This document shows positions 1 through 64,000 of a stretch of 64,000 nt of DNA, piece by piece. Position 1 is the first letter of the stretch. The number at the start of each line of letters is the position of its first letter. The DNA is from Pyropia yezoensis (Eukaryota; Rhodophyta; Bangiophyceae; Bangiales; Bangiaceae). The stretch lies in assembly GCA_009829735.1 (NCBI GenBank), contig CM020618.1:40725030-40789029 (forward strand), given 5' to 3'. The notes under the pieces were generated by a model that saw only the letters and a program-made list of their open reading frames with translations, was not told where the DNA came from and searched no databases. The position numbers were made by a program, and so were the translations under genes.

Positions 1-2179
1 CCAGAACGGGAGTATGGGTCAGACGGTACTTGAGCTCCTCAAAAGCGTCCGTCTGGGCCGGGGTAAACTGTGGTAACGGGTCTGGGACCTTGGTACTGGT
101 CATGGCCAATAGGGGTCGGGCTACCTTGGCGTAGTCCTTGAAAAAGCGCCGGTACACATTGCACATCCCTAGGAAACTGCGAAGGTCCTTCTTGGTCCTT
201 GGGGTCTTAGCTTCCCGGAGCCCAACCAGGTTCTTCTCGTTCACACGGAGTTGACCCTTACCAACAATGTGCCCGAGGTACTCAACCTCATCCTGGAACA
301 AAAAGCACTTGGTAGCCTTGAGGGAAACACCGGCCCTAGCCAGTAACCCAAAGATCTCTTCCAGATGGGCCAGGTGTTCCTTATGGTCCTTGGAGAACAC
401 AATGATGTCATCCAGGTACACAAGGCACGTCTTCCACTTAACCCCAGACAGGATCATATCAATGGCCCTCTGGAACGTAGCCGGGGCGTTGGTAAGACCA
501 AATGGGAGCCGGATGTATCGGAAGGTTCCTTCGTGACAAGTAAACGTAGTCTTGTCTTGGTCCTCAGGAGCCACAGGGATCTGCCAGTAACCACAGTTGG
601 CGTCCAGCATGGAGAACACGGTAGCCTCTCCCAGGAAATCGATACAATCGTCCATGCGCGGTAACGGGTAGGTATCCTCAACCGTGACCTCGTTCAAGCG
701 CCGGTAATCCACACAGAACCTAGGGGTACCATCGGCCTTCGGGACCAACACAACCGGAAAGGACCACTCAGCCTGGGACGGTTCAATAACCCCGAGCCGG
801 GTCTGCTTTTCCACTTGTTCCTTGATGAGGTCCCGTTGATGGAGCCCGGTACGGTACGGTTGGGACCGAATGGGTTTGGCCCCTTCCTTGAGGGTAATCC
901 GGTGAGGGGTCACATCAATGCGTCCCAGTTGCCCGTTCCATAGGTCCTTGTAACGGTCCAAAAGTTCGCGTACAGCCTGGTGTAGCTCAGGCGGGATCAA
1001 ATCATACGCGACCTTGGGCATCTGGACCGGGGTTCCGTCAGGCTTCTTGTCCGTCGTGTCCGGCTTATGGACCATGGTTCCGGCGGGTCCCTTGGGAGTC
1101 ACGTCCTCCGGTGCCGACGCTTGGCTCAACGGGTTCCCTTGCTCCGGGCCCAGGGTGACAAGTGGTGCGGCCCCCTCACTAGGGGCCGACAAGTAATCCG
1201 CAGGGACCTCGAGCACGGGACCATCGTACGGTATGGCCACGCCAATGGCAAAGTTCTTGGGCAGGTTGACAGCCCGGTCCGAGATGTTCATAACATGGAT
1301 CCGAAAGTCCCGTCGGGTCCGTATCGTAGCCAGTGCGTTGTGTAAACGGAGCCCCTTCTTAGCCATCTTATGGGGCCTCTCGTACAATAAACACTTCCCA
1401 TTGGTAACGCACTTGACATAAACCGCTTGTAGGGACCGGGGAGCCAAAGTCACGCCCTTGGACAGGTACAGGGCCGAGGGATCTTGACGGATAGGGTTGC
1501 CCTTGACAGGAAAAGCGCTCTGGGCCTTGCCCTCCCAGGTCCTTTTGGCGTAGGACAGGAACCCAAGGTTCCAAAGGACCGACTCGGTCCCAGGGTAGAT
1601 AGCCTTGACATGTTCCTTTTGGAAGTCCATCCCAAGGATCAATGGGACAGAAAGGGCCCTGACGACAAGGAACTCAAACTCCATCGGCTTCCCGTTGACA
1701 ATGACCGATAGTTCCAGGACTCCCCGGGCCTTGAGCAGTTGCCCGGAAGCGTCACAAACATGGGTAGACTTAGGAGCCCTAGAAGCCAATCGTTGCCATC
1801 CACAGGGTAAGATGTCCTCGCGTACCACACTGGGTCCCGCACCTGTGTCCAAAATGGCCGTCGTTTCCTTAGGGTCCTCTTGGTCCAAACGTACAAAAGC
1901 ATTCAAAGCAAAGTTCCTCTTACGCAGTACAAGCAAGGTGCCCTTGAACCCATATGGCTTCTTCATTCCCAATCGACGTCGGAGCCCAGACTTGGACCGC
2001 CGTGCCAAAGAGGGTAAACAGGAACAAGGGGTGGGCAAAACAATAGGAGACTCAGAACGAACAGGTACAATGGGGCCCTTGAAGATCTTCGAGAACCCCA
2101 GCTTGGTTGCAAACGAGCAGGTACTGTCCCGACGATGGGGAGGGGACCTCTTGGATCCGCCCCCCGTTACTCTTTTCCC
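1..2179 (-). CDS. partial pol of element A, left copy (protease to start of RNase H)
   Basis: This reads as a gypsy polyprotein entered by -1 frameshift at the heptamer complementary to 2173-2179. It contains the aspartic protease motif DTGAG and the reverse transcriptase with YLDD, and it stops at the window edge just before the RNase H catalytic motifs. The translation is identical to the matching part of the right copy, including all silent frames I compared. It has no independent 3' end here, so it should not be counted as a separate gene until the duplication is confirmed. Confidence 0.8.
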
Positions 2180-2559
2180 GAGGGTCCCGGCTCCTGGGAA
2201 CCGACGGTAACATGGCACACTTGGTCCGCCTCATCATCTGACAAGTTGATCCCTTCACACAGAGCCTGGACCATGGCAACACGTATCTGGCGATGGAACT
2301 GACGGTCCGCGTTGGGCTTGACCTCGGTACTCTGGCTCCGGCCCCGAGTAGCCGCAAGGAAGGAGTCCCGGGCCTGGATAACCGCTTTCCGTTGGGCCTC
2401 GGATAACATGGAACATTGATGGGCCATGTGGCCCGGTTCCCAGCAAAGGTAACAACGGCACGGGCGCCGGCTATCCATGGTACGTACCCCCACGAACTGG
2501 GGCGCGGATCCCTTGAACCCAAACACTTGGCCCGACCCGTTCTTCTCAGTTTCCTTGTC
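2167..2559 (-). CDS. partial gag C-terminus of element A, left copy
   Basis: This is the last part of Gag, with the nucleocapsid CCHC knuckle (C-x2-C-x4-H-x4-C, reading CYLCWEPGHMAHQC), ending at the stop complementary to 2167-2169. It is cut on its 5' side by the assembly gap and is identical to the end of Gag in the right copy. Confidence 0.8.
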   Translation of the reverse strand, partial: DKETEKNGSGQVFGFKGSAPQFVGVRTMDSRRPCRCYLCWEPGHMAHQCSMLSEAQRKAVIQARDSFLAATRGRSQSTEVKPNADRQFHRQIRVAMVQALCEGINLSDDEADQVCHVTVGSQEPGPSGKE

Positions 2560-3059
2560 NNNNNNNNNNNNNNNNNNNNNNNNNNNNNNNNNNNNNNNNN
2601 NNNNNNNNNNNNNNNNNNNNNNNNNNNNNNNNNNNNNNNNNNNNNNNNNNNNNNNNNNNNNNNNNNNNNNNNNNNNNNNNNNNNNNNNNNNNNNNNNNNN
2701 NNNNNNNNNNNNNNNNNNNNNNNNNNNNNNNNNNNNNNNNNNNNNNNNNNNNNNNNNNNNNNNNNNNNNNNNNNNNNNNNNNNNNNNNNNNNNNNNNNNN
2801 NNNNNNNNNNNNNNNNNNNNNNNNNNNNNNNNNNNNNNNNNNNNNNNNNNNNNNNNNNNNNNNNNNNNNNNNNNNNNNNNNNNNNNNNNNNNNNNNNNNN
2901 NNNNNNNNNNNNNNNNNNNNNNNNNNNNNNNNNNNNNNNNNNNNNNNNNNNNNNNNNNNNNNNNNNNNNNNNNNNNNNNNNNNNNNNNNNNNNNNNNNNN
3001 NNNNNNNNNNNNNNNNNNNNNNNNNNNNNNNNNNNNNNNNNNNNNNNNNNNNNNNNNNN
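2560..3059. other. assembly gap of exactly 500 N
   Basis: There are 500 consecutive N, a conventional placeholder for a gap of unknown length. On the minus strand the gap joins the integrase of the right A copy to the gag of the left copy. The missing DNA should include the integrase C-terminus, any third ORF and LTR sequence. Reading frames drawn across the gap are meaningless. Confidence 0.99.
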
Positions 3060-6000
3060 CCAATGGTCCTGGTGGTCCTCAACGTACGTGCGGAGCTGGG
3101 CCACTATGGTACGATTAAACCGTTCCACCTGTCCTTGGGTCTGGGGATGGTACGTGGTGGAGGTAACATGCTTGATCCCAAGGAGCCCGCAAACGCCACG
3201 GAAGTATGTGGACGCTAACTGGGGCCCATTGTCCGTTAGTAGGGTCTCCGGGGGACCATAGGAAGCCACCCACGTATCCAGAAAGGCCGAGGCCACCACT
3301 GCCGCGTCCTGGCTGCCAAGGGGAACCACTCGGGTCAGCTTAGTAAACCGGTCCACAATAACAAGAAGGTACCGGTTCCTGCTGACGGTCCAGGGTAAGG
3401 GGCCCAAGAGGTCAAGGCACACGTCCTTGAAGGGCTCCGTTGCGGGGAACAGCTTGAGCGGGTTGGTCCGCCGTCTCCCTTGGACCCTGCCCTTGGAACA
3501 CGAGGTACAGTTGGAAACAAAGGCGTGCACATCTGCCACCATAGACTCCCAGTAAAATACCCGCCTCATAGAGGTGTACATCTTGTTCATGCCTGGGTGC
3601 CCTGCGTGTCCCGGTTCATGTTCCAAGCTCAGTACCTCTTGTTGTAGGGCCTTGGGGACCACGATCTGGACCGCTCGGTCAAGAGGAGCCAATCGTACCA
3701 GTAACCCTTCCGGCGTTTCCCCGTACCTTGAGTTCACGTTCTGGTCCATCTCTTTCCGTAGTTCCTGGCAACGCTGGTCCTGACCTTGGGCCTTGAGGAT
3801 CCTGTCCACTGTCAGAGGAGGGTACCGTGTGCCTGTCTTAAAGTTTGGCCGGGTCCAACCAGTGACAAAGTTAGCCAAGGTCAACAGCGAGGGTATCTCG
3901 TCAGGTATAGGGCCCCTGTCGTATCCCGTGGTATCCAAGCGTGACATAAAGTCCGCTGCGTGATGATGTTGCCCGGGACGGGACTCAACGGTATACTGGA
4001 ACTCTGCCAGCCGAAGGCGCCAGCGGGCCAAACGTCCATGGGCCCCGTCCATATGTAACATCCACTTCAGGGCCGTATGGTCCGTTCGAACCACAAAGCG
4101 TGTCCCTTCAAGGTACGGTCGTAACAGAAACAGAGCCCAAACAACAGCAAGACACTCACGTTCCGTGGTCCTGTAGTTACACTCAGCCGGGGTCAGCACA
4201 CGGCTCCAGTAACCCACGGGCTTGTAGGCCCCGTCCCCTTGGTCCTGTAGCAAAACGCACCCAATCTGGGTAGCGCTAGCATCCGTATCCACGATGTACT
4301 GACCCGTGCGTCTCGGAAGAGCCAGAACGGGAGTATGGGTCAGACGGTACTTGAGCTCCTCAAAAGCGTCCGTCTGGGCCGGGGTAAACTGTGGTAACGG
4401 GTCTGGGACCTTGGTACTGGTCATGGCCAATAGGGGTCGGGCTACCTTGGCGTAGTCCTTGAAAAAGCGCCGGTACACATTGCACATCCCTAGGAAACTG
4501 CGAAGGTCCTTCTTGGTCCTTGGGGTCTTAGCTTCCCGGAGCCCAACCAGGTTCTTCTCGTTCACACGGAGTTGACCCTTACCAACAATGTGCCCGAGGT
4601 ACTCAACCTCATCCTGGAACAAAAAGCACTTGGTAGCCTTGAGGGAAACACCGGCCCTAGCCAGTAACCCAAAGATCTCTTCCAGATGGGCCAGGTGTTC
4701 CTTATGGTCCTTGGAGAACACAATGATGTCATCCAGGTACACAAGGCACGTCTTCCACTTAACCCCAGACAGGATCATATCAATGGCCCTCTGGAACGTA
4801 GCCGGGGCGTTGGTAAGACCAAATGGGAGCCGGATGTATCGGAAGGTTCCTTCGTGACAAGTAAACGTAGTCTTGTCTTGGTCCTCAGGAGCCACAGGGA
4901 TCTGCCAGTAACCACAGTTGGCGTCCAGCATGGAGAACACGGTAGCCTCTCCCAGGAAATCGATACAATCGTCCATGCGCGGTAACGGGTAGGTATCCTC
5001 AACCGTGACCTCGTTCAAGCGCCGGTAATCCACACAGAACCTAGGGGTACCATCGGCCTTCGGGACCAACACAACCGGAAAGGACCACTCAGCCTGGGAC
5101 GGTTCAATAACCCCGAGCCGGGTCTGCTTTTCCACTTGTTCCTTGATGAGGTCCCGTTGATGGAGCCCGGTACGGTACGGTTGGGACCGAATGGGTTTGG
5201 CCCCTTCCTTGAGGGTAATCCGGTGAGGGGTCACATCAATGCGTCCCAGTTGCCCGTTCCATAGGTCCTTGTAACGGTCCAAAAGTTCGCGTACAGCCTG
5301 GTGTAGCTCAGGCGGGATCAAATCATACGCGACCTTGGGCATCTGGACCGGGGTTCCGTCAGGCTTCTTGTCCGTCGTGTCCGGCTTATGGACCATGGTT
5401 CCGGCGGGTCCCTTGGGAGTCACGTCCTCCGGTGCCGACGCTTGGCTCAACGGGTTCCCTTGCTCCGGGCCCAGGGTGACAAGTGGTGCGGCCCCCTCAC
5501 TAGGGGCCGACAAGTAATCCGCAGGGACCTCGAGCACGGGACCATCGTACGGTATGGCCACGCCAATGGCAAAGTTCTTGGGCAGGTTGACAGCCCGGTC
5601 CGAGATGTTCATAACATGGATCCGAAAGTCCCGTCGGGTCCGTATCGTAGCCAGTGCGTTGTGTAAACGGAGCCCCTTCTTAGCCATCTTATGGGGCCTC
5701 TCGTACAATAAACACTTCCCATTGGTAACGCACTTGACATAAACCGCTTGTAGGGACCGGGGAGCCAAAGTCACGCCCTTGGACAGGTACAGGGCCGAGG
5801 GATCTTGACGGATAGGGTTGCCCTTGACAGGAAAAGCGCTCTGGGCCTTGCCCTCCCAGGTCCTTTTGGCGTAGGACAGGAACCCAAGGTTCCAAAGGAC
5901 CGACTCGGTCCCAGGGTAGATAGCCTTGACATGTTCCTTTTGGAAGTCCATCCCAAGGATCAATGGGACAGAAAGGGCCCTGACGACAAGGAACTCAAAC

Positions 6001-6500
6001 TCCATCGGCTTCCCGTTGACAATGACCGATAGTTCCAGGACTCCCCGGGCCTTGAGCAGTTGCCCGGAAGCGTCACAAACATGGGTAGACTTAGGAGCCC
6101 TAGAAGCCAATCGTTGCCATCCACAGGGTAAGATGTCCTCGCGTACCACACTGGGTCCCGCACCTGTGTCCAAAATGGCCGTCGTTTCCTTAGGGTCCTC
6201 TTGGTCCAAACGTACAAAAGCATTCAAAGCAAAGTTCCTCTTACGCAGTACAAGCAAGGTGCCCTTGAACCCATATGGCTTCTTCATTCCCAATCGACGT
6301 CGGAGCCCAGACTTGGACCGCCGTGCCAAAGAGGGTAAACAGGAACAAGGGGTGGGCAAAACAATAGGAGACTCAGAACGAACAGGTACAATGGGGCCCT
6401 TGAAGATCTTCGAGAACCCCAGCTTGGTTGCAAACGAGCAGGTACTGTCCCGACGATGGGGAGGGGACCTCTTGGATCCGCCCCCCGTTACTCTTTTCCC
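3060..6500 (-). CDS. Pol polyprotein of element A, truncated by the gap
   Basis: The polyprotein makes the enzymes for replication and integration of the element. Along the frame come the protease (DTGAG, about 120 residues in), reverse transcriptase with the YLDD active site about 600 residues in, RNase H, an integrase HHCC zinc finger and the integrase core with its D, D (TDNGPQ) and E (GQVERFN) residues. It is cut by the N gap just after the DDE core, so a chromodomain cannot be assessed. There is no usable ATG: the first Met position upstream (6539) is actually GTG, and the frame is -1 to gag. I therefore start it at the slippery heptamer. No stop interrupts the visible 3.4 kb. Confidence 0.92.
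6488..6500 (-). promoter_or_regulatory. -1 ribosomal frameshift signal at the gag/pol junction of A
   Basis: On the minus strand, GGGAAAA is read in the gag frame as G GGA AAA, the canonical X XXY YYZ heptamer (complement of 6494-6500). It is followed by GAGTAA, which holds the gag stop. A G-tract starts right after this 6-nt spacer and can pair with a C-rich stretch about 20 nt further on, though the stem is less clean than in B and C. The same signal is in the left copy at 2167-2179. Confidence 0.7.
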
Positions 6501-8194
6501 GAGGGTCCCGGCTCCTGGGAACCGACGGTAACATGGCACACTTGGTCCGCCTCATCATCTGACAAGTTGATCCCTTCACACAGAGCCTGGACCATGGCAA
6601 CACGTATCTGGCGATGGAACTGACGGTCCGCGTTGGGCTTGACCTCGGTACTCTGGCTCCGGCCCCGAGTAGCCGCAAGGAAGGAGTCCCGGGCCTGGAT
6701 AACCGCTTTCCGTTGGGCCTCGGATAACATGGAACATTGATGGGCCATGTGGCCCGGTTCCCAGCAAAGGTAACAACGGCACGGGCGCCGGCTATCCATG
6801 GTACGTACCCCCACGAACTGGGGCGCGGATCCCTTGAACCCAAACACTTGGCCCGACCCGTTCTTCTCAGTTTCCTTGTCGAGGGGGCCCTTGAGGATCG
6901 TCGAGGGGCCCATAGGATTGACTGCCATTAACGGTGACGGGTCCAGGGTGGGCTTAGCCCGAAAATCAGGAGGCCTGCGGGCGGAAACAGAGGGACCAGC
7001 CTTACTCGAAGAGGACCCTTGGGCCATCTTAATAACGTCCGAGGCTGCCTTGTACTTGCCCGCAGTAAAAGTAACCAACTGCTGGTACGTACGGTCGGGA
7101 ACATTGTAGACAAACGAGTCTGTGCGCAGGTACTCAGGGAGCCCTTGGATCAGCTGCTGTCTCATGGTGCCCTCGGTATGGATGTTCCCACACAGTTCCG
7201 TTAGGCCCCGGAGACTGACCGCGAAGGCCTCGATGCCCTCGTCGGGTTCCTTAGCGGCCCGACTGAACCTGTCCTGTGCCAGGGCCAGTGCATGGGGCTC
7301 TGCGTACGTCTCTAGGAACCAGTTAACGGCCTCTGGGTAACTTGTGATCGAGGAGCCACCAGACGCGCTGGAGGAATCCGGAAGGGCCCGTGTGTACCGT
7401 AGTTACGCGTCACCAGAAAGGAAATGTGGGATCGCATATAGGGCCATGCCCTCGGAGACCGCGTTGTCGTTACAAGCCTTTACCAGTTTGCGGAGCCACG
7501 TGAACACTTTCAGGGCCTCCTTACCAGAGAAATTAGGGTACCCAGCGAAAGAGTGCTTCATGTTACGCGCGACCCGTCCCATCTTACGAGCCTCACGTGT
7601 CCCATAGGTAGCCTTCTTGTTCCTCAGACGGTACGTACGGTAATCTAGGACCCGAGCAAAGCGATCATCTGAACACTTGATGACCTGGGGCTCGGTCCGT
7701 GGGTACTCAGGGGTCTCAAGGTCCTCGTCATCCAGGACAGAAGAAAACGTGGTACCCGAGGAAGAGGACGTACAGGAACCACTGGAATGGTGACGACGCC
7801 GACGACGGCGGGAACGGGAACGATTGGAACGACTGGTATCACGAGACCCACCCTGGCCAGCAGGACTCTGGCTCAGGGCCTGGGATACAGTAGCCAAAAT
7901 CTCATCTCGAAACGTTTCCAGAGTAGTAACAATGTCTTGGGACCCAGCAACAGGAGCCAAAGGTGGAACTCGGGTCCCTGTCTCAGAACCCGTGTCCCGA
8001 CGTAAATCCTGACCCATAGTAGCCCGAATCCCACCCGGGGGCTCTGTCCCCCGACGCGGAATCCCTGTCTGCCCGCCTCCGCCACGGCCCAACGGACCCG
8101 AGGGACCGCCACGACCGCGACCAGCGGGAGTAACCATAGAAGTGTCTGACGGCGCACCACGGCCCCGACCTCCCGAGGGAACAGGGTCCGTCAT
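6488..8194 (-). pseudogene. gag of element A with one in-frame stop
   Basis: This is the structural capsid/nucleocapsid protein. The ATG at 8194 lies in AACATGA, similar to the start in B. The N-terminus is Gly/Pro/Arg-rich and includes a run of Arg followed by Ser. The capsid part contains a segment aligning with the Gag of B and C (ACNDNAVSEGMALY against ACDDNAICEGMAFY). The CCHC knuckle lies near residue 472. A TAA at 7403-7405 interrupts the capsid domain, but the frame continues unbroken from there to 6488, 569 codons in all. A single nonsense change is the simplest reading; a sequencing error is possible. Confidence 0.85.
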
Positions 8195-8314
8195 GTTGGC
8201 CGTGCGGTACTCGACCTGAACCGAAAGATCTCGTCACCAGAAACAGGAACCAAAGAACCAAACGCTACCGAGAAAGAAAAGGGCTGTCCCGATACGGGAG
8301 AGAAGTATAGCCTT

Positions 8315-8331
8315 CCCCTGCTGCTCCACCA
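8315..8331 (-). other. primer binding site of element A
   Basis: The minus strand reads TGGTGGAGCAGCAGGGG. Its complement fits a tRNA 3' end: CCA, discriminator A, a 7-nt acceptor strand, then a T-stem strand placing C at position 61 as tRNAs require. The same 17-mer is found in B and D. It lies 4 nt from the LTR terminus at 8336. Confidence 0.85.
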
Positions 8332-8335
8332 TAAA

Positions 8336-10520
8336 TGTAGCGTAATGGAACCCAGGTTCCCGGAACCACAAACCACAAACACACACACAGAGACCACAGT
8401 CCGGAGTCCAGGAAGGAACAGGTAAGAGCCCTAGCTGATCCACTCGCCCGCCACGATACGAGGCAAAGGTAAACAGGACAAAAGCCCGAGGGAGAAGGAA
8501 CCCAAAGCACTGTTGATTTTACAAGATGGCCCCGGGGAGAACCCCGGAGCACCCCTCAAGAACCCCCCCCCCTGGCCCCTCCAGGGGCCCAGAACGAGGC
8601 CCCCAGAGGGCGCCCCCAGCGGGCCAAGTGCCAGCAAGGCACTGGCCGCTCACCGGGCCAACACACGAAAAGCAAGCGAAATCCCCCCACACACAAATGT
8701 CAATCCCCAAAAAAAACCCAGTGGGAAAAAGGGGAAAGACACGAAATCACGCAAGGAAAACAAATGCGAAAAATCAAACAAATAACCCGAAGGTCAGTAT
8801 GCCCCAACCCGGCAAGTCCTCCGCTCCGGGGGGACCAATCAGGGCACCGGGCGAGTCGCCACTGCCCCGGGCCACCGATGCAAGGATCCCAAGCCAGCGC
8901 GTGGTTCCACGTAACGCTGCCAGCCGGGTCCCAGGTCAGCCTCCCGGGTCCCAACGGTACCTGAGGGCCACAACGCCACACCCATCCCGTCACATAAATC
9001 ACACCGCCCACGACCCCCCCCCCCCGCATACTGCCAACCTCTCCTCCCCTCTCCCAAACACGTGGCCGACCCCACCGTCAGAAAAAGCTCTCCGTCTCCA
9101 CCGCCACCAACGCCAGCCCCCCACTCCACAGCCAAAGCTACCAACACCCCCGTCGCCACGGATAACCCCGTCGCCACGGCCACCCCCGTCGCCACGTCCA
9201 CCCCCGTCGCCACCACCACGCCCGTCGCCACCGCCGTCGCCACCACCACGGCCGTCGCCACTGACGCCGCCGCCGCCGCCGTCGCCCCCGCCACCCCGTC
9301 GCCACCGCTACCCCAGTCGCCACCGCCGTCGCCTCCGCCACGGCCGTCGCCCCCGCCACCGCGTCGCCACCGCCGTCGCCACCGCCACCGCCGTCGCCAC
9401 CGCCACGGCCGTCGCCCCCGCCACCGCGTCGCCACCGCCGTCGCCACCGGCACGGCCGTCGCCCCCGCCACCGCGTCGCCTGCGCCACCCTGGTCGCTAC
9501 CATCGCCACCGCCACGGCCGTCGCCACCGACGTCGCCGCCGCCGCCGTCGCCCCCGCCACCCCGTCGCCACCGCCACCCCAGTCGCCACCGCCGTCGCCT
9601 CCGCCACGGCCGTCGCCCCCACCACCGCGTCGCCACCGCCGTCGCCACCGCCACGGCCGTCGCCCCCGCCACCGCGTCGCCACGGCCGTCGCCACCGGCA
9701 CGGCCGTCGCCCCCGCCACCGCGTCGCCTGCGCCACCCTAGTCGCTACAATCGCCACCCCCACGGCCGTCGTCACCGACGCCGCCGCCGCCGCCGTCGCC
9801 GCCGTCGCCACCGTCGCCACCGTCTCCACCGCCACCCCAGTCGTTACCGCCGTCGCCACCGCCACGGCCGTCGCCCCCGCCACCGCGTCGCCACCGCCGC
9901 CCCAGGCGCTACCGTCGCCACCGCCACGGCCGTCGCCACCGACGCCGCCGCCGTCACTGCCACCCCCGTCGCCACCGTCGCCACCGTCGCCGCCGTCGCC
10001 GACGCCGACCGCAGCACCGGCGACACCCCTGGCGTGGCCACCGCGGCGGCCGTCAAAACCCTGCACACTTTCCCAAAAGCCTGACTAATGAGCGTGCACA
10101 CCACACCCGAAAGGAGCCCACCATCAAGCAGGACCAGTGCATTATACCGGGGCAAATTCCCGAGGCACCTGATTGGCCGAGGGGTGTGGCCCGAACAACG
10201 CCGGAGAAGAAAGAAAATAATGCTCGATGTATCTTTTTTGTGCAACGTACCATAGAGGGTTGTCGGGTACATGATCAAACGAGTTTGAGTTCGCCCTTCG
10301 ATTGCACTGGTGGAATCGCTGTTCGCCCCTCGGGGGGGCGAACTCTGATACCGCGCGTCACAGACACGTCTGGGGGGATGAGTTCGCCCATCGGGCGAGG
10401 CTGCCCCCGTTCAGACCATCTGACAGTAGCCTCAAAGAACTCCAACTCATTCCTCGTGGTGCGGAGTAGGTACTTGCGACACTTTGTATTGCTAGACACT
10501 AGAGAACACGTACTGCTACA
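8336..10520 (-). repeat. putative 5' LTR of element A, about 2.2 kb
   Basis: The side next to the primer binding site begins TGTAGCG on the plus strand. The proposed outer end, TACTGCTACA, matches the LTR terminus of element C and resembles that of D. Between them lie a GC-rich stretch, a long GTCGCC-type minisatellite and about 450 bp of unique sequence. The large ORFs predicted here follow from the repeat's composition. With no second LTR and no target duplication in view, the outer boundary is an inference. Confidence 0.5.
9148..10015. repeat. GTCGCC/ACCGCC minisatellite
   Basis: About 0.87 kb is built from GTCGCC, GCCACC and GCCACG hexamers and short variants, with higher-order blocks that recur (for example the block containing CGCGTCGCC...GTCGC appears several times). 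Because the unit length is a multiple of three and lacks stops, all frames on both strands look open. I see no evidence that any of them is translated. It appears to lie inside the LTR of element A. Confidence 0.9.
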
Positions 10521-11692
10521 CTAGTACGGCTGATTTTGCGTTCATCGTGACCCTCCCAGGTATCAAACCTTCATCCCTCCCCTGTCATCTTCTGTCCCCC
10601 CCTTCCATGCACGCTATAGCTCGATGACGCTACCCGCTTTTCCCTCCCCCCACTTACCCCTCCCCCCTCCCATGCCGCATGCAAAAGGGGGCAGCATTGG
10701 AATTCCCCTTGTCTTCCCCCTGCTAAAACTCCACCTTCATCTGTGGCATGCACTACACCCCTGCGGATCCATCTCCTCAACAACCTCGGTCAGTGTCTCA
10801 CCGCCCTACACCCCTCTACTCACCCAGTCCGCAGCCGCAGCAAGCCCCGCCAGTGCCCAAGCACCTCCCCCCCCCCTATTCCATAGCAGCAAAGGTAGCG
10901 ACGATAACGGAGGTGAGACCCTCTCGCGCACAAAACAGTCCTGCCCCAGTCAGACAAAAGACTAGCATCGGGACGGATGGGGGGGCAGGGCCAGGAAGCT
11001 AGCACAAGTCAGTGGGAGGCAAGCAGTAGAGGAGGGGAGTGGGAGTGCTGGGGGATGTGAGGGGAGGGAAGGGGGAGGGACCATGGAGATGGCGATGGAA
11101 ACGGGGGAGGAAGGAAGGGACGGGCGAGAGAGAGAGCGATAGGCGACGAAGGGGCGTCACCGCGAGGAGCACGGTACCAGCCGATGCATCGCTGGGTGGG
11201 GGGGGGGTCGCATTCGTGGCACTCGGACTCGGCATGGGCCGAGTGCCCGCCTCCTCCGCCCTGGCGGACGGGGTGTCCCCTTCCCCAGCTGATCCCCTGC
11301 AGGGGCCCCCCGCCAAGGGCGCGCATTCACTGGGGGGTCGCGCTCCTTTGAGTCGAGGAAAAGTGCGCGCTTTTCTTTACCAATCATCGTCCAGATCGGT
11401 GGCATGCGCGACATGAACGAGCCCTCGTCCAATCACCAGGCGGATTGGCTGCGACGCACCCGGGCCCCGGCTGGCTGCCCATTGGCTCAATTGAGGGGCA
11501 CACTGCCACCACCCCGCGTCCTCGCCCCCATTCAGTAGGGCGCCCATTGACGCGTCGTGCAGGCCCTGTGCATTCGCCTCCTGCCGATATCTCCGCGCCC
11601 TCCATCCCCTCTGACCTTCCCCGCAACCCGCAACCCGCCCCCTTCATGCCCTCGCTCTCCCCCTCCCCCACTCGCTCTCCCCCCCCCTCGAC
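10521..11692. other. intergenic, pyrimidine-rich, no supported gene
   Basis: The stretch holds C-rich low-complexity tracts and a purine-rich block near 11040-11130. Short ORFs here lack any recognisable domain. It ends in a long C/T tract that is the insertion target of array B; the tract resumes at 30016. Confidence 0.6.
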
Positions 11693-11697
11693 CCCTC
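11693..11697. repeat. target site duplication CCCTC, left side of array B
   Basis: CCCTC abuts the outer terminus of the first LTR and recurs immediately after the third LTR at 30016-30020. The two flanks rejoin into one continuous C/T tract. Confidence 0.9.
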
Positions 11698-12167
11698 TGT
11701 GGCAAAAACCACTCGCACACGCGACACCCAAGTTGGGGCGGTGTACAAGGGCTGCCTCCCGTGTCGGGGGAACCGGAAGAAGTGCAAGTCGCACACACTC
11801 TGTCCCTGTTGTGGGGCAAACCCCCCACGGACAAACAAGAGGATGGTGTGTGGTCCAACAGTTTCTTGGTCGGGACGGGGACGCAGGGCCAAGCCCCGCT
11901 GTCCCTCCCCTTATCCCCCCAGGGTCCACTCAGAATCTCGCCACTCAGAATCTCCCACCCCAGCACCTGCCCACCGGGCCACACGAAAATTCAAGACGAT
12001 AAATGCAGAAAACCCTCAAATCCAAGTTGGATTTACTACTAAGCTAACTATCCCAAACTTAGGGAATATGGACCCAAATGCAGGGGAAGGAACGGATCAG
12101 GCTAGTGGCCTGCCGCCCCTTGCATGGCACGTGTTGCCCCCCCTACCTGGGGGTCAATACTGCCACA
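11698..12167 (-). repeat. LTR 1 of array B (3' LTR of unit 1)
   Basis: It is 470 bp with 7-bp inverted termini TGTGGCA/TGCCACA. It appears identical to the other two B LTRs. A hairpin near 12014-12031 has AAATCCAA and TTGGATTT arms around one G. ORFs reported across it are shadows. Confidence 0.95.
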
Positions 12168-12180
12168 CTCCCCTCTCCTC
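12168..12180 (-). other. polypurine tract of B unit 1
   Basis: On the minus strand, GAGGAGAGGGGAG directly precedes the 3' LTR, the expected place for the plus-strand primer of reverse transcription. Confidence 0.8.
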
Positions 12181-12287
12181 AGTTCCGACCGACCCGGTCG
12201 GCCCTGTGAGGGGGTGCGTAAACGCACGTCTCGGCGTTGGGGGCGCGACTTGCTGTCCCCCCATCGAGTACGTAACGCGGATGTGGA

Positions 12288-12306
12288 GGCGGTCACGTTG
12301 ACCGCC
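12288..12306. repeat. perfect hairpin in the aORF leader of B unit 1
   Basis: Arms GGCGGTCA and TGACCGCC enclose CGT. This is one of many short perfect inverted repeats in this family. Confidence 0.6.
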
Positions 12307-12506
12307 CCTCTCCTCAAGCTTGCCCACTCGGCAGCTTGCTCTCCTCAGTTCACACCTCACCATCACCACCACCTCCCCTTCACCTTCCACGGGGCCGCCC
12401 CACACTGGGGAGGCCACCCGTCTACCCACGATCCGAGTCCCCCTCAACTCGAGGCGGGTCTCGTGCCGCTGTAGCGAGGGCGTCTCTCCCCAACTTGGGG
12501 AGAGTC

Positions 12507-14450
12507 ATGGCGACCCCGGGAGTGGAGACGGACTCTCTTGACGAGCGTATGGAGGACACCACCTACGGTGCAGCACCCGCCGGGACTTCCGGCGGGGGCT
12601 CCGCGATTGCTCCGGGGGATGGGACTCCCGCGTCACCCGGCTTTGGGTTGACGGCGGGATCTCCCCCGGAGGCGGGACAAGTTGTCCCGCGTGAGGCCTT
12701 GGGGCGGTGGTTTTACCCCGCTTGGCCTCTATATGAGGAGGGGTTGACTGTTCTTCGCTGTGGCCGACTTGGCGCAGCGATGGGTCGGGTATGGGACCGC
12801 CTACGGGAGAAGTATCCCCGTAGGGTCGGGTTCCCTGCCGGCTTCAGGACGGACCAGTTTGCCTTCCTGGACGACGAGGAGGTCGAAGACGTACAGCGGG
12901 CCAAGGCCATGGTGGACCGCGGGGGAACTATCCCGGGTCCCGGCGACTTGCCGACCTTTACTTGGGACGCGGTGGCAACTCGCCCCCCGTACCTTCACGA
13001 GGCCGATCCGCACACTCATCACTTTGATATGCGGATGGAGAAGGACTTCCGGTGAGGTCCCTACTTGGTGACCTCGGCTCAACTTGAGTTTCCTCAGCAG
13101 TCTGCTGCCAGTAAGGAGCAGTACTATCCGAAGAAGCCCGAGTGGTGGCCTCAAGTTGAGGTCCCCTACGGGTTCCCGGCGTTGCTGCCACGGTTGCTTG
13201 ACCACTTCGGCTCCGTCATGTTGACGGCTGGCCCTGATCATCTGGTGTGGGCCATGTTGGCCACCCAGTGGCTCCTCGAGGTCATGTCGACCTGGGTGTC
13301 ATGTGTTCAGCGGCGGGGGATGCTCTGGCATCTCCCCCTCCGGCTTATCCAAGGTTTGGAAAAGCTCACCCCTCAGCTAGTTGCTGAGGGGTGCTCATCA
13401 GGACAACTCACTCTACTTGAGGAGATGCTCCGCCTCCACAAGTTTATCGAGTGGGAGAGCATTGAGCACAAGTTGCGCCGCCCCACTCGTGGGCCCAAGG
13501 ACGATGGCGCACTTCGCCAGTTCGTGTGGGTCGCTCGTGAACTTCACGACGGCCGTGTGGTCCTACGAGAGGGGTTGGGCATCGGGGACTACCCGTATGC
13601 CCCGGGGGTGGATCGCCACACTGCGCCATCCCCGGACAAGCCCATAGTTATGGCTGTGCCCTCATATGATGACCATATGACTCAACCTACTGCGGGGGCC
13701 CCAAGTCGGGGTCGCAGTTACACCCGGGTACCGCCACCTCGGCGTGCCTCTCCGCTTCCTCCTGTCCCCTTCCAGCCGCACGGGAACATCCCGATTAGCG
13801 TGGCCGTTGAGTCGTCCACCCCGGTGTCCCCCAACCTGGGGCCCACCCTCCTGAAGGTATACCCCAAGTTGGTGTTACCGCCAACGCCTCTAACCTCAGA
13901 GATGATGATCACCACGTTGGTGCGCACCATTTCCTGGTTGGCCGCGTCGACCGCAACCCTCCAAAGTTCCGAGACTCCTCAACTTGAGGAGCGCGTTCGT
14001 ACTGCAGTGGCGACCGCGAGTTGCGAGTCGGTGGCGGAGTTTATGACGGCCGAGTTGGCTCGCATCGGGTCTATTATGCCCCAGCCAGCCCCACTTGGGC
14101 GTGGCAAACGTCGCGCGAGCCGGGCATACTCGCCTCCTCGCCGTCGTCGCCGATACTCGCGGCGCTCTCCCTCCGTGTCGGAAGACGAGTTGTCTTACTC
14201 CGTCTCGGAGTCCTCGACTCCGTCAGAGTCGGAGTCGGTCCGGCGTCTGCGTCGCAAACTTGCGCGCAAGACCAAGCAGAAGAGTAGCCACGGTCGGCGC
14301 CACTTGCGCGACCGTGAGGGGCGCGACGGTTCCGACTTGGAGCCGCCGCCCCCTCCGACTGGTGGGGAGCGTCATCGCCGTGGGTCTCGCCGCTCGCCTC
14401 TACGTGAGGGCGAGGGCCGTGGAGTGGGAGAGTCTAGCATGCATGCCTAG
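12507..14450 (+). pseudogene. antisense third ORF (aORF) of B unit 1, one nonsense codon
   Basis: This ORF is opposite in direction to gag-pol and lies between the pol 3' end and the 3' LTR. It is the same 648-codon frame as in unit 2, but a C-to-T change at 13053 turns CGA into TGA, leaving about 182 residues from the ATG before the stop. The frame then continues intact to 14450. Sequence after about 13740 differs clearly from unit 2, whereas the part before is nearly identical. The function is unknown; see the intact copy at 21431-23374 for the domain description. Confidence 0.85.
13367..13393. repeat. 11-bp perfect hairpin inside the B aORF
   Basis: Arms CACCCCTCAGC and GCTGAGGGGTG surround the loop TAGTT within coding sequence. 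The same hairpin is in unit 2 at 22291-22317. Confidence 0.7.
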
Positions 14451-14561
14451 TTGGCAGCTGCCTTTGTTGTGAGAGTGCAAGGGTTAGGGCTGTAGTTAAA
14501 AGCCACTCTGCGTACCACTTCGACTTGAAGCACTCTCTTGGCACTGTTGCTCGGCCTTCCC

Positions 14562-17324
14562 TCACGTTGAGGGAGGGCTGTTAGGGTCTATCTCATTCCG
14601 GGCACAGTATGCCCGGATCTTCTCAGCGGGAAGGTCCTCCACATACTCCCACGTATCATCCTTGGCTTTGTAGCCAAACCAACGCACCCTCAACATGAGG
14701 CGGTCAGTGTCCTCATCCCATCCGTGGTCGATGAACTTGTCGAACACGTACTCCTGCGGGCCCTGTTTGGCCGCAGGCAGGGAGGGGAGGCGCCACGCTT
14801 CCAAAGCACGCGCCCAAGCTGGGTCGCCTGCAGGCGGTGGTGCAACTTTGACCACGTCCTGTCCGTTCACTGTGCGGACCCCATCGTCACTTTCGATGGT
14901 GAAGCGCCGCCCATCAGTACGAAGGACCTGGTACGGCCCCTTCGTCTGGAATACCAACTTACCCCCAGTTGGGGTGTGTGAGTGGACCAATACCCAGTCA
15001 CCCTGCTCGGGGACATGCTTGGCGTTGCGTACCTTTTTGTCAAAGGTACGCTTGTAGCGCTTCTGTGCTTTGTCCATCTCAGCCCTGACTTTAGGGATGA
15101 GGTGTTCAAGCCTAGCAGCGAACTCCGCCTTACTCTCAGTAGGAGTAGGCGTACTGCCACCATCCTCCCTAGTTGGGAGCGACCGCCGCACAGCAATAGA
15201 CCGCACGCGACGGGGGGTCACAAAAGCGAGGGGTACTTCCCCGGTAGATGAGTGAACCTGCGAATTGTAGGCAGTAGTAAGAATAGAAATGTATTGGTCC
15301 CACGTCTTCACGTGCTCACTCACATAGTGGCGCAGCTGCCTAACAATAGTTTGGTTGAAGCGCTCCACCTGCCCATTAGTTTGTGGGTGGTAGGGGGTGG
15401 CATAGTTTGCCTTAACCCCCAACATATCCAGCACTCCCTGAAACAGTACAGACGCAAATTGCGGTCCATTGTCCGATAGTGTACTATCCGGAATGCCATA
15501 CGCGGCAACCCAGTGATCTAGGAAGGCTGACACGACCGACATGGCCGTGATCTCTGCCAGTGGGATCGCTCGCGTAAGCTTCGTAAAGCGGTCACAGATG
15601 ACCAGGAGGTACTGGTTGCCCTCCTCGGTCACTGGCAGTGGCCCAAGGATGTCCATCGCCAACGCTGCGAAGGGCTCCTTGGCCGGGAACAATAGCATAG
15701 CCGTACTAGGCCGCCGTTCCATCAGACGGTTCTGTGCACAACATGTGCAGGCAGCCACCCAACTGTAGATGTCCACCACCATGGACGGCCAGTAGTACCT
15801 GGTCCTTAGGGTCTGGTACAGTTTACTAGACCCCAGGTGTCCACCCGTGGGAGCATTGTGCTCCCTCTCAAGGATACTGCCCTTGAGGGATGCGGGGACG
15901 ACAAGTTGTTCGGTCCCCTGGAATACCCCCCTCCTCATGAGGAGGCCATCGTCTCCCAGGAAGAACCGCGTCTCCGCCACTGTATCCAGTGTATCCCTCT
16001 GCGACTTGCAGAAGGGATCCTCGGCCTGGGCCTTCACCACCTCGTCCAGGGACAGGGGCAAGTACTTCTTGTTCCCTGGCGCCTCGGGGTTCAGCGCCTG
16101 ACCCGAGCGCGTGACTACCCCCCCGATGGGGATGTCCTCATCGACTGGGTTAGTGTCCAGCCCCTCGGTAGGTACCCGAGAGAGGCCGTCGGCAAGGGCA
16201 TGTTGCCTGCCAGGTCGGTACTCAATATCAAAGTTGAAGGGTGCCAGTCGCACCCTCCACCGATTGAGACGAGTGTTCGTACAGTCCGTCTTAAAGATGA
16301 ACTGCAACGCGCGGTGGTCACAGCGGATGAGGAACTTCTCACCCTCCAGGTAGTGACGAAGTGACGTCACCGCCCACACCACTGCGAGTCCTTCCAACTC
16401 GGTGACTCCGTAGTTCCTCTCGGCCGAGTTTAGCCCCTTGCTGAAGTATCCCACCGGCAAGTACTCCTTGTCCGGCTGCTGCTGAAGCAACACACAACCA
16501 AGTTGGTCGTAGCTAGCATCCACATCCAGGATGTAGTGGCCTCCCAACCTGGGAATAGCCAGGGTAGGGGGCTTCAGCAGAAGGTCCCGAAGAGTCTCAA
16601 AGGATTCCTGCTCCACCCGACTTGGGGGAGCCAGGTTCTTCGGGAGCGTTGAGCTCACTAACTCATTCAACGGTTTCGCCACCTTGGCGAAGCCCTTGGT
16701 GAAACGTCGGTACACGTTACACATCCCGAGGAAGCTCCTCATCTGGGTCTGGGTCCGGGGGTACTGAGCCTTACGGATGGCCCTCAAGTTCTTCTCGTTG
16801 ACACTGAGACGCCCCGGACGGACAACATGTCCCAAGTATTCCACCTCTTGAGTGAAGAGGTGGCACTTACTCGCCTTCAGTGACACACCGGCGTCAGCAA
16901 GTAGCTTGAACACCTGGCCAAGATGGCCAATGTGTTCCTCCGGACTTCGGGAGAACACAATGATATCGTCTAGGTACACAAGACAGATCTGCCACCGTAC
17001 TCCGGCCAGAATCATGTCCATAGCGCGCTGGAAAGTTGCCGGCGCGTTACACAGACCAAACGGTAGACGCTTGCACTGGTAGGTACCACAATGACAGGTA
17101 AAGGTAGTTTTATGCCTGTTCTCCGGGGCAATGGGAATTTGCCAGTACCCCGCGTTACAGTCCAGGGTAGAGAACACGTTTGCCTCCCCCAGAGAATCCA
17201 GACAGTCGTCCATCCTAGGTAGGGGATAACTGTCCTTCACCGTGCTCTCGTTGAGCTTACGGTAGTCGATACAGAACCGGGGAGTCCCATCACTTTGGGG
17301 ACGATAACCACCGGACTCGCCCAC
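14562..17324 (-). CDS. Pol of B unit 1, RT to chromodomain part (after a frameshift)
   Basis: This frame carries most of reverse transcriptase (FCIDYRKLNE, then YLDD), RNase H (catalytic D in LDVDAS, E in TELEG, D in RCDHRAL), an integrase HHCC finger, the integrase core (MDILGPLP, SDNGPQF, GQVERFN), the GDWVLV motif and a C-terminal chromodomain (LMLRVRWFGY...DDTWEYVEDLP). Chromodomains of this kind steer integration through chromatin marks. The frame joins the protease frame near 17292-17297, where one base appears missing in the middle of RT. The annotated start is just the open-frame limit, not a real initiation site. Its 3' end converges with the aORF, 111 bp away. Confidence 0.92.
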   Translation of the reverse strand: MGESGGYRPQSDGTPRFCIDYRKLNESTVKDSYPLPRMDDCLDSLGEANVFSTLDCNAGYWQIPIAPENRHKTTFTCHCGTYQCKRLPFGLCNAPATFQRAMDMILAGVRWQICLVYLDDIIVFSRSPEEHIGHLGQVFKLLADAGVSLKASKCHLFTQEVEYLGHVVRPGRLSVNEKNLRAIRKAQYPRTQTQMRSFLGMCNVYRRFTKGFAKVAKPLNELVSSTLPKNLAPPSRVEQESFETLRDLLLKPPTLAIPRLGGHYILDVDASYDQLGCVLLQQQPDKEYLPVGYFSKGLNSAERNYGVTELEGLAVVWAVTSLRHYLEGEKFLIRCDHRALQFIFKTDCTNTRLNRWRVRLAPFNFDIEYRPGRQHALADGLSRVPTEGLDTNPVDEDIPIGGVVTRSGQALNPEAPGNKKYLPLSLDEVVKAQAEDPFCKSQRDTLDTVAETRFFLGDDGLLMRRGVFQGTEQLVVPASLKGSILEREHNAPTGGHLGSSKLYQTLRTRYYWPSMVVDIYSWVAACTCCAQNRLMERRPSTAMLLFPAKEPFAALAMDILGPLPVTEEGNQYLLVICDRFTKLTRAIPLAEITAMSVVSAFLDHWVAAYGIPDSTLSDNGPQFASVLFQGVLDMLGVKANYATPYHPQTNGQVERFNQTIVRQLRHYVSEHVKTWDQYISILTTAYNSQVHSSTGEVPLAFVTPRRVRSIAVRRSLPTREDGGSTPTPTESKAEFAARLEHLIPKVRAEMDKAQKRYKRTFDKKVRNAKHVPEQGDWVLVHSHTPTGGKLVFQTKGPYQVLRTDGRRFTIESDDGVRTVNGQDVVKVAPPPAGDPAWARALEAWRLPSLPAAKQGPQEYVFDKFIDHGWDEDTDRLMLRVRWFGYKAKDDTWEYVEDLPAEKIRAYCARNEIDPNSPPST

Positions 17325-18544
17325 TCGGCGTTGCTGGCCTCGACCACATCGAGGGCCTCCATGCGAGCAACTTGTTCCTTAACGAGGGCCCTTGAACGGG
17401 ATCCTCCCCTATACGGTTGTTGGCGTATAGGGGGTGCACCGGGCTTCAACTCGATCCGGTGTTGGGTAGCTCTCATGAGTCCCAATTGACCATCCCACAA
17501 CTTGTGATATTGGTCCAAGAGGCGTTCAACTTGAACCCTCAACCTGGGGGGAACACCCTCCATGTTCACATGGGGTCGTGGAGAGGCGGCCGACTTGGCT
17601 TGATGCTTCTCCTTTCCGGACTTCGGGTCGCTACTTGCGCCCGCGTTGAGGGTGACCGCTACTACCGGTCCCTCGTGTTGGTCGATATAGCCGAACTTGG
17701 CACCCGACTTGAAGTACTGGGGCGACGAGCTCAGGTTCATCACCTGGATCCTCCACGGGACTCCGGCTTTGGAGTCCATCGTGCCAAGGGCAACATGCAC
17801 TTGGTGCTTGCGAGCAAGACGGGGGTAAGGGTGCACCAACCCGTTCCCCGTATAATCAGTTACAACGTCAACGTGCGCCACCGAGTTGGGGGGCAACGTG
17901 ACTTTACGGGCTAAACGCAGGGTAGCAGTAAACGCTTCCCTCACAGAGCAAAAAGGCTTCGACTGTGACACTGTCACAGGAGCCACAGACTTTCCCTTAC
18001 CAAGGATGGGGATAGTCTCCCCATTCATCAACTTGGCCCAGTACTCAGGGCCACAAATCAAAGGCACTTGTGTAACAACATAAGGGGTACCCAGAAGCAG
18101 GGGTACCGATATATTCTCAACTACACCATAGGTCACGTCGACCTCATGGGTCCCCAACCTAGTTGGTAGGGTCACGGCACCAACGATGGCAAGTACCCCA
18201 CCATTGATGTCAATCATATGGTCAGCTTTGGACCTCCAGCGTTGGAGCTTCACCTCCTTTGGTAATAGCGACTTGCGTATCAAGGAGGCTCCTGACCCGG
18301 TATCAAGTACGATACGGGCACAACAGGCGCGGCCGGGGGCAAGTTGCACCCGTCCAGCCACCTGGAAGTTCTCACCCGTCAGCACCGCGATGACCCGACG
18401 TGGGTTTACGTTCTTGGGGAGTCCTACCCGAGGTGGGCGGACTCCCTCAGGTCGCCGCAGTATCCGGCACGGTTGGTTCGTCCTCTTGGCCCACTTGGCC
18501 GAGGCTGCCGTTGTGAGCTTCGGACGGCCAGCTCCAACGGTCAT
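17237..18544 (-). CDS. Pol of B unit 1, protease and RT N-terminus
   Basis: This is the -1 frame entered from gag at the slippery site just upstream. The protease motif DTGSG is at about residue 81. The last 100 residues are the RT fingers leading to VVIVPK, where the frame is lost because the expected next codons need one more base. The ATG overlapping the gag stop (ATGA) could allow reinitiation, but the heptamer plus hairpin points to frameshifting. It differs from the unit 2 copy at roughly 20 residues, far more than gag does. Confidence 0.9.
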   Translation of the reverse strand: MTVGAGRPKLTTAASAKWAKRTNQPCRILRRPEGVRPPRVGLPKNVNPRRVIAVLTGENFQVAGRVQLAPGRACCARIVLDTGSGASLIRKSLLPKEVKLQRWRSKADHMIDINGGVLAIVGAVTLPTRLGTHEVDVTYGVVENISVPLLLGTPYVVTQVPLICGPEYWAKLMNGETIPILGKGKSVAPVTVSQSKPFCSVREAFTATLRLARKVTLPPNSVAHVDVVTDYTGNGLVHPYPRLARKHQVHVALGTMDSKAGVPWRIQVMNLSSSPQYFKSGAKFGYIDQHEGPVVAVTLNAGASSDPKSGKEKHQAKSAASPRPHVNMEGVPPRLRVQVERLLDQYHKLWDGQLGLMRATQHRIELKPGAPPIRQQPYRGGSRSRALVKEQVARMEALDVVEASNAEWASPVVIVPKVMGLPGSVSTTVSSTRAR

Positions 18545-18553
18545 TCGTTTCCC
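18508..18553 (-). promoter_or_regulatory. -1 frameshift signal of B unit 1 with hairpin
   Basis: On the minus strand the order is GGGAAAC (complement of 18547-18553, read G GGA AAC in gag), a 6-nt spacer GAATGA holding the gag stop, then a hairpin. The hairpin has an outer stem CCGTTG/CAACGG and an inner stem GAGCT/AGCTC, one bulged A and a 10-nt loop. Spacing and stem length match classical viral -1 frameshift elements. Confidence 0.8.
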
Positions 18554-20502
18554 GCCGACTTGGCGTCTGGGTCTGAGGGCGAAGGGGAAGACGACGAGTC
18601 CGAGGATGACGTGTCCGAGGACGACGTGTCCGCCCCCTCCGCCGAGGGTGTGGCGACCACCACTATCGGTCGGGGTCCACCCTCGCGGCGTGAACGTACT
18701 TCGTTCGTAGCCGACTTCTTACTCGCATTCCTAACAAGTTGTTGGATGCGTTTACTCAACTTGGGGCAATCATATGCCCAGTGTCCATCGGAGTTGCAGT
18801 TCCAACACCGATTGTCAGTTCCCGGAGGGGTCTTCCCGACTGGGGAAGACGAAGAGGTACCCTGGGAAGTTCCCACGGCAGCTACCACCCTCTCCTTGCG
18901 GATTCGGCGTGCCTCTCTCAACTCTCTGGCTCGGCGCGCCTCCTCCCGTTCCTTGGCCAACTCGGCCTGACGCTCCTGGCGTTCTTCCTCCCGCAACTTG
19001 CGGTAGGCCTCACCTCTGCGGTAAGCGAACCTAGCCAACTCGGCCAGGGTCGCTCGGGCAGTGTTATGCTCCCGGGTCTCCATCCGGACTGACCAGTGGA
19101 GTCCCTCCACAAACCGACTCTTCACCACAGCTTGTGGATGAAGAAACCCACAAAGATTGTTGAGCTTACGGACTTGCTCCGCAAAGGACAACTCGTCCTC
19201 CGCCTCTTCCTGATGGGCTTGCTTAAACTCCTCGACTTGAGAAGCCAACGCCGCTTCATCAACCATGGCCCTCAACAACCAGTTGACGAGCTCCAAATAG
19301 GACGTCACCTCCCCAGCGCCTCCACTTGAGGAGCTGGGCATGACGGACATAAGTTCTGTCCGCAGGTCGCCCTTCGTAAACTCCTGTAGAGTGTAAAAAG
19401 CCATGCCTTCACATATGGCATTGTCGTCACAGGCTTTTGTGAAACGACGTAAGAACTCAAAGACACGGAGGGGGGGAGTTCCATCCCACTCCGCTTTGTG
19501 CCCAAAAGAATGAAGTGCATTCTTGTTGGCACGGCCCATGGCTCGGGCCTGGTCAGGACCATACACCACCGACTTGTTGTGGAGGGCGTAGGTCTCACAG
19601 TCAAAGATCCCCTGGTAGACCGGGTTGGCTACCTGGATCTTGGGCGGCACCTCACGTTGAGGGAACAGCCGCTGTGGCACTGGGGTAAGTTGACCCTCAG
19701 CGCCTGTAGTCTGGTGCGGCGAGCTTGGTGTAGCCGCCGGCGTTTCCGAGGGGAACTCCCCCGTGAAGGGCGTACGCCCCACCGAGAATGGTGCGGCTCC
19801 CACGTTGGGAGTCACAGGGGTCGCCCCCTGTTCGGGGCGACCCGGAATAGGCGTCAGGGGAGATTCCCCCTGCGCCTGCGGGCTCGAAAGCCCCAATCCG
19901 GTCTGGACATTAAGGCCATCTGGCAAACTCGCCACAATCTGATTCAGAATAGTATTCCTCATCGTGACCACCAGGTCCGGCAAAGTCTGCCGCAACACAT
20001 TGGTCGCCTCCCGACGGACAGTTTCCGCGAGGAGTGGATTGACGACTCCAGTTGAGTCTCGGTCCGCCTCCGGGAGTCCACCTGAGGGGTAACCACGTTC
20101 CTCAGGGGTCTCAACCGGGGGCATGGGCGCGAGCCCATCGCCGACCAACGGAGGTCCGCCGTCCTCCGAAAGCCTAGTTGGCGACGGCTCCAAGCCAAAG
20201 TTGGTTCCAACCCGAGTGGAACCCGCGGGGACAGTCCTCACCCCTTGGGACGTTCCCGTTGAGTATACCACACGGTGGCCAGACTTCGGCCCACCCACAT
20301 CAGAAGTGTCACCCGAGTGAACTCCCGACTGAGTCGGGGTGGCCTGTTGCCCGCCCGCACTTCCAGTCCTGCTGGCTTGAGGGACCTCTAGTCCCTCTGC
20401 GACCCCAGGTAAACCCACCTGTGTCTCACCAGTATTCAAAGGCACTGAAGTACGTGCGTCACCCGTGTACTCCCCGGACGACGGGGGGTCCGAACTAGCC
20501 AT
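18541..20502 (-). CDS. Gag of B unit 1
   Basis: This is the capsid/nucleocapsid precursor, 653 aa from the ATG at 20502 (context CCAACATGG). An earlier apparent start at 20526 is GTG. A Pro/Gly/Thr-rich disordered N-terminus of about 270 residues leads into the capsid region (FDCETYALHNKS, ACDDNAICEGMAFY, SYLELVNWLLRA, LCGFLHPQ), then a charged Glu/Arg helix and a CCHC knuckle CWNCNSDGHWAYDC near residue 565, and a Ser/Asp-rich tail. The capsid motifs align with those of element C. The frame is intact and differs from unit 2 at only four residues. Confidence 0.93.
   Translation of the reverse strand: MASSDPPSSGEYTGDARTSVPLNTGETQVGLPGVAEGLEVPQASRTGSAGGQQATPTQSGVHSGDTSDVGGPKSGHRVVYSTGTSQGVRTVPAGSTRVGTNFGLEPSPTRLSEDGGPPLVGDGLAPMPPVETPEERGYPSGGLPEADRDSTGVVNPLLAETVRREATNVLRQTLPDLVVTMRNTILNQIVASLPDGLNVQTGLGLSSPQAQGESPLTPIPGRPEQGATPVTPNVGAAPFSVGRTPFTGEFPSETPAATPSSPHQTTGAEGQLTPVPQRLFPQREVPPKIQVANPVYQGIFDCETYALHNKSVVYGPDQARAMGRANKNALHSFGHKAEWDGTPPLRVFEFLRRFTKACDDNAICEGMAFYTLQEFTKGDLRTELMSVMPSSSSGGAGEVTSYLELVNWLLRAMVDEAALASQVEEFKQAHQEEAEDELSFAEQVRKLNNLCGFLHPQAVVKSRFVEGLHWSVRMETREHNTARATLAELARFAYRRGEAYRKLREEERQERQAELAKEREEARRARELREARRIRKERVVAAVGTSQGTSSSSPVGKTPPGTDNRCWNCNSDGHWAYDCPKLSKRIQQLVRNASKKSATNEVRSRREGGPRPIVVVATPSAEGADTSSSDTSSSDSSSSPSPSDPDAKSAGNE
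19818..19843. repeat. 10-bp perfect hairpin inside B gag
   Basis: Arms GGGTCGCCCC and GGGGCGACCC enclose CTGTTC. It is repeated in unit 2 at +8,924. Confidence 0.65.
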
Positions 20503-20602
20503 GTTGGCTGACGATCCGTATGACACGGTCCAAGTCCACCGTTCCTCTGAGACAGAGGGCCCCCTACACCCGGGTGCACCCGGAGGTAAAGTTTACCCCT
20601 GT

Positions 20603-20619
20603 CCCCTGCTGCTCCACCA
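20603..20619 (-). other. primer binding site of B unit 1
   Basis: The minus strand reads TGGTGGAGCAGCAGGGG, two bases from the LTR terminus at 20622. It is identical to the sites in A and D. Confidence 0.88.
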
Positions 20620-20621
20620 AA

Positions 20622-21091
20622 TGTGGCAAAAACCACTCGCACACGCGACACCCAAGTTGGGGCGGTGTACAAGGGCTGCCTCCCGTGTCGGGGGAACCGG
20701 AAGAAGTGCAAGTCGCACACACTCTGTCCCTGTTGTGGGGCAAACCCCCCACGGACAAACAAGAGGATGGTGTGTGGTCCAACAGTTTCTTGGTCGGGAC
20801 GGGGACGCAGGGCCAAGCCCCGCTGTCCCTCCCCTTATCCCCCCAGGGTCCACTCAGAATCTCGCCACTCAGAATCTCCCACCCCAGCACCTGCCCACCG
20901 GGCCACACGAAAATTCAAGACGATAAATGCAGAAAACCCTCAAATCCAAGTTGGATTTACTACTAAGCTAACTATCCCAAACTTAGGGAATATGGACCCA
21001 AATGCAGGGGAAGGAACGGATCAGGCTAGTGGCCTGCCGCCCCTTGCATGGCACGTGTTGCCCCCCCTACCTGGGGGTCAATACTGCCACA
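20622..21091 (-). repeat. LTR 2 of array B, shared by both units
   Basis: It is 470 bp with termini TGTGGCA/TGCCACA. It serves as the 5' LTR of unit 1 and the 3' LTR of unit 2. No CCCTC duplication flanks it; it passes straight into the primer binding site on one side and the polypurine tract on the other. Confidence 0.95.
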
Positions 21092-21104
21092 CTCCCCTCT
21101 CCTC
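21092..21104 (-). other. polypurine tract of B unit 2
   Basis: The same purine run as in unit 1 abuts the shared LTR. Confidence 0.78.
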
Positions 21105-21405
21105 AGTTCCGACCGACCCGGTCGGCCCTGTGAGGGGGTGCGTAAACGCACGTCTCGGCGTTGGGGGCGCGACTTGCTGTCCCCCCATCGAGTACGTAAC
21201 GCGGATGTGGAGGCGGTCACGTTGACCGCCCCTCTCCTGAAGCTTGCCCACTCGGCAGCTTGCTCTCCTCAGTTCACACCTCACCATCACCACCACCTCC
21301 CCTTCACCTTCCACGGGGCCGCCCCACACTGGGGAGGCCACCCGTCTACCCACGATCCGAGTCCCCCTCAACTCGAGGCGGGTCTCGTGCCGCTGTAGCG
21401 AGGGC

Positions 21406-21430
21406 GACTCTCCCCAACTTGGGGAGAGTC
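21406..21430 (+). promoter_or_regulatory. hairpin abutting the aORF start codon
   Basis: Arms GACTCTCCCCA and TGGGGAGAGTC (11 bp, perfect) surround ACT, and the ATG of the aORF follows at once. Unit 1 has one mismatch in it (12482-12506), leaving 9 bp. Its position suggests control of translation start, which is inference. Confidence 0.5.
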
Positions 21431-23374
21431 ATGGCGACCCCGGGAGTGGAGACGGACTCTCTTGACGAGCGTATGGAGGACACCACCTACGGTGCAGCAC
21501 CCGCCGGGACTTCCGGCGGGGGCTCCGCGATTGCTCCGGGGGATGGGACTCCCGCGTCACCCGGCTTTGGGTTGACGGCGGGATCTCCCCCGGAGGCGGG
21601 ACAAGTTGTCCCGCGTGAGGCCTTGGGGCGGTGGTTTTACCCCGCTTGGCCTCTATATGAGGAGGGGTTGACTGTTCTTCGCTGTGGCCGACTTGGCGCA
21701 GCGATGGGTCGGGTATGGGACCGCCTACGGGAGAAGTATCCCCGTAGGGTCGGGTTCCCTGCCGGCTTCAGGACGGACCAGTTTGCCTTCCTGGACGACG
21801 AGGAGGTCGAAGACGTACAGCGGGCCAAGGCCATGGTGGACCGCGGGGGAACTATCCCGGGTCCCGGCGACTTGCCGACCTTTACTTGGGACGCGGTGGC
21901 AACTCGCCCCCCGTACCTTCACGAGGCCGATCCGCACACTCATCACTTTGATATGCGGATGGAGAAGGACTTCCGGCGAGGTCCCTACTTGGTGACCTCG
22001 GCTCAACTTGAGTTTCCTCAGCAGTCTGCTGCCAGTAAGGAGCAGTACTATCCGAAGAAGCCCGAGTGGTGGCCTCAAGTTGAGGTCCCCTACGGGTTCC
22101 CGGCGTTGCTGCCACGGTTGCTTGACCACTTCGGCTCCGTCATGTTGACGGCTGGCCCTGACCACCTGGTGTGGGCCATGTTGGCCACCCAGTGGCTCCT
22201 CGAGGTCATGTCGACCTGGGTGTCTTGTGTTCAGCGGCGGGGGATGCTCTGGCATCTCCCCCTCCGGCTTATCCAAGGTTTGGAAAAGCTCACCCCTCAG
22301 CTAGTTGCTGAGGGGTGCTCATCAGGACAACTCACTCTACTTGAGGAGATGCTCCGCCTCCACAAGTTTATCGAGTGGGAGAGCATTGAGCACAAGTTGC
22401 GCCGCCCCACTCGTGGGCCCAAGGACGATGGCGCACTTCGCCAGTTCGTGTGGGTCGCTCGTGAACTTCACGACGGCCGTGTGGTCCTACGAGAGGGGTT
22501 GGGCATCGGGGACTACCCGTATGCCCCGGGGGTGGATCGCCACACTGCGCCATCCCCGGACAAGCCCATAGTTATGGCTGTGCCCTCATATGATGACCAT
22601 ATGACTCAACCTACTGCGGGGGCCCCAAGTCGGGGTCGCAGTTACACCCGGGTACCGCCACCTCGGCGGGCCCCTCCGCTTCCTCCTGTTCCTTTCCAGC
22701 CTCACGGGAACATCCCGATCAGCGTGGCCGTGGAGTCATCCACACCGGTGTCTCCCAACTTGGGGGCCACCCTCCTGACGGTATACCCCAAGTTGGTGCT
22801 ACCGCCCACGCCTCTAACCTCAGAGATGATGATCACCACGTTGGTGCGCACCATTTCCTGGTTGGCCGCGTCGACCGCAACCCTCCAAAGTTCCGAGACT
22901 CCTCAACTTGAGGAGCGCGTTCGTACTGCAGTGGCGACCGCGAGTTGCGAGTCGGTGGCGGAGTTTATGACGGCCGAGTTGGCTCGCATTGGGGCTATTA
23001 TGCCCCAGCCAACCCCACTTGGGCGTGGCAAGCGTCGTGCGAGCCGGGCATACTCGCCTCCTCGCCGTCGTCGCCGTCACTCGCGGCGCTCTCCCTCCGT
23101 GTCGGAAGACGAGTTGTCTTACTCCGTCTCGGAGTCCTCTACCCAATCGGAGACGGAGTCTGTCCAGCGTCTGCGTCGCAAACTTGCGCGCAAGACCAGG
23201 CAGAAGAGTAGCCACGGTCGGCGCCACTTGCGCGACCGTGAGGGGCGCGACGGTTCCGACTTGGAGCCGCCGCCCCTTCCAACGAGTGGAGACCGTTATC
23301 GGCGTGGGTCTCGCCGCTCGCCTCCACGTGAGGGCGAGGGCCGTGGAGTGGGAGAGTCTAGCATGCGTGCCTAG
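21431..23374 (+). CDS. intact antisense third ORF (aORF) of B unit 2, unknown function
   Basis: The protein is 647 aa and would come from a transcript opposite to gag-pol. I chose the first ATG of the frame (21431); the frame upstream offers only TTG. The N-terminal 70 residues are acidic and Gly/Pro-rich. About 80-190 is a domain ending in an H-T-H-H...LVTSAQLEFP stretch. About 205-370 is the best conserved part (EWWPQVEVPYGFPALLP, FGSVM, RRGMLWHLP, VVLREGLG..PYAPGV). The C-terminus is rich in Arg-Ser and Ser-Glu, like an RNA- or DNA-binding tail. Both conserved parts align with the aORF proteins of C and, more weakly, D. I recognise no known family, and no RT, integrase or envelope motif is visible. 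Plant Tat/Ogre-type gypsy elements are known to carry antisense ORFs in this position; homology with those is untested. Confidence 0.85.
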   Translation: MATPGVETDSLDERMEDTTYGAAPAGTSGGGSAIAPGDGTPASPGFGLTAGSPPEAGQVVPREALGRWFYPAWPLYEEGLTVLRCGRLGAAMGRVWDRLREKYPRRVGFPAGFRTDQFAFLDDEEVEDVQRAKAMVDRGGTIPGPGDLPTFTWDAVATRPPYLHEADPHTHHFDMRMEKDFRRGPYLVTSAQLEFPQQSAASKEQYYPKKPEWWPQVEVPYGFPALLPRLLDHFGSVMLTAGPDHLVWAMLATQWLLEVMSTWVSCVQRRGMLWHLPLRLIQGLEKLTPQLVAEGCSSGQLTLLEEMLRLHKFIEWESIEHKLRRPTRGPKDDGALRQFVWVARELHDGRVVLREGLGIGDYPYAPGVDRHTAPSPDKPIVMAVPSYDDHMTQPTAGAPSRGRSYTRVPPPRRAPPLPPVPFQPHGNIPISVAVESSTPVSPNLGATLLTVYPKLVLPPTPLTSEMMITTLVRTISWLAASTATLQSSETPQLEERVRTAVATASCESVAEFMTAELARIGAIMPQPTPLGRGKRRASRAYSPPRRRRRHSRRSPSVSEDELSYSVSESSTQSETESVQRLRRKLARKTRQKSSHGRRHLRDREGRDGSDLEPPPLPTSGDRYRRGSRRSPPREGEGRGVGESSMRA

Positions 23375-23485
23375 TTGGCAGCTGCCTTTGTTGTGAGAGT
23401 GTGAGGGTTAGGGCTGTAGTTAAAAGCCACTCTGCGTACCACTTCGACTTGAAGCACTCTCTTGGCACTGTTGCTCGGCCTTCCC

Positions 23486-26248
23486 TCACGTTGAGGGAGG
23501 GCTGTTAGGGTCTATCTCGTTCCGGGCACAGTACGCCCGGACCTTCTCAGCAGGAAGGTCCTCCACATACTCCCACGTATCATCCTTGGCTTTGTAGCCA
23601 AACCAACGCACCCTCAACATGAGGCGGTCAGTATCCTCATCCCAGCCGTGGTCGATGAACTTGTCGAACACGTACTCCTGCGGGCCCTGTTTGGCTGCAG
23701 GCAGCGAGGGCAGGCGCCACGTTTTCAAAGCACGCGCCCAAGCTGGGTCGCCTGCAGGCGGTGGTGCAACTTTGACCACGTCCTGTCCGTTCACTGTGCG
23801 GACCCCATCGTCACTTTCGATGGTGAAGCGCCGCCCATCAGTACGAAGGACCTGGTACGGCCCCTTCGTCTGGAACACCAACTTACCCCCAGTTGGGGTG
23901 TGTGAGTGGACCAATACCCAGTCACCCTGCTCGGGGACATGCTTGGCGTTGCGCACCTTTTTGTCAAAGGTACGCTTGTAGCGCTTTTGTGCTTTGTCCA
24001 TCTCAGCCCTGACTTTAGGGATGAGGTTTTCAAGCCTAGCAGCGAACTCCGCCTTACTCTCAGTAGGAGTGGGCGTACTGCCACCATCCTCCCTAGTTGG
24101 GAGCGGCCGCCGCACGGCAATAGACCGCACGCGACGGGGGGTCACAAAAGCGAGGGGTACTTCCCCGGTAGATGAGTGAACCTTCGAATTGTAGGCAGTG
24201 GTCAGAATAGAAATGTATTGGTCCCACGTCTTCACGTGCTCACTCACATAATGGCGCAGCTGCCTAACAATAGTTTTGTTGAAGCGCTCCACCTGCCCAT
24301 TAGTTTGTGGGTGGTAGGGGGTGGCATAGTTTGCCTTAACCCCCAACATATCCAGCACTCCTTGAAACAGTACAGACGCAAATTGCGGTCCATTGTCCGA
24401 TAGTGTACTATCCGGAATGCCATACGCGGCAACCCAGTGATCTAGGAAGGCTGACACGACCGACATGGCCGTGATCTCTGCCAGTGGGATCGCTCGCGTA
24501 AGTTTCGTGAAGCGGTCACAGATGACCAGGAGGTACTGGTTGCCCTCCTCGGTCACTGGCAGTGGCCCAAGGATGTCCATCGCCAACGCGGCGAAGGGCT
24601 CCTTGGCCGGGAACAATAGCATAGCCGTAGTAGGCCGCCGTTCCATCAGACGGTTCTGTGCACAACTTGTGCAGGCAGCCACCCAACTGTAGATGTCCAC
24701 CACCATGGACGGCCAGTAGTACCTGGTCCTCAGGGTCTGGTATAGTTTACTAGACCCCAGGTGTCCACCCGTGGGAGCGTTATGCTCCCTCTCAAGGATA
24801 CTGTCCTTGAGGGATGCGGGGACGACAAGTTGTTCGGTCCCCTGGAATACCCCCCTCCTCATGAGGAGGCCATCGTCTCCCAGGAAGAACCGCGTCTCCG
24901 CCACTGTATCCAGGGTATCCCTCTGCGACTTGCAGAAGGGATCCTCGGCCTGGGCCTTCACTACTTCGTCCAGGGACAGGGGCAAGTACTTCTTGTTCCC
25001 TGGCGCCTCGGGATTCAACGCCTGACCCGAGCGCGTGACTACCCCCACGATGGGGATGTCCTCATCGACTGGGGTGGTGTCCAGTCCCTCGGTAGGTACC
25101 CGAGAGAGGCCGTCGGCAAGGGCATGTTGCCTGCCAGGTCGGTACTCAATATCAAAGTTGAAGGGTGCAAGTCGCACCCTCCACCGGTTGAGACGAGTGT
25201 TCGTACAGTCCGTCTTGAAGATGAACTGCAACGCGCGGTGGTCACAGCGGATGAGGAACTTCTCACCCTCTAGGTAGTGACGAAGTGACGTCACCGCCCA
25301 TACCACTGCGAGTCCTTCCAACTCGGTGACTCCGTAGTTCTTCTCGGCCGAGTTTAGCCCCTTGCTGAAGTATCCCACCGGCAAGTACTCCTTGTCCGGC
25401 TGTTGCTGAAGCAACACACAACCAAGTTGGTCGTAGCTAGCGTCCACATCCAGGATGTAGTGGCCTCCCAACCTGGGAATAGCCAGGATAGGGGGCTTCA
25501 GCAGAAGGTCCCGAAGAGTCTCAAAGGATTCCTGCTCCACCCGACTTGGGGGAGGCAGGTTCTTCGGTAGCGTTGAGCTCACTAACTCATTCAACGGCTT
25601 CGCCACTTTGGCGAAGCCCTTAGTGAAACGTCGGTACACGTTACACATCCCGAGGAAGCTCCTCATCTGGGTCTGGGTCCGGGGGTACTGAGCCTTGCGG
25701 ATGGCCCTCAAGTTTTTCTCGTTGACACTGAGACGCCCCGGACGGACAACATGTCCCAAGTACTCCACCTCTTGAGTGAAGAGGTGGCACTTACTCGCCT
25801 TCAGTGACACTCCGGCGTCAGCAAGTAGCTTGAACACCTGGCCAAGATGGCCAATGTGTTCCTCCGGACTTCGGGAGAACACAATGATATCGTCTAGGTA
25901 CACGAGACAGATCTGCCACCGTACTCCGGCCAGAATCATGTCCATAGCGCGCTGGAAAGTTGCCGGCGCGTTACACAGGCCAAACGGTAGACGCTTGCAC
26001 TGGTAGGTACCACAATGACAGGTAAAGGTAGTTTTATGCCTGTCCTCCGGGGCAATGGGAATTTGCCAGTACCCCGCGTTACAGTCCAGGGTAGAGAACA
26101 CGTTTGCCTCCCCCAGAGAATCCAGACAGTCGTCCATCCTAGGTAGGGGATAACTGTCCTTCACCGTGCTCTCGTTGAGCTTACGGTAGTCGATACAGAA
26201 CCGGGGAGTCCCATCACTTTGGGGACGATAACCACCGGACTCGCCCAC
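23486..26248 (-). CDS. Pol of B unit 2, RT to chromodomain part
   Basis: The domain order is as in unit 1, 920 codons with all catalytic residues of RT, RNase H and integrase and the C-terminal chromodomain. It differs from unit 1 at a small number of residues, for example the integrase finger reads CTSCAQ here against CTCCAQ. It is separated from the protease frame by the same one-base loss near 26216-26221. Confidence 0.92.
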   Translation of the reverse strand: MGESGGYRPQSDGTPRFCIDYRKLNESTVKDSYPLPRMDDCLDSLGEANVFSTLDCNAGYWQIPIAPEDRHKTTFTCHCGTYQCKRLPFGLCNAPATFQRAMDMILAGVRWQICLVYLDDIIVFSRSPEEHIGHLGQVFKLLADAGVSLKASKCHLFTQEVEYLGHVVRPGRLSVNEKNLRAIRKAQYPRTQTQMRSFLGMCNVYRRFTKGFAKVAKPLNELVSSTLPKNLPPPSRVEQESFETLRDLLLKPPILAIPRLGGHYILDVDASYDQLGCVLLQQQPDKEYLPVGYFSKGLNSAEKNYGVTELEGLAVVWAVTSLRHYLEGEKFLIRCDHRALQFIFKTDCTNTRLNRWRVRLAPFNFDIEYRPGRQHALADGLSRVPTEGLDTTPVDEDIPIVGVVTRSGQALNPEAPGNKKYLPLSLDEVVKAQAEDPFCKSQRDTLDTVAETRFFLGDDGLLMRRGVFQGTEQLVVPASLKDSILEREHNAPTGGHLGSSKLYQTLRTRYYWPSMVVDIYSWVAACTSCAQNRLMERRPTTAMLLFPAKEPFAALAMDILGPLPVTEEGNQYLLVICDRFTKLTRAIPLAEITAMSVVSAFLDHWVAAYGIPDSTLSDNGPQFASVLFQGVLDMLGVKANYATPYHPQTNGQVERFNKTIVRQLRHYVSEHVKTWDQYISILTTAYNSKVHSSTGEVPLAFVTPRRVRSIAVRRPLPTREDGGSTPTPTESKAEFAARLENLIPKVRAEMDKAQKRYKRTFDKKVRNAKHVPEQGDWVLVHSHTPTGGKLVFQTKGPYQVLRTDGRRFTIESDDGVRTVNGQDVVKVAPPPAGDPAWARALKTWRLPSLPAAKQGPQEYVFDKFIDHGWDEDTDRLMLRVRWFGYKAKDDTWEYVEDLPAEKVRAYCARNEIDPNSPPST

Positions 26249-27468
26249 TCGGCGTTGCTGGCCTCGACCACATCGAGGGCCTCCATGCGAGCAACTTGTT
26301 CCTTAACGAGGGCCCTTGAACGGGATCCTCCCCTATACGGTTGTTGGCGTATAGGGGGTGCACCGGGCTTCAACTCGATCCGTTGTTGGGTGGCTCTCAT
26401 GAGTCCCAATTGACCATCCCACAACTTGTGATATTGGTCCAAGAGGCGTTCAACTTGAACCCTCAACCTGGGTGGAACACCCTCCATGTTTACCTGGGGC
26501 CGAGGAGAGGCGGCCGACTTGGCTTGATGCTTCTCCTTTCCGGACTTCGGGTCGCTACTTGCGCCCGCGCTGAGGGTGACCGCTACTACCGGTCCCTCGT
26601 GTTGGTCGATATAGCCGAACTTGGCCCCCGACTTGAAGAACTTGGGCGACGAGCTCAGGTTCATCACCTGGATCCTCCACGGGACTCCGGCTTTGGAGTC
26701 CATCGTGCCAAGGGCAACATGCACTTGGTGCTTGCGAGCAAGACGGGGGTTAGGGTGCACCAACCCGTTCCCCGCATAATCAGTTACAACATCCACGTGC
26801 GCCACCGAGTTGGGGGGCAACATGACTTTACGGGCTAAACGCAGAGTAGCAGTAAACCCTTCCCTCACAGAACAAACAGGCTTCGACTGTGAAACTGTCA
26901 CAGGAGCCACAGACTTTCCCTTACCAAGGATGGGGATAGTCTCCCCATTCATCAACTTGACCCAGTACTCAGGGCCACAAATCAAAGGCACTTGTGTAAC
27001 AACATAAGAGGTATACAGAAGCAGGGGTACCGATATATTCTCAACTACGCCATAGGTCACGTCGACCTCATGGGTCCCCAACCGAGTTGGTAGGGTCACG
27101 GCACCAACGATGGGAAGTACCCCACCATTGATATCGATCAGATGGTCAGCTTTAGACTTCCAGCGTTGGAGCCTCATCCCCTTTGGTAATAGCGACTTGC
27201 GTATCAAGGAGGCTCCTGACCCGGTATCAAGTACGATACGGACACAACAGGCGCGGCCGGGGGCAAGTTGCACCCGTCCAGCCACCTGGAAGTTCTCACC
27301 CGTCAGCACCGCGATGACCCGACGTGGGTTTACGTTCTTGGGAAGTCCCACCCGAGGTGGGCGGACTCCCTTAGGTCGCCGCAGTATCCGACACGGTTGG
27401 TTCGTCCTCTTGGCCCACTTGGCCGAGGCTGCCGTTGTGAGCTTCGGACGGCCAGCTCCAACGGTCAT
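26161..27468 (-). CDS. Pol of B unit 2, protease and RT N-terminus
   Basis: Protease DTGSG is near residue 81, followed by the linker and RT fingers. The frame is lost at the same VVIVPK point as in unit 1. Roughly 20 substitutions separate it from unit 1, concentrated in the protease-RT linker, which suggests the two units are mosaics and not simple copies. Confidence 0.9.
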   Translation of the reverse strand: MTVGAGRPKLTTAASAKWAKRTNQPCRILRRPKGVRPPRVGLPKNVNPRRVIAVLTGENFQVAGRVQLAPGRACCVRIVLDTGSGASLIRKSLLPKGMRLQRWKSKADHLIDINGGVLPIVGAVTLPTRLGTHEVDVTYGVVENISVPLLLYTSYVVTQVPLICGPEYWVKLMNGETIPILGKGKSVAPVTVSQSKPVCSVREGFTATLRLARKVMLPPNSVAHVDVVTDYAGNGLVHPNPRLARKHQVHVALGTMDSKAGVPWRIQVMNLSSSPKFFKSGAKFGYIDQHEGPVVAVTLSAGASSDPKSGKEKHQAKSAASPRPQVNMEGVPPRLRVQVERLLDQYHKLWDGQLGLMRATQQRIELKPGAPPIRQQPYRGGSRSRALVKEQVARMEALDVVEASNAEWASPVVIVPKVMGLPGSVSTTVSSTRAR

Positions 27469-27477
27469 TCGTTTCCC
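27432..27477 (-). promoter_or_regulatory. -1 frameshift signal of B unit 2
   Basis: Heptamer GGGAAAC (complement of 27471-27477), 6-nt spacer and bulged 11-bp hairpin are identical to unit 1. Confidence 0.8.
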
Positions 27478-29426
27478 GCCGACTTGGCGTCTGGGTCTGA
27501 GGGCGAAGGGGAAGACGACGAGTCCGAGGATGACGTGTCCGAGGACGACGTGTCCGCCCCCTCCGCCGAGGGTGTGGCGACCACCACTATCGGTCGGGGT
27601 CCACCCTCGCGGCGTGAACGTACTTCGTTCGTAGCCGACTTCTTACTCGCATTCCTAACAAGTTGTTGGATGCGTTTACTCAACTTGGGGCAATCATATG
27701 CCCAGTGTCCATCGGAGTTGCAGTTCCAACACCGATTGTCAGTTCCCAGAGGGGTCTTCCCGACTGGGGAAGACGAAGAGGTACCCTGGGAAGTTCCCAC
27801 GGCAGCTACCACCCTCTCCTTGCGGATTCGGCGTGCCTCTCTCAACTCTCTGGCTCGGCGCGCCTCCTCCCGTTCCTTGGCCAACTCGGCCTGACGCTCC
27901 TGGCGTTCTTCCTCCCGCAACTTGCGGTAGGCCTCACCTCTGCGGTAAGCGAACCTAGCCAACTCGGCCAGGGTCGCTCGGGCAGTGTTATGCTCCCGGG
28001 TCTCCATCCGGACTGACCAGTGGAGTCCCTCCACAAACCGACTCTTCACCACAGCTTGTGGATGAAGAAACCCACAAAGATTGTTGAGCTTACGGACTTG
28101 CTCCGCAAAGGACAACTCGTCCTCCGCCTCTTCCTGATGGGCTTGCTTAAACTCCTCGACTTGAGAAGCCAACGCCGCTTCATCAACCATGGCCCTCAAC
28201 AACCAGTTGACGAGCTCCAAATAGGACGTCACCTCCCCAGCGCCTCCACTTGAGGAGCTGGGCATGACGGACATAAGTTCTGTCCGCAGGTCGCCCTTCG
28301 TAAACTCCTGTAGAATGTAAAAAGCCATGCCTTCACATATGGCATTGTCGTCACAGGCTTTTGTGAAACGACGTAAGAACTCAAAGACACGGAGGGGGGG
28401 AGTTCCATCCCACTCCGCTTTGTGCCCAAAAGAATGAAGTGCATTCTTCTTGGCACGGCCCATGGCTCGGGCCTGGTCAGGACCATACACCACCGAATTG
28501 TTGTGGAGGGCGTAGGTCTCACAGTCAAAGATCCCCTGGTAGACCGGGTTGGCTACCTGGATCTTGGGCGGCACCTCACGTTGAGGGAACAGCCGCTGTG
28601 GCACTGGGGTAAGTTGACCCTCAGCGCCTGTAGTCTGGTGCGGCGAGCTTGGTGTAGCCGCCGGCGTTTCCGAGGGGAACTCCCCCGTGAAGGGCGTACG
28701 CCCCACCGAGAATGGTGCGGCTCCCACGTTGGGAGTCACAGGGGTCGCCCCCTGTTCGGGGCGACCCGGAATAGGCGTCAGGGGAGATTCCCCCTGCGCC
28801 TGCGGGCTCGAAAGCCCCAATCCGGTCTGGACATTAAGGCCATCTGGCAAACTCGCCACAATCTGATTCAGAATAGTATTCCTCATCGTGACCACCAGGT
28901 CCGGCAAAGTCTGCCGCAACACATTGGTCGCCTCCCGACGGACAGTTTCCGCGAGGAGTGGATTGACGACTCCAGTTGAGTCTCGGTCCGCCTCCGGGAG
29001 TCCACCTGAGGGGTAACCACGTTCCTCAGGGGTCTCAACCGGGGGCATGGGCGCGAGCCCATCGCCGACCAACGGAGGTCCGCCGTCCTCCGAAAGCCTA
29101 GTTGGCGACGGCTCCAAGCCAAAGTTGGTTCCAACCCGAGTGGAACCCGCGGGGACAGTCCTCACCCCTTGGGACGTTCCCGTTGAGTATACCACACGGT
29201 GGCCAGACTTCGGCCCACCCACATCAGAAGTGTCACCCGAGTGAACTCCCGACTGAGTCGGGGTGGCCTGTTGCCCGCCCGCACTTCCAGTCCTGCTGGC
29301 TTGAGGGACCTCTAGTCCCTCTGCGACCCCAGGTAAACCCACCTGTGTCTCACCAGTATTCAAAGGCACTGAAGTACGTGCGTCACCCGTGTACTCCCCG
29401 GACGACGGGGGGTCCGAACTAGCCAT
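27465..29426 (-). CDS. Gag of B unit 2
   Basis: The protein is 653 aa from the ATG at 29426, intact, with the same capsid motifs and CCHC knuckle as unit 1. I count four residue differences (K/N, N/K, T/I and P/L), the first two in the capsid segment next to CETYALHN. Gag is thus far more conserved between units than the protease region. Confidence 0.93.
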   Translation of the reverse strand: MASSDPPSSGEYTGDARTSVPLNTGETQVGLPGVAEGLEVPQASRTGSAGGQQATPTQSGVHSGDTSDVGGPKSGHRVVYSTGTSQGVRTVPAGSTRVGTNFGLEPSPTRLSEDGGPPLVGDGLAPMPPVETPEERGYPSGGLPEADRDSTGVVNPLLAETVRREATNVLRQTLPDLVVTMRNTILNQIVASLPDGLNVQTGLGLSSPQAQGESPLTPIPGRPEQGATPVTPNVGAAPFSVGRTPFTGEFPSETPAATPSSPHQTTGAEGQLTPVPQRLFPQREVPPKIQVANPVYQGIFDCETYALHNNSVVYGPDQARAMGRAKKNALHSFGHKAEWDGTPPLRVFEFLRRFTKACDDNAICEGMAFYILQEFTKGDLRTELMSVMPSSSSGGAGEVTSYLELVNWLLRAMVDEAALASQVEEFKQAHQEEAEDELSFAEQVRKLNNLCGFLHPQAVVKSRFVEGLHWSVRMETREHNTARATLAELARFAYRRGEAYRKLREEERQERQAELAKEREEARRARELREARRIRKERVVAAVGTSQGTSSSSPVGKTPLGTDNRCWNCNSDGHWAYDCPKLSKRIQQLVRNASKKSATNEVRSRREGGPRPIVVVATPSAEGADTSSSDTSSSDSSSSPSPSDPDAKSAGNE

Positions 29427-29526
29427 GTTGGCTGACGATCCGTATGACACGGTCCAAGTCCACCGTTCCTCTGAGACAGAGGGCCCCCTACACCCGGGTG
29501 CACCCGGAGGTAAAGTTTACCCCTGT

Positions 29527-29543
29527 CCCCTGCTGCTCCACCA
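29527..29543 (-). other. primer binding site of B unit 2
   Basis: The minus strand reads TGGTGGAGCAGCAGGGG, two bases from the LTR terminus at 29546. Confidence 0.88.
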
Positions 29544-29545
29544 AA

Positions 29546-30015
29546 TGTGGCAAAAACCACTCGCACACGCGACACCCAAGTTGGGGCGGTGTACAAGGGC
29601 TGCCTCCCGTGTCGGGGGAACCGGAAGAAGTGCAAGTCGCACACACTCTGTCCCTGTTGTGGGGCAAACCCCCCACGGACAAACAAGAGGATGGTGTGTG
29701 GTCCAACAGTTTCTTGGTCGGGACGGGGACGCAGGGCCAAGCCCCGCTGTCCCTCCCCTTATCCCCCCAGGGTCCACTCAGAATCTCGCCACTCAGAATC
29801 TCCCACCCCAGCACCTGCCCACCGGGCCACACGAAAATTCAAGACGATAAATGCAGAAAACCCTCAAATCCAAGTTGGATTTACTACTAAGCTAACTATC
29901 CCAAACTTAGGGAATATGGACCCAAATGCAGGGGAAGGAACGGATCAGGCTAGTGGCCTGCCGCCCCTTGCATGGCACGTGTTGCCCCCCCTACCTGGGG
30001 GTCAATACTGCCACA
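29546..30015 (-). repeat. LTR 3 of array B (5' LTR of unit 2)
   Basis: It is 470 bp, apparently identical to LTR 1 and LTR 2. The match ends exactly at TGCCACA, after which the CCCTC duplication and unrelated flank begin. Confidence 0.95.
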
Positions 30016-30020
30016 CCCTC
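30016..30020. repeat. target site duplication CCCTC, right side of array B
   Basis: It pairs with 11693-11697. Confidence 0.9.
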
Positions 30021-32923
30021 TGTATCACCCTCCCTCTCTCCCTCTTGGGCATGGTGACACTCACTGACTGTTCCCTCCCGCCATCCCCTCCCACCGCTGA
30101 CTGGGGAGGGGCGGTGTTCTACGGAGGGGTAGGGTGGTGCCCGTGAAGAGAGGGAGGGAGCGGTTCATGGGGACGCTCATTTGTTGTGGACGAGCGGGCC
30201 GGAGTAGCTCGTTGGATGGCGACGGACACGGTTGACGACGGGCAGCGGGAAGAGATGGTGTAGTCGACCGCTGGTGTATGATGCGTGGGAGGAGGGAGGC
30301 GGCGAAGGGGAGGGCGGACGGGGAACTAGACGCCGTGTGTCGGCGACCAAGGCGATGTGTGGGGCGGGAGGGGACTTTGGCTGTTCATGTTGCTTGATTG
30401 ACGCGTCGTATTGGTGTGGCTGATGCGTCCGGGAGGTAGCTAGCAGGCGAGGGGTAGCATTGGGGCGAGGGGGCTGAAGATGGGAGGTAGGGGGGGAAGG
30501 CAGGAGGTCAATGAGGCGCAGGGCAGGGGGAGGTGGAGGGTAGGCGACGGAGGGGGGGGAGGATTAGGGTCAAACAACATTTCTAGACCAAACCTAAGAA
30601 CAAAATATCAATGACCATAGGCAGGGAGCTTCGAACTGGTTTGATCACCCTCGTTGTCGGGATCCGGGTGTCCGGTCCCCCCACAAGGTGCCGAACATTT
30701 AACGACACACACTCCGCGTCTCTCGAAGACAGGCAGCCACTGGCAGACTACTTGTGGGGGGCTTGTCCAATCAGGCACCGTCTCGTGTGGATGCTTTGGC
30801 ACCCGACCAGCGGTTGAGCTTGGTACGAATCACAGGGCTGGGGCGCGGGTCAAATAGCTGCCGGGGACCTCCGGGGGCAGGCCATTGGACCGGGGGGGGC
30901 CCCCCAAAGGGGCAACGAAGGCCGCCAAGGAGGCCAGGGGGGCGCAGCCCCGCCGAGCAGAGGCACCGCTTGGAAGCCTGCCCCGGATCACGACCCCGTT
31001 GCGGTCCTGTACAGTACTGTACACTATCCAGGACCACTTTATCCTGGATAGATGATTGGTGGGGGCGCTCGTGGTTCACCCAACCGGCCACAGCTGGTGG
31101 GTGGATGCGGACCAGACCAGTCGCTGGCTGGGCATGTTCCGTGAGGGTGGGGTGGGCGGGTGTCGCCCCGCCTCTTCCGTCAGGACGAGGTTCCTCTTGC
31201 TGCGCGGAAAGTCACAACAAGGGACATGGAAAAAAGTGTTTGAAAATCTGTGCACGTGGCTGACGCGGAGGCACCGCGGGGGGCCGCTGCAGGTGTCTGG
31301 AAAGGGGTGTCTTGGGGAGGTGTCCTGTCCGCGTGCCGCTCAAAGGCCGCCAACGTGACGCTGCCACAACAAAACCAACGTGGAAACCACCGCGAGCCTC
31401 GTCTGTTGCGCCGGTCCTTCGGGCAAACGGGGGGGGCGGAGAGGTCGTTCGTGGGGCTGCCAAGAAGGCGGTCACTCCCACCCCCCCCCCTCCCCCCCCT
31501 GTTTTCGTCCCCGGACAGTGTTTCCTTCCTCACGTCGGGGGGCCGGCGGGGGGCCGCCAGCGTCCGTCAGTGTGCGAGCTCGGCGGGCTTTTGCCGGCAA
31601 CTTTTTCTCAAGAAAACCACTTGGCCGGGTGAGGCCCCCCCCCAAGGCGGCCCCTCTCCACTTGATCCGCCACCACCGCCACCGCCAACCCGCAGGAGGC
31701 TTGCACAGCCAACGCCTTGCAGCAGACCACCCCCTCCACCCGGCCCCGCCAGCCCGCTTCTTCATTGGCGCCGCCGCCGGCCCAGGAGCGCGCTCACAGG
31801 GGATGCACGATTTCTTGGCCACGGGTCACCCCCAGGAACGCAACGTCGACACGTGACGGCGGTAGCCGTGTAAGCCTGTGTCTTTTGCGGTGGGGATGGG
31901 CCCGCCAGCCCCCCTCCCCCCCGCCGGCCACGCCGGCGGCACGGTCTGGCCGTCTGAGCGGCGGCGGCGGCAGCGGCGGCGGCGGTTGTTGGCCGCTGAC
32001 GAAGCCGGCTGTCGTTTTTGTGGCCACCATGCTGCCGACACGCCCTCGAGTGTGCCAATCATTCCTGGCGGTTGCTCGGCGGCGGCGGCGGCTGCGTCAA
32101 TTTTCACAACTTTTCGGCCGCCCTTCGGCGGCGGCAAACAGGTTGGTGCGGCGCGGACGCCCCGCGCAGCCCCCACCCCCGCCACGGCCGGCAGCCAGGC
32201 CCCCGCCCCCCCCCCCCCGCCCGAACAGGCGCCAGATGGGGGGGGAGAGGGAGGGGCTGGGCGGGAGGGGACGGCGCCGCCCAGAGGGGCACCCCAGGCC
32301 ACTGTGCCAAGCCTGTGCCCCTCAACTCGGCCCGGACGGCCCCCCCAGAGCGTGCTTGGGCCGCGTCTCCCGCCCCAGTGCCTGGCGCCCACCCCCCCCC
32401 CCCTCCGCGCTCTGTGGGACGTTCTCGGAGCTCTGAAGTGTGCCCGTAGGTGACGGCCGAGCACCCGCGCCCTTCGCCATCTTGTCCCCGCACACACACA
32501 CCCCAACATCACACACAGTTTGCCCTTCGTCGTGCCGGGCGCGTCCTCATCGCCCCGCCGTAGTTACCGCCCCCCCTCCCACCCCCGTACGCCTGTCCGG
32601 TGTCGTCGCGACGACGGAGCGTTTGACTGTCTCCCGGCCGCGCCCGCGCCCCCCACCCCGCGTCGTGCCCATCGTGCGCCGACTGTTCCCCCCCCTACCC
32701 TTGACGGCCGGTGATCTGGCTTCCCAAAGCCAATTGCCTTGTCTGTCGGCGCTGTAGACGTTGGGGGGGGGGGGGCGGGGGGTAAGGGGGTGCGGGACGT
32801 GTCGGTCGGTCGGTCGGGGCGGAGAGCCCACCACCACCCCGACCCTCCGGTCACACGCCCGTGCATGCGGGTCGTCCGGTGTCGGGGGCGCGCGCGGCAA
32901 TCGCCACCAGCGCCGCGGCCGTC
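30021..32923. other. intergenic and 5' flank of the bHLH gene
   Basis: A G-rich block near 30430-30570 holds many G-runs and could form quadruplexes. An A/T-richer patch at about 30565-30625 stands out from the GC-rich surroundings. From about 31,200 the DNA is extremely GC-rich with C-runs and CCG/CGG tracts. The overlapping ORFs on both strands here look compositional, with no domains. The last few hundred bases probably include the promoter and leader of the bHLH gene, but I see no clear TATA box. Confidence 0.5.
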
Positions 32924-34939
32924 ATGGACGTGCTCCACTTTTTGGACGGCATGAACACCACGGCACCGGGCTTTGTGCCTCAGCCGGGTGGCGGCGGTCA
33001 TGGCACGGGGGTGGCGGAAGGGGGGGGCGGCGTCCACGGGGCACCGTCGGCCGAAGTGGGCCACATGATGGGGGCGGACATGAACAACGAGGAGCTCTTG
33101 CCGTTCCTTGATGGGGACCTGGAGCTGAGCTCCATGTACCTGTCTCCCTCGGATACGCTGGCGCCATCTGCGCCTATCCATGTGCCGACGCACATGGGCG
33201 TTAGCGCCATGGGCCACTTTGGCAGCGTTCCGTCGGCGGGCCTCGACATGGGCGCGGTTGCCGCTGCGCACGCGGCCGCCGCGTACCGGCTGGGTGCACC
33301 AGGCGTTGTGGGCGGCGGGCGTGCGCCCTCGGGCGGGAGCGACCATGACGACGATTCGTCGTCGGGAAATGTGGTTGACACGCTGGAGCTGTTGAGTTCG
33401 AGCCCGACGACCACATATGGCGGCGACGAGCAGCAGCTGCAGGTGCCTGTTGCACCGCTTGGCGGTGCCGCCGGTGGCGGTGGCAGCCGGTCGGTGGTGG
33501 CACCATCGCCTGCACCCCGCTCGCCCGCGTCTGTGCGCAAGCCACCGCTGCGGACGCCTGCGACCTCATCGGTGGCGGCGGCGGTGTCGGGGGCTGCCAA
33601 GCGCGTCAAGCCCCCGCCGGTACGCAAGAGTTCGTCTTCCAACAAGCTGGTGGGGACTCCCCCGTCGGGTTCGTTGGCGGGAATTGCCAAGGCCAAGGCG
33701 ACTGCAAGCCCGCGTGGCTCGTCCGCGGCGCCTGCCAAGCGGTCGGCGGTTGCGGCTAAGCGGTCGTCGGTGGCGGCCAAGAGGACGGCGGCTGCTGCGG
33801 CGACGGCTGCCTCTGCCGCTGCGGCGGCGGCGTCGCGTGGCGGAGATGATGATGGCAGCACCGCTGGCGACGACAGCGACTCCATGTCGGTGGCACCGCC
33901 GGCTACATCCGGCGGCGGCGTGGCTGCGACGGCGGCCACGTCGGCGGCATCGGGTGAGACGGGTGTGCGGGGCATGCGCAAGGACGTGCACAACTCGCAC
34001 ACGCGCAAGTGTCGCGCCAAGGTCAACACGAAGTTTGATGAGCTGCTCACGCTGCTGCCCCCGCATCCGGACAGCTTCCAAGTGAAACACAAGGCCCAGA
34101 TCCTCGATTATACCATCCACATGTACAAGCGGATCCAGGCGCGCAAGAATCAGTTGGAGGCGGAGCTGGCGCTCTCCACGCGCGCCAACCTGGCGGCCTG
34201 GGTGGACACGGTGGTGGCATCATCGCGGACGCTGCCGGATGCGCTGCGGCCGTATCTTCACCTGATCGCGGTGCAGAAGCGCTTCCGGTACGCAGAGCTA
34301 TGGGTGCCCCAGTCGACGGTGGCCGAGGGCGGGGCGGAGGGCAAGAAGGCTGGTGTGCCTGGCTCCCTCTCGTACCGTTCTGGCGACTCGATCGTGCTGT
34401 CTCGGGCAATGGCGCTCTTGCTGCCAGGACCCGTGCCCTCAGCTGGTCAGGCCGACGCTTTCTCGGTCGGCCTGGGCACCCCTGCGGGCGTGTCGGGGCC
34501 CAGTGTGGCGGGCTCGACTGGCGCGGGCGGCTCTGGCGCCTCTTCGCCATCTATTTCTTCCGACGCCCTGGCGGCCGCGGCTGCCGCGGAGGAGGAAACG
34601 ACGCGGGCGATTGAGGAGTTCCGGGACGCCACCGCGTCGTGCGTGGTCCCACCTCGGGTGGGCATGCCCGGTCGTGTGTACTGTTCCATGCGCCCTGAGT
34701 GGCTGCCAATGCTGTCAGACCCGCACGCGTTCATCCGCGCTGAGTACGCGGCTAAGTCGCAGCTGTCCATGTGCCTCGCCGTGCCGGTGCTGCTGTGTGG
34801 GCGTGTTGCGGCGGTGGCGGCCTTCTTTGACACGGGCAAGCGCCCGTATGACGCGTCGGTGGTGGGCCTTGCGCACGATGTCGCCAACCTGGTTGGTAAC
34901 GCTTTTGGGGCGGCGAAGGCCAGCGGCGGCCTTCACTAG
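32924..34939 (+). CDS. bHLH transcription factor with C-terminal GAF-like domain
   Basis: This is an intronless gene of 671 aa. The frame is open from 32861 but its first ATG is at 32924 (GTCATGG). The N-terminus is acidic and Gly-rich with short hydrophobic motifs (LLPFLDGDLEL), typical of activation regions. A basic Ala/Ser-rich part has repeated AKRS and KR clusters usable as nuclear signals. The bHLH lies at about 350-412 (HNSHTRKCRAKVNTKFDELL, loop, KAQILDYTIHMYKRIQ). Residues about 450-664 resemble a split GAF sensor fold (RYAELWVP, later VGMPGRV, then AVPVLLCGRVAAVAAFF). In the basic region the E of the usual H-N-x-x-E-R-x-R-R is T and one R is C, so E-box recognition may be altered. 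It is a host gene, convergent with DIM1. Target genes and GAF ligand are unknown. Confidence 0.85.
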   Translation: MDVLHFLDGMNTTAPGFVPQPGGGGHGTGVAEGGGGVHGAPSAEVGHMMGADMNNEELLPFLDGDLELSSMYLSPSDTLAPSAPIHVPTHMGVSAMGHFGSVPSAGLDMGAVAAAHAAAAYRLGAPGVVGGGRAPSGGSDHDDDSSSGNVVDTLELLSSSPTTTYGGDEQQLQVPVAPLGGAAGGGGSRSVVAPSPAPRSPASVRKPPLRTPATSSVAAAVSGAAKRVKPPPVRKSSSSNKLVGTPPSGSLAGIAKAKATASPRGSSAAPAKRSAVAAKRSSVAAKRTAAAAATAASAAAAAASRGGDDDGSTAGDDSDSMSVAPPATSGGGVAATAATSAASGETGVRGMRKDVHNSHTRKCRAKVNTKFDELLTLLPPHPDSFQVKHKAQILDYTIHMYKRIQARKNQLEAELALSTRANLAAWVDTVVASSRTLPDALRPYLHLIAVQKRFRYAELWVPQSTVAEGGAEGKKAGVPGSLSYRSGDSIVLSRAMALLLPGPVPSAGQADAFSVGLGTPAGVSGPSVAGSTGAGGSGASSPSISSDALAAAAAAEEETTRAIEEFRDATASCVVPPRVGMPGRVYCSMRPEWLPMLSDPHAFIRAEYAAKSQLSMCLAVPVLLCGRVAAVAAFFDTGKRPYDASVVGLAHDVANLVGNAFGAAKASGGLH

Positions 34940-36910
34940 CCGGCAGGCAAGATGGTCGCCCCGCTGCGTGCGCGCGGATGGCGCCGTCGGCCCCGGTTGG
35001 TGTGTGCGTTGTTCCTGGCTTCGTTTCAAGTGTTTGGCCCCGTGACTGGGTGGACCGGTCCACCTCGACTGTTGCCGCGAAGTTGCTGTTTCCGCCACCG
35101 TCTACGTCTGTGGCGGTGCAGGGCTCCGCGTGCCAACCAGGTCTGAGCGCTCGCTGCTTCACCCTGGCGTAGAGACTGTCCTGTCTCCGCTGTGTCACCT
35201 CCCCGTCTGATTTTGTATCGTCTTCCTCTTTTTTGGGGTGGTCGCTGCCCCTGCCGCGTCAAGCCGATCTTGTTGTCGCCTCCGCCATCGTTGCTGCCGC
35301 CGTCTTATCTGCGGTATGCGCGGGCTTGTGCGTTCCACACTACGTCAGTTCAGACGTCGCTCTGGCACCCCTCCTTCGCCTCCCATGTCGTCTGTACTGT
35401 TCTGTCTCCCTTTCGTTGTGTCTCTTTTCCTTGCATTGGTTGGGACCCCCCGTGTGGCCTGCACACCTTTGATGTGTGTGTGGCCTGCACTTGGTTTTTG
35501 CGGGGTGTGGTCTCGTTGACTTGTTGATGTGGGGACCGGACCTAGGCATCCACGTTGCCGTCCAGTGCCTTGCTGCCATCGCCGTCTATTTCTGCGATGG
35601 TGCAGGCGTGTGCGTGCCACAAGTGTCGATGCCTGCCGGGGGCTGGGCCCTGCTTTGTCTTTGCCATTCCTTCACCGTTCTGGTGTCCTTTCTTTGTACA
35701 CCTGGAGCAAATGAAGTATCAGGCTGCGTTTTCTCGACACACCCTCTTCTGCATCGACGCGCGTGTCCGTGTCCCGTGGTGAAACCGGGGCACGGTGTGG
35801 GGGTTGTACGCATCTGCGTGCACGGGAACCTCTCCTCAGTTCGCCACGTTGCTCTAGCATGGGTGCACCAGACTTGCGTCGTCAGTATATGAGGACCCCC
35901 TATGGTGCGCATGAACATGAGGAGCGCTGTTGCGAAATTTCTGCGCCCGTCTGCCCCTCCGTCCTCGCTGGTTGTCCCCTCTTCTCGATCAAACGGAGCG
36001 AACGCATTTAGGCTGGGGACACTCGCCATCGGAACGTGGACGTGCTGACGCTGGCCGAGTCACGCGCGCCCCCCCCAACCGCACACCGCCCACCAGGGAC
36101 TGGGCATACAATTGGCTTCTGAATGACGTCCTGACAGGTATCAGAGAGCAGCCGTGCAGTTGCTGCCATTCAGTTGGTGCTGCCAGTGAGCGCCATTGGC
36201 GCTTCCCAGGACGGTGGGCGCCAGGTGGATCGTGAGATATCCTGCACCCCGCTGACACCCAAGTAAAAGTGCTCACGGTACGCCCCTCAAGCGTCAACGG
36301 AAGGCCCATTGCACGGCTCTGCTGCTGTTGCTTCACTGCCCCTTTATTCTGCGGTTTGCTCCCAGGCCCTCCCTATGGCTGGTCAAGCAATGACAGCGGC
36401 CGACCTCACCGCAATCCCTCACCACAGTCCATTCCAGCCACACCCCAAGAGGCCACTCAACCACCCACCGTGGCGCACGGGTGCGCAAAAGAAAAACAAG
36501 CAACAATACGGACGAGTCGTTAGCAGAGAGCACTGCCCAGCGCCACCACGGCTGCGCCGTGAACGGTGCGCGTCCCCACCCCCACGCCATACGGACGTCT
36601 CCACGACGCCGTGGCCGACAGGGGCCACATGACAGATACGGGCCACATAACAAACACGGGGCAACGACAACCTCCCCACTGGTAACGAGCCGTTGAGACA
36701 GTAGCACCTGGCGGCCCCCCTCCTCGTACCCCACGGGGCAACGTTCAAATCGTTTCAACCCACACAGTACCTTTAGGAGTACACCTGCCTTCCGCCCCCT
36801 GGCAACGGTGGCGCCCGAAGCGCCGTCTGCTCGCCCGAAGACCGGGGAGGAAGGAGAGGGAAGCGGGGGTGCGACCGCCATGGGCGCACAGCCCCCGACC
36901 CCCCTCCCAC
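34940..36910. other. 3' flanks between two convergent genes
   Basis: This is T/C- and G/T-rich DNA between the stop codons of the bHLH gene and DIM1. It presumably holds both 3' UTRs. Several ORFs of 60-150 codons overlap on both strands with no domain. I see nothing I can call a gene. Confidence 0.5.
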
Positions 36911-37339
36911 TCAGTACCGGTACTTGGTTGAGTAGTCCCGCGGGCTGACGACAAGCCCCCGTCCCTTGCGCGCGCCGCGGTAGACCACCTCGACAATGTC
37001 AATAAACTCGCCCGCGTCGCGCATCGGCCAGTTGATCTTGTTGTTGTTGCCTGTCCCCGCGTCGACCATGATGTGCTTGTTGCGGAAGAAGAACATGACG
37101 CTCACGGCGTCGACCAGCTCGTACATGGTGTTGAAGTCGGGCACCTCGACGGTGTCGACGAGGTAGACGACGCCAAAGTTTTTGATCGTCTCGGCCGCCT
37201 TGTACAGCGTCTCATCGAAAAGCATACACGCGGGGTCGGCGTCGGAGCCAAAGCGGATGACAACGACGCGGTCCTCTTCCGCGAGGATGGCCTGGTCCAC
37301 AGCGTAGCCAGAGTGCAGGTGCGGCAGCATATACGACAT
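36911..37339 (-). CDS. DIM1: DIM1/TXNL4A-type U5 snRNP 15-kDa protein
   Basis: The protein is 142 aa, the usual length of this highly conserved family. It is a thioredoxin-fold component of the U5 snRNP and U4/U6.U5 tri-snRNP, needed for pre-mRNA splicing in the nucleus. Diagnostic stretches are the start MSYMLPHLHSGYAVDQAIL, EEDRVVVIRFG, VMFFFRNKHIM, GTGNNNKINW and the C-terminus KGRGLVVSPRDYSTKYRY. The CxxC redox site of true thioredoxins is absent, as expected. I start at 37339, because the frame extends 33 codons upstream to 37438 but only the inner ATG fits the family. There is no intron. Confidence 0.97.
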   Translation of the reverse strand: MSYMLPHLHSGYAVDQAILAEEDRVVVIRFGSDADPACMLFDETLYKAAETIKNFGVVYLVDTVEVPDFNTMYELVDAVSVMFFFRNKHIMVDAGTGNNNKINWPMRDAGEFIDIVEVVYRGARKGRGLVVSPRDYSTKYRY

Positions 37340-39480
37340 ACTGACAAGCAGGGGAGGGGAAGTGGGCGAAGGAGGGCAGGGGAAGGGGTGGGGGAGTAGG
37401 GTGGAATGGCTGGGCAACGGGGCCGCGAAAAGCGGCACGCCCTCCGCCCGTGGCAGCCCGTTGGCTCACAGGTGTGGTAGCAGCAGCCGCTGGTGCAGTA
37501 GGGCGCGAGTATGTGCCAGATGCGCCGTAAAGAGCACGGCCGCAACGCGGGCGACGTGGGTAAACCACACCGCGTGCGCCGGGCGAAGACAACATACAAA
37601 GAGCAGGACGTTGCAGAGTGCACGCTGTGCTGGCGCGCCACGTGGGCGCACGTGACGGCGCACGAGATGGGTGCAGCACAGACGAAAGTGAGCCACACCC
37701 AATGGCCGACCCAAAGACTGATGTCAGTTTTCGTGTGGCCCCGTAAAGCGCTAAGAAAATCAAAAGCATCCCTAATCAACACAAACATATATTAGATGGA
37801 AAATTCATACCCAGACGCCTTTTCCCAGACGTCCCTTCCGAGACGCCTTTCCCAGACGCCGTTTTGATTTCAATCACGTAGATGTATCCTGCGAGGAAGG
37901 TAATTCAAGTCACACCTCTGAGAACGAGAAAACCCTGACTGTACGACCCTCACGCCAGCGACAGCGCGTCTCGCGAACAGCACAGCGATGTATTTCACTC
38001 ACCCATACTACATCAGCATTTTTGTTCATTAACTAAAAGCACATTCGTGAAAACACCCTGAAAAGTCTAGCCTTTGAAAGGACTTGCTGCTCGGTGCAGC
38101 GAAGAAGGCTTGTGTGCTCACTCACACGCTTGCGTGTTCACGATCACCCGCGCCAAAGACCGCTTGTGTCGGTGAGAGGGCTGAAAGACCGAGGCGGCAG
38201 CCCCAATGGCGGTCACAAACAACAGCAGCCCCCTTCGCGCGCTTTTCACCTCCGCCTCAGGCGTCCCCACTGGCCCGCCAGCAGCGCAGCAGGGCATAAA
38301 AGGGCTCCACGCATGTATGGTTTTTCGTTCTGAAGTGGAGTGCACAAGCAAGCTCTTGAGAATGCTCTGGGCCAAAAAGCCTATTATTTTTTGCAGCTCA
38401 CTTTTTTTGGGGCAGTTGAGAACAACGGACCATTTATTTTAACACACCAGAAGGCGCGCCGTGAGCTGGGCTCAGCTGTAGTGCATGGTGTGTACGTTGC
38501 GGGGAGTCAGTACGCCACCATATACGAGCATGGAAGCTCAATACTTCAGAAAGCGGAAGGAGAGCTGATCCGCGTACCCCGGAAGAGTACGGGGAGAACA
38601 GGTTCACAGTAAGTTCACGGTGGGTTCACGTGCGCGGGTAGCAAACTTTGCCAGACATTTAATGTCTCCCACACTGCGCAGCTTGCGTCTCAGACAAGGT
38701 TCAGGAAGTGCTGTAATGCAACTGTGCGTGCAGCGGAACCTATCCAAAAGGTCGACATTTTTGTACATCTCGGGTGCAGAGTGCAATTTGACATTTCAAT
38801 CACGTGTACTAATCATTTCGCTTTCGCACGACAACCAAGTAGGCTAGGGAGAGGAGCTTCGCCAACATTGCGTTGGACCCATGTGGGAATCGAGATGTAC
38901 CTGCATCCTCCAAAATTTGCCGGGTGCACCATGCTCCTGCCTTCTCAGAGTTCCTCGGCTCGGGCCGCGCTCCAGACAGCGGGCCACGGAGCGGCCGGGT
39001 CGACGTATGGAAGTAGCACGCCATGCAGGGCTTCAAACCAAAACTATCGCAATACCGACTAAAATTTGAGATCACCAGGCGGTCGGGGCGCCCACCAGCG
39101 CAACAGTGCTTATTGTGCTTCCAGTAAAGAATTGATGGTGTCGAGTCAAGAGAATGTCATGAAGTACTGCACATTTGGCCTTGAATGGTACATACAGCAT
39201 TGTGCATGTGCCCCAAGCGAGAACTCATTTCAGATGTACAACAACCTGGCAATTGAGCCTTTGTCGGCCGCCTCGCGTGGAACAATATCCAGATCGGGCG
39301 TCCCAAATCTGCAGTCGTCGACAGCGGGGGCATTGTGCCCACCACCGTGGAGAGCACCATCTTCTTCCCGCGGTCCGTCCCTGTCGAGGACACCTTATCG
39401 TACCGTGCATAGTGACAGAGCCCCCTCGCGAGCCGTTCCTTGACGTCACGCCCACATCAGCTGCTGATTCGTCAGCAGCG
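37340..39480. other. DIM1 5' flank and intergenic, no supported gene
   Basis: Base composition drops toward A/T from about 37,780, unlike the GC-rich flanks. It contains the short tandem repeat listed separately. ORFs up to about 125 codons have no recognisable domain. Divergent promoters for DIM1 and the Cys-rich gene could lie here. Confidence 0.5.
37809..37862. repeat. imperfect tandem repeat upstream of DIM1
   Basis: Four units with the core CAGACGCC or GAGACGCC, each followed by a short pyrimidine run (TTTTCC-like), occur about 470 bp upstream of the DIM1 ATG. It could be a cluster of protein-binding sites or a chance microsatellite. Confidence 0.6.
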
Positions 39481-41164
39481 ATGAGTGGCGGTGCAGCCCC
39501 ACCGCAGGTGACTCCGGGGATTCCTCCTGCAGGTATGCCAGAGCTTCTCCAACAGCTTTCATATGACTTGATTTTGACGGTGGCTGCTCGCACGAGGCCC
39601 CACCCTAACTTATAGGATGCTCATCGCTTCATTTTTTTTTTGGGTGACATTGTGCCTTTTTGCTCTTCAGACATTGTACCCCATGCCAGAAACCCATCAG
39701 CCGCGCGAGGCTCTCGCGCCACTCGAACCGCAGCCCTTCCCACTTGCGGGGCCTGCGGGCACCAGAAGGTTGGCCGGAACGGAAAGACACATTATTTAGG
39801 TAATTGTGTACTCGTGGACGGCAGGGTCCAGTGCCCCGCCTCTCTACTGTCAAGCCATGCGTTTTACACTGGCGCACCCTGTGGCGATCGGGCCTGCCTG
39901 TGCAAAAAGGCGTACGTCGTGGGATATCTATCTACTGTGTGTTTGCTGCTCGTAATTCTGGCTGTCAGATGCTCGCTGTGGGTCTCGTGCTGTTTACCTA
40001 CTCATTATGTTGTGGCCTGATTGCACATGTCTGCTTCGTTTCTTTGGCTGATTGACGTTTTTTTTTTTTTTTGCAGCTGCCGTAAATGCCGCCGTCTGGG
40101 GCATGATCAGAAGACCATCGCTCTGGACACCAGCTTCAAACGGAACATCACCGCCGCTGGGGTGTCCTTTACCAAGAAGCCCCACAAGCTTTTATCGTTT
40201 AAGCACTATGTCTGCCAGGCGTCCACGGCGGAATTTTCTTCGCAGGAGATCAGCCGCGCTCGGGCCGAATATGCTGCCGCAGACGAGGCGCTGAATGCGG
40301 CGGCGGCTCGCCGGACGGATCCCGTGGCCAACATTGCAGACGACGTGACGCCTGTTACGGCGACCGTTTCCGCTTTGGCGGCGGCCGGATCGTCTGCTGC
40401 GGCTCTGGCACCCCAGAATTTGGCGGCTACGCGCGAGCAGGCTGAATGCGCTGATCTGAGACTGTCGGCGGTGGCCAGCGAGTTGAGCGGGGCCATTACA
40501 GCGTCAACGGGTCGGCCGAGCGGGATCACCACCAACAACGCTCCTGCCGCGGCATTGGCCACCCTGTTTGGACGCCAACAGGCTGCCGATCGAGTGGGTG
40601 CTAAGCGCCTGAGGGACGTCACCATTGGCCTGTCTGTCCCATCCGGGTCAAATCGCCTGTACGCTCTCAGCGGGCTAGTTGATTGCGCATCTGCAAGGCC
40701 GGTTTGTCCGTCTTTTTACTCCTTTTGCAACGACCTCTTTCTAACAGCACTCGTGGAGCTCTCATTTGTTTTTGCTTCTTGGTTTTTATGATGGTCCTGT
40801 CTGCTGCGCGTCTTAAGCCGACAGTAACAAGCGAGAGGCTCGTGTTGTTGGGCCGGGGGCTGCTGAGGTTCCCCGGCCGAGATCGCCCCGGCGTCTGCGG
40901 CTGTCGCCGAGCAAGGCGGAGATGGATCTGGCTGAGTACATTTTCCAGGATGAGACGGGTGAGCGGCGGGAAGCCTTGCTCGGGCTTGTCACTGATGCTG
41001 CCGATAAGTACGGCATTCGCAGATCCACGTTGGCTGGGTCTGCGGATGTCGCCACAGTGACCGACCACCACCTCTCTGGTATAGACGCAACGGACCTTGC
41101 GCGGGCTAGCTACGTAGCAAGTTGCGGCGACTGGATCCGCATGTTGCGTGCACCGTCGAGCTGA
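39481..41164 (+). CDS. candidate four-exon gene, Cys-rich protein of unknown function
   Basis: My model is exons 39481-39532, 39671-39911, 40077-40658 and 40825-41164, giving 1,215 nt or 404 aa. Introns are 138, 165 and 166 nt. Donors are CAG|GTATGC, GGC|GTACGT and CCT|GTACGC. The first two acceptors are preceded by strong T-tracts ending in CAG; the third ends in ACAG. The N-terminal half has spaced cysteines (TCGACGHQK, YLGNC, QCP, PCGDRACLC, CRKCRRLGH, HYVC) that suggest zinc binding, the middle is Ala-rich and probably helical, and the C-terminus is an acidic helical segment (MDLAEYIFQDETGERREALL). I recognise no family. It might be a host gene or part of an old transposon. The second donor is the least certain splice site; the start could be further upstream. 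Confidence 0.5.
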
Positions 41165-41654
41165 CCTCTGTAGTTTTTTTTAATCGTGTTGTGTCACTTT
41201 GGCGTGTAGTAAAGATTTGGATGTTTTCAATGTTTACTTGCCTGCAGACGATCGCGTCTGTGAGCGCCAACGGCGCGGTAGTCCCGCACTACGCGAAGCC
41301 GCCCGCCACCGATGCCGCCGCCGCGGTCGCCTCCGCCGCCCCTACCACCGCCGCTGGCGGCCGCGGTTACGAAGCCGCGGCTACTGCCGGTGTGGCGGTC
41401 CCCGTGGGGGCGGACGCGCCCCCGGTGGGGCCATTTTCCGCCTGCGTCGTCATGGCCGGGGCGGCTGCGGCGGCGGTGACGGCGGCCAGTCCCGCCGTTG
41501 TGGGGCCGCCGTTCCTCCTCGTTGATTGCGCGACCGCCGCCGCTGCGTCGGCTGGCGGGCGACGGTGGGGCCTGCTGGAACGTGGTGGGCGCGTTGGTGG
41601 CGCTGCCCCGCCTGGGCGTACCAGTCGGCGGCTCGCCGGCGCACTGAATGTGTG
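41165..41654. other. 3' flank of the Cys-rich gene, GC-rich
   Basis: CCG/GCC-rich tracts at about 41290-41600 open several overlapping ORFs with Ala- or Arg-rich translations and no domain. The stretch ends at the insertion site of element D. Confidence 0.5.
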
Positions 41655-41659
41655 CGGGG
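41655..41659. repeat. target site duplication CGGGG, left side of element D
   Basis: It matches 62610-62614 immediately beyond the other LTR. Confidence 0.85.
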
Positions 41660-42021
41660 TGTAGCACAATAGGGAACCGCTGCACGTCCACTGTCAGGAA
41701 ACACTCACCAAGGGGGATCGGCACCAACGTCACCGGGAGGCTAAGGTTGCTGTCCTGGGAGCGCAAGCCACGGGACCAAGATGGGAGCCCAAATGGGAGG
41801 GGTTTGTCGTTCTAGGATGGCCGGCGGTGGTTTCGCCGCCGGCCCCCTCGTTATAAACACTCGGAGACACTACTAACTACCCTCCACCCCGAGATGCAGG
41901 TCCCTCTGGTCATACGTAACTTATAGATACCGTGACCAATACGGACTCCCAAATTGAAAGTTGAGGGTTTGAAGCAGTCCCCCTATATTAGGGTCACAAT
42001 ACGGTCATCGATATTGCTACG
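41660..42021 (-). repeat. 3' LTR of element D
   Basis: It is 362 bp, beginning TGTAGCA and ending TGCTACG (TGCTACA in the partner LTR). It carries a TATAAA on the plus strand at 41852-41857, pointing toward the aORF, and a decayed TATA-like motif on the minus strand around 41920-41929. Confidence 0.93.
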
Positions 42022-42605
42022 TATCCCCCCCTTAGATTCGGCCCCTCCTCGGGTCGAGTTGCATTCGGGTTTCCGAACGCAAGTGGGTCGCGCGACCGTT
42101 TACCAGTCGGGAGGGGCTTTGGGCCCTGTCGCGGCAGACACCCCTTTTCATGGTTGTCTGAGGGGGGTGCCCCCCTTTGTGTGGTACACACACGATCCGT
42201 TTTCCGGACCGTTGAATTCCCGATGCGGGTTTTCGTGTCACGACCCCCCTCTCCGGGGGGTGGTGTAAGCGGATCCGCCACCAGGCGTCTGGTGGTAGCG
42301 GGGCCCCTCTCGTGTGGACGAGTGAGTGGGGGCGGGGGCTGCCCGCGTTGCGCGGGGGCGGTTGTGGGGTGAACCCCCTTGATTACCCCGTGTGGGGGCG
42401 TGGCCCTGACCCAGGTGCCTGGGTGGAGCGACCTCGTAGCTCGGTTGGTGCGGGTCGTCCCGTGCTGCCGTATCGCTCGTGCTGAGCTGTGTGGTTATAA
42501 GCGCGGGTGCCCGCGCTTCCCTGGCTCGTCCCTGTGCATCCCCTGTACCGGGTCGAGCCGGCTGCGGCTTTTTGGCAGGGGAACCCCTGCTACCCCGGAT
42601 TCACC
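42022..42605. other. polypurine tract and aORF leader of element D
   Basis: The minus-strand purine run AAGGGGGGGA (complement of 42024-42033) next to the LTR is the likely plus-strand primer. The rest contains several short inverted repeats, including CACCAG/CTGGTG, and no ORF of note. It would be the leader of the antisense transcript. Confidence 0.55.
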
Positions 42606-44969
42606 ATGTCGGACCCCCAGGTGCCCGGGGGCACGGACGACCTCCTGCTTGAGGAGGAGGAGGTGATGCAGGACGACGTTCCCGTCGCTGCCACCGCTGC
42701 CGAGTGCTTCCTTGCGAGCTCGTCGGACGACTAGGATCGGGTGACCGTCCGCGTGTCGGCGGCGGGCCCGCCGGGCGGACTGTCGTCCGGTTGCAGCGGC
42801 ACGACGGCTCCGTCGGGGGGCGGTCAACCGCGTGTGGCGGCTCCTGCACTTACTCCTCCGGCGGCCCGGATGGCTCCTGTCGCCGGCGCCGGCGTGGTGC
42901 TACCTCAAGAAGGTGCAGTCGCTGCTTCTGACGGTCGTGGCGGCACCCCGGCCGGGACGGCGGGTCAAGATGGTGCGGGTACCCGCCCGGCTGGTGGTCC
43001 GTCCGCGGGGGCGGTTGAAGGGTCTACCCCATCCGTCCCCGTTGTGCCGCCGTCGGGCCGGGGTGCTGACGGCGCCCTTCTCGCGGTGCCGCGGGCGACT
43101 GTCGGTCAAGACGTTTCTTCCCCGATGGCGGTGGACTCCGGGAGTTACTCCGGGAGGGCGCCCGCCCATCTTCTTCCTGCTCGCCTCCGTGCGCCTGCGG
43201 CGCCGGCCCATCTGCAGGTGGGGCTTCCCCCGGCGCCGCCGATTCTTCCTGGGCCCGCCCGGGTTGCCCCGCTGGGTGGCGGCGCCGCCTTGGTGGCGGG
43301 CCACCCGTGTATGTCGGTGTCCGACTTGGTGGCTCGTGTTCGAGGCCTCACCGTGCAGGAGCCCATGGACTCTGCTGGCCGGATGCGGGTGGACTTCCAC
43401 CCGCCGAGATACCGTGGAGGCTCCTCCCGGCGCATCAAGTTGGACCCGAGTTGGGAGCGGGAGTTGGCGCGGCTGGTCAACCAGCCGAATGCGGTCCGTG
43501 TGGAGCATCATTGGATACTGAGTCAGCCGGACGACCGGCATGCCCAGCTCTGGCGCACCCGGGTCGTGCGGGGTGAGGTCTTCCTCAACCCCGCGTTCGG
43601 GGTATGCGACTTGGTTGCTCCCGCGTTGCCGCGGGACGTTGACTACTCGGCTAGTGCACGGGGGGTTGCGGCCGCTGTGACCCCTGTTGCGTTCGTGCAC
43701 AACGTGCCCGATACCGGCCGGTATCCCGGGTTTGAGTACTTCCCGGGGGTATCCCCGTATCTCACGTTGACGGCGCCCTTCCCGCCCATGGCGGGGCTGA
43801 AGTCGGCGTCGAGCTGGCGACGCAACCATGGTGTCATGGCGGATGCGTTCCGCTCCGATATAACGTGTGCGTTGCAGACCGGTAACGGTCGCACGCCGGT
43901 GTACACTCCAGTGCGCCCGCCTCTATGGCAGGAGGGGCGGGAACCCGCCCCTGCTTTCCGGTTTGGCACCGGCTCCTGTCTCCGATACTTCGGGAGAGTG
44001 TTGGCCTCCCGGCCGGTCCACCCGTTGCAAGGGACCTTCACCCTCGAGGTCACCCTCGGGCAGGCTTCCTCCTTCCTGCTGTCCGTCCGTCGGCAGGGGC
44101 GGCTGTTTCATCTTCCGTCGGGTGTCCGTCGGCACATTGGGGAGCTGGGCGTTGACCTTATTGCCGCCAAGACGGGGTTGGCCCGTGAGTTTGAGGTTCT
44201 CTTGGCCGTTCACGATGCCGTGAACTGGGCGGAGGCGTTGAGCCTACCCGCGTACCGGGATCCGCAGGCTGGGGCTGCCCCCTTGCCTCATCACTCGTTG
44301 CGCATCCGGCGCACTCAGCAGGGTGAGCCCAGTTACCGCGGGTGGGCGTCCACCGAGGCTGTTCCTGACCTGGGTATTCCCATGGTTATCCATGACCCGC
44401 TTCAGGTCATAGCTCGGTGGTTCGGTAACCCGATACCGGTGGGGGTTGGCCGTCGTCCCCGAGAGTGGGACTCTGCGGGGGGGGGGCGTGAGGTGTCCCG
44501 TCGTCGGGCGGAGTCCCGCCGGGTTTACGGTGGAGCCCCTTCCGTGGGGTCCTACCATGCCTCGTATCGGGCGGCACCGGCTCCTGTGGTAGCCGTATCG
44601 GCTCCTGTGGCTCCTCTAGCTGCGCCAGTGTCACCTTCCGTCCCTGTCATGCCTGACGGGGGTCCCCGTCTATGGCATGAGGGCGTTGACGCCCTCATTT
44701 CCCGCGAGCTGCGGAAGGGTCTCTCCATTAGCTGGGGGGATATCACCCCAGGTGCTGCGCTGGTTGGTACCGCGCGCTGCTTCGGTGGGGTGCTGGACCG
44801 CCTCCAGCTAGCTCTGGAGGAAGTGGAGGCTGGTTGCAGCACTCTCGTGGAGCTATGCACTGAGGTAACTCAGGCGATTGACCGTCGCGAGATTGCCGAC
44901 CGGTGGAGCATGGAGGTGTACGCGTCTGCGCGTGAGTGGCCTCCTTCGGGCAGCGGGGGCACCCCCTGA
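42606..44969 (+). pseudogene. antisense third ORF (aORF) of element D, one in-frame stop
   Basis: It runs opposite to gag-pol, between the pol end and the 3' LTR, as in B and C. I place the start at the ATG in CACCATG at 42606; a TAG at 42732-42734 follows an acidic first segment, and the frame continues without break to 44969 (788 codons). The downstream frame alone begins at a GTG. Recognisable shared parts are HAQLWRTRVVRGEVFLNPAFG, then YFGRVL, RRQGRLFHLPSGVRRHIGEL and HDAVNWAEAL, which line up in order with B and C. The N-terminus is Pro/Ala/Gly-rich. The function is unknown. Confidence 0.75.
44677..44698. repeat. 10-bp perfect hairpin in the D aORF
   Basis: ATGAGGGCGT and ACGCCCTCAT enclose TG. 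A second one, GACGGGG/CCCCGTC, lies just upstream at 44655-44670. Confidence 0.6.
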
Positions 44970-45418
44970 TGATTGCTGTAGCTATGAGGGAGAGGGACTC
45001 GGTGACCCTTACGGTAGCCGGGTAGTAGTGAGTATTAACTCATCCCCCGCTGGGGTATTTGCATGGTTTTGATGGCTGCCTTCGGGGAGTACTCCGTCTG
45101 CCTTAGCAGTGGCTTTCCTTGGTCTTTCTTGCACCCCCAACCCATCCTGGTGGGGTAATACTCGTGAAGGTCAACCTTCCTCGATCCGTCACTCGCCCCA
45201 TGGCTGAAGGTTTATCTTGGTGTAGGCCCCAGGTTACTTTGAAATTATCGGAGTTATTCATCTCCTTCAAGTAAAACTTGTAAAATTCAGCTGCCCACCT
45301 AGTATGCCTAAGTCCGCCCCGATGTAGTGAGCCTCAGTCTTGCCGAATCCATGTGACACCCTACTTAGTAGGTATAAGCCTCACTTCCCTACAGCCGAAG
45401 TCGGTGTCGGTTGGGTTG
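44970..45418. other. spacer between convergent aORF and pol of element D
   Basis: This is about 450 bp of A/T-richer DNA with no ORF or domain. The 3' ends of both element transcripts would fall here. Confidence 0.5.
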
Positions 45419-45840
45419 TTACAGCAGGCGACGTCGCCTCATGTAAGGCATGAGAAGTTGGCAGAAAATATTCGCCGCCTGTTCCCAGGTGGGTGAGTCG
45501 TATCCGACCCACATCACTTTGACGTACCAGGGTCCTGGTAGGTCTGGGTCGGTGTGTCCGACCACGCTCTCTACTTGGTATGAAATCCCATCCGGCCCCA
45601 CCGGGTCATCTGACCGGTGGGTAGTAAGCGCTTCATGTAGCCACCCAGCCGGTACCAGTTGAGGCTGTTCCGGCTTCGGAGTAGGTGTCAAATCATAGAG
45701 ATTGATGCGTTGTATCTCCGTATCGGAGTGCAGGATGACAGAGTGATCATCTCTGTGTAGGATCTGGTACGGTCCCTTGACCGGTTGCATAAGCTTGTTC
45801 CCTCGGAACTTCTGGTGTCTGATATAGACCCAGTCACCTG
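45419..45840 (-). pseudogene. C-terminal integrase tail and chromodomain of D pol
   Basis: This is the part of D pol separated from the rest by element C. It begins with the GDWVYIRH motif and KGPYQIL and carries a chromodomain (YQVESVVGHT...WYVKVMWVGYDSPTWEQ). It ends at the stop complementary to 45419-45421. Joining at the ACCTG duplication restores continuity with the segment at 56081 and beyond, so the insertion was clean. Confidence 0.88.
45836..45840. repeat. target site duplication ACCTG, left side of element C
   Basis: It matches 56081-56085. The interrupted pol sequence reads through perfectly when one copy and the element are removed. Confidence 0.95.
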
Positions 45841-46379
45841 TGAGGGAGATTGGGCCGGAATTCGGTACCAATACTTTGGAGATTCGGGTCAAGTGGACCT
45901 GACCGGAAGTCGAAATTCACCCGACCCACGATGGTGAAACTTCTGACTTCTGGACGGAAATTCGACTAGGACTTCCGACATACTAGAGCAGGGTAATGCT
46001 GCTGGTATTTGTTTCTTGGGATTTTTGCACGGGAGCCAGACGGATTTCTACGCTTTGAGTGCTTTGCATGTGGAGTGATATGATTGGTTTGTTTGAGGGT
46101 TCATTTTCTGAGTGTTTTGAGGGGTTGCGTGAGCGTGTGAGGAGGGTTGATAAGGAGGGACAGCAAGGCGGGGAGGGCCCACCTTGGCTGGCCAAGCAAA
46201 AAAACACCGTCTGGCTCCGACACATCTTGTTCGTGCCTTGGTGAGCTGACCCGTTCACCACACGCAAGTTCCGTGTTCGGCTCTGTGGAGGTGCTTGCTA
46301 CCGGTGTCCCAAGTTGGGATATCGGCAATACTCCTCTTCCTTCCCTGACTCGGGGTTGGTGGTTGGGAGTCCTGCTACA
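45841..46379 (+). repeat. 5' LTR of element C
   Basis: It is 539 bp, beginning TGAGGGAG (TGTGGGAG in the partner) and ending CTGCTACA. Its start is fixed by the ACCTG duplication. Confidence 0.95.
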
Positions 46380-46381
46380 GT

Positions 46382-46398
46382 TGGTGGATCAGCGGGGG
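46382..46398 (+). other. primer binding site of element C
   Basis: TGGTGGATCAGCGGGGG differs from the A/B/D site at two positions. It still fits a tRNA 3' end, so it may use a related or different tRNA. Confidence 0.82.
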
Positions 46399-46696
46399 AG
46401 AGGATATCGACTTTGGTACCTCCCTTGACCGGAGATGGGACCAAGTTGGCCCCTCTCCCCCTCCGGCACCGAGACTTCCGGTGACACGATCGACTCGCCT
46501 ACGTTCCGAGCGTTCTCTGGGTGACGAGGTTGGTCACCGTGAGTCTTGGTGGGAGACCCGGAGTTTCGGGAAACCTCACCGCCTTCCTTGAGGTACGTGG
46601 AGGGGTGGAACGTGCTCTAGGAACTCCCTAGCTGACGATCCCCGACTCTGGACACCGTTTGGTCGTTTTGGTTGACTCGACGTGACTCTTGTGGAG

Positions 46697-48460
46697 ATGG
46701 CTGGTGAGGGAGACCCCCCCATTGCGCCGAGTGTACCTGGGGAGGGGGAGCGTAGTCCTCCCCCGACGGGCGGAGTACCACCCAGGCCGGGCAGTGCGGA
46801 TGTGGTGGGTCCAGAGGTTGGACCCCGACGGCGGTCGGCCAGGCTCCTTCCCAGGCCGTCCCCGGAAGAGACGGGCGGAGTTCGCCCTTCTCCGGTGGGA
46901 GCGCCGAGCCAGCGTCAGGCTCCGGCATCCTCTTCGGGGAGTGACGACACTCACTTCGGCATGGGACCGCCGACCGGCAGAGGTGACGGGACGGGGAGTT
47001 CCGTACCCCGGGTTGGTGGGTCCGCGCCACGACTGGTGTCGGAAGGACCGGGTGGGAGCTCGAGTCAAGCTCCACCTGGCTCATCCGGTATCGTGGATGA
47101 CTCGGTGATGACTGCCATCGCACAAGTCGTGCGAGAGGAGGAGGGGAAGGCGTTGAAGGGGAACACCCCTCCGCCTGAGCAGGCCTCGAGGCGTCAGAAG
47201 CGACGGGAGATTCGACGTACTCTCCGTCGTGAGGTGGACTCAGAGTCTGAGTCCTCTGCAAGTGGCAAGTCGGGTGAAGAGGATCTTACCCGACGTGGTC
47301 GTGTGACTCACACGGACCGTCTTGGGACTAGAGTCGTCCCAGGAAAGATAGTGGTGAATAATCCATTGTTCAAGGATGTCTTCGACTGTGAGACATATGG
47401 GTTGGTCAACAAGTCGTTGACCTACTCGAATAGTCAGGCCCGTACCCTGGGCCGGCGCAAGAAACACGTTGCGCAATCCTTCGGGGTCCGTTCAGAATGG
47501 GACGGGACACCACCCCTGAAAGTCTTCCAGTTTTTGCGGAAGTTCGCAAAAGCCTGCGATGACAATGATGTCTCTGAAGCTGAAGCGTTTTTCATGCTTC
47601 AGGACTTCACCAAGGAGCCACTCCGCTCCAAGGTGATGAACGTCATGCCAAGTCGGCATGGTGGGAACCCGGGTGAGGTGACCTCCTACCTGGAGTTGGT
47701 TAATTGGATCCTTCGTCTTCACGCAGACGAGGCTTCCTTGGCTGCGCAGGTTGAAGAGTTCAACCGCGCCACCCAGAGTAAGGGTGAAGAGGAACGGGAG
47801 TTCGCTGAACGACTCCGTCAGCTGAACGTCCTCTGTGGATTCCTATATCCCCAAGATGTCATTAAGGGACGCTTTGTGGAGGGTGTCCACCGAGCAGCTC
47901 GAGCGACTGTGCGAGAGCGTATTACTCCGACCATGACTCTGGCGGAGTTGGCACGCATCGCCCAGACTAAGGGTGATGAGTACCGCTGGCTCGTGTCTGA
48001 GCAGCGGAAGGAACGAGAGAAAGAAGCTAAGGGAGTGGAAGCAAGTCGCTTCCGCAGAACTGAAAGGGTGCCTTCCTACACGCGAACGTACCCTGCAGTA
48101 CCATCGTCCTCAACTCGAGAGACGGAAGGTATGGTGGCCGCTATCCCTGATAATTCACAGGGAAAAGCGGGGCCATCGGCGTCAATGAGTGATCGGCCGT
48201 GTTGGCAGTGTTCCAAGTCGGGACACTGGGCAGCCCAATGCCCCACTCTGGACGTTCGACTGAGAGCCCTGTTGGCTCTTATTGGGAAGCTCGGTATTCC
48301 GAGGACTGATTCGGATACCCGGCCGCGTACCACACGGGTGACGGCCATGACTCAACCTCAGTCAGAGAATGAGTCCACGCTTGAGAAGGGGGAAACCTCT
48401 TCCCCCAGCTCAAGTGGCAAGGATACTCCATCATCCGAGTCGGATGAGGGAAACGCCTAG
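46697..48460 (+). CDS. Gag of element C
   Basis: The protein is 587 aa and uninterrupted. The frame opens at a GTG (46682) but the first ATG is 46697 (GAGATGG). The N-terminal 200 residues are Pro/Gly/Ser-rich and disordered. The capsid region aligns with B (FDCETYGLVNKS, ACDDNDVSEAEAFF, SYLELVNWILRL, LCGFLYPQ). A CCHC knuckle CWQCSKSGHWAAQC lies near residue 502, followed by an acidic Ser-rich tail. At least four hairpins with five-base loops lie inside this gene, three of them with loop AAGTC. Confidence 0.94.
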   Translation: MAGEGDPPIAPSVPGEGERSPPPTGGVPPRPGSADVVGPEVGPRRRSARLLPRPSPEETGGVRPSPVGAPSQRQAPASSSGSDDTHFGMGPPTGRGDGTGSSVPRVGGSAPRLVSEGPGGSSSQAPPGSSGIVDDSVMTAIAQVVREEEGKALKGNTPPPEQASRRQKRREIRRTLRREVDSESESSASGKSGEEDLTRRGRVTHTDRLGTRVVPGKIVVNNPLFKDVFDCETYGLVNKSLTYSNSQARTLGRRKKHVAQSFGVRSEWDGTPPLKVFQFLRKFAKACDDNDVSEAEAFFMLQDFTKEPLRSKVMNVMPSRHGGNPGEVTSYLELVNWILRLHADEASLAAQVEEFNRATQSKGEEEREFAERLRQLNVLCGFLYPQDVIKGRFVEGVHRAARATVRERITPTMTLAELARIAQTKGDEYRWLVSEQRKEREKEAKGVEASRFRRTERVPSYTRTYPAVPSSSTRETEGMVAAIPDNSQGKAGPSASMSDRPCWQCSKSGHWAAQCPTLDVRLRALLALIGKLGIPRTDSDTRPRTTRVTAMTQPQSENESTLEKGETSSPSSSGKDTPSSESDEGNA

Positions 48461-48496
48461 CCGCTGGGACTAAGACTGACCCAAGGGCTCCAGCGG
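48431..48496 (+). promoter_or_regulatory. -1 frameshift signal of element C
   Basis: GGGAAAC at 48448-48454 is read G GGA AAC in gag. A 6-nt spacer GCCTAG containing the gag stop follows, then stem arms CCGCTGG (48461-48467) and CCAGCGG (48490-48496). A second hairpin, TCATCC/GGATGA with loop GAGTC, ends on the base just before the heptamer (48431-48447). Confidence 0.8.
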
Positions 48497-51400
48497 TAAT
48501 GAAGCGGGTTGCTTCACACTCACCGACCCATGGGAGAGTGAAGGTCCTGACTCGACCTCGAGGGGTGAGGCCTAGAGACAAGGTCCCTCCTCAGAAGCAC
48601 GACCCGAGTCGGATTGTGTCAGTGCTGGTAGGGAGTAACTACCAGGTCGCAGCTCGACTCTGGCTGCAGGATGGATATGAGTTTACCTCTCGTGTCATAG
48701 TCGACACAGGCTCTGCTGCCTCTCTCATTAGGCAAGACTTATTGCCAGAGGGGGTGGATGTGAGTCCCGCCGGCTCACCCGAGTGGCGTATGTTTGATGT
48801 CAATGGGGGACTCCTCCCCATTGTCGGGTCTATTGCATTGACTGTTTGCATTGGGTTCTACCAGACGCAGGTGAACTTTGGAGTAGTCTCCAATATGTCA
48901 GTTCCCGTACTCCTGGGAACTGACTATCTGGACCTCCATGTCCCGGCCGTCTGTGGACCGGAAGGGGTAATCCGAATGCGTAATGGAGAGACTGTCCCCA
49001 TATTGCGTAAAGGGAGGACTGTTTCCCCTACGACTCATCAACCTAGGGAAAACTCTCCCAAGGGTGGAGGCTCTACGACCCATGTACGAGTATGTAAGGG
49101 TACGGTAGTCCCGCCCCGATCAAGGACCTTTGTGCGAGTACGCACACGGTTTCGAGGGAATGGACTCGTTTCCCCCGTGGACCGAGTCTATCATACTCAC
49201 CAAGTGCAAGTTGCATGGGGCCCGATGACTTGTGGGGATGACCAAACTTGGTGGGTGGAGGTCCTCAACACGTCGGAGGAACCTCGACGACTCCCCGGAG
49301 GCATGAAGATTGCGTCGATCTCTACCTCTGAGGGGAATGTCGTTGCTGTGACTCAACAGCAATGGAAGGATATTGGAACGGCAGGCTCTGCCGACCAATC
49401 GAGTTCATCGACGGCTAAGTCGCCGACGGTACATCTGCAGAACATCCCGGAGTGTTTACATGGACGACTGGATGAGTTAATCCAGAAGCATCACAAGTTG
49501 TGGAATGGTGACCTTGGGCTCATCAAGGCCACCGAACACAGAATCGTGTTGAAGCCAGGGGCCAGGCTAGTTCGCCTGAGTCCCTACCGTATGGGACCAG
49601 ACTCACGGGAACTCACCCGAGAGCAGGTCCAACGGATGCAAGACATGGGTGTCATTGAGCCTTGCTCAAGTGAGTGGGCCAGTCCCATAGTCTTGGTGCC
49701 CAAGTCAGACGGCACGATGCGGTTCTGCATCGATTATCGTAAGCTAAACGAGCGGACGGTAAGGGATAGTTACCCCTTACCCCGTATGGACGATTGCCTC
49801 GAGTCACTCGGTGAGGCACAGTACTTTTCCACGTTGGACTGCAACGCGGGGTACTGGCAGATACCCATCCGCAAGGAGGACAGACACTTGACCACCTTCA
49901 CGTGTCACTGTGGAGTTCATCAGTGTACACGGCTCCCTTTCGGGCTTTGCAATTCACCTGCGACTTTCCAGCGTGCTATTGACTTGATACTTGCCGGAGT
50001 CAAGTGGCAGATCGCCCTGGTGTATCTGGACGATATCATTGTGTTCTCCGGGACTGCCGAAGAACACCTGTCCCACTTGGACAGAGTGTTTACCCTGTTG
50101 GGTGATGCAGGAGTAACACTCAAACCTACGAAGTGTCACCTCTTTAGTAATGAGGTGGAGTACCTCGGCCATATAGTCCGGCCAGGTCGCATTCTGGTCA
50201 ATGAGAAGAACCTCATGGCCATCCGTCGGGCGAATTTCCCCCAGACGCAGACACAGCTCAGGAGCTTCCTGGGTATGTGTAACGTATACAGACGCTTTGT
50301 GGCGAACTATGCCAAAGTGTCTGCACCGTTGAACCACTTGGTAAGTTCCAAGATGCCCAAGCGCTTGGATGCTCCCAAACCCCCGGAGCAAGAAGCGTTT
50401 GATAGGTTGCGAGAACTCCTCTGCAACCCACCGGTGTTAGCGATCCCCAGACCGGGGGCTCACTACATTGTTGATGTGGACGCAAGTCACGACCAACTCG
50501 GTTGTTGCTTACTCCAACAACAGCCCTCGGGGGAGTATTTACCCGTTGGCTATTTTAGCAAAGGACTCTCACCGGCCCAGAAGAACTTTTCTGTGACGGA
50601 GGTAGAGGGCCTTGGCGTAGTATGGGCAGTCTCCATGCTACGGCCATACATCGAATGAAGGAAGTTCCTCATTCGATGTGACCACAAGGGTCTGAAGTGG
50701 ATACTCACCACTACAGCCTGTACGAATAACCGACTCAATCGATGGCGACTCTGCCTCGCTGAGTTCGATTATAACGTTGAGTATCGGCCAGGCCCGAAGC
50801 ATGTGGTTGCAGACGCGTTGTCTCGCATACCGACGGATGGGAAAGACTCTTCCCCCATCCCTGAGGAACTCCCTCATGTGGCAGTGACCACTCGCTCCGG
50901 AACTGTCCTCGACCCGAGGATGCCTGGCATGGCCAAGCTATTACCCGTGTCTCTGGATGAGTTTGTCCTGGCACAGGAGAGCGACAAACTTTGTCGACGA
51001 CTCAGGAAGGAGCTCGACCAGGCTCAACCGACTCGGTTCTTCCTGAATGACAACGGCATACTCTGCCGTAAGGGATATACCCAGGGGGACAAGCAAGTCG
51101 TCGTCCCCAAGGAGTTACGCAAGAGTATCCTCCAACGGGAGCACTCCTCACCGTTGGGTGGACACCCAGGGTCTACGAGGATGTATCAGACCCTACGCAA
51201 GAAGTACTATTGGCCATCACTCGTGGCTGATGTGTACGGGTATGTAGCCGCATGCGCGACTTGCGCAAAGAATAGACTCATGGAGTCCCGGCAGACTGCT
51301 TCCATGAGACTCTTTCCTGCAACAGAGCCGTTTGCAGCGATAGCAGTGGACTTTCTCGGTCCACTACCACGAACACCAGAGGGATATGAGTACCTTCTGG

Positions 51401-52389
51401 TGATGTGTGATCGCTTTACTAAGCTCACACGGGTATCACCACTCAAGGATATCACAGCCGTGGACGTTCTGAGTGAGTTACTCGACGTCTGGGTTGCCAG
51501 TTATGGCATCCCCGACTCTATCCTTTCGGATAACGGACCACAGTTTGCGTCCGTCCTGTATCAGGGAGTCATGAAGATGTTGGGGGTGCAGACGAATTTC
51601 GCAACCCCTTACCACCCCCAGACTAATGGGCAGGTGGATCGATTCAACAGGACTCTAGTGCGCCAGTTGCGTCACTTTGTCCTTGACTATGTAGTCACAT
51701 GGGCTCGTTATGCGTCACTACTCGTGACAGCGTACAACTCCCAGGTACACAGTAGTACGGGAGAGGCACCGTTTGCCTTCGTCTGCCCCCGACGACTTCC
51801 GTCAGTAGCTGTGGAGCGTCTCACCCAGACAGAGGGTGAGACTTCGACTCAAACACCGAGTCAGGCGAAAGCCTCCCTACTCCAGAGACTGGAGGAGATG
51901 ATACCCCTTGTCCGGGCTACTATGGAGAAGGCCCAAGCTCGTTACAAGAGGTACTTCGATGTCCGAGTCAGACATCGTCGCGATCCGCTTCGAGTTGGAG
52001 ATTAGATTTATGTCAACTCCCACGACAATAAGGGAGGGAAATTGGTCTTCAAAACTCTGGGACCATATCACATCCTTAAGACGGATGGACGGCGGTTAAC
52101 CATCGAGAGTGATGATGGTATCCGGACGATAAATGGGAACCACGCGACTCGCGCACCCGAACCCCCAGAGGGAGATCCCGCTTGGGAAAGGGCCTTGCAA
52201 GCATGGAAAGTCCCATCCTTGCCGACCTCCTCCAATAAACCGTTGGAGGCGGTGTTCGACAAGTTTGTCGGACACGGATACGATGAGTCGGGGCGACTCA
52301 TGCTCCGAGTCAGGTGGTTCGGGTATGGACCAACTTCCGAGACATGGGAGTTTGTAGAGGACCTACCAGTAGAGAAGGTCCGTAGATAG
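48455..52389 (+). pseudogene. Pol of element C, with in-frame stops
   Basis: It is in the -1 frame to gag, open from the slippery site onward. Protease DTGSA is near residue 69 counted from the ATG at 48499, RT YLDD is near 509, then RNase H, an integrase finger and the core (VDFLGPLP, SDNGPQF, GQVDRFN with D where E is usual in GQVERFN; the next residues are normal). A TGA at 50656-50658 interrupts RNase H where B has Gly, and a TAG at 52003-52005 replaces the Trp of GDWV. The chromodomain (LMLRVRWFGYGPTSETWEF) is still in frame, ending at a TAG at 52387-52389 that cuts the tail short relative to B. One continuous frame otherwise. Confidence 0.9.
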
Positions 52390-52616
52390 TGCCAGGCTGC
52401 GGGCATATCTATACGCCGACGTGGCACTCGTACGTCGGGGGATGAAGTCCCTGCTCCAAGTCAGAGCAGAGCGGCAAGCCAACCATGAGTACAAACGCAT
52501 ACCATGGTTCTTCAACGATTCTCTACTTACAAAGCCGACTATGGCACAATACAAAACGAGAAGAACACACACCACTCTTCTCGCCAAGAAAAGAACAAGT
52601 CGTTCGACCGCTGACT
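52390..52616. other. spacer between convergent pol and aORF of element C
   Basis: About 230 bp separate the convergent frames, with no independent gene visible. Part of it still resembles the decayed extreme C-terminus of pol. Confidence 0.5.
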
Positions 52617-54533
52617 CTAGCGTTCCATATGCCCACCCCCACCACTATAGGGACCGGCCGACCACGAACCCCCAGGGTCGTAGGCCGGTAGCGGAGGGGC
52701 GTAACCCACTCGGGAGGGCCCCGGAGTGGAAGCACTGGGAGGGGCCCGCCGACTCGCGGACCCATCCCCGTCGTAAGAAAGATGTCCGGAGGTACTCCCT
52801 CCGTGACGCGGAAGCTGCTGCTGAGTCGACAGCAGCCGTTGGACAAACTCGTGTCCAACCGCGAGGCGAGTGACCTCAGCTGCCAATGACTGTCGCGCCG
52901 TGGCTGAGTCGCCCGACGCGAGGACGTGACTGACACGCCGGGTGACCCAAGCCAACGTGTCAAGGGAGGCCACGAGTGAGGCCTCCACCGTGGCGTCATA
53001 CATGATGGCTCCCAAGTTGGGAAGCATCTCGCCGACGCCACGCGCAATCGGCATCGGGACCGGAGTTCGGACCCGTAGCGAGCCCAACTCCACGTCGGGG
53101 AAGGGTTCGAGGAACTGGAATGGTGGAGCCTGAGTCGGCTCCACACCCCCCGAGGTCGGAGTCGCGACCCGCGGGGAAGACGTCGGCACAGCTCGCCCGC
53201 GGCTTCGAGGGGCTCCTCGATGAGCACCACGACAAGTCGTCGCCGATGACGTCGCCCACCCAGAGCCAGGGGGCGACGTAGAGGGAGTAACCCCCTCCGC
53301 GTAGGGAAGGGAAGGGTCCCCCAACCCCTCACGCAGGAGCAGCTGCCCCTGCACCAGAGTATGGGTGACATGGACGAACTCCCGGGGTGGCTCACTCTCC
53401 AACCCCGGCTCTGAACGCTTGTTGCGGCGGAGGAAGGGGTCCAGCTGCGCCCAATCGAGTCGATTGTGCAGGGTGACCATACCCTTGAGGAGGAACGGAG
53501 CCAGGTCCCCCGCGCCCAAGGCTAACCAGTGGAAGCCAAGGGTTTCCATACCCTCCACCAGAGCCGGTGGGAGGTGCCACAGGTAACCCCGATGGACTAC
53601 ATCGGAGTACCAGTCCCGAGCCACCACGACCACCCAGTGCGTGGCGAGGTAGGCGAAGACCCGGTTGCCCTCCGAGCTGGAGCGTAGCACGGAGCCAAAG
53701 TAGGCAACGAGGAGGGGGATCCGAGCCGGAAACCCACAAGGTACCTCCACTGTCTCCCACCACCCTGGGAGAAGAGGGTACTGGTGCTCACGCTCCTCCA
53801 GAGGTACGTGGGTGAACTCCACCCGCGACCCGTGGATGAGGAAGCCCGAGGAGCCCCGGAGTCGGAACTCCTCTCGCACCACACCGTGTTGGGCGTGGGC
53901 GTCCTCTCCGCCCAGGTAGGGACGGGGAAGGGCACACCACTCGGTAGACACCACCGCGTGGGTGTCGTCGATCTCCACGTCGCCCGACCCCATGGCGAGG
54001 GAGGTTGACAACGCCTGGACTTCAGGCGCGTCCGCCAGGCAGAGTAGCGCTGGTAGGTCGCAGACCACCCCATCAGGTAGAGTCACCTGGTTGGGATACC
54101 GACGAGTCCGGCGGTACCATACGTCGGTCCGCCGTGGCTCGGTGATGATCAAGTAGACATCCTTGAGCTTGCAGTCGGGAAGCTCCCCGACTGACTTGGG
54201 AGGCGCCCAGGCTCGGGGCCCCATAGGAGGACGGGGTCGCAGCGGGAGTAGCAGCCGCGACTCAGGAAGGCGGGGGATGGGAGTCACATCCCCTTCCGCC
54301 ACCGGGTTGGAAGACCCATCCCCCGGTGGGACCACAGCCGAGGGGGCAGTAGGAGGTGATGGAGCGGGGACGGCTGAGGCGGCCGCCTCCGACCCTCGCC
54401 CGGGACGAGTCGTCTCCATGGCCGACCCCCGGCTGAGAGACTCCTCAGTCCCGAGGGCCTCCTCTCCCGCCCGTCGCTTGTCCGATAGAGACGTCGGGGA
54501 CGGGGACAAAGGCCGACTCGGCTCACCCGCCAT
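52617..54533 (-). CDS. antisense third ORF (aORF) of element C, unknown function
   Basis: The protein is 638 aa and intact, on the strand opposite to gag-pol. The start ATG at 54533 lies in AAGATGG. A disordered N-terminus is followed by a region near 120-230 ending HAQHGVVREEFRLRGSSGF, then the conserved block from about 255 (GWWETVEVPCGFPARIP, YFGSVL, HRGYLWHLP, LLLREGLG..LPYAEGV), and a Pro/Gly/Ser-rich tail. Many of these positions match the B aORF, so the two proteins are homologous. That this frame stays open in a copy whose pol has three stops may be chance or may reflect selection. No known domain is recognised. Confidence 0.85.
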   Translation of the reverse strand: MAGEPSRPLSPSPTSLSDKRRAGEEALGTEESLSRGSAMETTRPGRGSEAAASAVPAPSPPTAPSAVVPPGDGSSNPVAEGDVTPIPRLPESRLLLPLRPRPPMGPRAWAPPKSVGELPDCKLKDVYLIITEPRRTDVWYRRTRRYPNQVTLPDGVVCDLPALLCLADAPEVQALSTSLAMGSGDVEIDDTHAVVSTEWCALPRPYLGGEDAHAQHGVVREEFRLRGSSGFLIHGSRVEFTHVPLEEREHQYPLLPGWWETVEVPCGFPARIPLLVAYFGSVLRSSSEGNRVFAYLATHWVVVVARDWYSDVVHRGYLWHLPPALVEGMETLGFHWLALGAGDLAPFLLKGMVTLHNRLDWAQLDPFLRRNKRSEPGLESEPPREFVHVTHTLVQGQLLLREGLGDPSLPYAEGVTPSTSPPGSGWATSSATTCRGAHRGAPRSRGRAVPTSSPRVATPTSGGVEPTQAPPFQFLEPFPDVELGSLRVRTPVPMPIARGVGEMLPNLGAIMYDATVEASLVASLDTLAWVTRRVSHVLASGDSATARQSLAAEVTRLAVGHEFVQRLLSTQQQLPRHGGSTSGHLSYDGDGSASRRAPPSASTPGPSRVGYAPPLPAYDPGGSWSAGPYSGGGGHMER

Positions 54534-55527
54534 CTTGAATAACCTTGACCAACTCGGTGAGGTTGAGCACGGGGGGGGGATACGACCCGCTCCCCCTCCT
54601 TGACCGCCACCAGGTTAACTCAATCTGGGCCTTGAACAACAGGGGGGGGACACGACCCACACCCCCCAACGACAACAAAGAAGCCCGACACAAGGGGCAG
54701 CGCGGGGAAAACACAACCCCGCCGACGAAGAGCAACAAGGGGGGGACACAACCCACGCCCCCACCGACAACGAAGACGCCCGACACAGGGGCAGGGAGGG
54801 GGAAGACACCACCCCAAGCGGCGACACAAACCGCACGGCGGGAAGAGACAGACCCGCCGACGCGAGGGAGCAGCGGCGGGAAGACACACACCCGCCCGCA
54901 CACACGAAGGGGAGAGAAGACCCCGCACCGGCGGCCGAGTACCACCGCCGGCGACCGAGTGCAACACCCCTAACTCGGGGTGCGCACACTTCTCAACCCT
55001 GACTAGAAGGGGGGGGGAAAGGAGTGAGGAACACCCCGCAGAGAGCCAGCTGGGGGTGGATCGAGCTCTAAGGGGGGGACACAACCCGACCCCCCGAGAG
55101 CAACCGTACCCCAACTGAAGGGGCAGGTGCAGGTCGACGTTCCGAGTGAGAACGTCGACGCCCTACTCCTCCAGTTGAGGGGCAGGGGGTGTGGCGGAGG
55201 AACGCCGACACCCAGGTTAGGGGGCCCACCCACACGGGAGTCCACCCGTGGAGCACCCTGACCAGGTGGGGGACGACTTTCCCCCACACCTGTTTCGCGT
55301 GGAAGGGGCTCCTCTACCCAGGTTAGGGCAGAGAGCGCACCCCACGGAGAGGGACTGCCTCTCCCGGAGGGCCCCGCCGGACGCGAGTGCAACCCCGGCG
55401 CAACCCTGGTGCACGCTAGACCCCAGCGATGCACCGTACTTTGCATCCCGACTCGGGAATTGCACCCTCCTCTCCCGGTCACTGCGACTCGCAGCTGATT
55501 GGACGTCCACCGGGACGGCTGGACTTT
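54534..55527. other. aORF leader region of element C with G/C-tract repeats
   Basis: About 1 kb separates the aORF start from the polypurine tract. It holds four copies of a 25-29 bp motif (54569-54596, 54640-54668, 54737-54762, 55070-55096): a run of 7-9 G, then A-C/T-A-C-R-A-C-C-C, then a C-run, so each can fold on itself. Otherwise low-complexity Ala/Arg-type ORFs without domains are seen. Confidence 0.6.
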
Positions 55528-55541
55528 TGAGAAGGGGGAAA
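55528..55541 (+). other. polypurine tract of element C
   Basis: GAGAAGGGGGAAA lies directly before the 3' LTR. Confidence 0.85.
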
Positions 55542-56080
55542 TGTGGGAGATTGGGCCGGAATTCGGTACCAATACTTCGGAGATTCGGGTCAAGTGGACC
55601 TGACCGGAAGTCGAAATTCACCCGACCCACGATGGTGAAACTTCTGACTTCTGGACGGAAATTCGACTAGGACTTCCGACATACTAGAGCAGGGTAATGC
55701 TGCTGGTATTTGTTTCTTGGGATTTTTGCACGGGAGCCAGACGGATTTCTACGCTTTGAGTGCTTTGCATGTGGAGTGATATGATTGGTTTGTTTGAGGG
55801 TTCATTTTCTGAGTGTTTTGAGGGGTTGCGTGAGCGTGTGAGGAGGGTTGATAAGGAGGGACAGCAAGGCGGGGAGGGCCCACCTTGGCTGGCCAAGCAA
55901 AAAAACACCGTCTGGCTCCGACACATCTTGTTCGTGCCTTGGTGAGCTGACCCGTTCACCACACGCAAGTTCCGTGTTCGGCTCTGTGGAGGTGCTTGCT
56001 TCCGGTGTCCCAAGTTGGGATATCGGCAATACTCCTCTTCCTTCCCTGACTCGGGGTTGGTGGTTGGGAGTACTGCTACA
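55542..56080 (+). repeat. 3' LTR of element C
   Basis: It is 539 bp, beginning TGTGGGAG and ending ACTGCTACA. It differs from the 5' LTR at four sites by eye: one in the first few bases, one near 55570, one near 56001 and one near 56072. Confidence 0.95.
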
Positions 56081-56085
56081 ACCTG
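56081..56085. repeat. target site duplication ACCTG, right side of element C
   Basis: It pairs with 45836-45840. Confidence 0.95.
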
Positions 56086-58650
56086 TTACCATGGTTGCGT
56101 TGCGTACCCGTAGTCGGGCGCCGAAGTTCTTCTTGTATCGAAGTTGTGTAAGGTCAAGGGCACCCTTGAGCTTATGTATCATACACGATAGCTTGGCCAA
56201 CCAAGCTAAGTGGATCCGTTCGGCCTGTCGGCCTTTCGGTATGTCGTACCGAGTGCATCTGCCCGGTGGCAGCGTCAGGTTACCGACGCCCATTGGCATG
56301 ACCCACTCCAGTGGAGCAATGTTGGTGCTCCGGTGGGGCCTGGCATTGTATGCCAGGGTCAATACGGACGGGGGCCTGTCCCACGAGTTCGTGTGTTCCG
56401 CCACGTAGCATTGAATCATCTTGACGATGGTGCGGTTGAACCGCTCCACCTGCCCGTTGGATTGCGGGTGGTAGTCGGATGCCCGACGTGGTTCGATACC
56501 GAACATGCCCATAACCTTAGTGCAGAATTCCGACGTAAGGTTTGCTCCGTTGTCGGAGAGGAGTTGCTTCATTAATCCGTAAGCACTGATCCAGTGGTCA
56601 ACCACTGCGTTCATGGTCTTCTAGGCCGTGTCGTTCGGGATGGCTACTGCTCGTGACAGCTTAGTAAAGCGGTCCGACATGACTAGGATGTACCTGTTCC
56701 CTTCTTCCGTTACCGGAAGTGGCCCGAGTATGTCGATAGAGAATTGCTCGTTGGGCCCATCGGGTGGGAATAGTTTCATAGTGGATGCCAGCCTATGAAG
56801 ACTCATACGATTCCGTGCACACGGGTGGCATCCCCGCACGTGGTCGACTACGTCGACGGCCATTGCTGGCCAATGGAAGAGCCACCGCATTGCTGCGAAC
56901 ATGCGCGAACCCCCCGGGTGTCCGGCTGTATGGTTCTCGTGTTCTCGTTCCATGACGGCTTGTCTTAAGGACACGGGAACCACGACTTGATGTCGTCCAT
57001 CGGCGGGGGCCCGCCGGTATACGAGTCCGTCTTCATTCTCGGAGAGGATGCCGGCCTTGCCGGCCAGGAGGTTAGCGCGATGGCGTTTACAGTCATCGTC
57101 ATTGGCCTGTGCCTCGCGGAAGTCCGTGAGGTTCAAAGGGCACGCCAGGTGTGCCCTGGTAAGGTCAACCATACCTTGGGTGGCGTTACCCACCATGCAA
57201 GCCGGGACCACCGGGATGTCGTCGTCCACTTGTCTGGTATCCGCTCTGGGTGTATCAAGTCGCGACAGCGCGTCTCCCAGATGATGGGTAGAGCCGGCCT
57301 TATACATGGTCCGGTAGTCGTGCACGGCCATGTTCAGCCTCCACCGGGCTAGCCGACCGTGGCTGACGGAATCCTTGTCACCAAGGTTGAGAAGCCATCG
57401 TAGAGGGTCGTGGTCGGACCTCACGATGAACCTGGATCCTTCCAGGTATGGCCGGAGCATTTGCACTGCCCATATCACGCCGAGGCACTCGCGCTCGGTG
57501 GCTCTGTAGTTGCGCTCAGCCGGGTTGATTGTCAAGCTGAAGTGCCCCACCGGATGTAGGTCCGGGATAGCATTATCGGTACCGATGATTGTCTCTCCCT
57601 GTAGCAGGGTGTATCCCACCTGGGTGTCGCAGGCATCGACGTTGATGACGAAGGCCCCGCGTCTATGCGGCAATGCAAGCACGGGTGGGGCTAGCAGGGC
57701 TTTCTTGAGCAGCTTGAATGCCTTTCCCTCGCTCGGCGAGGGAGGTTGGAGTTCCTTTGGCAAGGCGCTGCTCGTCAGAGCCGTTAACGGCTTGGCTATA
57801 CGAGCGAAGTCTTTGACGAACCGTCGGTATACGTTGCACATCCCTAGAAAGCTCTTATGCTGTGTCTGGGTGGTCGGGTATCGCGCATCCCGGAGTACCC
57901 GGGTATTAGCTTCGAGCACTCGCAGTTTACCTTGTGTGATCTGGTGACCCAGGTACTCGACGGTCTGTTGGAAGAAGGCGCACTTCTTGAGACGCAGGGC
58001 TACCCCGGCGTTCCGCAAGAGGGTGAGTACCTTGTCGACATGCTGCACATGATCATCCATGTTACGCGAGAAGACGATGACATCGTCCAGGTACACTAGG
58101 CAGTTATGCCACTACACTTCCGACAGTATAATGTCGATGGCCCTCTGCAATGTGGCGAGGGCGTTGGACAATCCGAAAGGCATCCCTTAGGAGCTCGTAC
58201 ACTCCATTGTGACAGACGAACGCCGTCTTGGGGATATCCTCCTCTACAACCGGGATCTGCCAGTACCCGGCATTGCAGTCGATAGTGGTAGACACTGTGG
58301 CTTCCCCCAGGGAGTCGAAACATTCTTCCATCCTTGGTAAAGGGTATGAGTCTTTTTTGGTAACCAAGTTGAAGCGTAGATAGTCGATGCAGAACGAGGA
58401 GATTGATCCTTCTTCGATACGATAACGACTGGGGCGTCCCACTCCGACATCGAAGGTCGGATCACCTTAGCTTCGCTCATCCTCGTCACTTCTCCGTCAA
58501 CGATCTCTCGTTGCATAGGTTTCGCGCGGTGCGGTTTCGACCGCGCGCGTCGTGCACCTGGTACCAGGTCTATACGATGTTGGGTTGCCCCAATGGTACC
58601 TAAGGCCCCGCCGGTCCACATGACGCCATGCTTTCTTAGCATCCGTCGTA

Positions 58651-58671
58651 CCCCTTCGGCTACCGAAGGGG
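58651..58671. repeat. 9-bp perfect hairpin in D pol
   Basis: CCCCTTCGG and CCGAAGGGG enclose CTA. Confidence 0.6.
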
Positions 58672-59137
58672 GAAGGTGGTCAAGGTGAGCCTCGGCCAGT
58701 GCCTTCAAGGCTTCTTGGTCCTTCGGCGGAATATCCGCCGGAGCTGGTGATTGATTAGGCTCCCCGGCGTCGGGTTCCTTCAGATCGGTCGTCTCGGCGA
58801 CCGCCAGTACCTCAAGTGGTTTCACTTGAACTTTCTCTTCAGGGGTAAGGATGTCTCCTTCGTAGAGCTCGGAGAACCAGAGGATAGTCCCTTTCGGAAG
58901 GGTGACTGCCTTACGGCGATAGTTCGCCATCACGAGCAGCGATGACCCCCCCGCTGGGAAGTCTACGATACCGTTGGCCGTGGTCAACCCATGGCGCTTG
59001 TAGGTTGGTAGGTTGGACTGGACTCTGCAGATGCCTGCTTCGTCACAGTTAACCGGGAGGACTGTCTCCGATAACGGCTCAAAGCGAGTCCGTTTGGCCA
59101 GCCGGAGTGTCTTCGGCTCTAGTCTTGCGTATACCTC

Positions 59138-59155
59138 AGCCACGTTAACGTGGCT
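59138..59155. repeat. 18-bp perfect palindrome in D pol
   Basis: AGCCACGTTAACGTGGCT is self-complementary with no loop. Confidence 0.65.
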
Positions 59156-59952
59156 CGCTTGTAGCGTCAGGTTTGTGACGATATCTGTCTGTCCTCTCTT
59201 CGTCCCGTCGGCCTCTTGTAGCTCAACGGTCCTCCGGCCCTGCCGGATTGCATCCACGTGAACGTTGATGAAGGTGCACCCCAGTATGCATGACACCGAT
59301 TGGGTCTCACATATCAGGAAGTCGACTTCCGTGGTGAGTTCCCCGATGGTGACCCGCGGCGACATCGCTGCTGTCCTACGAATGAGACGACGATTCGCAT
59401 CCGTGATCGTGGGTCCCCGAGTCACTCTGACTCGCCGGAGCCACTTCTCGGGGAGGGTATCCTTCCGAATAAGGTTCGGCCAAGCCCCTGTGTCCAGTAC
59501 CGGGTAATACGATCGGGTCGACTGGGGGTCAACCCCCAGTGTGGCTGATACCTTGAAATCCTCCGAGGTGAACAGTACGTGGCCTACACAAACATCCGGT
59601 GTAGCTCTGGCATCCTGGAAAGGGCCCTTGTCTGGTTCAACGTGACGGAGCTTCCCGTCCTCGCCTCCCGTCCTCGGAGGTTGGTCATCGTTCCCCTGAC
59701 GCCGTGTCGTCGGGGCCGGAAGGTGTACCCGGGGACTGATGCGGCGTCGGCTCAACCGCGCTTTCCATGGGGCTTTCCCCGCGGCAGTCCGGGGTGGCTT
59801 GCTAGGGTTGCCCCAGCGACGACGTGTCGTCCTTCCTCTTACTCGCTTCACGCGCTTGGCCGGGTACTGTCTTCCGGGATATCCGGGAGAGGAGGTGCCT
59901 CCTTGACTGCCAGTACTCCTCCTAGAGCTTGCTGTCGCCGCGGTGCCGGTGC

Positions 59953-62012
59953 TCAAGTGGGATAGCCCCCAATGGATGCCTTGTGTTGCGCCGCTGCCCG
60001 TCCAGACTCCTCCGGGATGGGCGGGCATGAGGATACCCAGTGTTGGGGGTCTCCGCACAGCATACATCCAGAAGTGCCGGCCGTGCTGGGCGTCCGCGTC
60101 GGGGCGGCTCCATAGGTCCTGTTGCCTGCCACGGGGGCCCGAGTTCCCGCCCCTTGGTAGGCCTTAGGTACCGGTGCCAACGGAACATGGACTCCCCCAA
60201 CCGGTCGGTCCAACCCGCGATCTGCGGAGGTGCCTCCGTACGCACCGCCCATGTCGGCAAGGGTTGATGGGGGTTATCCGTAACCGGGGCGTACCCCGTA
60301 GTCCGTACATACGGGACGCGACGTCTCGCACCCTCGCTGACCTGTAACTGGATCCCAGCCGGGGCGACGTACGCTACCGCACCGTGCTCGTCAATTACCG
60401 GCGGCGCCGGTAGCAACAGGTGGCCCTGTTGGGCGACCAGAGGTTCATCCTCACCCGTGGGGGCGTACTCGGTGGCCACAGTACTGGTGCGGCCTTACGT
60501 TCAATTTTCTCCTTCCTCGGTACCGGAGTAATGCTGGGCTTGCTCCCCTCACCCTTGGGCGTCGGGGCCAAGGCACACTGAAGGTGTAGCACCCGGTAGG
60601 CGTCCCCTGGGTACTTGCACATGTGCGTCAGCCGACTGAAGTTCGTCCGAGCCGTGTTGGCTCCCCGTGCGGATATCCGCACGTAGTTGGGTACTCCTGC
60701 GAACAGGATGGCCCGTAGCTCCCCGTCTCTGAGAAGCTTCCCCAGCTCGTAGTCGAGCTCTTGGATCCGGCGTCCAAACATCTCCTCATCCTCCCAGGAC
60801 TGGGCGGTGGCGGTGAGAAGGGCCCGGTAGTGGTCTTCGCACTCGTCCTCACGGAGGTATCTGCTAGGCAGCTCCTTCAATATACCACGGTAATCAATGG
60901 GGGTGGCTGCGAACCTCATTCCCGGCATTGGGATGCCTGGCGGAGCATGCCTCGTACCCGTTCATCAACAAAGAACAAGAGTATCTCCAGCGTTAGCCCC
61001 TCGTTAACGAGTGCCTTGTCTGCGGCTGCCTTGAAGCTAGTCAGGAAGCCAATGACTGCCAACGGGCGTCCGTTCGGGCCCCCGAACATAGGGACTCCCT
61101 TTATAAGGGTCTGCATAGAGCGGATCGCTCGATGCGAGGTAGTATGCATCGATTCCGATACGGTACCAGATTAGTCCTCCAAACGATAACGTTCAGGAGT
61201 CAGTACCGACCGGAAGACTTCGTTGACAATCTCCCTGTCAGCGTCCTGGATATCCAGTCGCTTGGCCAGTTGATGAGTAAACTCATCGGACTCCATCCGC
61301 TTCAGTAAGCTCGCAGTAACCTGCGCTGTCATAGCGTGCACCAGTGACGCTGGAACTTCCGGCGTCGGTGCCTCGGGTACCCGAGTTGCTTGGCTTCCGT
61401 CGTCGAGGGGGTAATGGGAGACGGTACCGTCTCCCCCCATCGCCAATTCTGTTCCGGCGTAAGTATCCGCCGGACCGTGTCCACGGAGTCCGCTCTGAGT
61501 GCTCCGAGCGTAGCGCTCCGTGTGACTACGTTCCAACTCGGCTGACGAGTCGGATCCATAACCCGCTGTATCCGCGCGTTGTCCAGGAGTAGCAACCCTG
61601 GGGTCGACCCGGTGGACTCCGAAAGTAGTCCGGCCCGTTCGAACCGTACCGGTGTGGGAGGAACACGACGGGGTACCGTCGTATGGCTTGTTGACATCAG
61701 CACAGCCATTGCGTCCTCCGTACGCTCTTGACGGGCGTCGAGTCAGGTGAACCGGGCCTCAACGCGAGCCAATGATGCCATCAGGGAATCCCCTGGTGAA
61801 GGTGGCGGCGGAGTGAGGTCAGCAGAAGACGGTTGAGGCGCTCCGTCGCCTTCGGCCGTCCGCGCCGTACGAAACGTCGATTCGGCACCGGAGAGCATCG
61901 GCGTCTCAATGTTGTCGATCGGGTTACCGATCCCGGTTCCCGTGTTCATTTCCGGGGTCGGCGTCGACGCCGATCCGTCATCTTGAACGTTCCCCATCTC
62001 TTGGGTAGACAT
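59953..62012 (-). pseudogene. gag of element D, degenerate
   Basis: It starts at an ATG at 62012 (MSTQEMGNV). Stops lie near 61743 and 61171, and frame changes are needed between about 61536 and 61330, near 60920, near 60480 and near 60250. Recognisable parts are a capsid-like segment (GVPMFGGPNGRPLAVIGFL, and later RRIQELDYELGKLL) and a CCHC knuckle (CMLCGDPQHWVSSC) near 60020-60060. It ends at the stop complementary to 59953-59955. Confidence 0.82.
61416..61435. repeat. 20-bp perfect palindrome in D gag
   Basis: GGGAGACGGTACCGTCTCCC is fully self-complementary. A 16-bp palindrome, TCGGCGTCGACGCCGA, lies at 61958-61973. Confidence 0.7.
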
Positions 62013-62229
62013 AGTCACAATCAGTCAACCGACGTATCGGTCACCACAGAATAAGAGAGCAAGGGTATGGGTTGGGGGAGAATAACAGTTGATCGCAGAC
62101 AATCGTAACCACTTAACACAATCAACCAGATCGCGCGATCGCAACACCACGAGTACAAGAAAAGGACAGGATCCCTATCCGTTTGCCATGGCCGAAGACG
62201 GCGTCACCACAAGTGTGACAAAAATCGGT

Positions 62230-62246
62230 CCCCTGCTGCTCCACCA
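62230..62246 (-). other. primer binding site of element D
   Basis: The minus strand reads TGGTGGAGCAGCAGGGG, one base from the LTR terminus at 62248. It is unchanged despite the decay of the element. Confidence 0.88.
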
Positions 62247-62247
62247 A

Positions 62248-62609
62248 CGTAGCACAATAGGTATCCGCTGCACGTCCACTCTCAAGAAACACTCACCAAG
62301 GGGGATTGGCACCAACGTCACCGGCAGGCTAAGGTTGCTGTCCTTGGAGCGCAAGCCACGGGACCAAGATGGGAGCCCAAATGGGAGCGGTTTGTTGTTC
62401 TACCATGGCTGGCGGTGGATTCCCCGCCGGCCCCCTCGTTATAAACACTCGGAGACACTACTAACTACCCTCCACCCCAAGATGCAGGTCCCTTTGGTCA
62501 TACGCAACTTATATATACCGTGACCAGGGCGGACTCCCAAATTGAAAGTTAAGGGTTCGGAGTATTCCCCCTATATTAGGGTCACAATACGGTTATCCAT
62601 ATTGCTACA
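62248..62609 (-). repeat. 5' LTR of element D
   Basis: It is 362 bp, the partner of 41660-42021. It has a strong TATATATAA on the minus strand (complement of 62509-62517), suited to driving gag-pol, and TATAAA on the plus strand at 62440-62445. Confidence 0.93.
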
Positions 62610-62614
62610 CGGGG
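62610..62614. repeat. target site duplication CGGGG, right side of element D
   Basis: It pairs with 41655-41659. Confidence 0.85.
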
Positions 62615-62914
62615 GCTAGATGATTCTCAAGGTTGGTCGAGTTCGATCTTGTGGCAGGACCCGCTGCTCTTATGGCAAGAGGAGAGAATCAGAGCCGACG
62701 GAGAGGTACACTGTCGTGAAGCGGCTCGGATGTGGGCGTGGGCGTGGGGAGCTGCGTGGTATTGATAGAGTACCTCGAGATAGCCCCTGCCTATTGAGCC
62801 TTGGACGAGGTGTAGGGACGTCGCTCAAGTGCGAGTCCCCCCGACAACAAGATCAGGCAGCGCTGGAGCAAATAATTGGACGGGTTCGGAGTGTAATTTC
62901 TAGGATGGCGCCGC
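62615..62914. other. flank right of element D
   Basis: This is 300 bp of mixed composition. I see no ORF with a recognisable domain, RNA gene or repeat. Confidence 0.45.
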
Positions 62915-63565
62915 TCAATGCTCCTTGTGCGGGAGTTCGCTATTACAGAGTCGGAGGCCGCAGCCTGTCCATCTCCAGTCATCCGCAAGTCGTTGAGATG
63001 CGTGGCGACGAGGCAATTTGTGAACTTTGCATTGCACTGACATGCAGACAACGACAATGCAGGTCAATGGAAGGCATGCATTGCAGGACCGGAGTCTGGT
63101 GAGCAGTACATAGTGCATCAGTCTGTGTTGCAGGGGATTGCAGCGATTGCAACCAGAATAAGAAGCAAAAATCGGAGGTGCAACGCATCGCGCGTGGTTC
63201 CGGTCGCCAACGACGTGTGAGCAAAAGTGATCTTTTTCGACCTTGACGCGTTGCGCGGGGTGGGGTGCAGCTAGTACAATGTCAATGACGTCGCCGGCAT
63301 CGACGCCTGCTCCGCCCAGAGAGAACCAGGGCACCAATAAATCAGACAGCAGGACGGCACCGCGGTCCTGGAAGAATGGGGAGTCCTCGAACTCGGGTTC
63401 CCTGCTGTCCAGTTGCAACTGCTCCGCTGCTAGAAACTTGTCATACGTGTCCATACACATGACTTTACGCCGTACGTGTGCGCTCGGCGCCACGTACCGA
63501 ACCTGGACGGCGCCGTCGCCGTCAGGGAGAGCCCCTTCAAACGACTTTGTCGGCAACAGCCTTGG
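62915..63565 (-). CDS. minus-strand ORF of unknown function, downstream part
   Basis: It is in the same frame as the ORF at 63566-64000, separated from it only by one TAA, and its first codons are not ATG. The first 110 residues have a mixed, protein-like composition (VRYVAPSAHV, MDTYDKFLAAEQLQL, EFEDSPFFQDRG, LLVPWFSLGGAG); the Cys-rich remainder may lie beyond the true end or in an intron. I do not recognise it. It may be the second part of a broken gene or an exon. Confidence 0.35.
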   Translation of the reverse strand, partial: PRLLPTKSFEGALPDGDGAVQVRYVAPSAHVRRKVMCMDTYDKFLAAEQLQLDSREPEFEDSPFFQDRGAVLLSDLLVPWFSLGGAGVDAGDVIDIVLAAPHPAQRVKVEKDHFCSHVVGDRNHARCVAPPIFASYSGCNRCNPLQHRLMHYVLLTRLRSCNACLPLTCIVVVCMSVQCKVHKLPRRHASQRLADDWRWTGCGLRLCNSELPHKEH

Positions 63566-64000
63566 TTATACCATTAAGGCTAGAGAGCCACGCACCTTCC
63601 CCAAAGACGGGAGTGGGAGGGGTGCCGCAACGTTGAAGGCCTGCCTCGCCATGTCGTAGTGCTCCTCGGACATAGGCTCCTGGCCGCGTAGCATCAAATA
63701 TCCGAAGAAGTCCTCAACGCACGCAAGTAACGGTGTGCCTGGCACGCCCACCAATCCCGGGAGACCAGGAGGGCTCTGTTGGTGGAGGCGGTGCTTCTTG
63801 GGGGGCTGGGTCCAGAAATTATGGTACGAAAGGTTCCACGTCGGCTCCGCCACCGCCACCATTGCCAGCATCGTCACCGGAAAGAGCATGATCTTGGCCA
63901 CCCAAAGAGATGTCATCCGTGGAGTCCGATTGTGCTCGCGAGGAGTCATCGGCGCCGCCGGCCGGGTGTTCTTGTTCCGCGGCCGTGTCGGAGCCCCGTG
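63566..64000 (-). CDS. minus-strand ORF of unknown function, open to the window edge
   Basis: The frame is open from the window end to a TAA at 63566-63568; the first internal ATG is at 63949. It contains one hydrophobic stretch (VAKIMLFPVTMLAMVAVA) that could be a membrane segment, a Pro-rich linker, and a helical stretch (CVEDFFGYLMLRGQEPMSEEHYDMA). This mix could suit an uncharacterised transposon protein, but that is a guess. The N-terminus lies outside the window. Confidence 0.4.
   Translation of the reverse strand, partial: HGAPTRPRNKNTRPAAPMTPREHNRTPRMTSLWVAKIMLFPVTMLAMVAVAEPTWNLSYHNFWTQPPKKHRLHQQSPPGLPGLVGVPGTPLLACVEDFFGYLMLRGQEPMSEEHYDMARQAFNVAAPLPLPSLGKVRGSLALMV

What the first reader, a model, noticed from the sequence alone, without database searches (positions are those of the whole stretch)
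12507..54533. A homologous antisense third ORF in three gypsy families
Families B (21431-23374, and 12507-14450 with a stop), C (54533-52617) and D (42606-44969 with a stop) each carry a 640-790 codon ORF between pol and the 3' LTR, on the strand opposite to gag-pol. I could align two blocks in the same order: an H-rich block (B HTHHFDMRMEKDFRRG, C HAQHGVVREEFRLRG, D HAQLWRTRVVRGEVFL) and a later block (YFGSVL/HFGSVM/YFGRVL, then R-G-x-L-x-HLP, then a W-containing helix). B and C are clearly homologous; D is weaker. Antisense ORFs are known from plant Tat/Ogre-type gypsy elements, but I recognise no family for this protein. A conserved, inverted accessory gene in chromodomain gypsy elements of this organism may be undescribed.
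Basis: partly seen in the sequence, partly recalled or inferred. Interest (0 to 1): 0.88.

Follow-up and report, generated by a model that had tools for sequence, protein, structure and literature searches.

The report
Backward extra gene in seaweed retrotransposons
Three related jumping-gene families in a red seaweed genome each carry an extra, backward-facing gene for the same previously unnamed protein, and mutation patterns in two of the families show that evolution is preserving it; similar backward genes with unrelated proteins are known in land-plant elements.

Summary
The window is from Pyropia yezoensis: its three long contigs match the published scaffold sizes. Families B, C and D are gypsy elements with 5-bp target duplications, C nested in D. 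Each has a long ORF between pol and the 3' LTR on the opposite strand, longer than any open stretch in 1,000 shuffles. B and C proteins are homologous (E 5e-45). Relatives occur in Pyropia vietnamensis. No credible domain or fold match was found. Best reading: a selected, element-encoded accessory protein made from an antisense transcript, probably nuclear and regulatory, working like plant Grande/Retand antisense ORFs but with an apparently unrelated protein. Transcription and function were not testable. New variant of a known kind.

The parts
21431..23374 (+). B2 antisense ORF, 647 codons from ATG; central conserved region plus arginine/serine-rich basic tail
   Evidence: ATG supported by P0019, which starts at the same methionine
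12507..14450 (+). B1 antisense ORF, second copy, interrupted by one stop codon
52617..54533 (-). C antisense ORF, 638 codons
   Evidence: start methionine aligned with the first residue of P0006, P0010 and P0011
42606..44969 (+). D antisense ORF, interrupted by one stop after codon 42; 744 codons open downstream; acidic N-terminus
   Evidence: N-terminus resembles an internal stretch of P0012 and the start of P0018
11698..30016 (-). B array: LTR-internal-LTR-internal-LTR (LTRs 11698-12168, 20622-21092, 29546-30016, identical), one outer 5-bp duplication CCCTC
23486..29516 (-). B2 gag-pol (zinc knuckle, RT, RNase H, integrase, weak chromodomain); reading frame broken within pol
45841..56080 (+). 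C element: LTRs 45841-46379 and 55542-56080, duplication ACCTG, nested in D
46676..52005 (+). C gag and pol open frames; chromodomain-like segment follows
41661..62608 (-). D element split by C: LTRs 41661-42020 and 62249-62608 (92% alike)
54637..54815 (.). 1.9 copies of a 95-bp tandem repeat just upstream of the C antisense ORF

Best explanation
The antisense ORF is a genuine third gene of these gypsy elements: one protein family with a conserved central region (~240 residues, predicted mostly helical at low confidence) flanked by low-complexity arms. SHOWN: position and orientation, homology across three families, codon-level purifying selection in B and C, relatives in a second Pyropia species. 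INFERRED: it cannot be read from the genomic (sense) RNA, so it needs its own promoter, most likely at or just inside the 3' LTR, which lies 338 bp (B), 585 bp (D) or about 1 kb (C) from the start codon. The protein would then act in trans, most likely in the nucleus, regulating transcription, silencing or export of element RNA, as proposed for plant Grande/Retand antisense ORFs. The tail-to-tail layout with pol would let the host make double-stranded RNA as a side effect.
For: Anatomy. Homology; in B-C the antisense frame scores 159 bits, two frames of the gag-pol strand 71 and 33 bits. Selection: B1-B2 28 synonymous, 16 nonsynonymous, 1 stop, pN/pS 0.20; the same pair gives 0.10 for RT-integrase and 0.40 for the protease part, while gag has only 4 differences, all nonsynonymous. 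Random placement expects 12.8±3.0 synonymous, 0 of 2,000 reach 28. C against L057, a copy chosen by DNA rank and not by protein: 24, 20, 0; 3 of 2,000. P. vietnamensis relatives: 44-52% identity for C and 32-51% for D. D family: 34 of 40 scored places (window copy included, of 1,030 candidates) show no net length change over the matched stretch although the other 39 are 89-94% identical to the window; C: 39 of 40, of 129 (my count from the coordinates). No transmembrane-like stretch: highest 19-residue hydropathy 1.54 in five proteins. B tail has 11 K/R in 20 residues.
Against: No transcript or protein was seen. The strongly basic tail is only in B among the three, so nuclear location is not shown for C or D. 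The structure models are of low confidence and matched nothing. The C-terminal helical segments of B/C and D are not detectably related (prob 3.3, E 0.013). The two window B copies differ mainly in one block (about 13,050-18,470), so their changes reflect a few lineages rather than many independent events. One gag-pol-strand frame that shares wobble positions also shows excess synonymous change (23 and 21; 0 and 8 of 2,000), though every gag-pol-strand frame of B and C holds at least 17 stops. No selection test was possible for D.
Confidence: 0.55

Rival explanations
1. The antisense transcript itself is the functional product (double-stranded RNA or interference with sense transcription), and the ORF is a by-product.
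For: Tail-to-tail layout with pol, 111 bp apart in B; non-coding antisense transcripts of retroelements are known (PMC7264820, parts 1-2 of 3 read).
Against: Excess synonymous change in the antisense frame, homology at protein level across three families, relatives predicted as proteins in a second species.
Confidence: 0.12
2. The protein is an anti-silencing factor that removes or blocks host repression of the element, in the manner of VANC of VANDAL transposons (recalled, not searched).
For: Independent transcription unit implied by the layout; faster divergence than pol (29% identity B-C against 61-75% for pol), as expected of a protein in conflict with a host.
Against: No domain or fold match, no test of binding or methylation; fast divergence also fits weak constraint.
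Confidence: 0.2
3. The protein is a structural or RNA-export factor (Rev- or CERV-like), needed for packaging or export of genomic RNA.
For: An LTR retrotransposon with an extra protein needed for RNA export is known: CERV of Cer1 (PMC10309623, title and start of abstract seen in the listing).
Against: CERV and Rev are made from the sense strand (recalled); no nucleic-acid-binding domain was found here.
Confidence: 0.15
4. It is a host gene or another transposon captured once by each family, or a chance ORF in GC-rich DNA.
For: GC content 60% makes long ORFs commoner.
Confidence: 0.04

Closest known systems
Antisense additional ORFs of plant gypsy elements (Grande gene23, RIRE2, Retand; aORF-3R)
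   Same: ORF between pol and 3' LTR, opposite to gag-pol, present across related families; function unknown, nuclear location reported for Grande gene23 (PMC7264820, parts 1-2 of 3 read).
   Different: No sequence relation detected by Pfam scan: at E<=1 only a sub-threshold DUF641 in 1 of 7 proteins; the plant proteins themselves were not compared. Retand elements are non-chromovirus (PMC11963269, passages), whereas the present ones end pol with a chromodomain-like segment.
TRP28 (PF04195) proteins of Retand elements
   Same: Antisense, pol-3' LTR location, proposed regulatory role (PMC11963269, passages).
   Different: PF04195 matched by 0 of 7 proteins scanned; [quoted passage not shown]
Boty of Botrytis cinerea
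   Same: Antisense ORF between pol and 3' LTR outside plants (PMC7264820).
   Different: Its sequence was not compared here.
HTLV-1 HBZ
   Same: Antisense gene of a retroelement with an antisense promoter in the 3' LTR (PMC11963269 passages; PMC7264820 part 2).
   Different: Retrovirus; no sequence comparison made.

Membership tests
Plant-type antisense aORF elements (aORF-3R) | ORF between pol and 3' LTR, antisense to gag-pol | tested here: met
   in B, C and D
Plant-type antisense aORF elements (aORF-3R) | Present in most copies of the family | tested here: inconclusive
   68 of 68 scored B places have no stop and 90 of 108 places matched by P0011 have none in the matched part (my count), but only best-scoring candidates are scored (of 3671 and 2817)
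Plant-type antisense aORF elements (aORF-3R) | Own antisense transcript and promoter | not testable with these tools
   No RNA data; no TATA-like word upstream in B or C, two in D
Retand / TRP28 | PF04195 domain in the antisense ORF | tested here: not met
   0 of 7 proteins at E<=1 by hmmscan with its usual filters
Retroviral env-like third ORF | Sense orientation | tested here: not met
Retroviral env-like third ORF | Transmembrane segment | tested here: not met
   Highest 19-residue Kyte-Doolittle mean 1.54 among five proteins; the usual cut-off of 1.6 is recalled
Chromovirus gypsy | Chromodomain after integrase | tested here: inconclusive
   B: PF00385 19.9 bits, below the cut-off of 25.1; similar segments read by eye in C and D

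The most novel reading that the evidence does not exclude
Red algal chromodomain gypsy elements invented, independently of plants and before the split of the B/C and D lineages, an antisense accessory gene with a new fold that counters host silencing in trans, so that antisense accessory genes are a recurrent solution of long-lived retroelements.
Probability: 0.15. Interest if true: 0.78.

Novelty: new variant of a known kind. Interest (0 to 1): 0.56.

Why it matters
Antisense third genes of LTR retrotransposons are described mostly from plants and their function is not established (PMC7264820). An apparently unrelated but similarly placed gene under selection in red algae points to a shared need, such as regulation or escape from silencing, and gives a second, compact system with many near-identical copies in a 107-Mb genome in which to test it. 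It would also help annotation: the P. vietnamensis relatives are named only 'hypothetical protein'.

Tried and rejected

The 40 fetched B copies gave pN/pS 0.085 among 41 sequences (0.13 with B1 added; 0.17 and 0.16 for RT-integrase) and 40 of 40 open frames, but they had been ranked by protein score, which hides nonsynonymous changes; I do not use these numbers as evidence. An unbiased, RT-anchored sample could not be fetched.

Literature: the listings of seven answered searches showed no title or abstract start on antisense ORFs in red algal retrotransposons; I did not open most of the listed papers, the listing was 20 of 77, and the library holds open-licence papers only. Seen: PMC7264820 parts 1-2 of 3; PMC11963269, PMC5408684, PMC8220671 and PMC7423979 passages only; PMC10309623 title and start of abstract.
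Full report
What the window is. The genome search placed the window at G000:C1:40725030-40789029 in a 107.5-Mb genome of 11 contigs. The three long contigs are 43.6, 34.3 and 29.4 Mb, which are the sizes published for the three scaffolds of Pyropia yezoensis (PMC7423979, passages). Protein relatives named by their source are all from Pyropia vietnamensis. The host is therefore a red alga; 48% of its genome is predicted to be repeats, mainly LTR retrotransposons (PMC7423979, passages).

Anatomy. B is a tandem array on the minus strand, with three identical LTRs of about 471 bp and two internal regions, bounded by a single CCCTC duplication. C is on the plus strand, with LTRs 45841-46379 and 55542-56080 and an ACCTG duplication. 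It is inserted inside D, which is on the minus strand, with LTRs 41661-42020 and 62249-62608 and a CGGGG duplication (the duplications were read by eye, shifting the LTR ends by one base where needed). Pfam finds gag zinc knuckles in B and C (D's gag was not scanned), RT and RNase H in all three, integrase domains in B and D, and a sub-cut-off chromodomain in B; the second pol piece of C was not scanned but aligns with B's pol at 61%. Chromodomain-like segments close pol in C and D by eye. In each element the extra ORF lies between pol and the 3' LTR, head towards the LTR and tail towards pol, on the opposite strand.

Is it more than chance? In 1,000 dinucleotide shuffles of each region the longest open stretch in any frame was 488 (B), 513 (C) and 660 (D) codons, against 724, 665 and 744 observed. 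Only the antisense frame is open; the other five hold 5-27 stops. The single stops in B1 and D fit ordinary decay of copies (inference).

Homology. B-C is beyond doubt. For D, single-sequence comparisons are weak (C-D E 2e-4; B-D E 2e-6; C-D absent at E<=0.05), and one of eight pairs (P0006-P0003) did not beat its shuffles. The profile comparison settles it: B/C core (6 sequences) against D core (3 sequences) scores 48.1, E 2.2e-6, while 150 column-shuffled versions of the same profile reach 25.9 at most (mean 14.7, SD 3.0) and the reversed profile 8.8. In register, C's RRTDVWYRRTRRYPNQVTLPDGVVCDL matches D's DDRHAQLWRTRVVRGEVFLNPAFGVCDL; C's HAQHGVVREEFR matches D's RRNHGVMADAFR; then YFGSVL/YFGRVL, RGYLWHLP/QGRLFHLP and HNRLDW/HDAVNW. 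The C-terminal helical segments are not demonstrably related.

Selection. The two window copies of B are a pair that no protein score picked: in the antisense ORF they differ at 45 sites: 28 synonymous, 16 nonsynonymous and one stop, pN/pS 0.20. In the same pair RT-integrase gives 48:16, 0.10; the protease part 19:22, 0.40; gag only 4 changes, all nonsynonymous. Placing the same base changes of the antisense ORF at random on the same sequence gives 12.8±3.0 synonymous, and none of 2,000 trials reached 28. A second C copy, L057, taken by DNA rank, is open to its final stop and differs by 24 synonymous and 20 nonsynonymous changes; 3 of 2,000 trials reach that. In both pairs the gag-pol-strand frame that shares third positions also looks enriched (0 and 8 of 2,000), as expected from shared wobble sites, but each gag-pol-strand frame of B and C holds at least 17 stops. 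Caveat: the B1-B2 differences are concentrated at about 13,050-18,470 while LTRs and most of gag are nearly identical, so one copy is a mosaic of two sublineages; the selection acted on those lineages. D-family copies could not be read; their 40 scored places (the window copy and 39 others at 89-94% identity, of 1,030 candidates) show no net length change in 34 (my count).

Distribution. Three protein searches of 5.8 billion proteins (7,991, 7,983 and 7,994 candidates scored) found 7, 7 and 1 proteins. Some P. vietnamensis models lack internal stretches that others have and may be misannotated. In the home genome the P. vietnamensis protein P0011 scores at 108 places, 90 without a stop in the matched part; nine of these match only residues 1-265 at 48-49% identity with open frames of 392-612 codons, which suggests at least one more family (my counts). 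Pol identities are B-C 75/61%, B-A 54%, B-D 46%, so if the gene was inherited with pol, family A should have had it; an assembly gap hides that part of A.

How it most likely works. Shown: a conserved protein-coding gene of the element, antisense. [quoted passage not shown] Inferred: a trans-acting, non-membrane protein with a helical core (AlphaFold block means of pLDDT 70-90 only at residues 331-390 and 411-440 of C) and low-complexity arms, basic and RS-like in B and acidic at the N-terminus of D. The likeliest job is nuclear regulation of the element, including possibly anti-silencing; RNA export or packaging comes next. I put the existence of a selected protein gene at about 0.93 and the nuclear regulatory reading at about 0.55.

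Comparison with the known. [quoted passage not shown] PMC11963269, passages). The red algal gene works like these as far as layout goes, but it shows no TRP28 domain and the elements look like chromodomain gypsy rather than the non-chromovirus Retand lineage. Hence: new variant of a known kind, with an apparently new protein family.

Noticed in passing
1-6880: A 500-base run of N at 2560-3059 is flanked by a stretch (1-2559) that is 100% identical to 4322-6880, which looks like an assembly duplication beside a gap in family A.
   Followed up: partly
11698-30016: B is a tandem LTR-internal-LTR-internal-LTR array with one outer 5-bp duplication and identical LTRs, yet its two internal regions differ by 158 bases concentrated in one block, so it is a mosaic of sublineages.
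   Followed up: partly
32786-34939: A long ORF with sub-threshold matches to a helix-loop-helix domain (E 0.033) and GAF domains (E 6e-4).
   Followed up: no
9165-10001: A long G+C-rich tandem repeat array reported with periods of 6, 18, 29, 47 and 65 bases.
   Followed up: no
54637-54815: 1.9 copies of a 95-bp repeat directly upstream of the C antisense ORF, where its promoter would be expected.
   Followed up: no
G000:C2:23925056-23925835 and eight similar places: A probable further family carrying this protein, 48-49% identical to P0011 over residues 1-265 only, with open frames of 392-612 codons.
   Followed up: no
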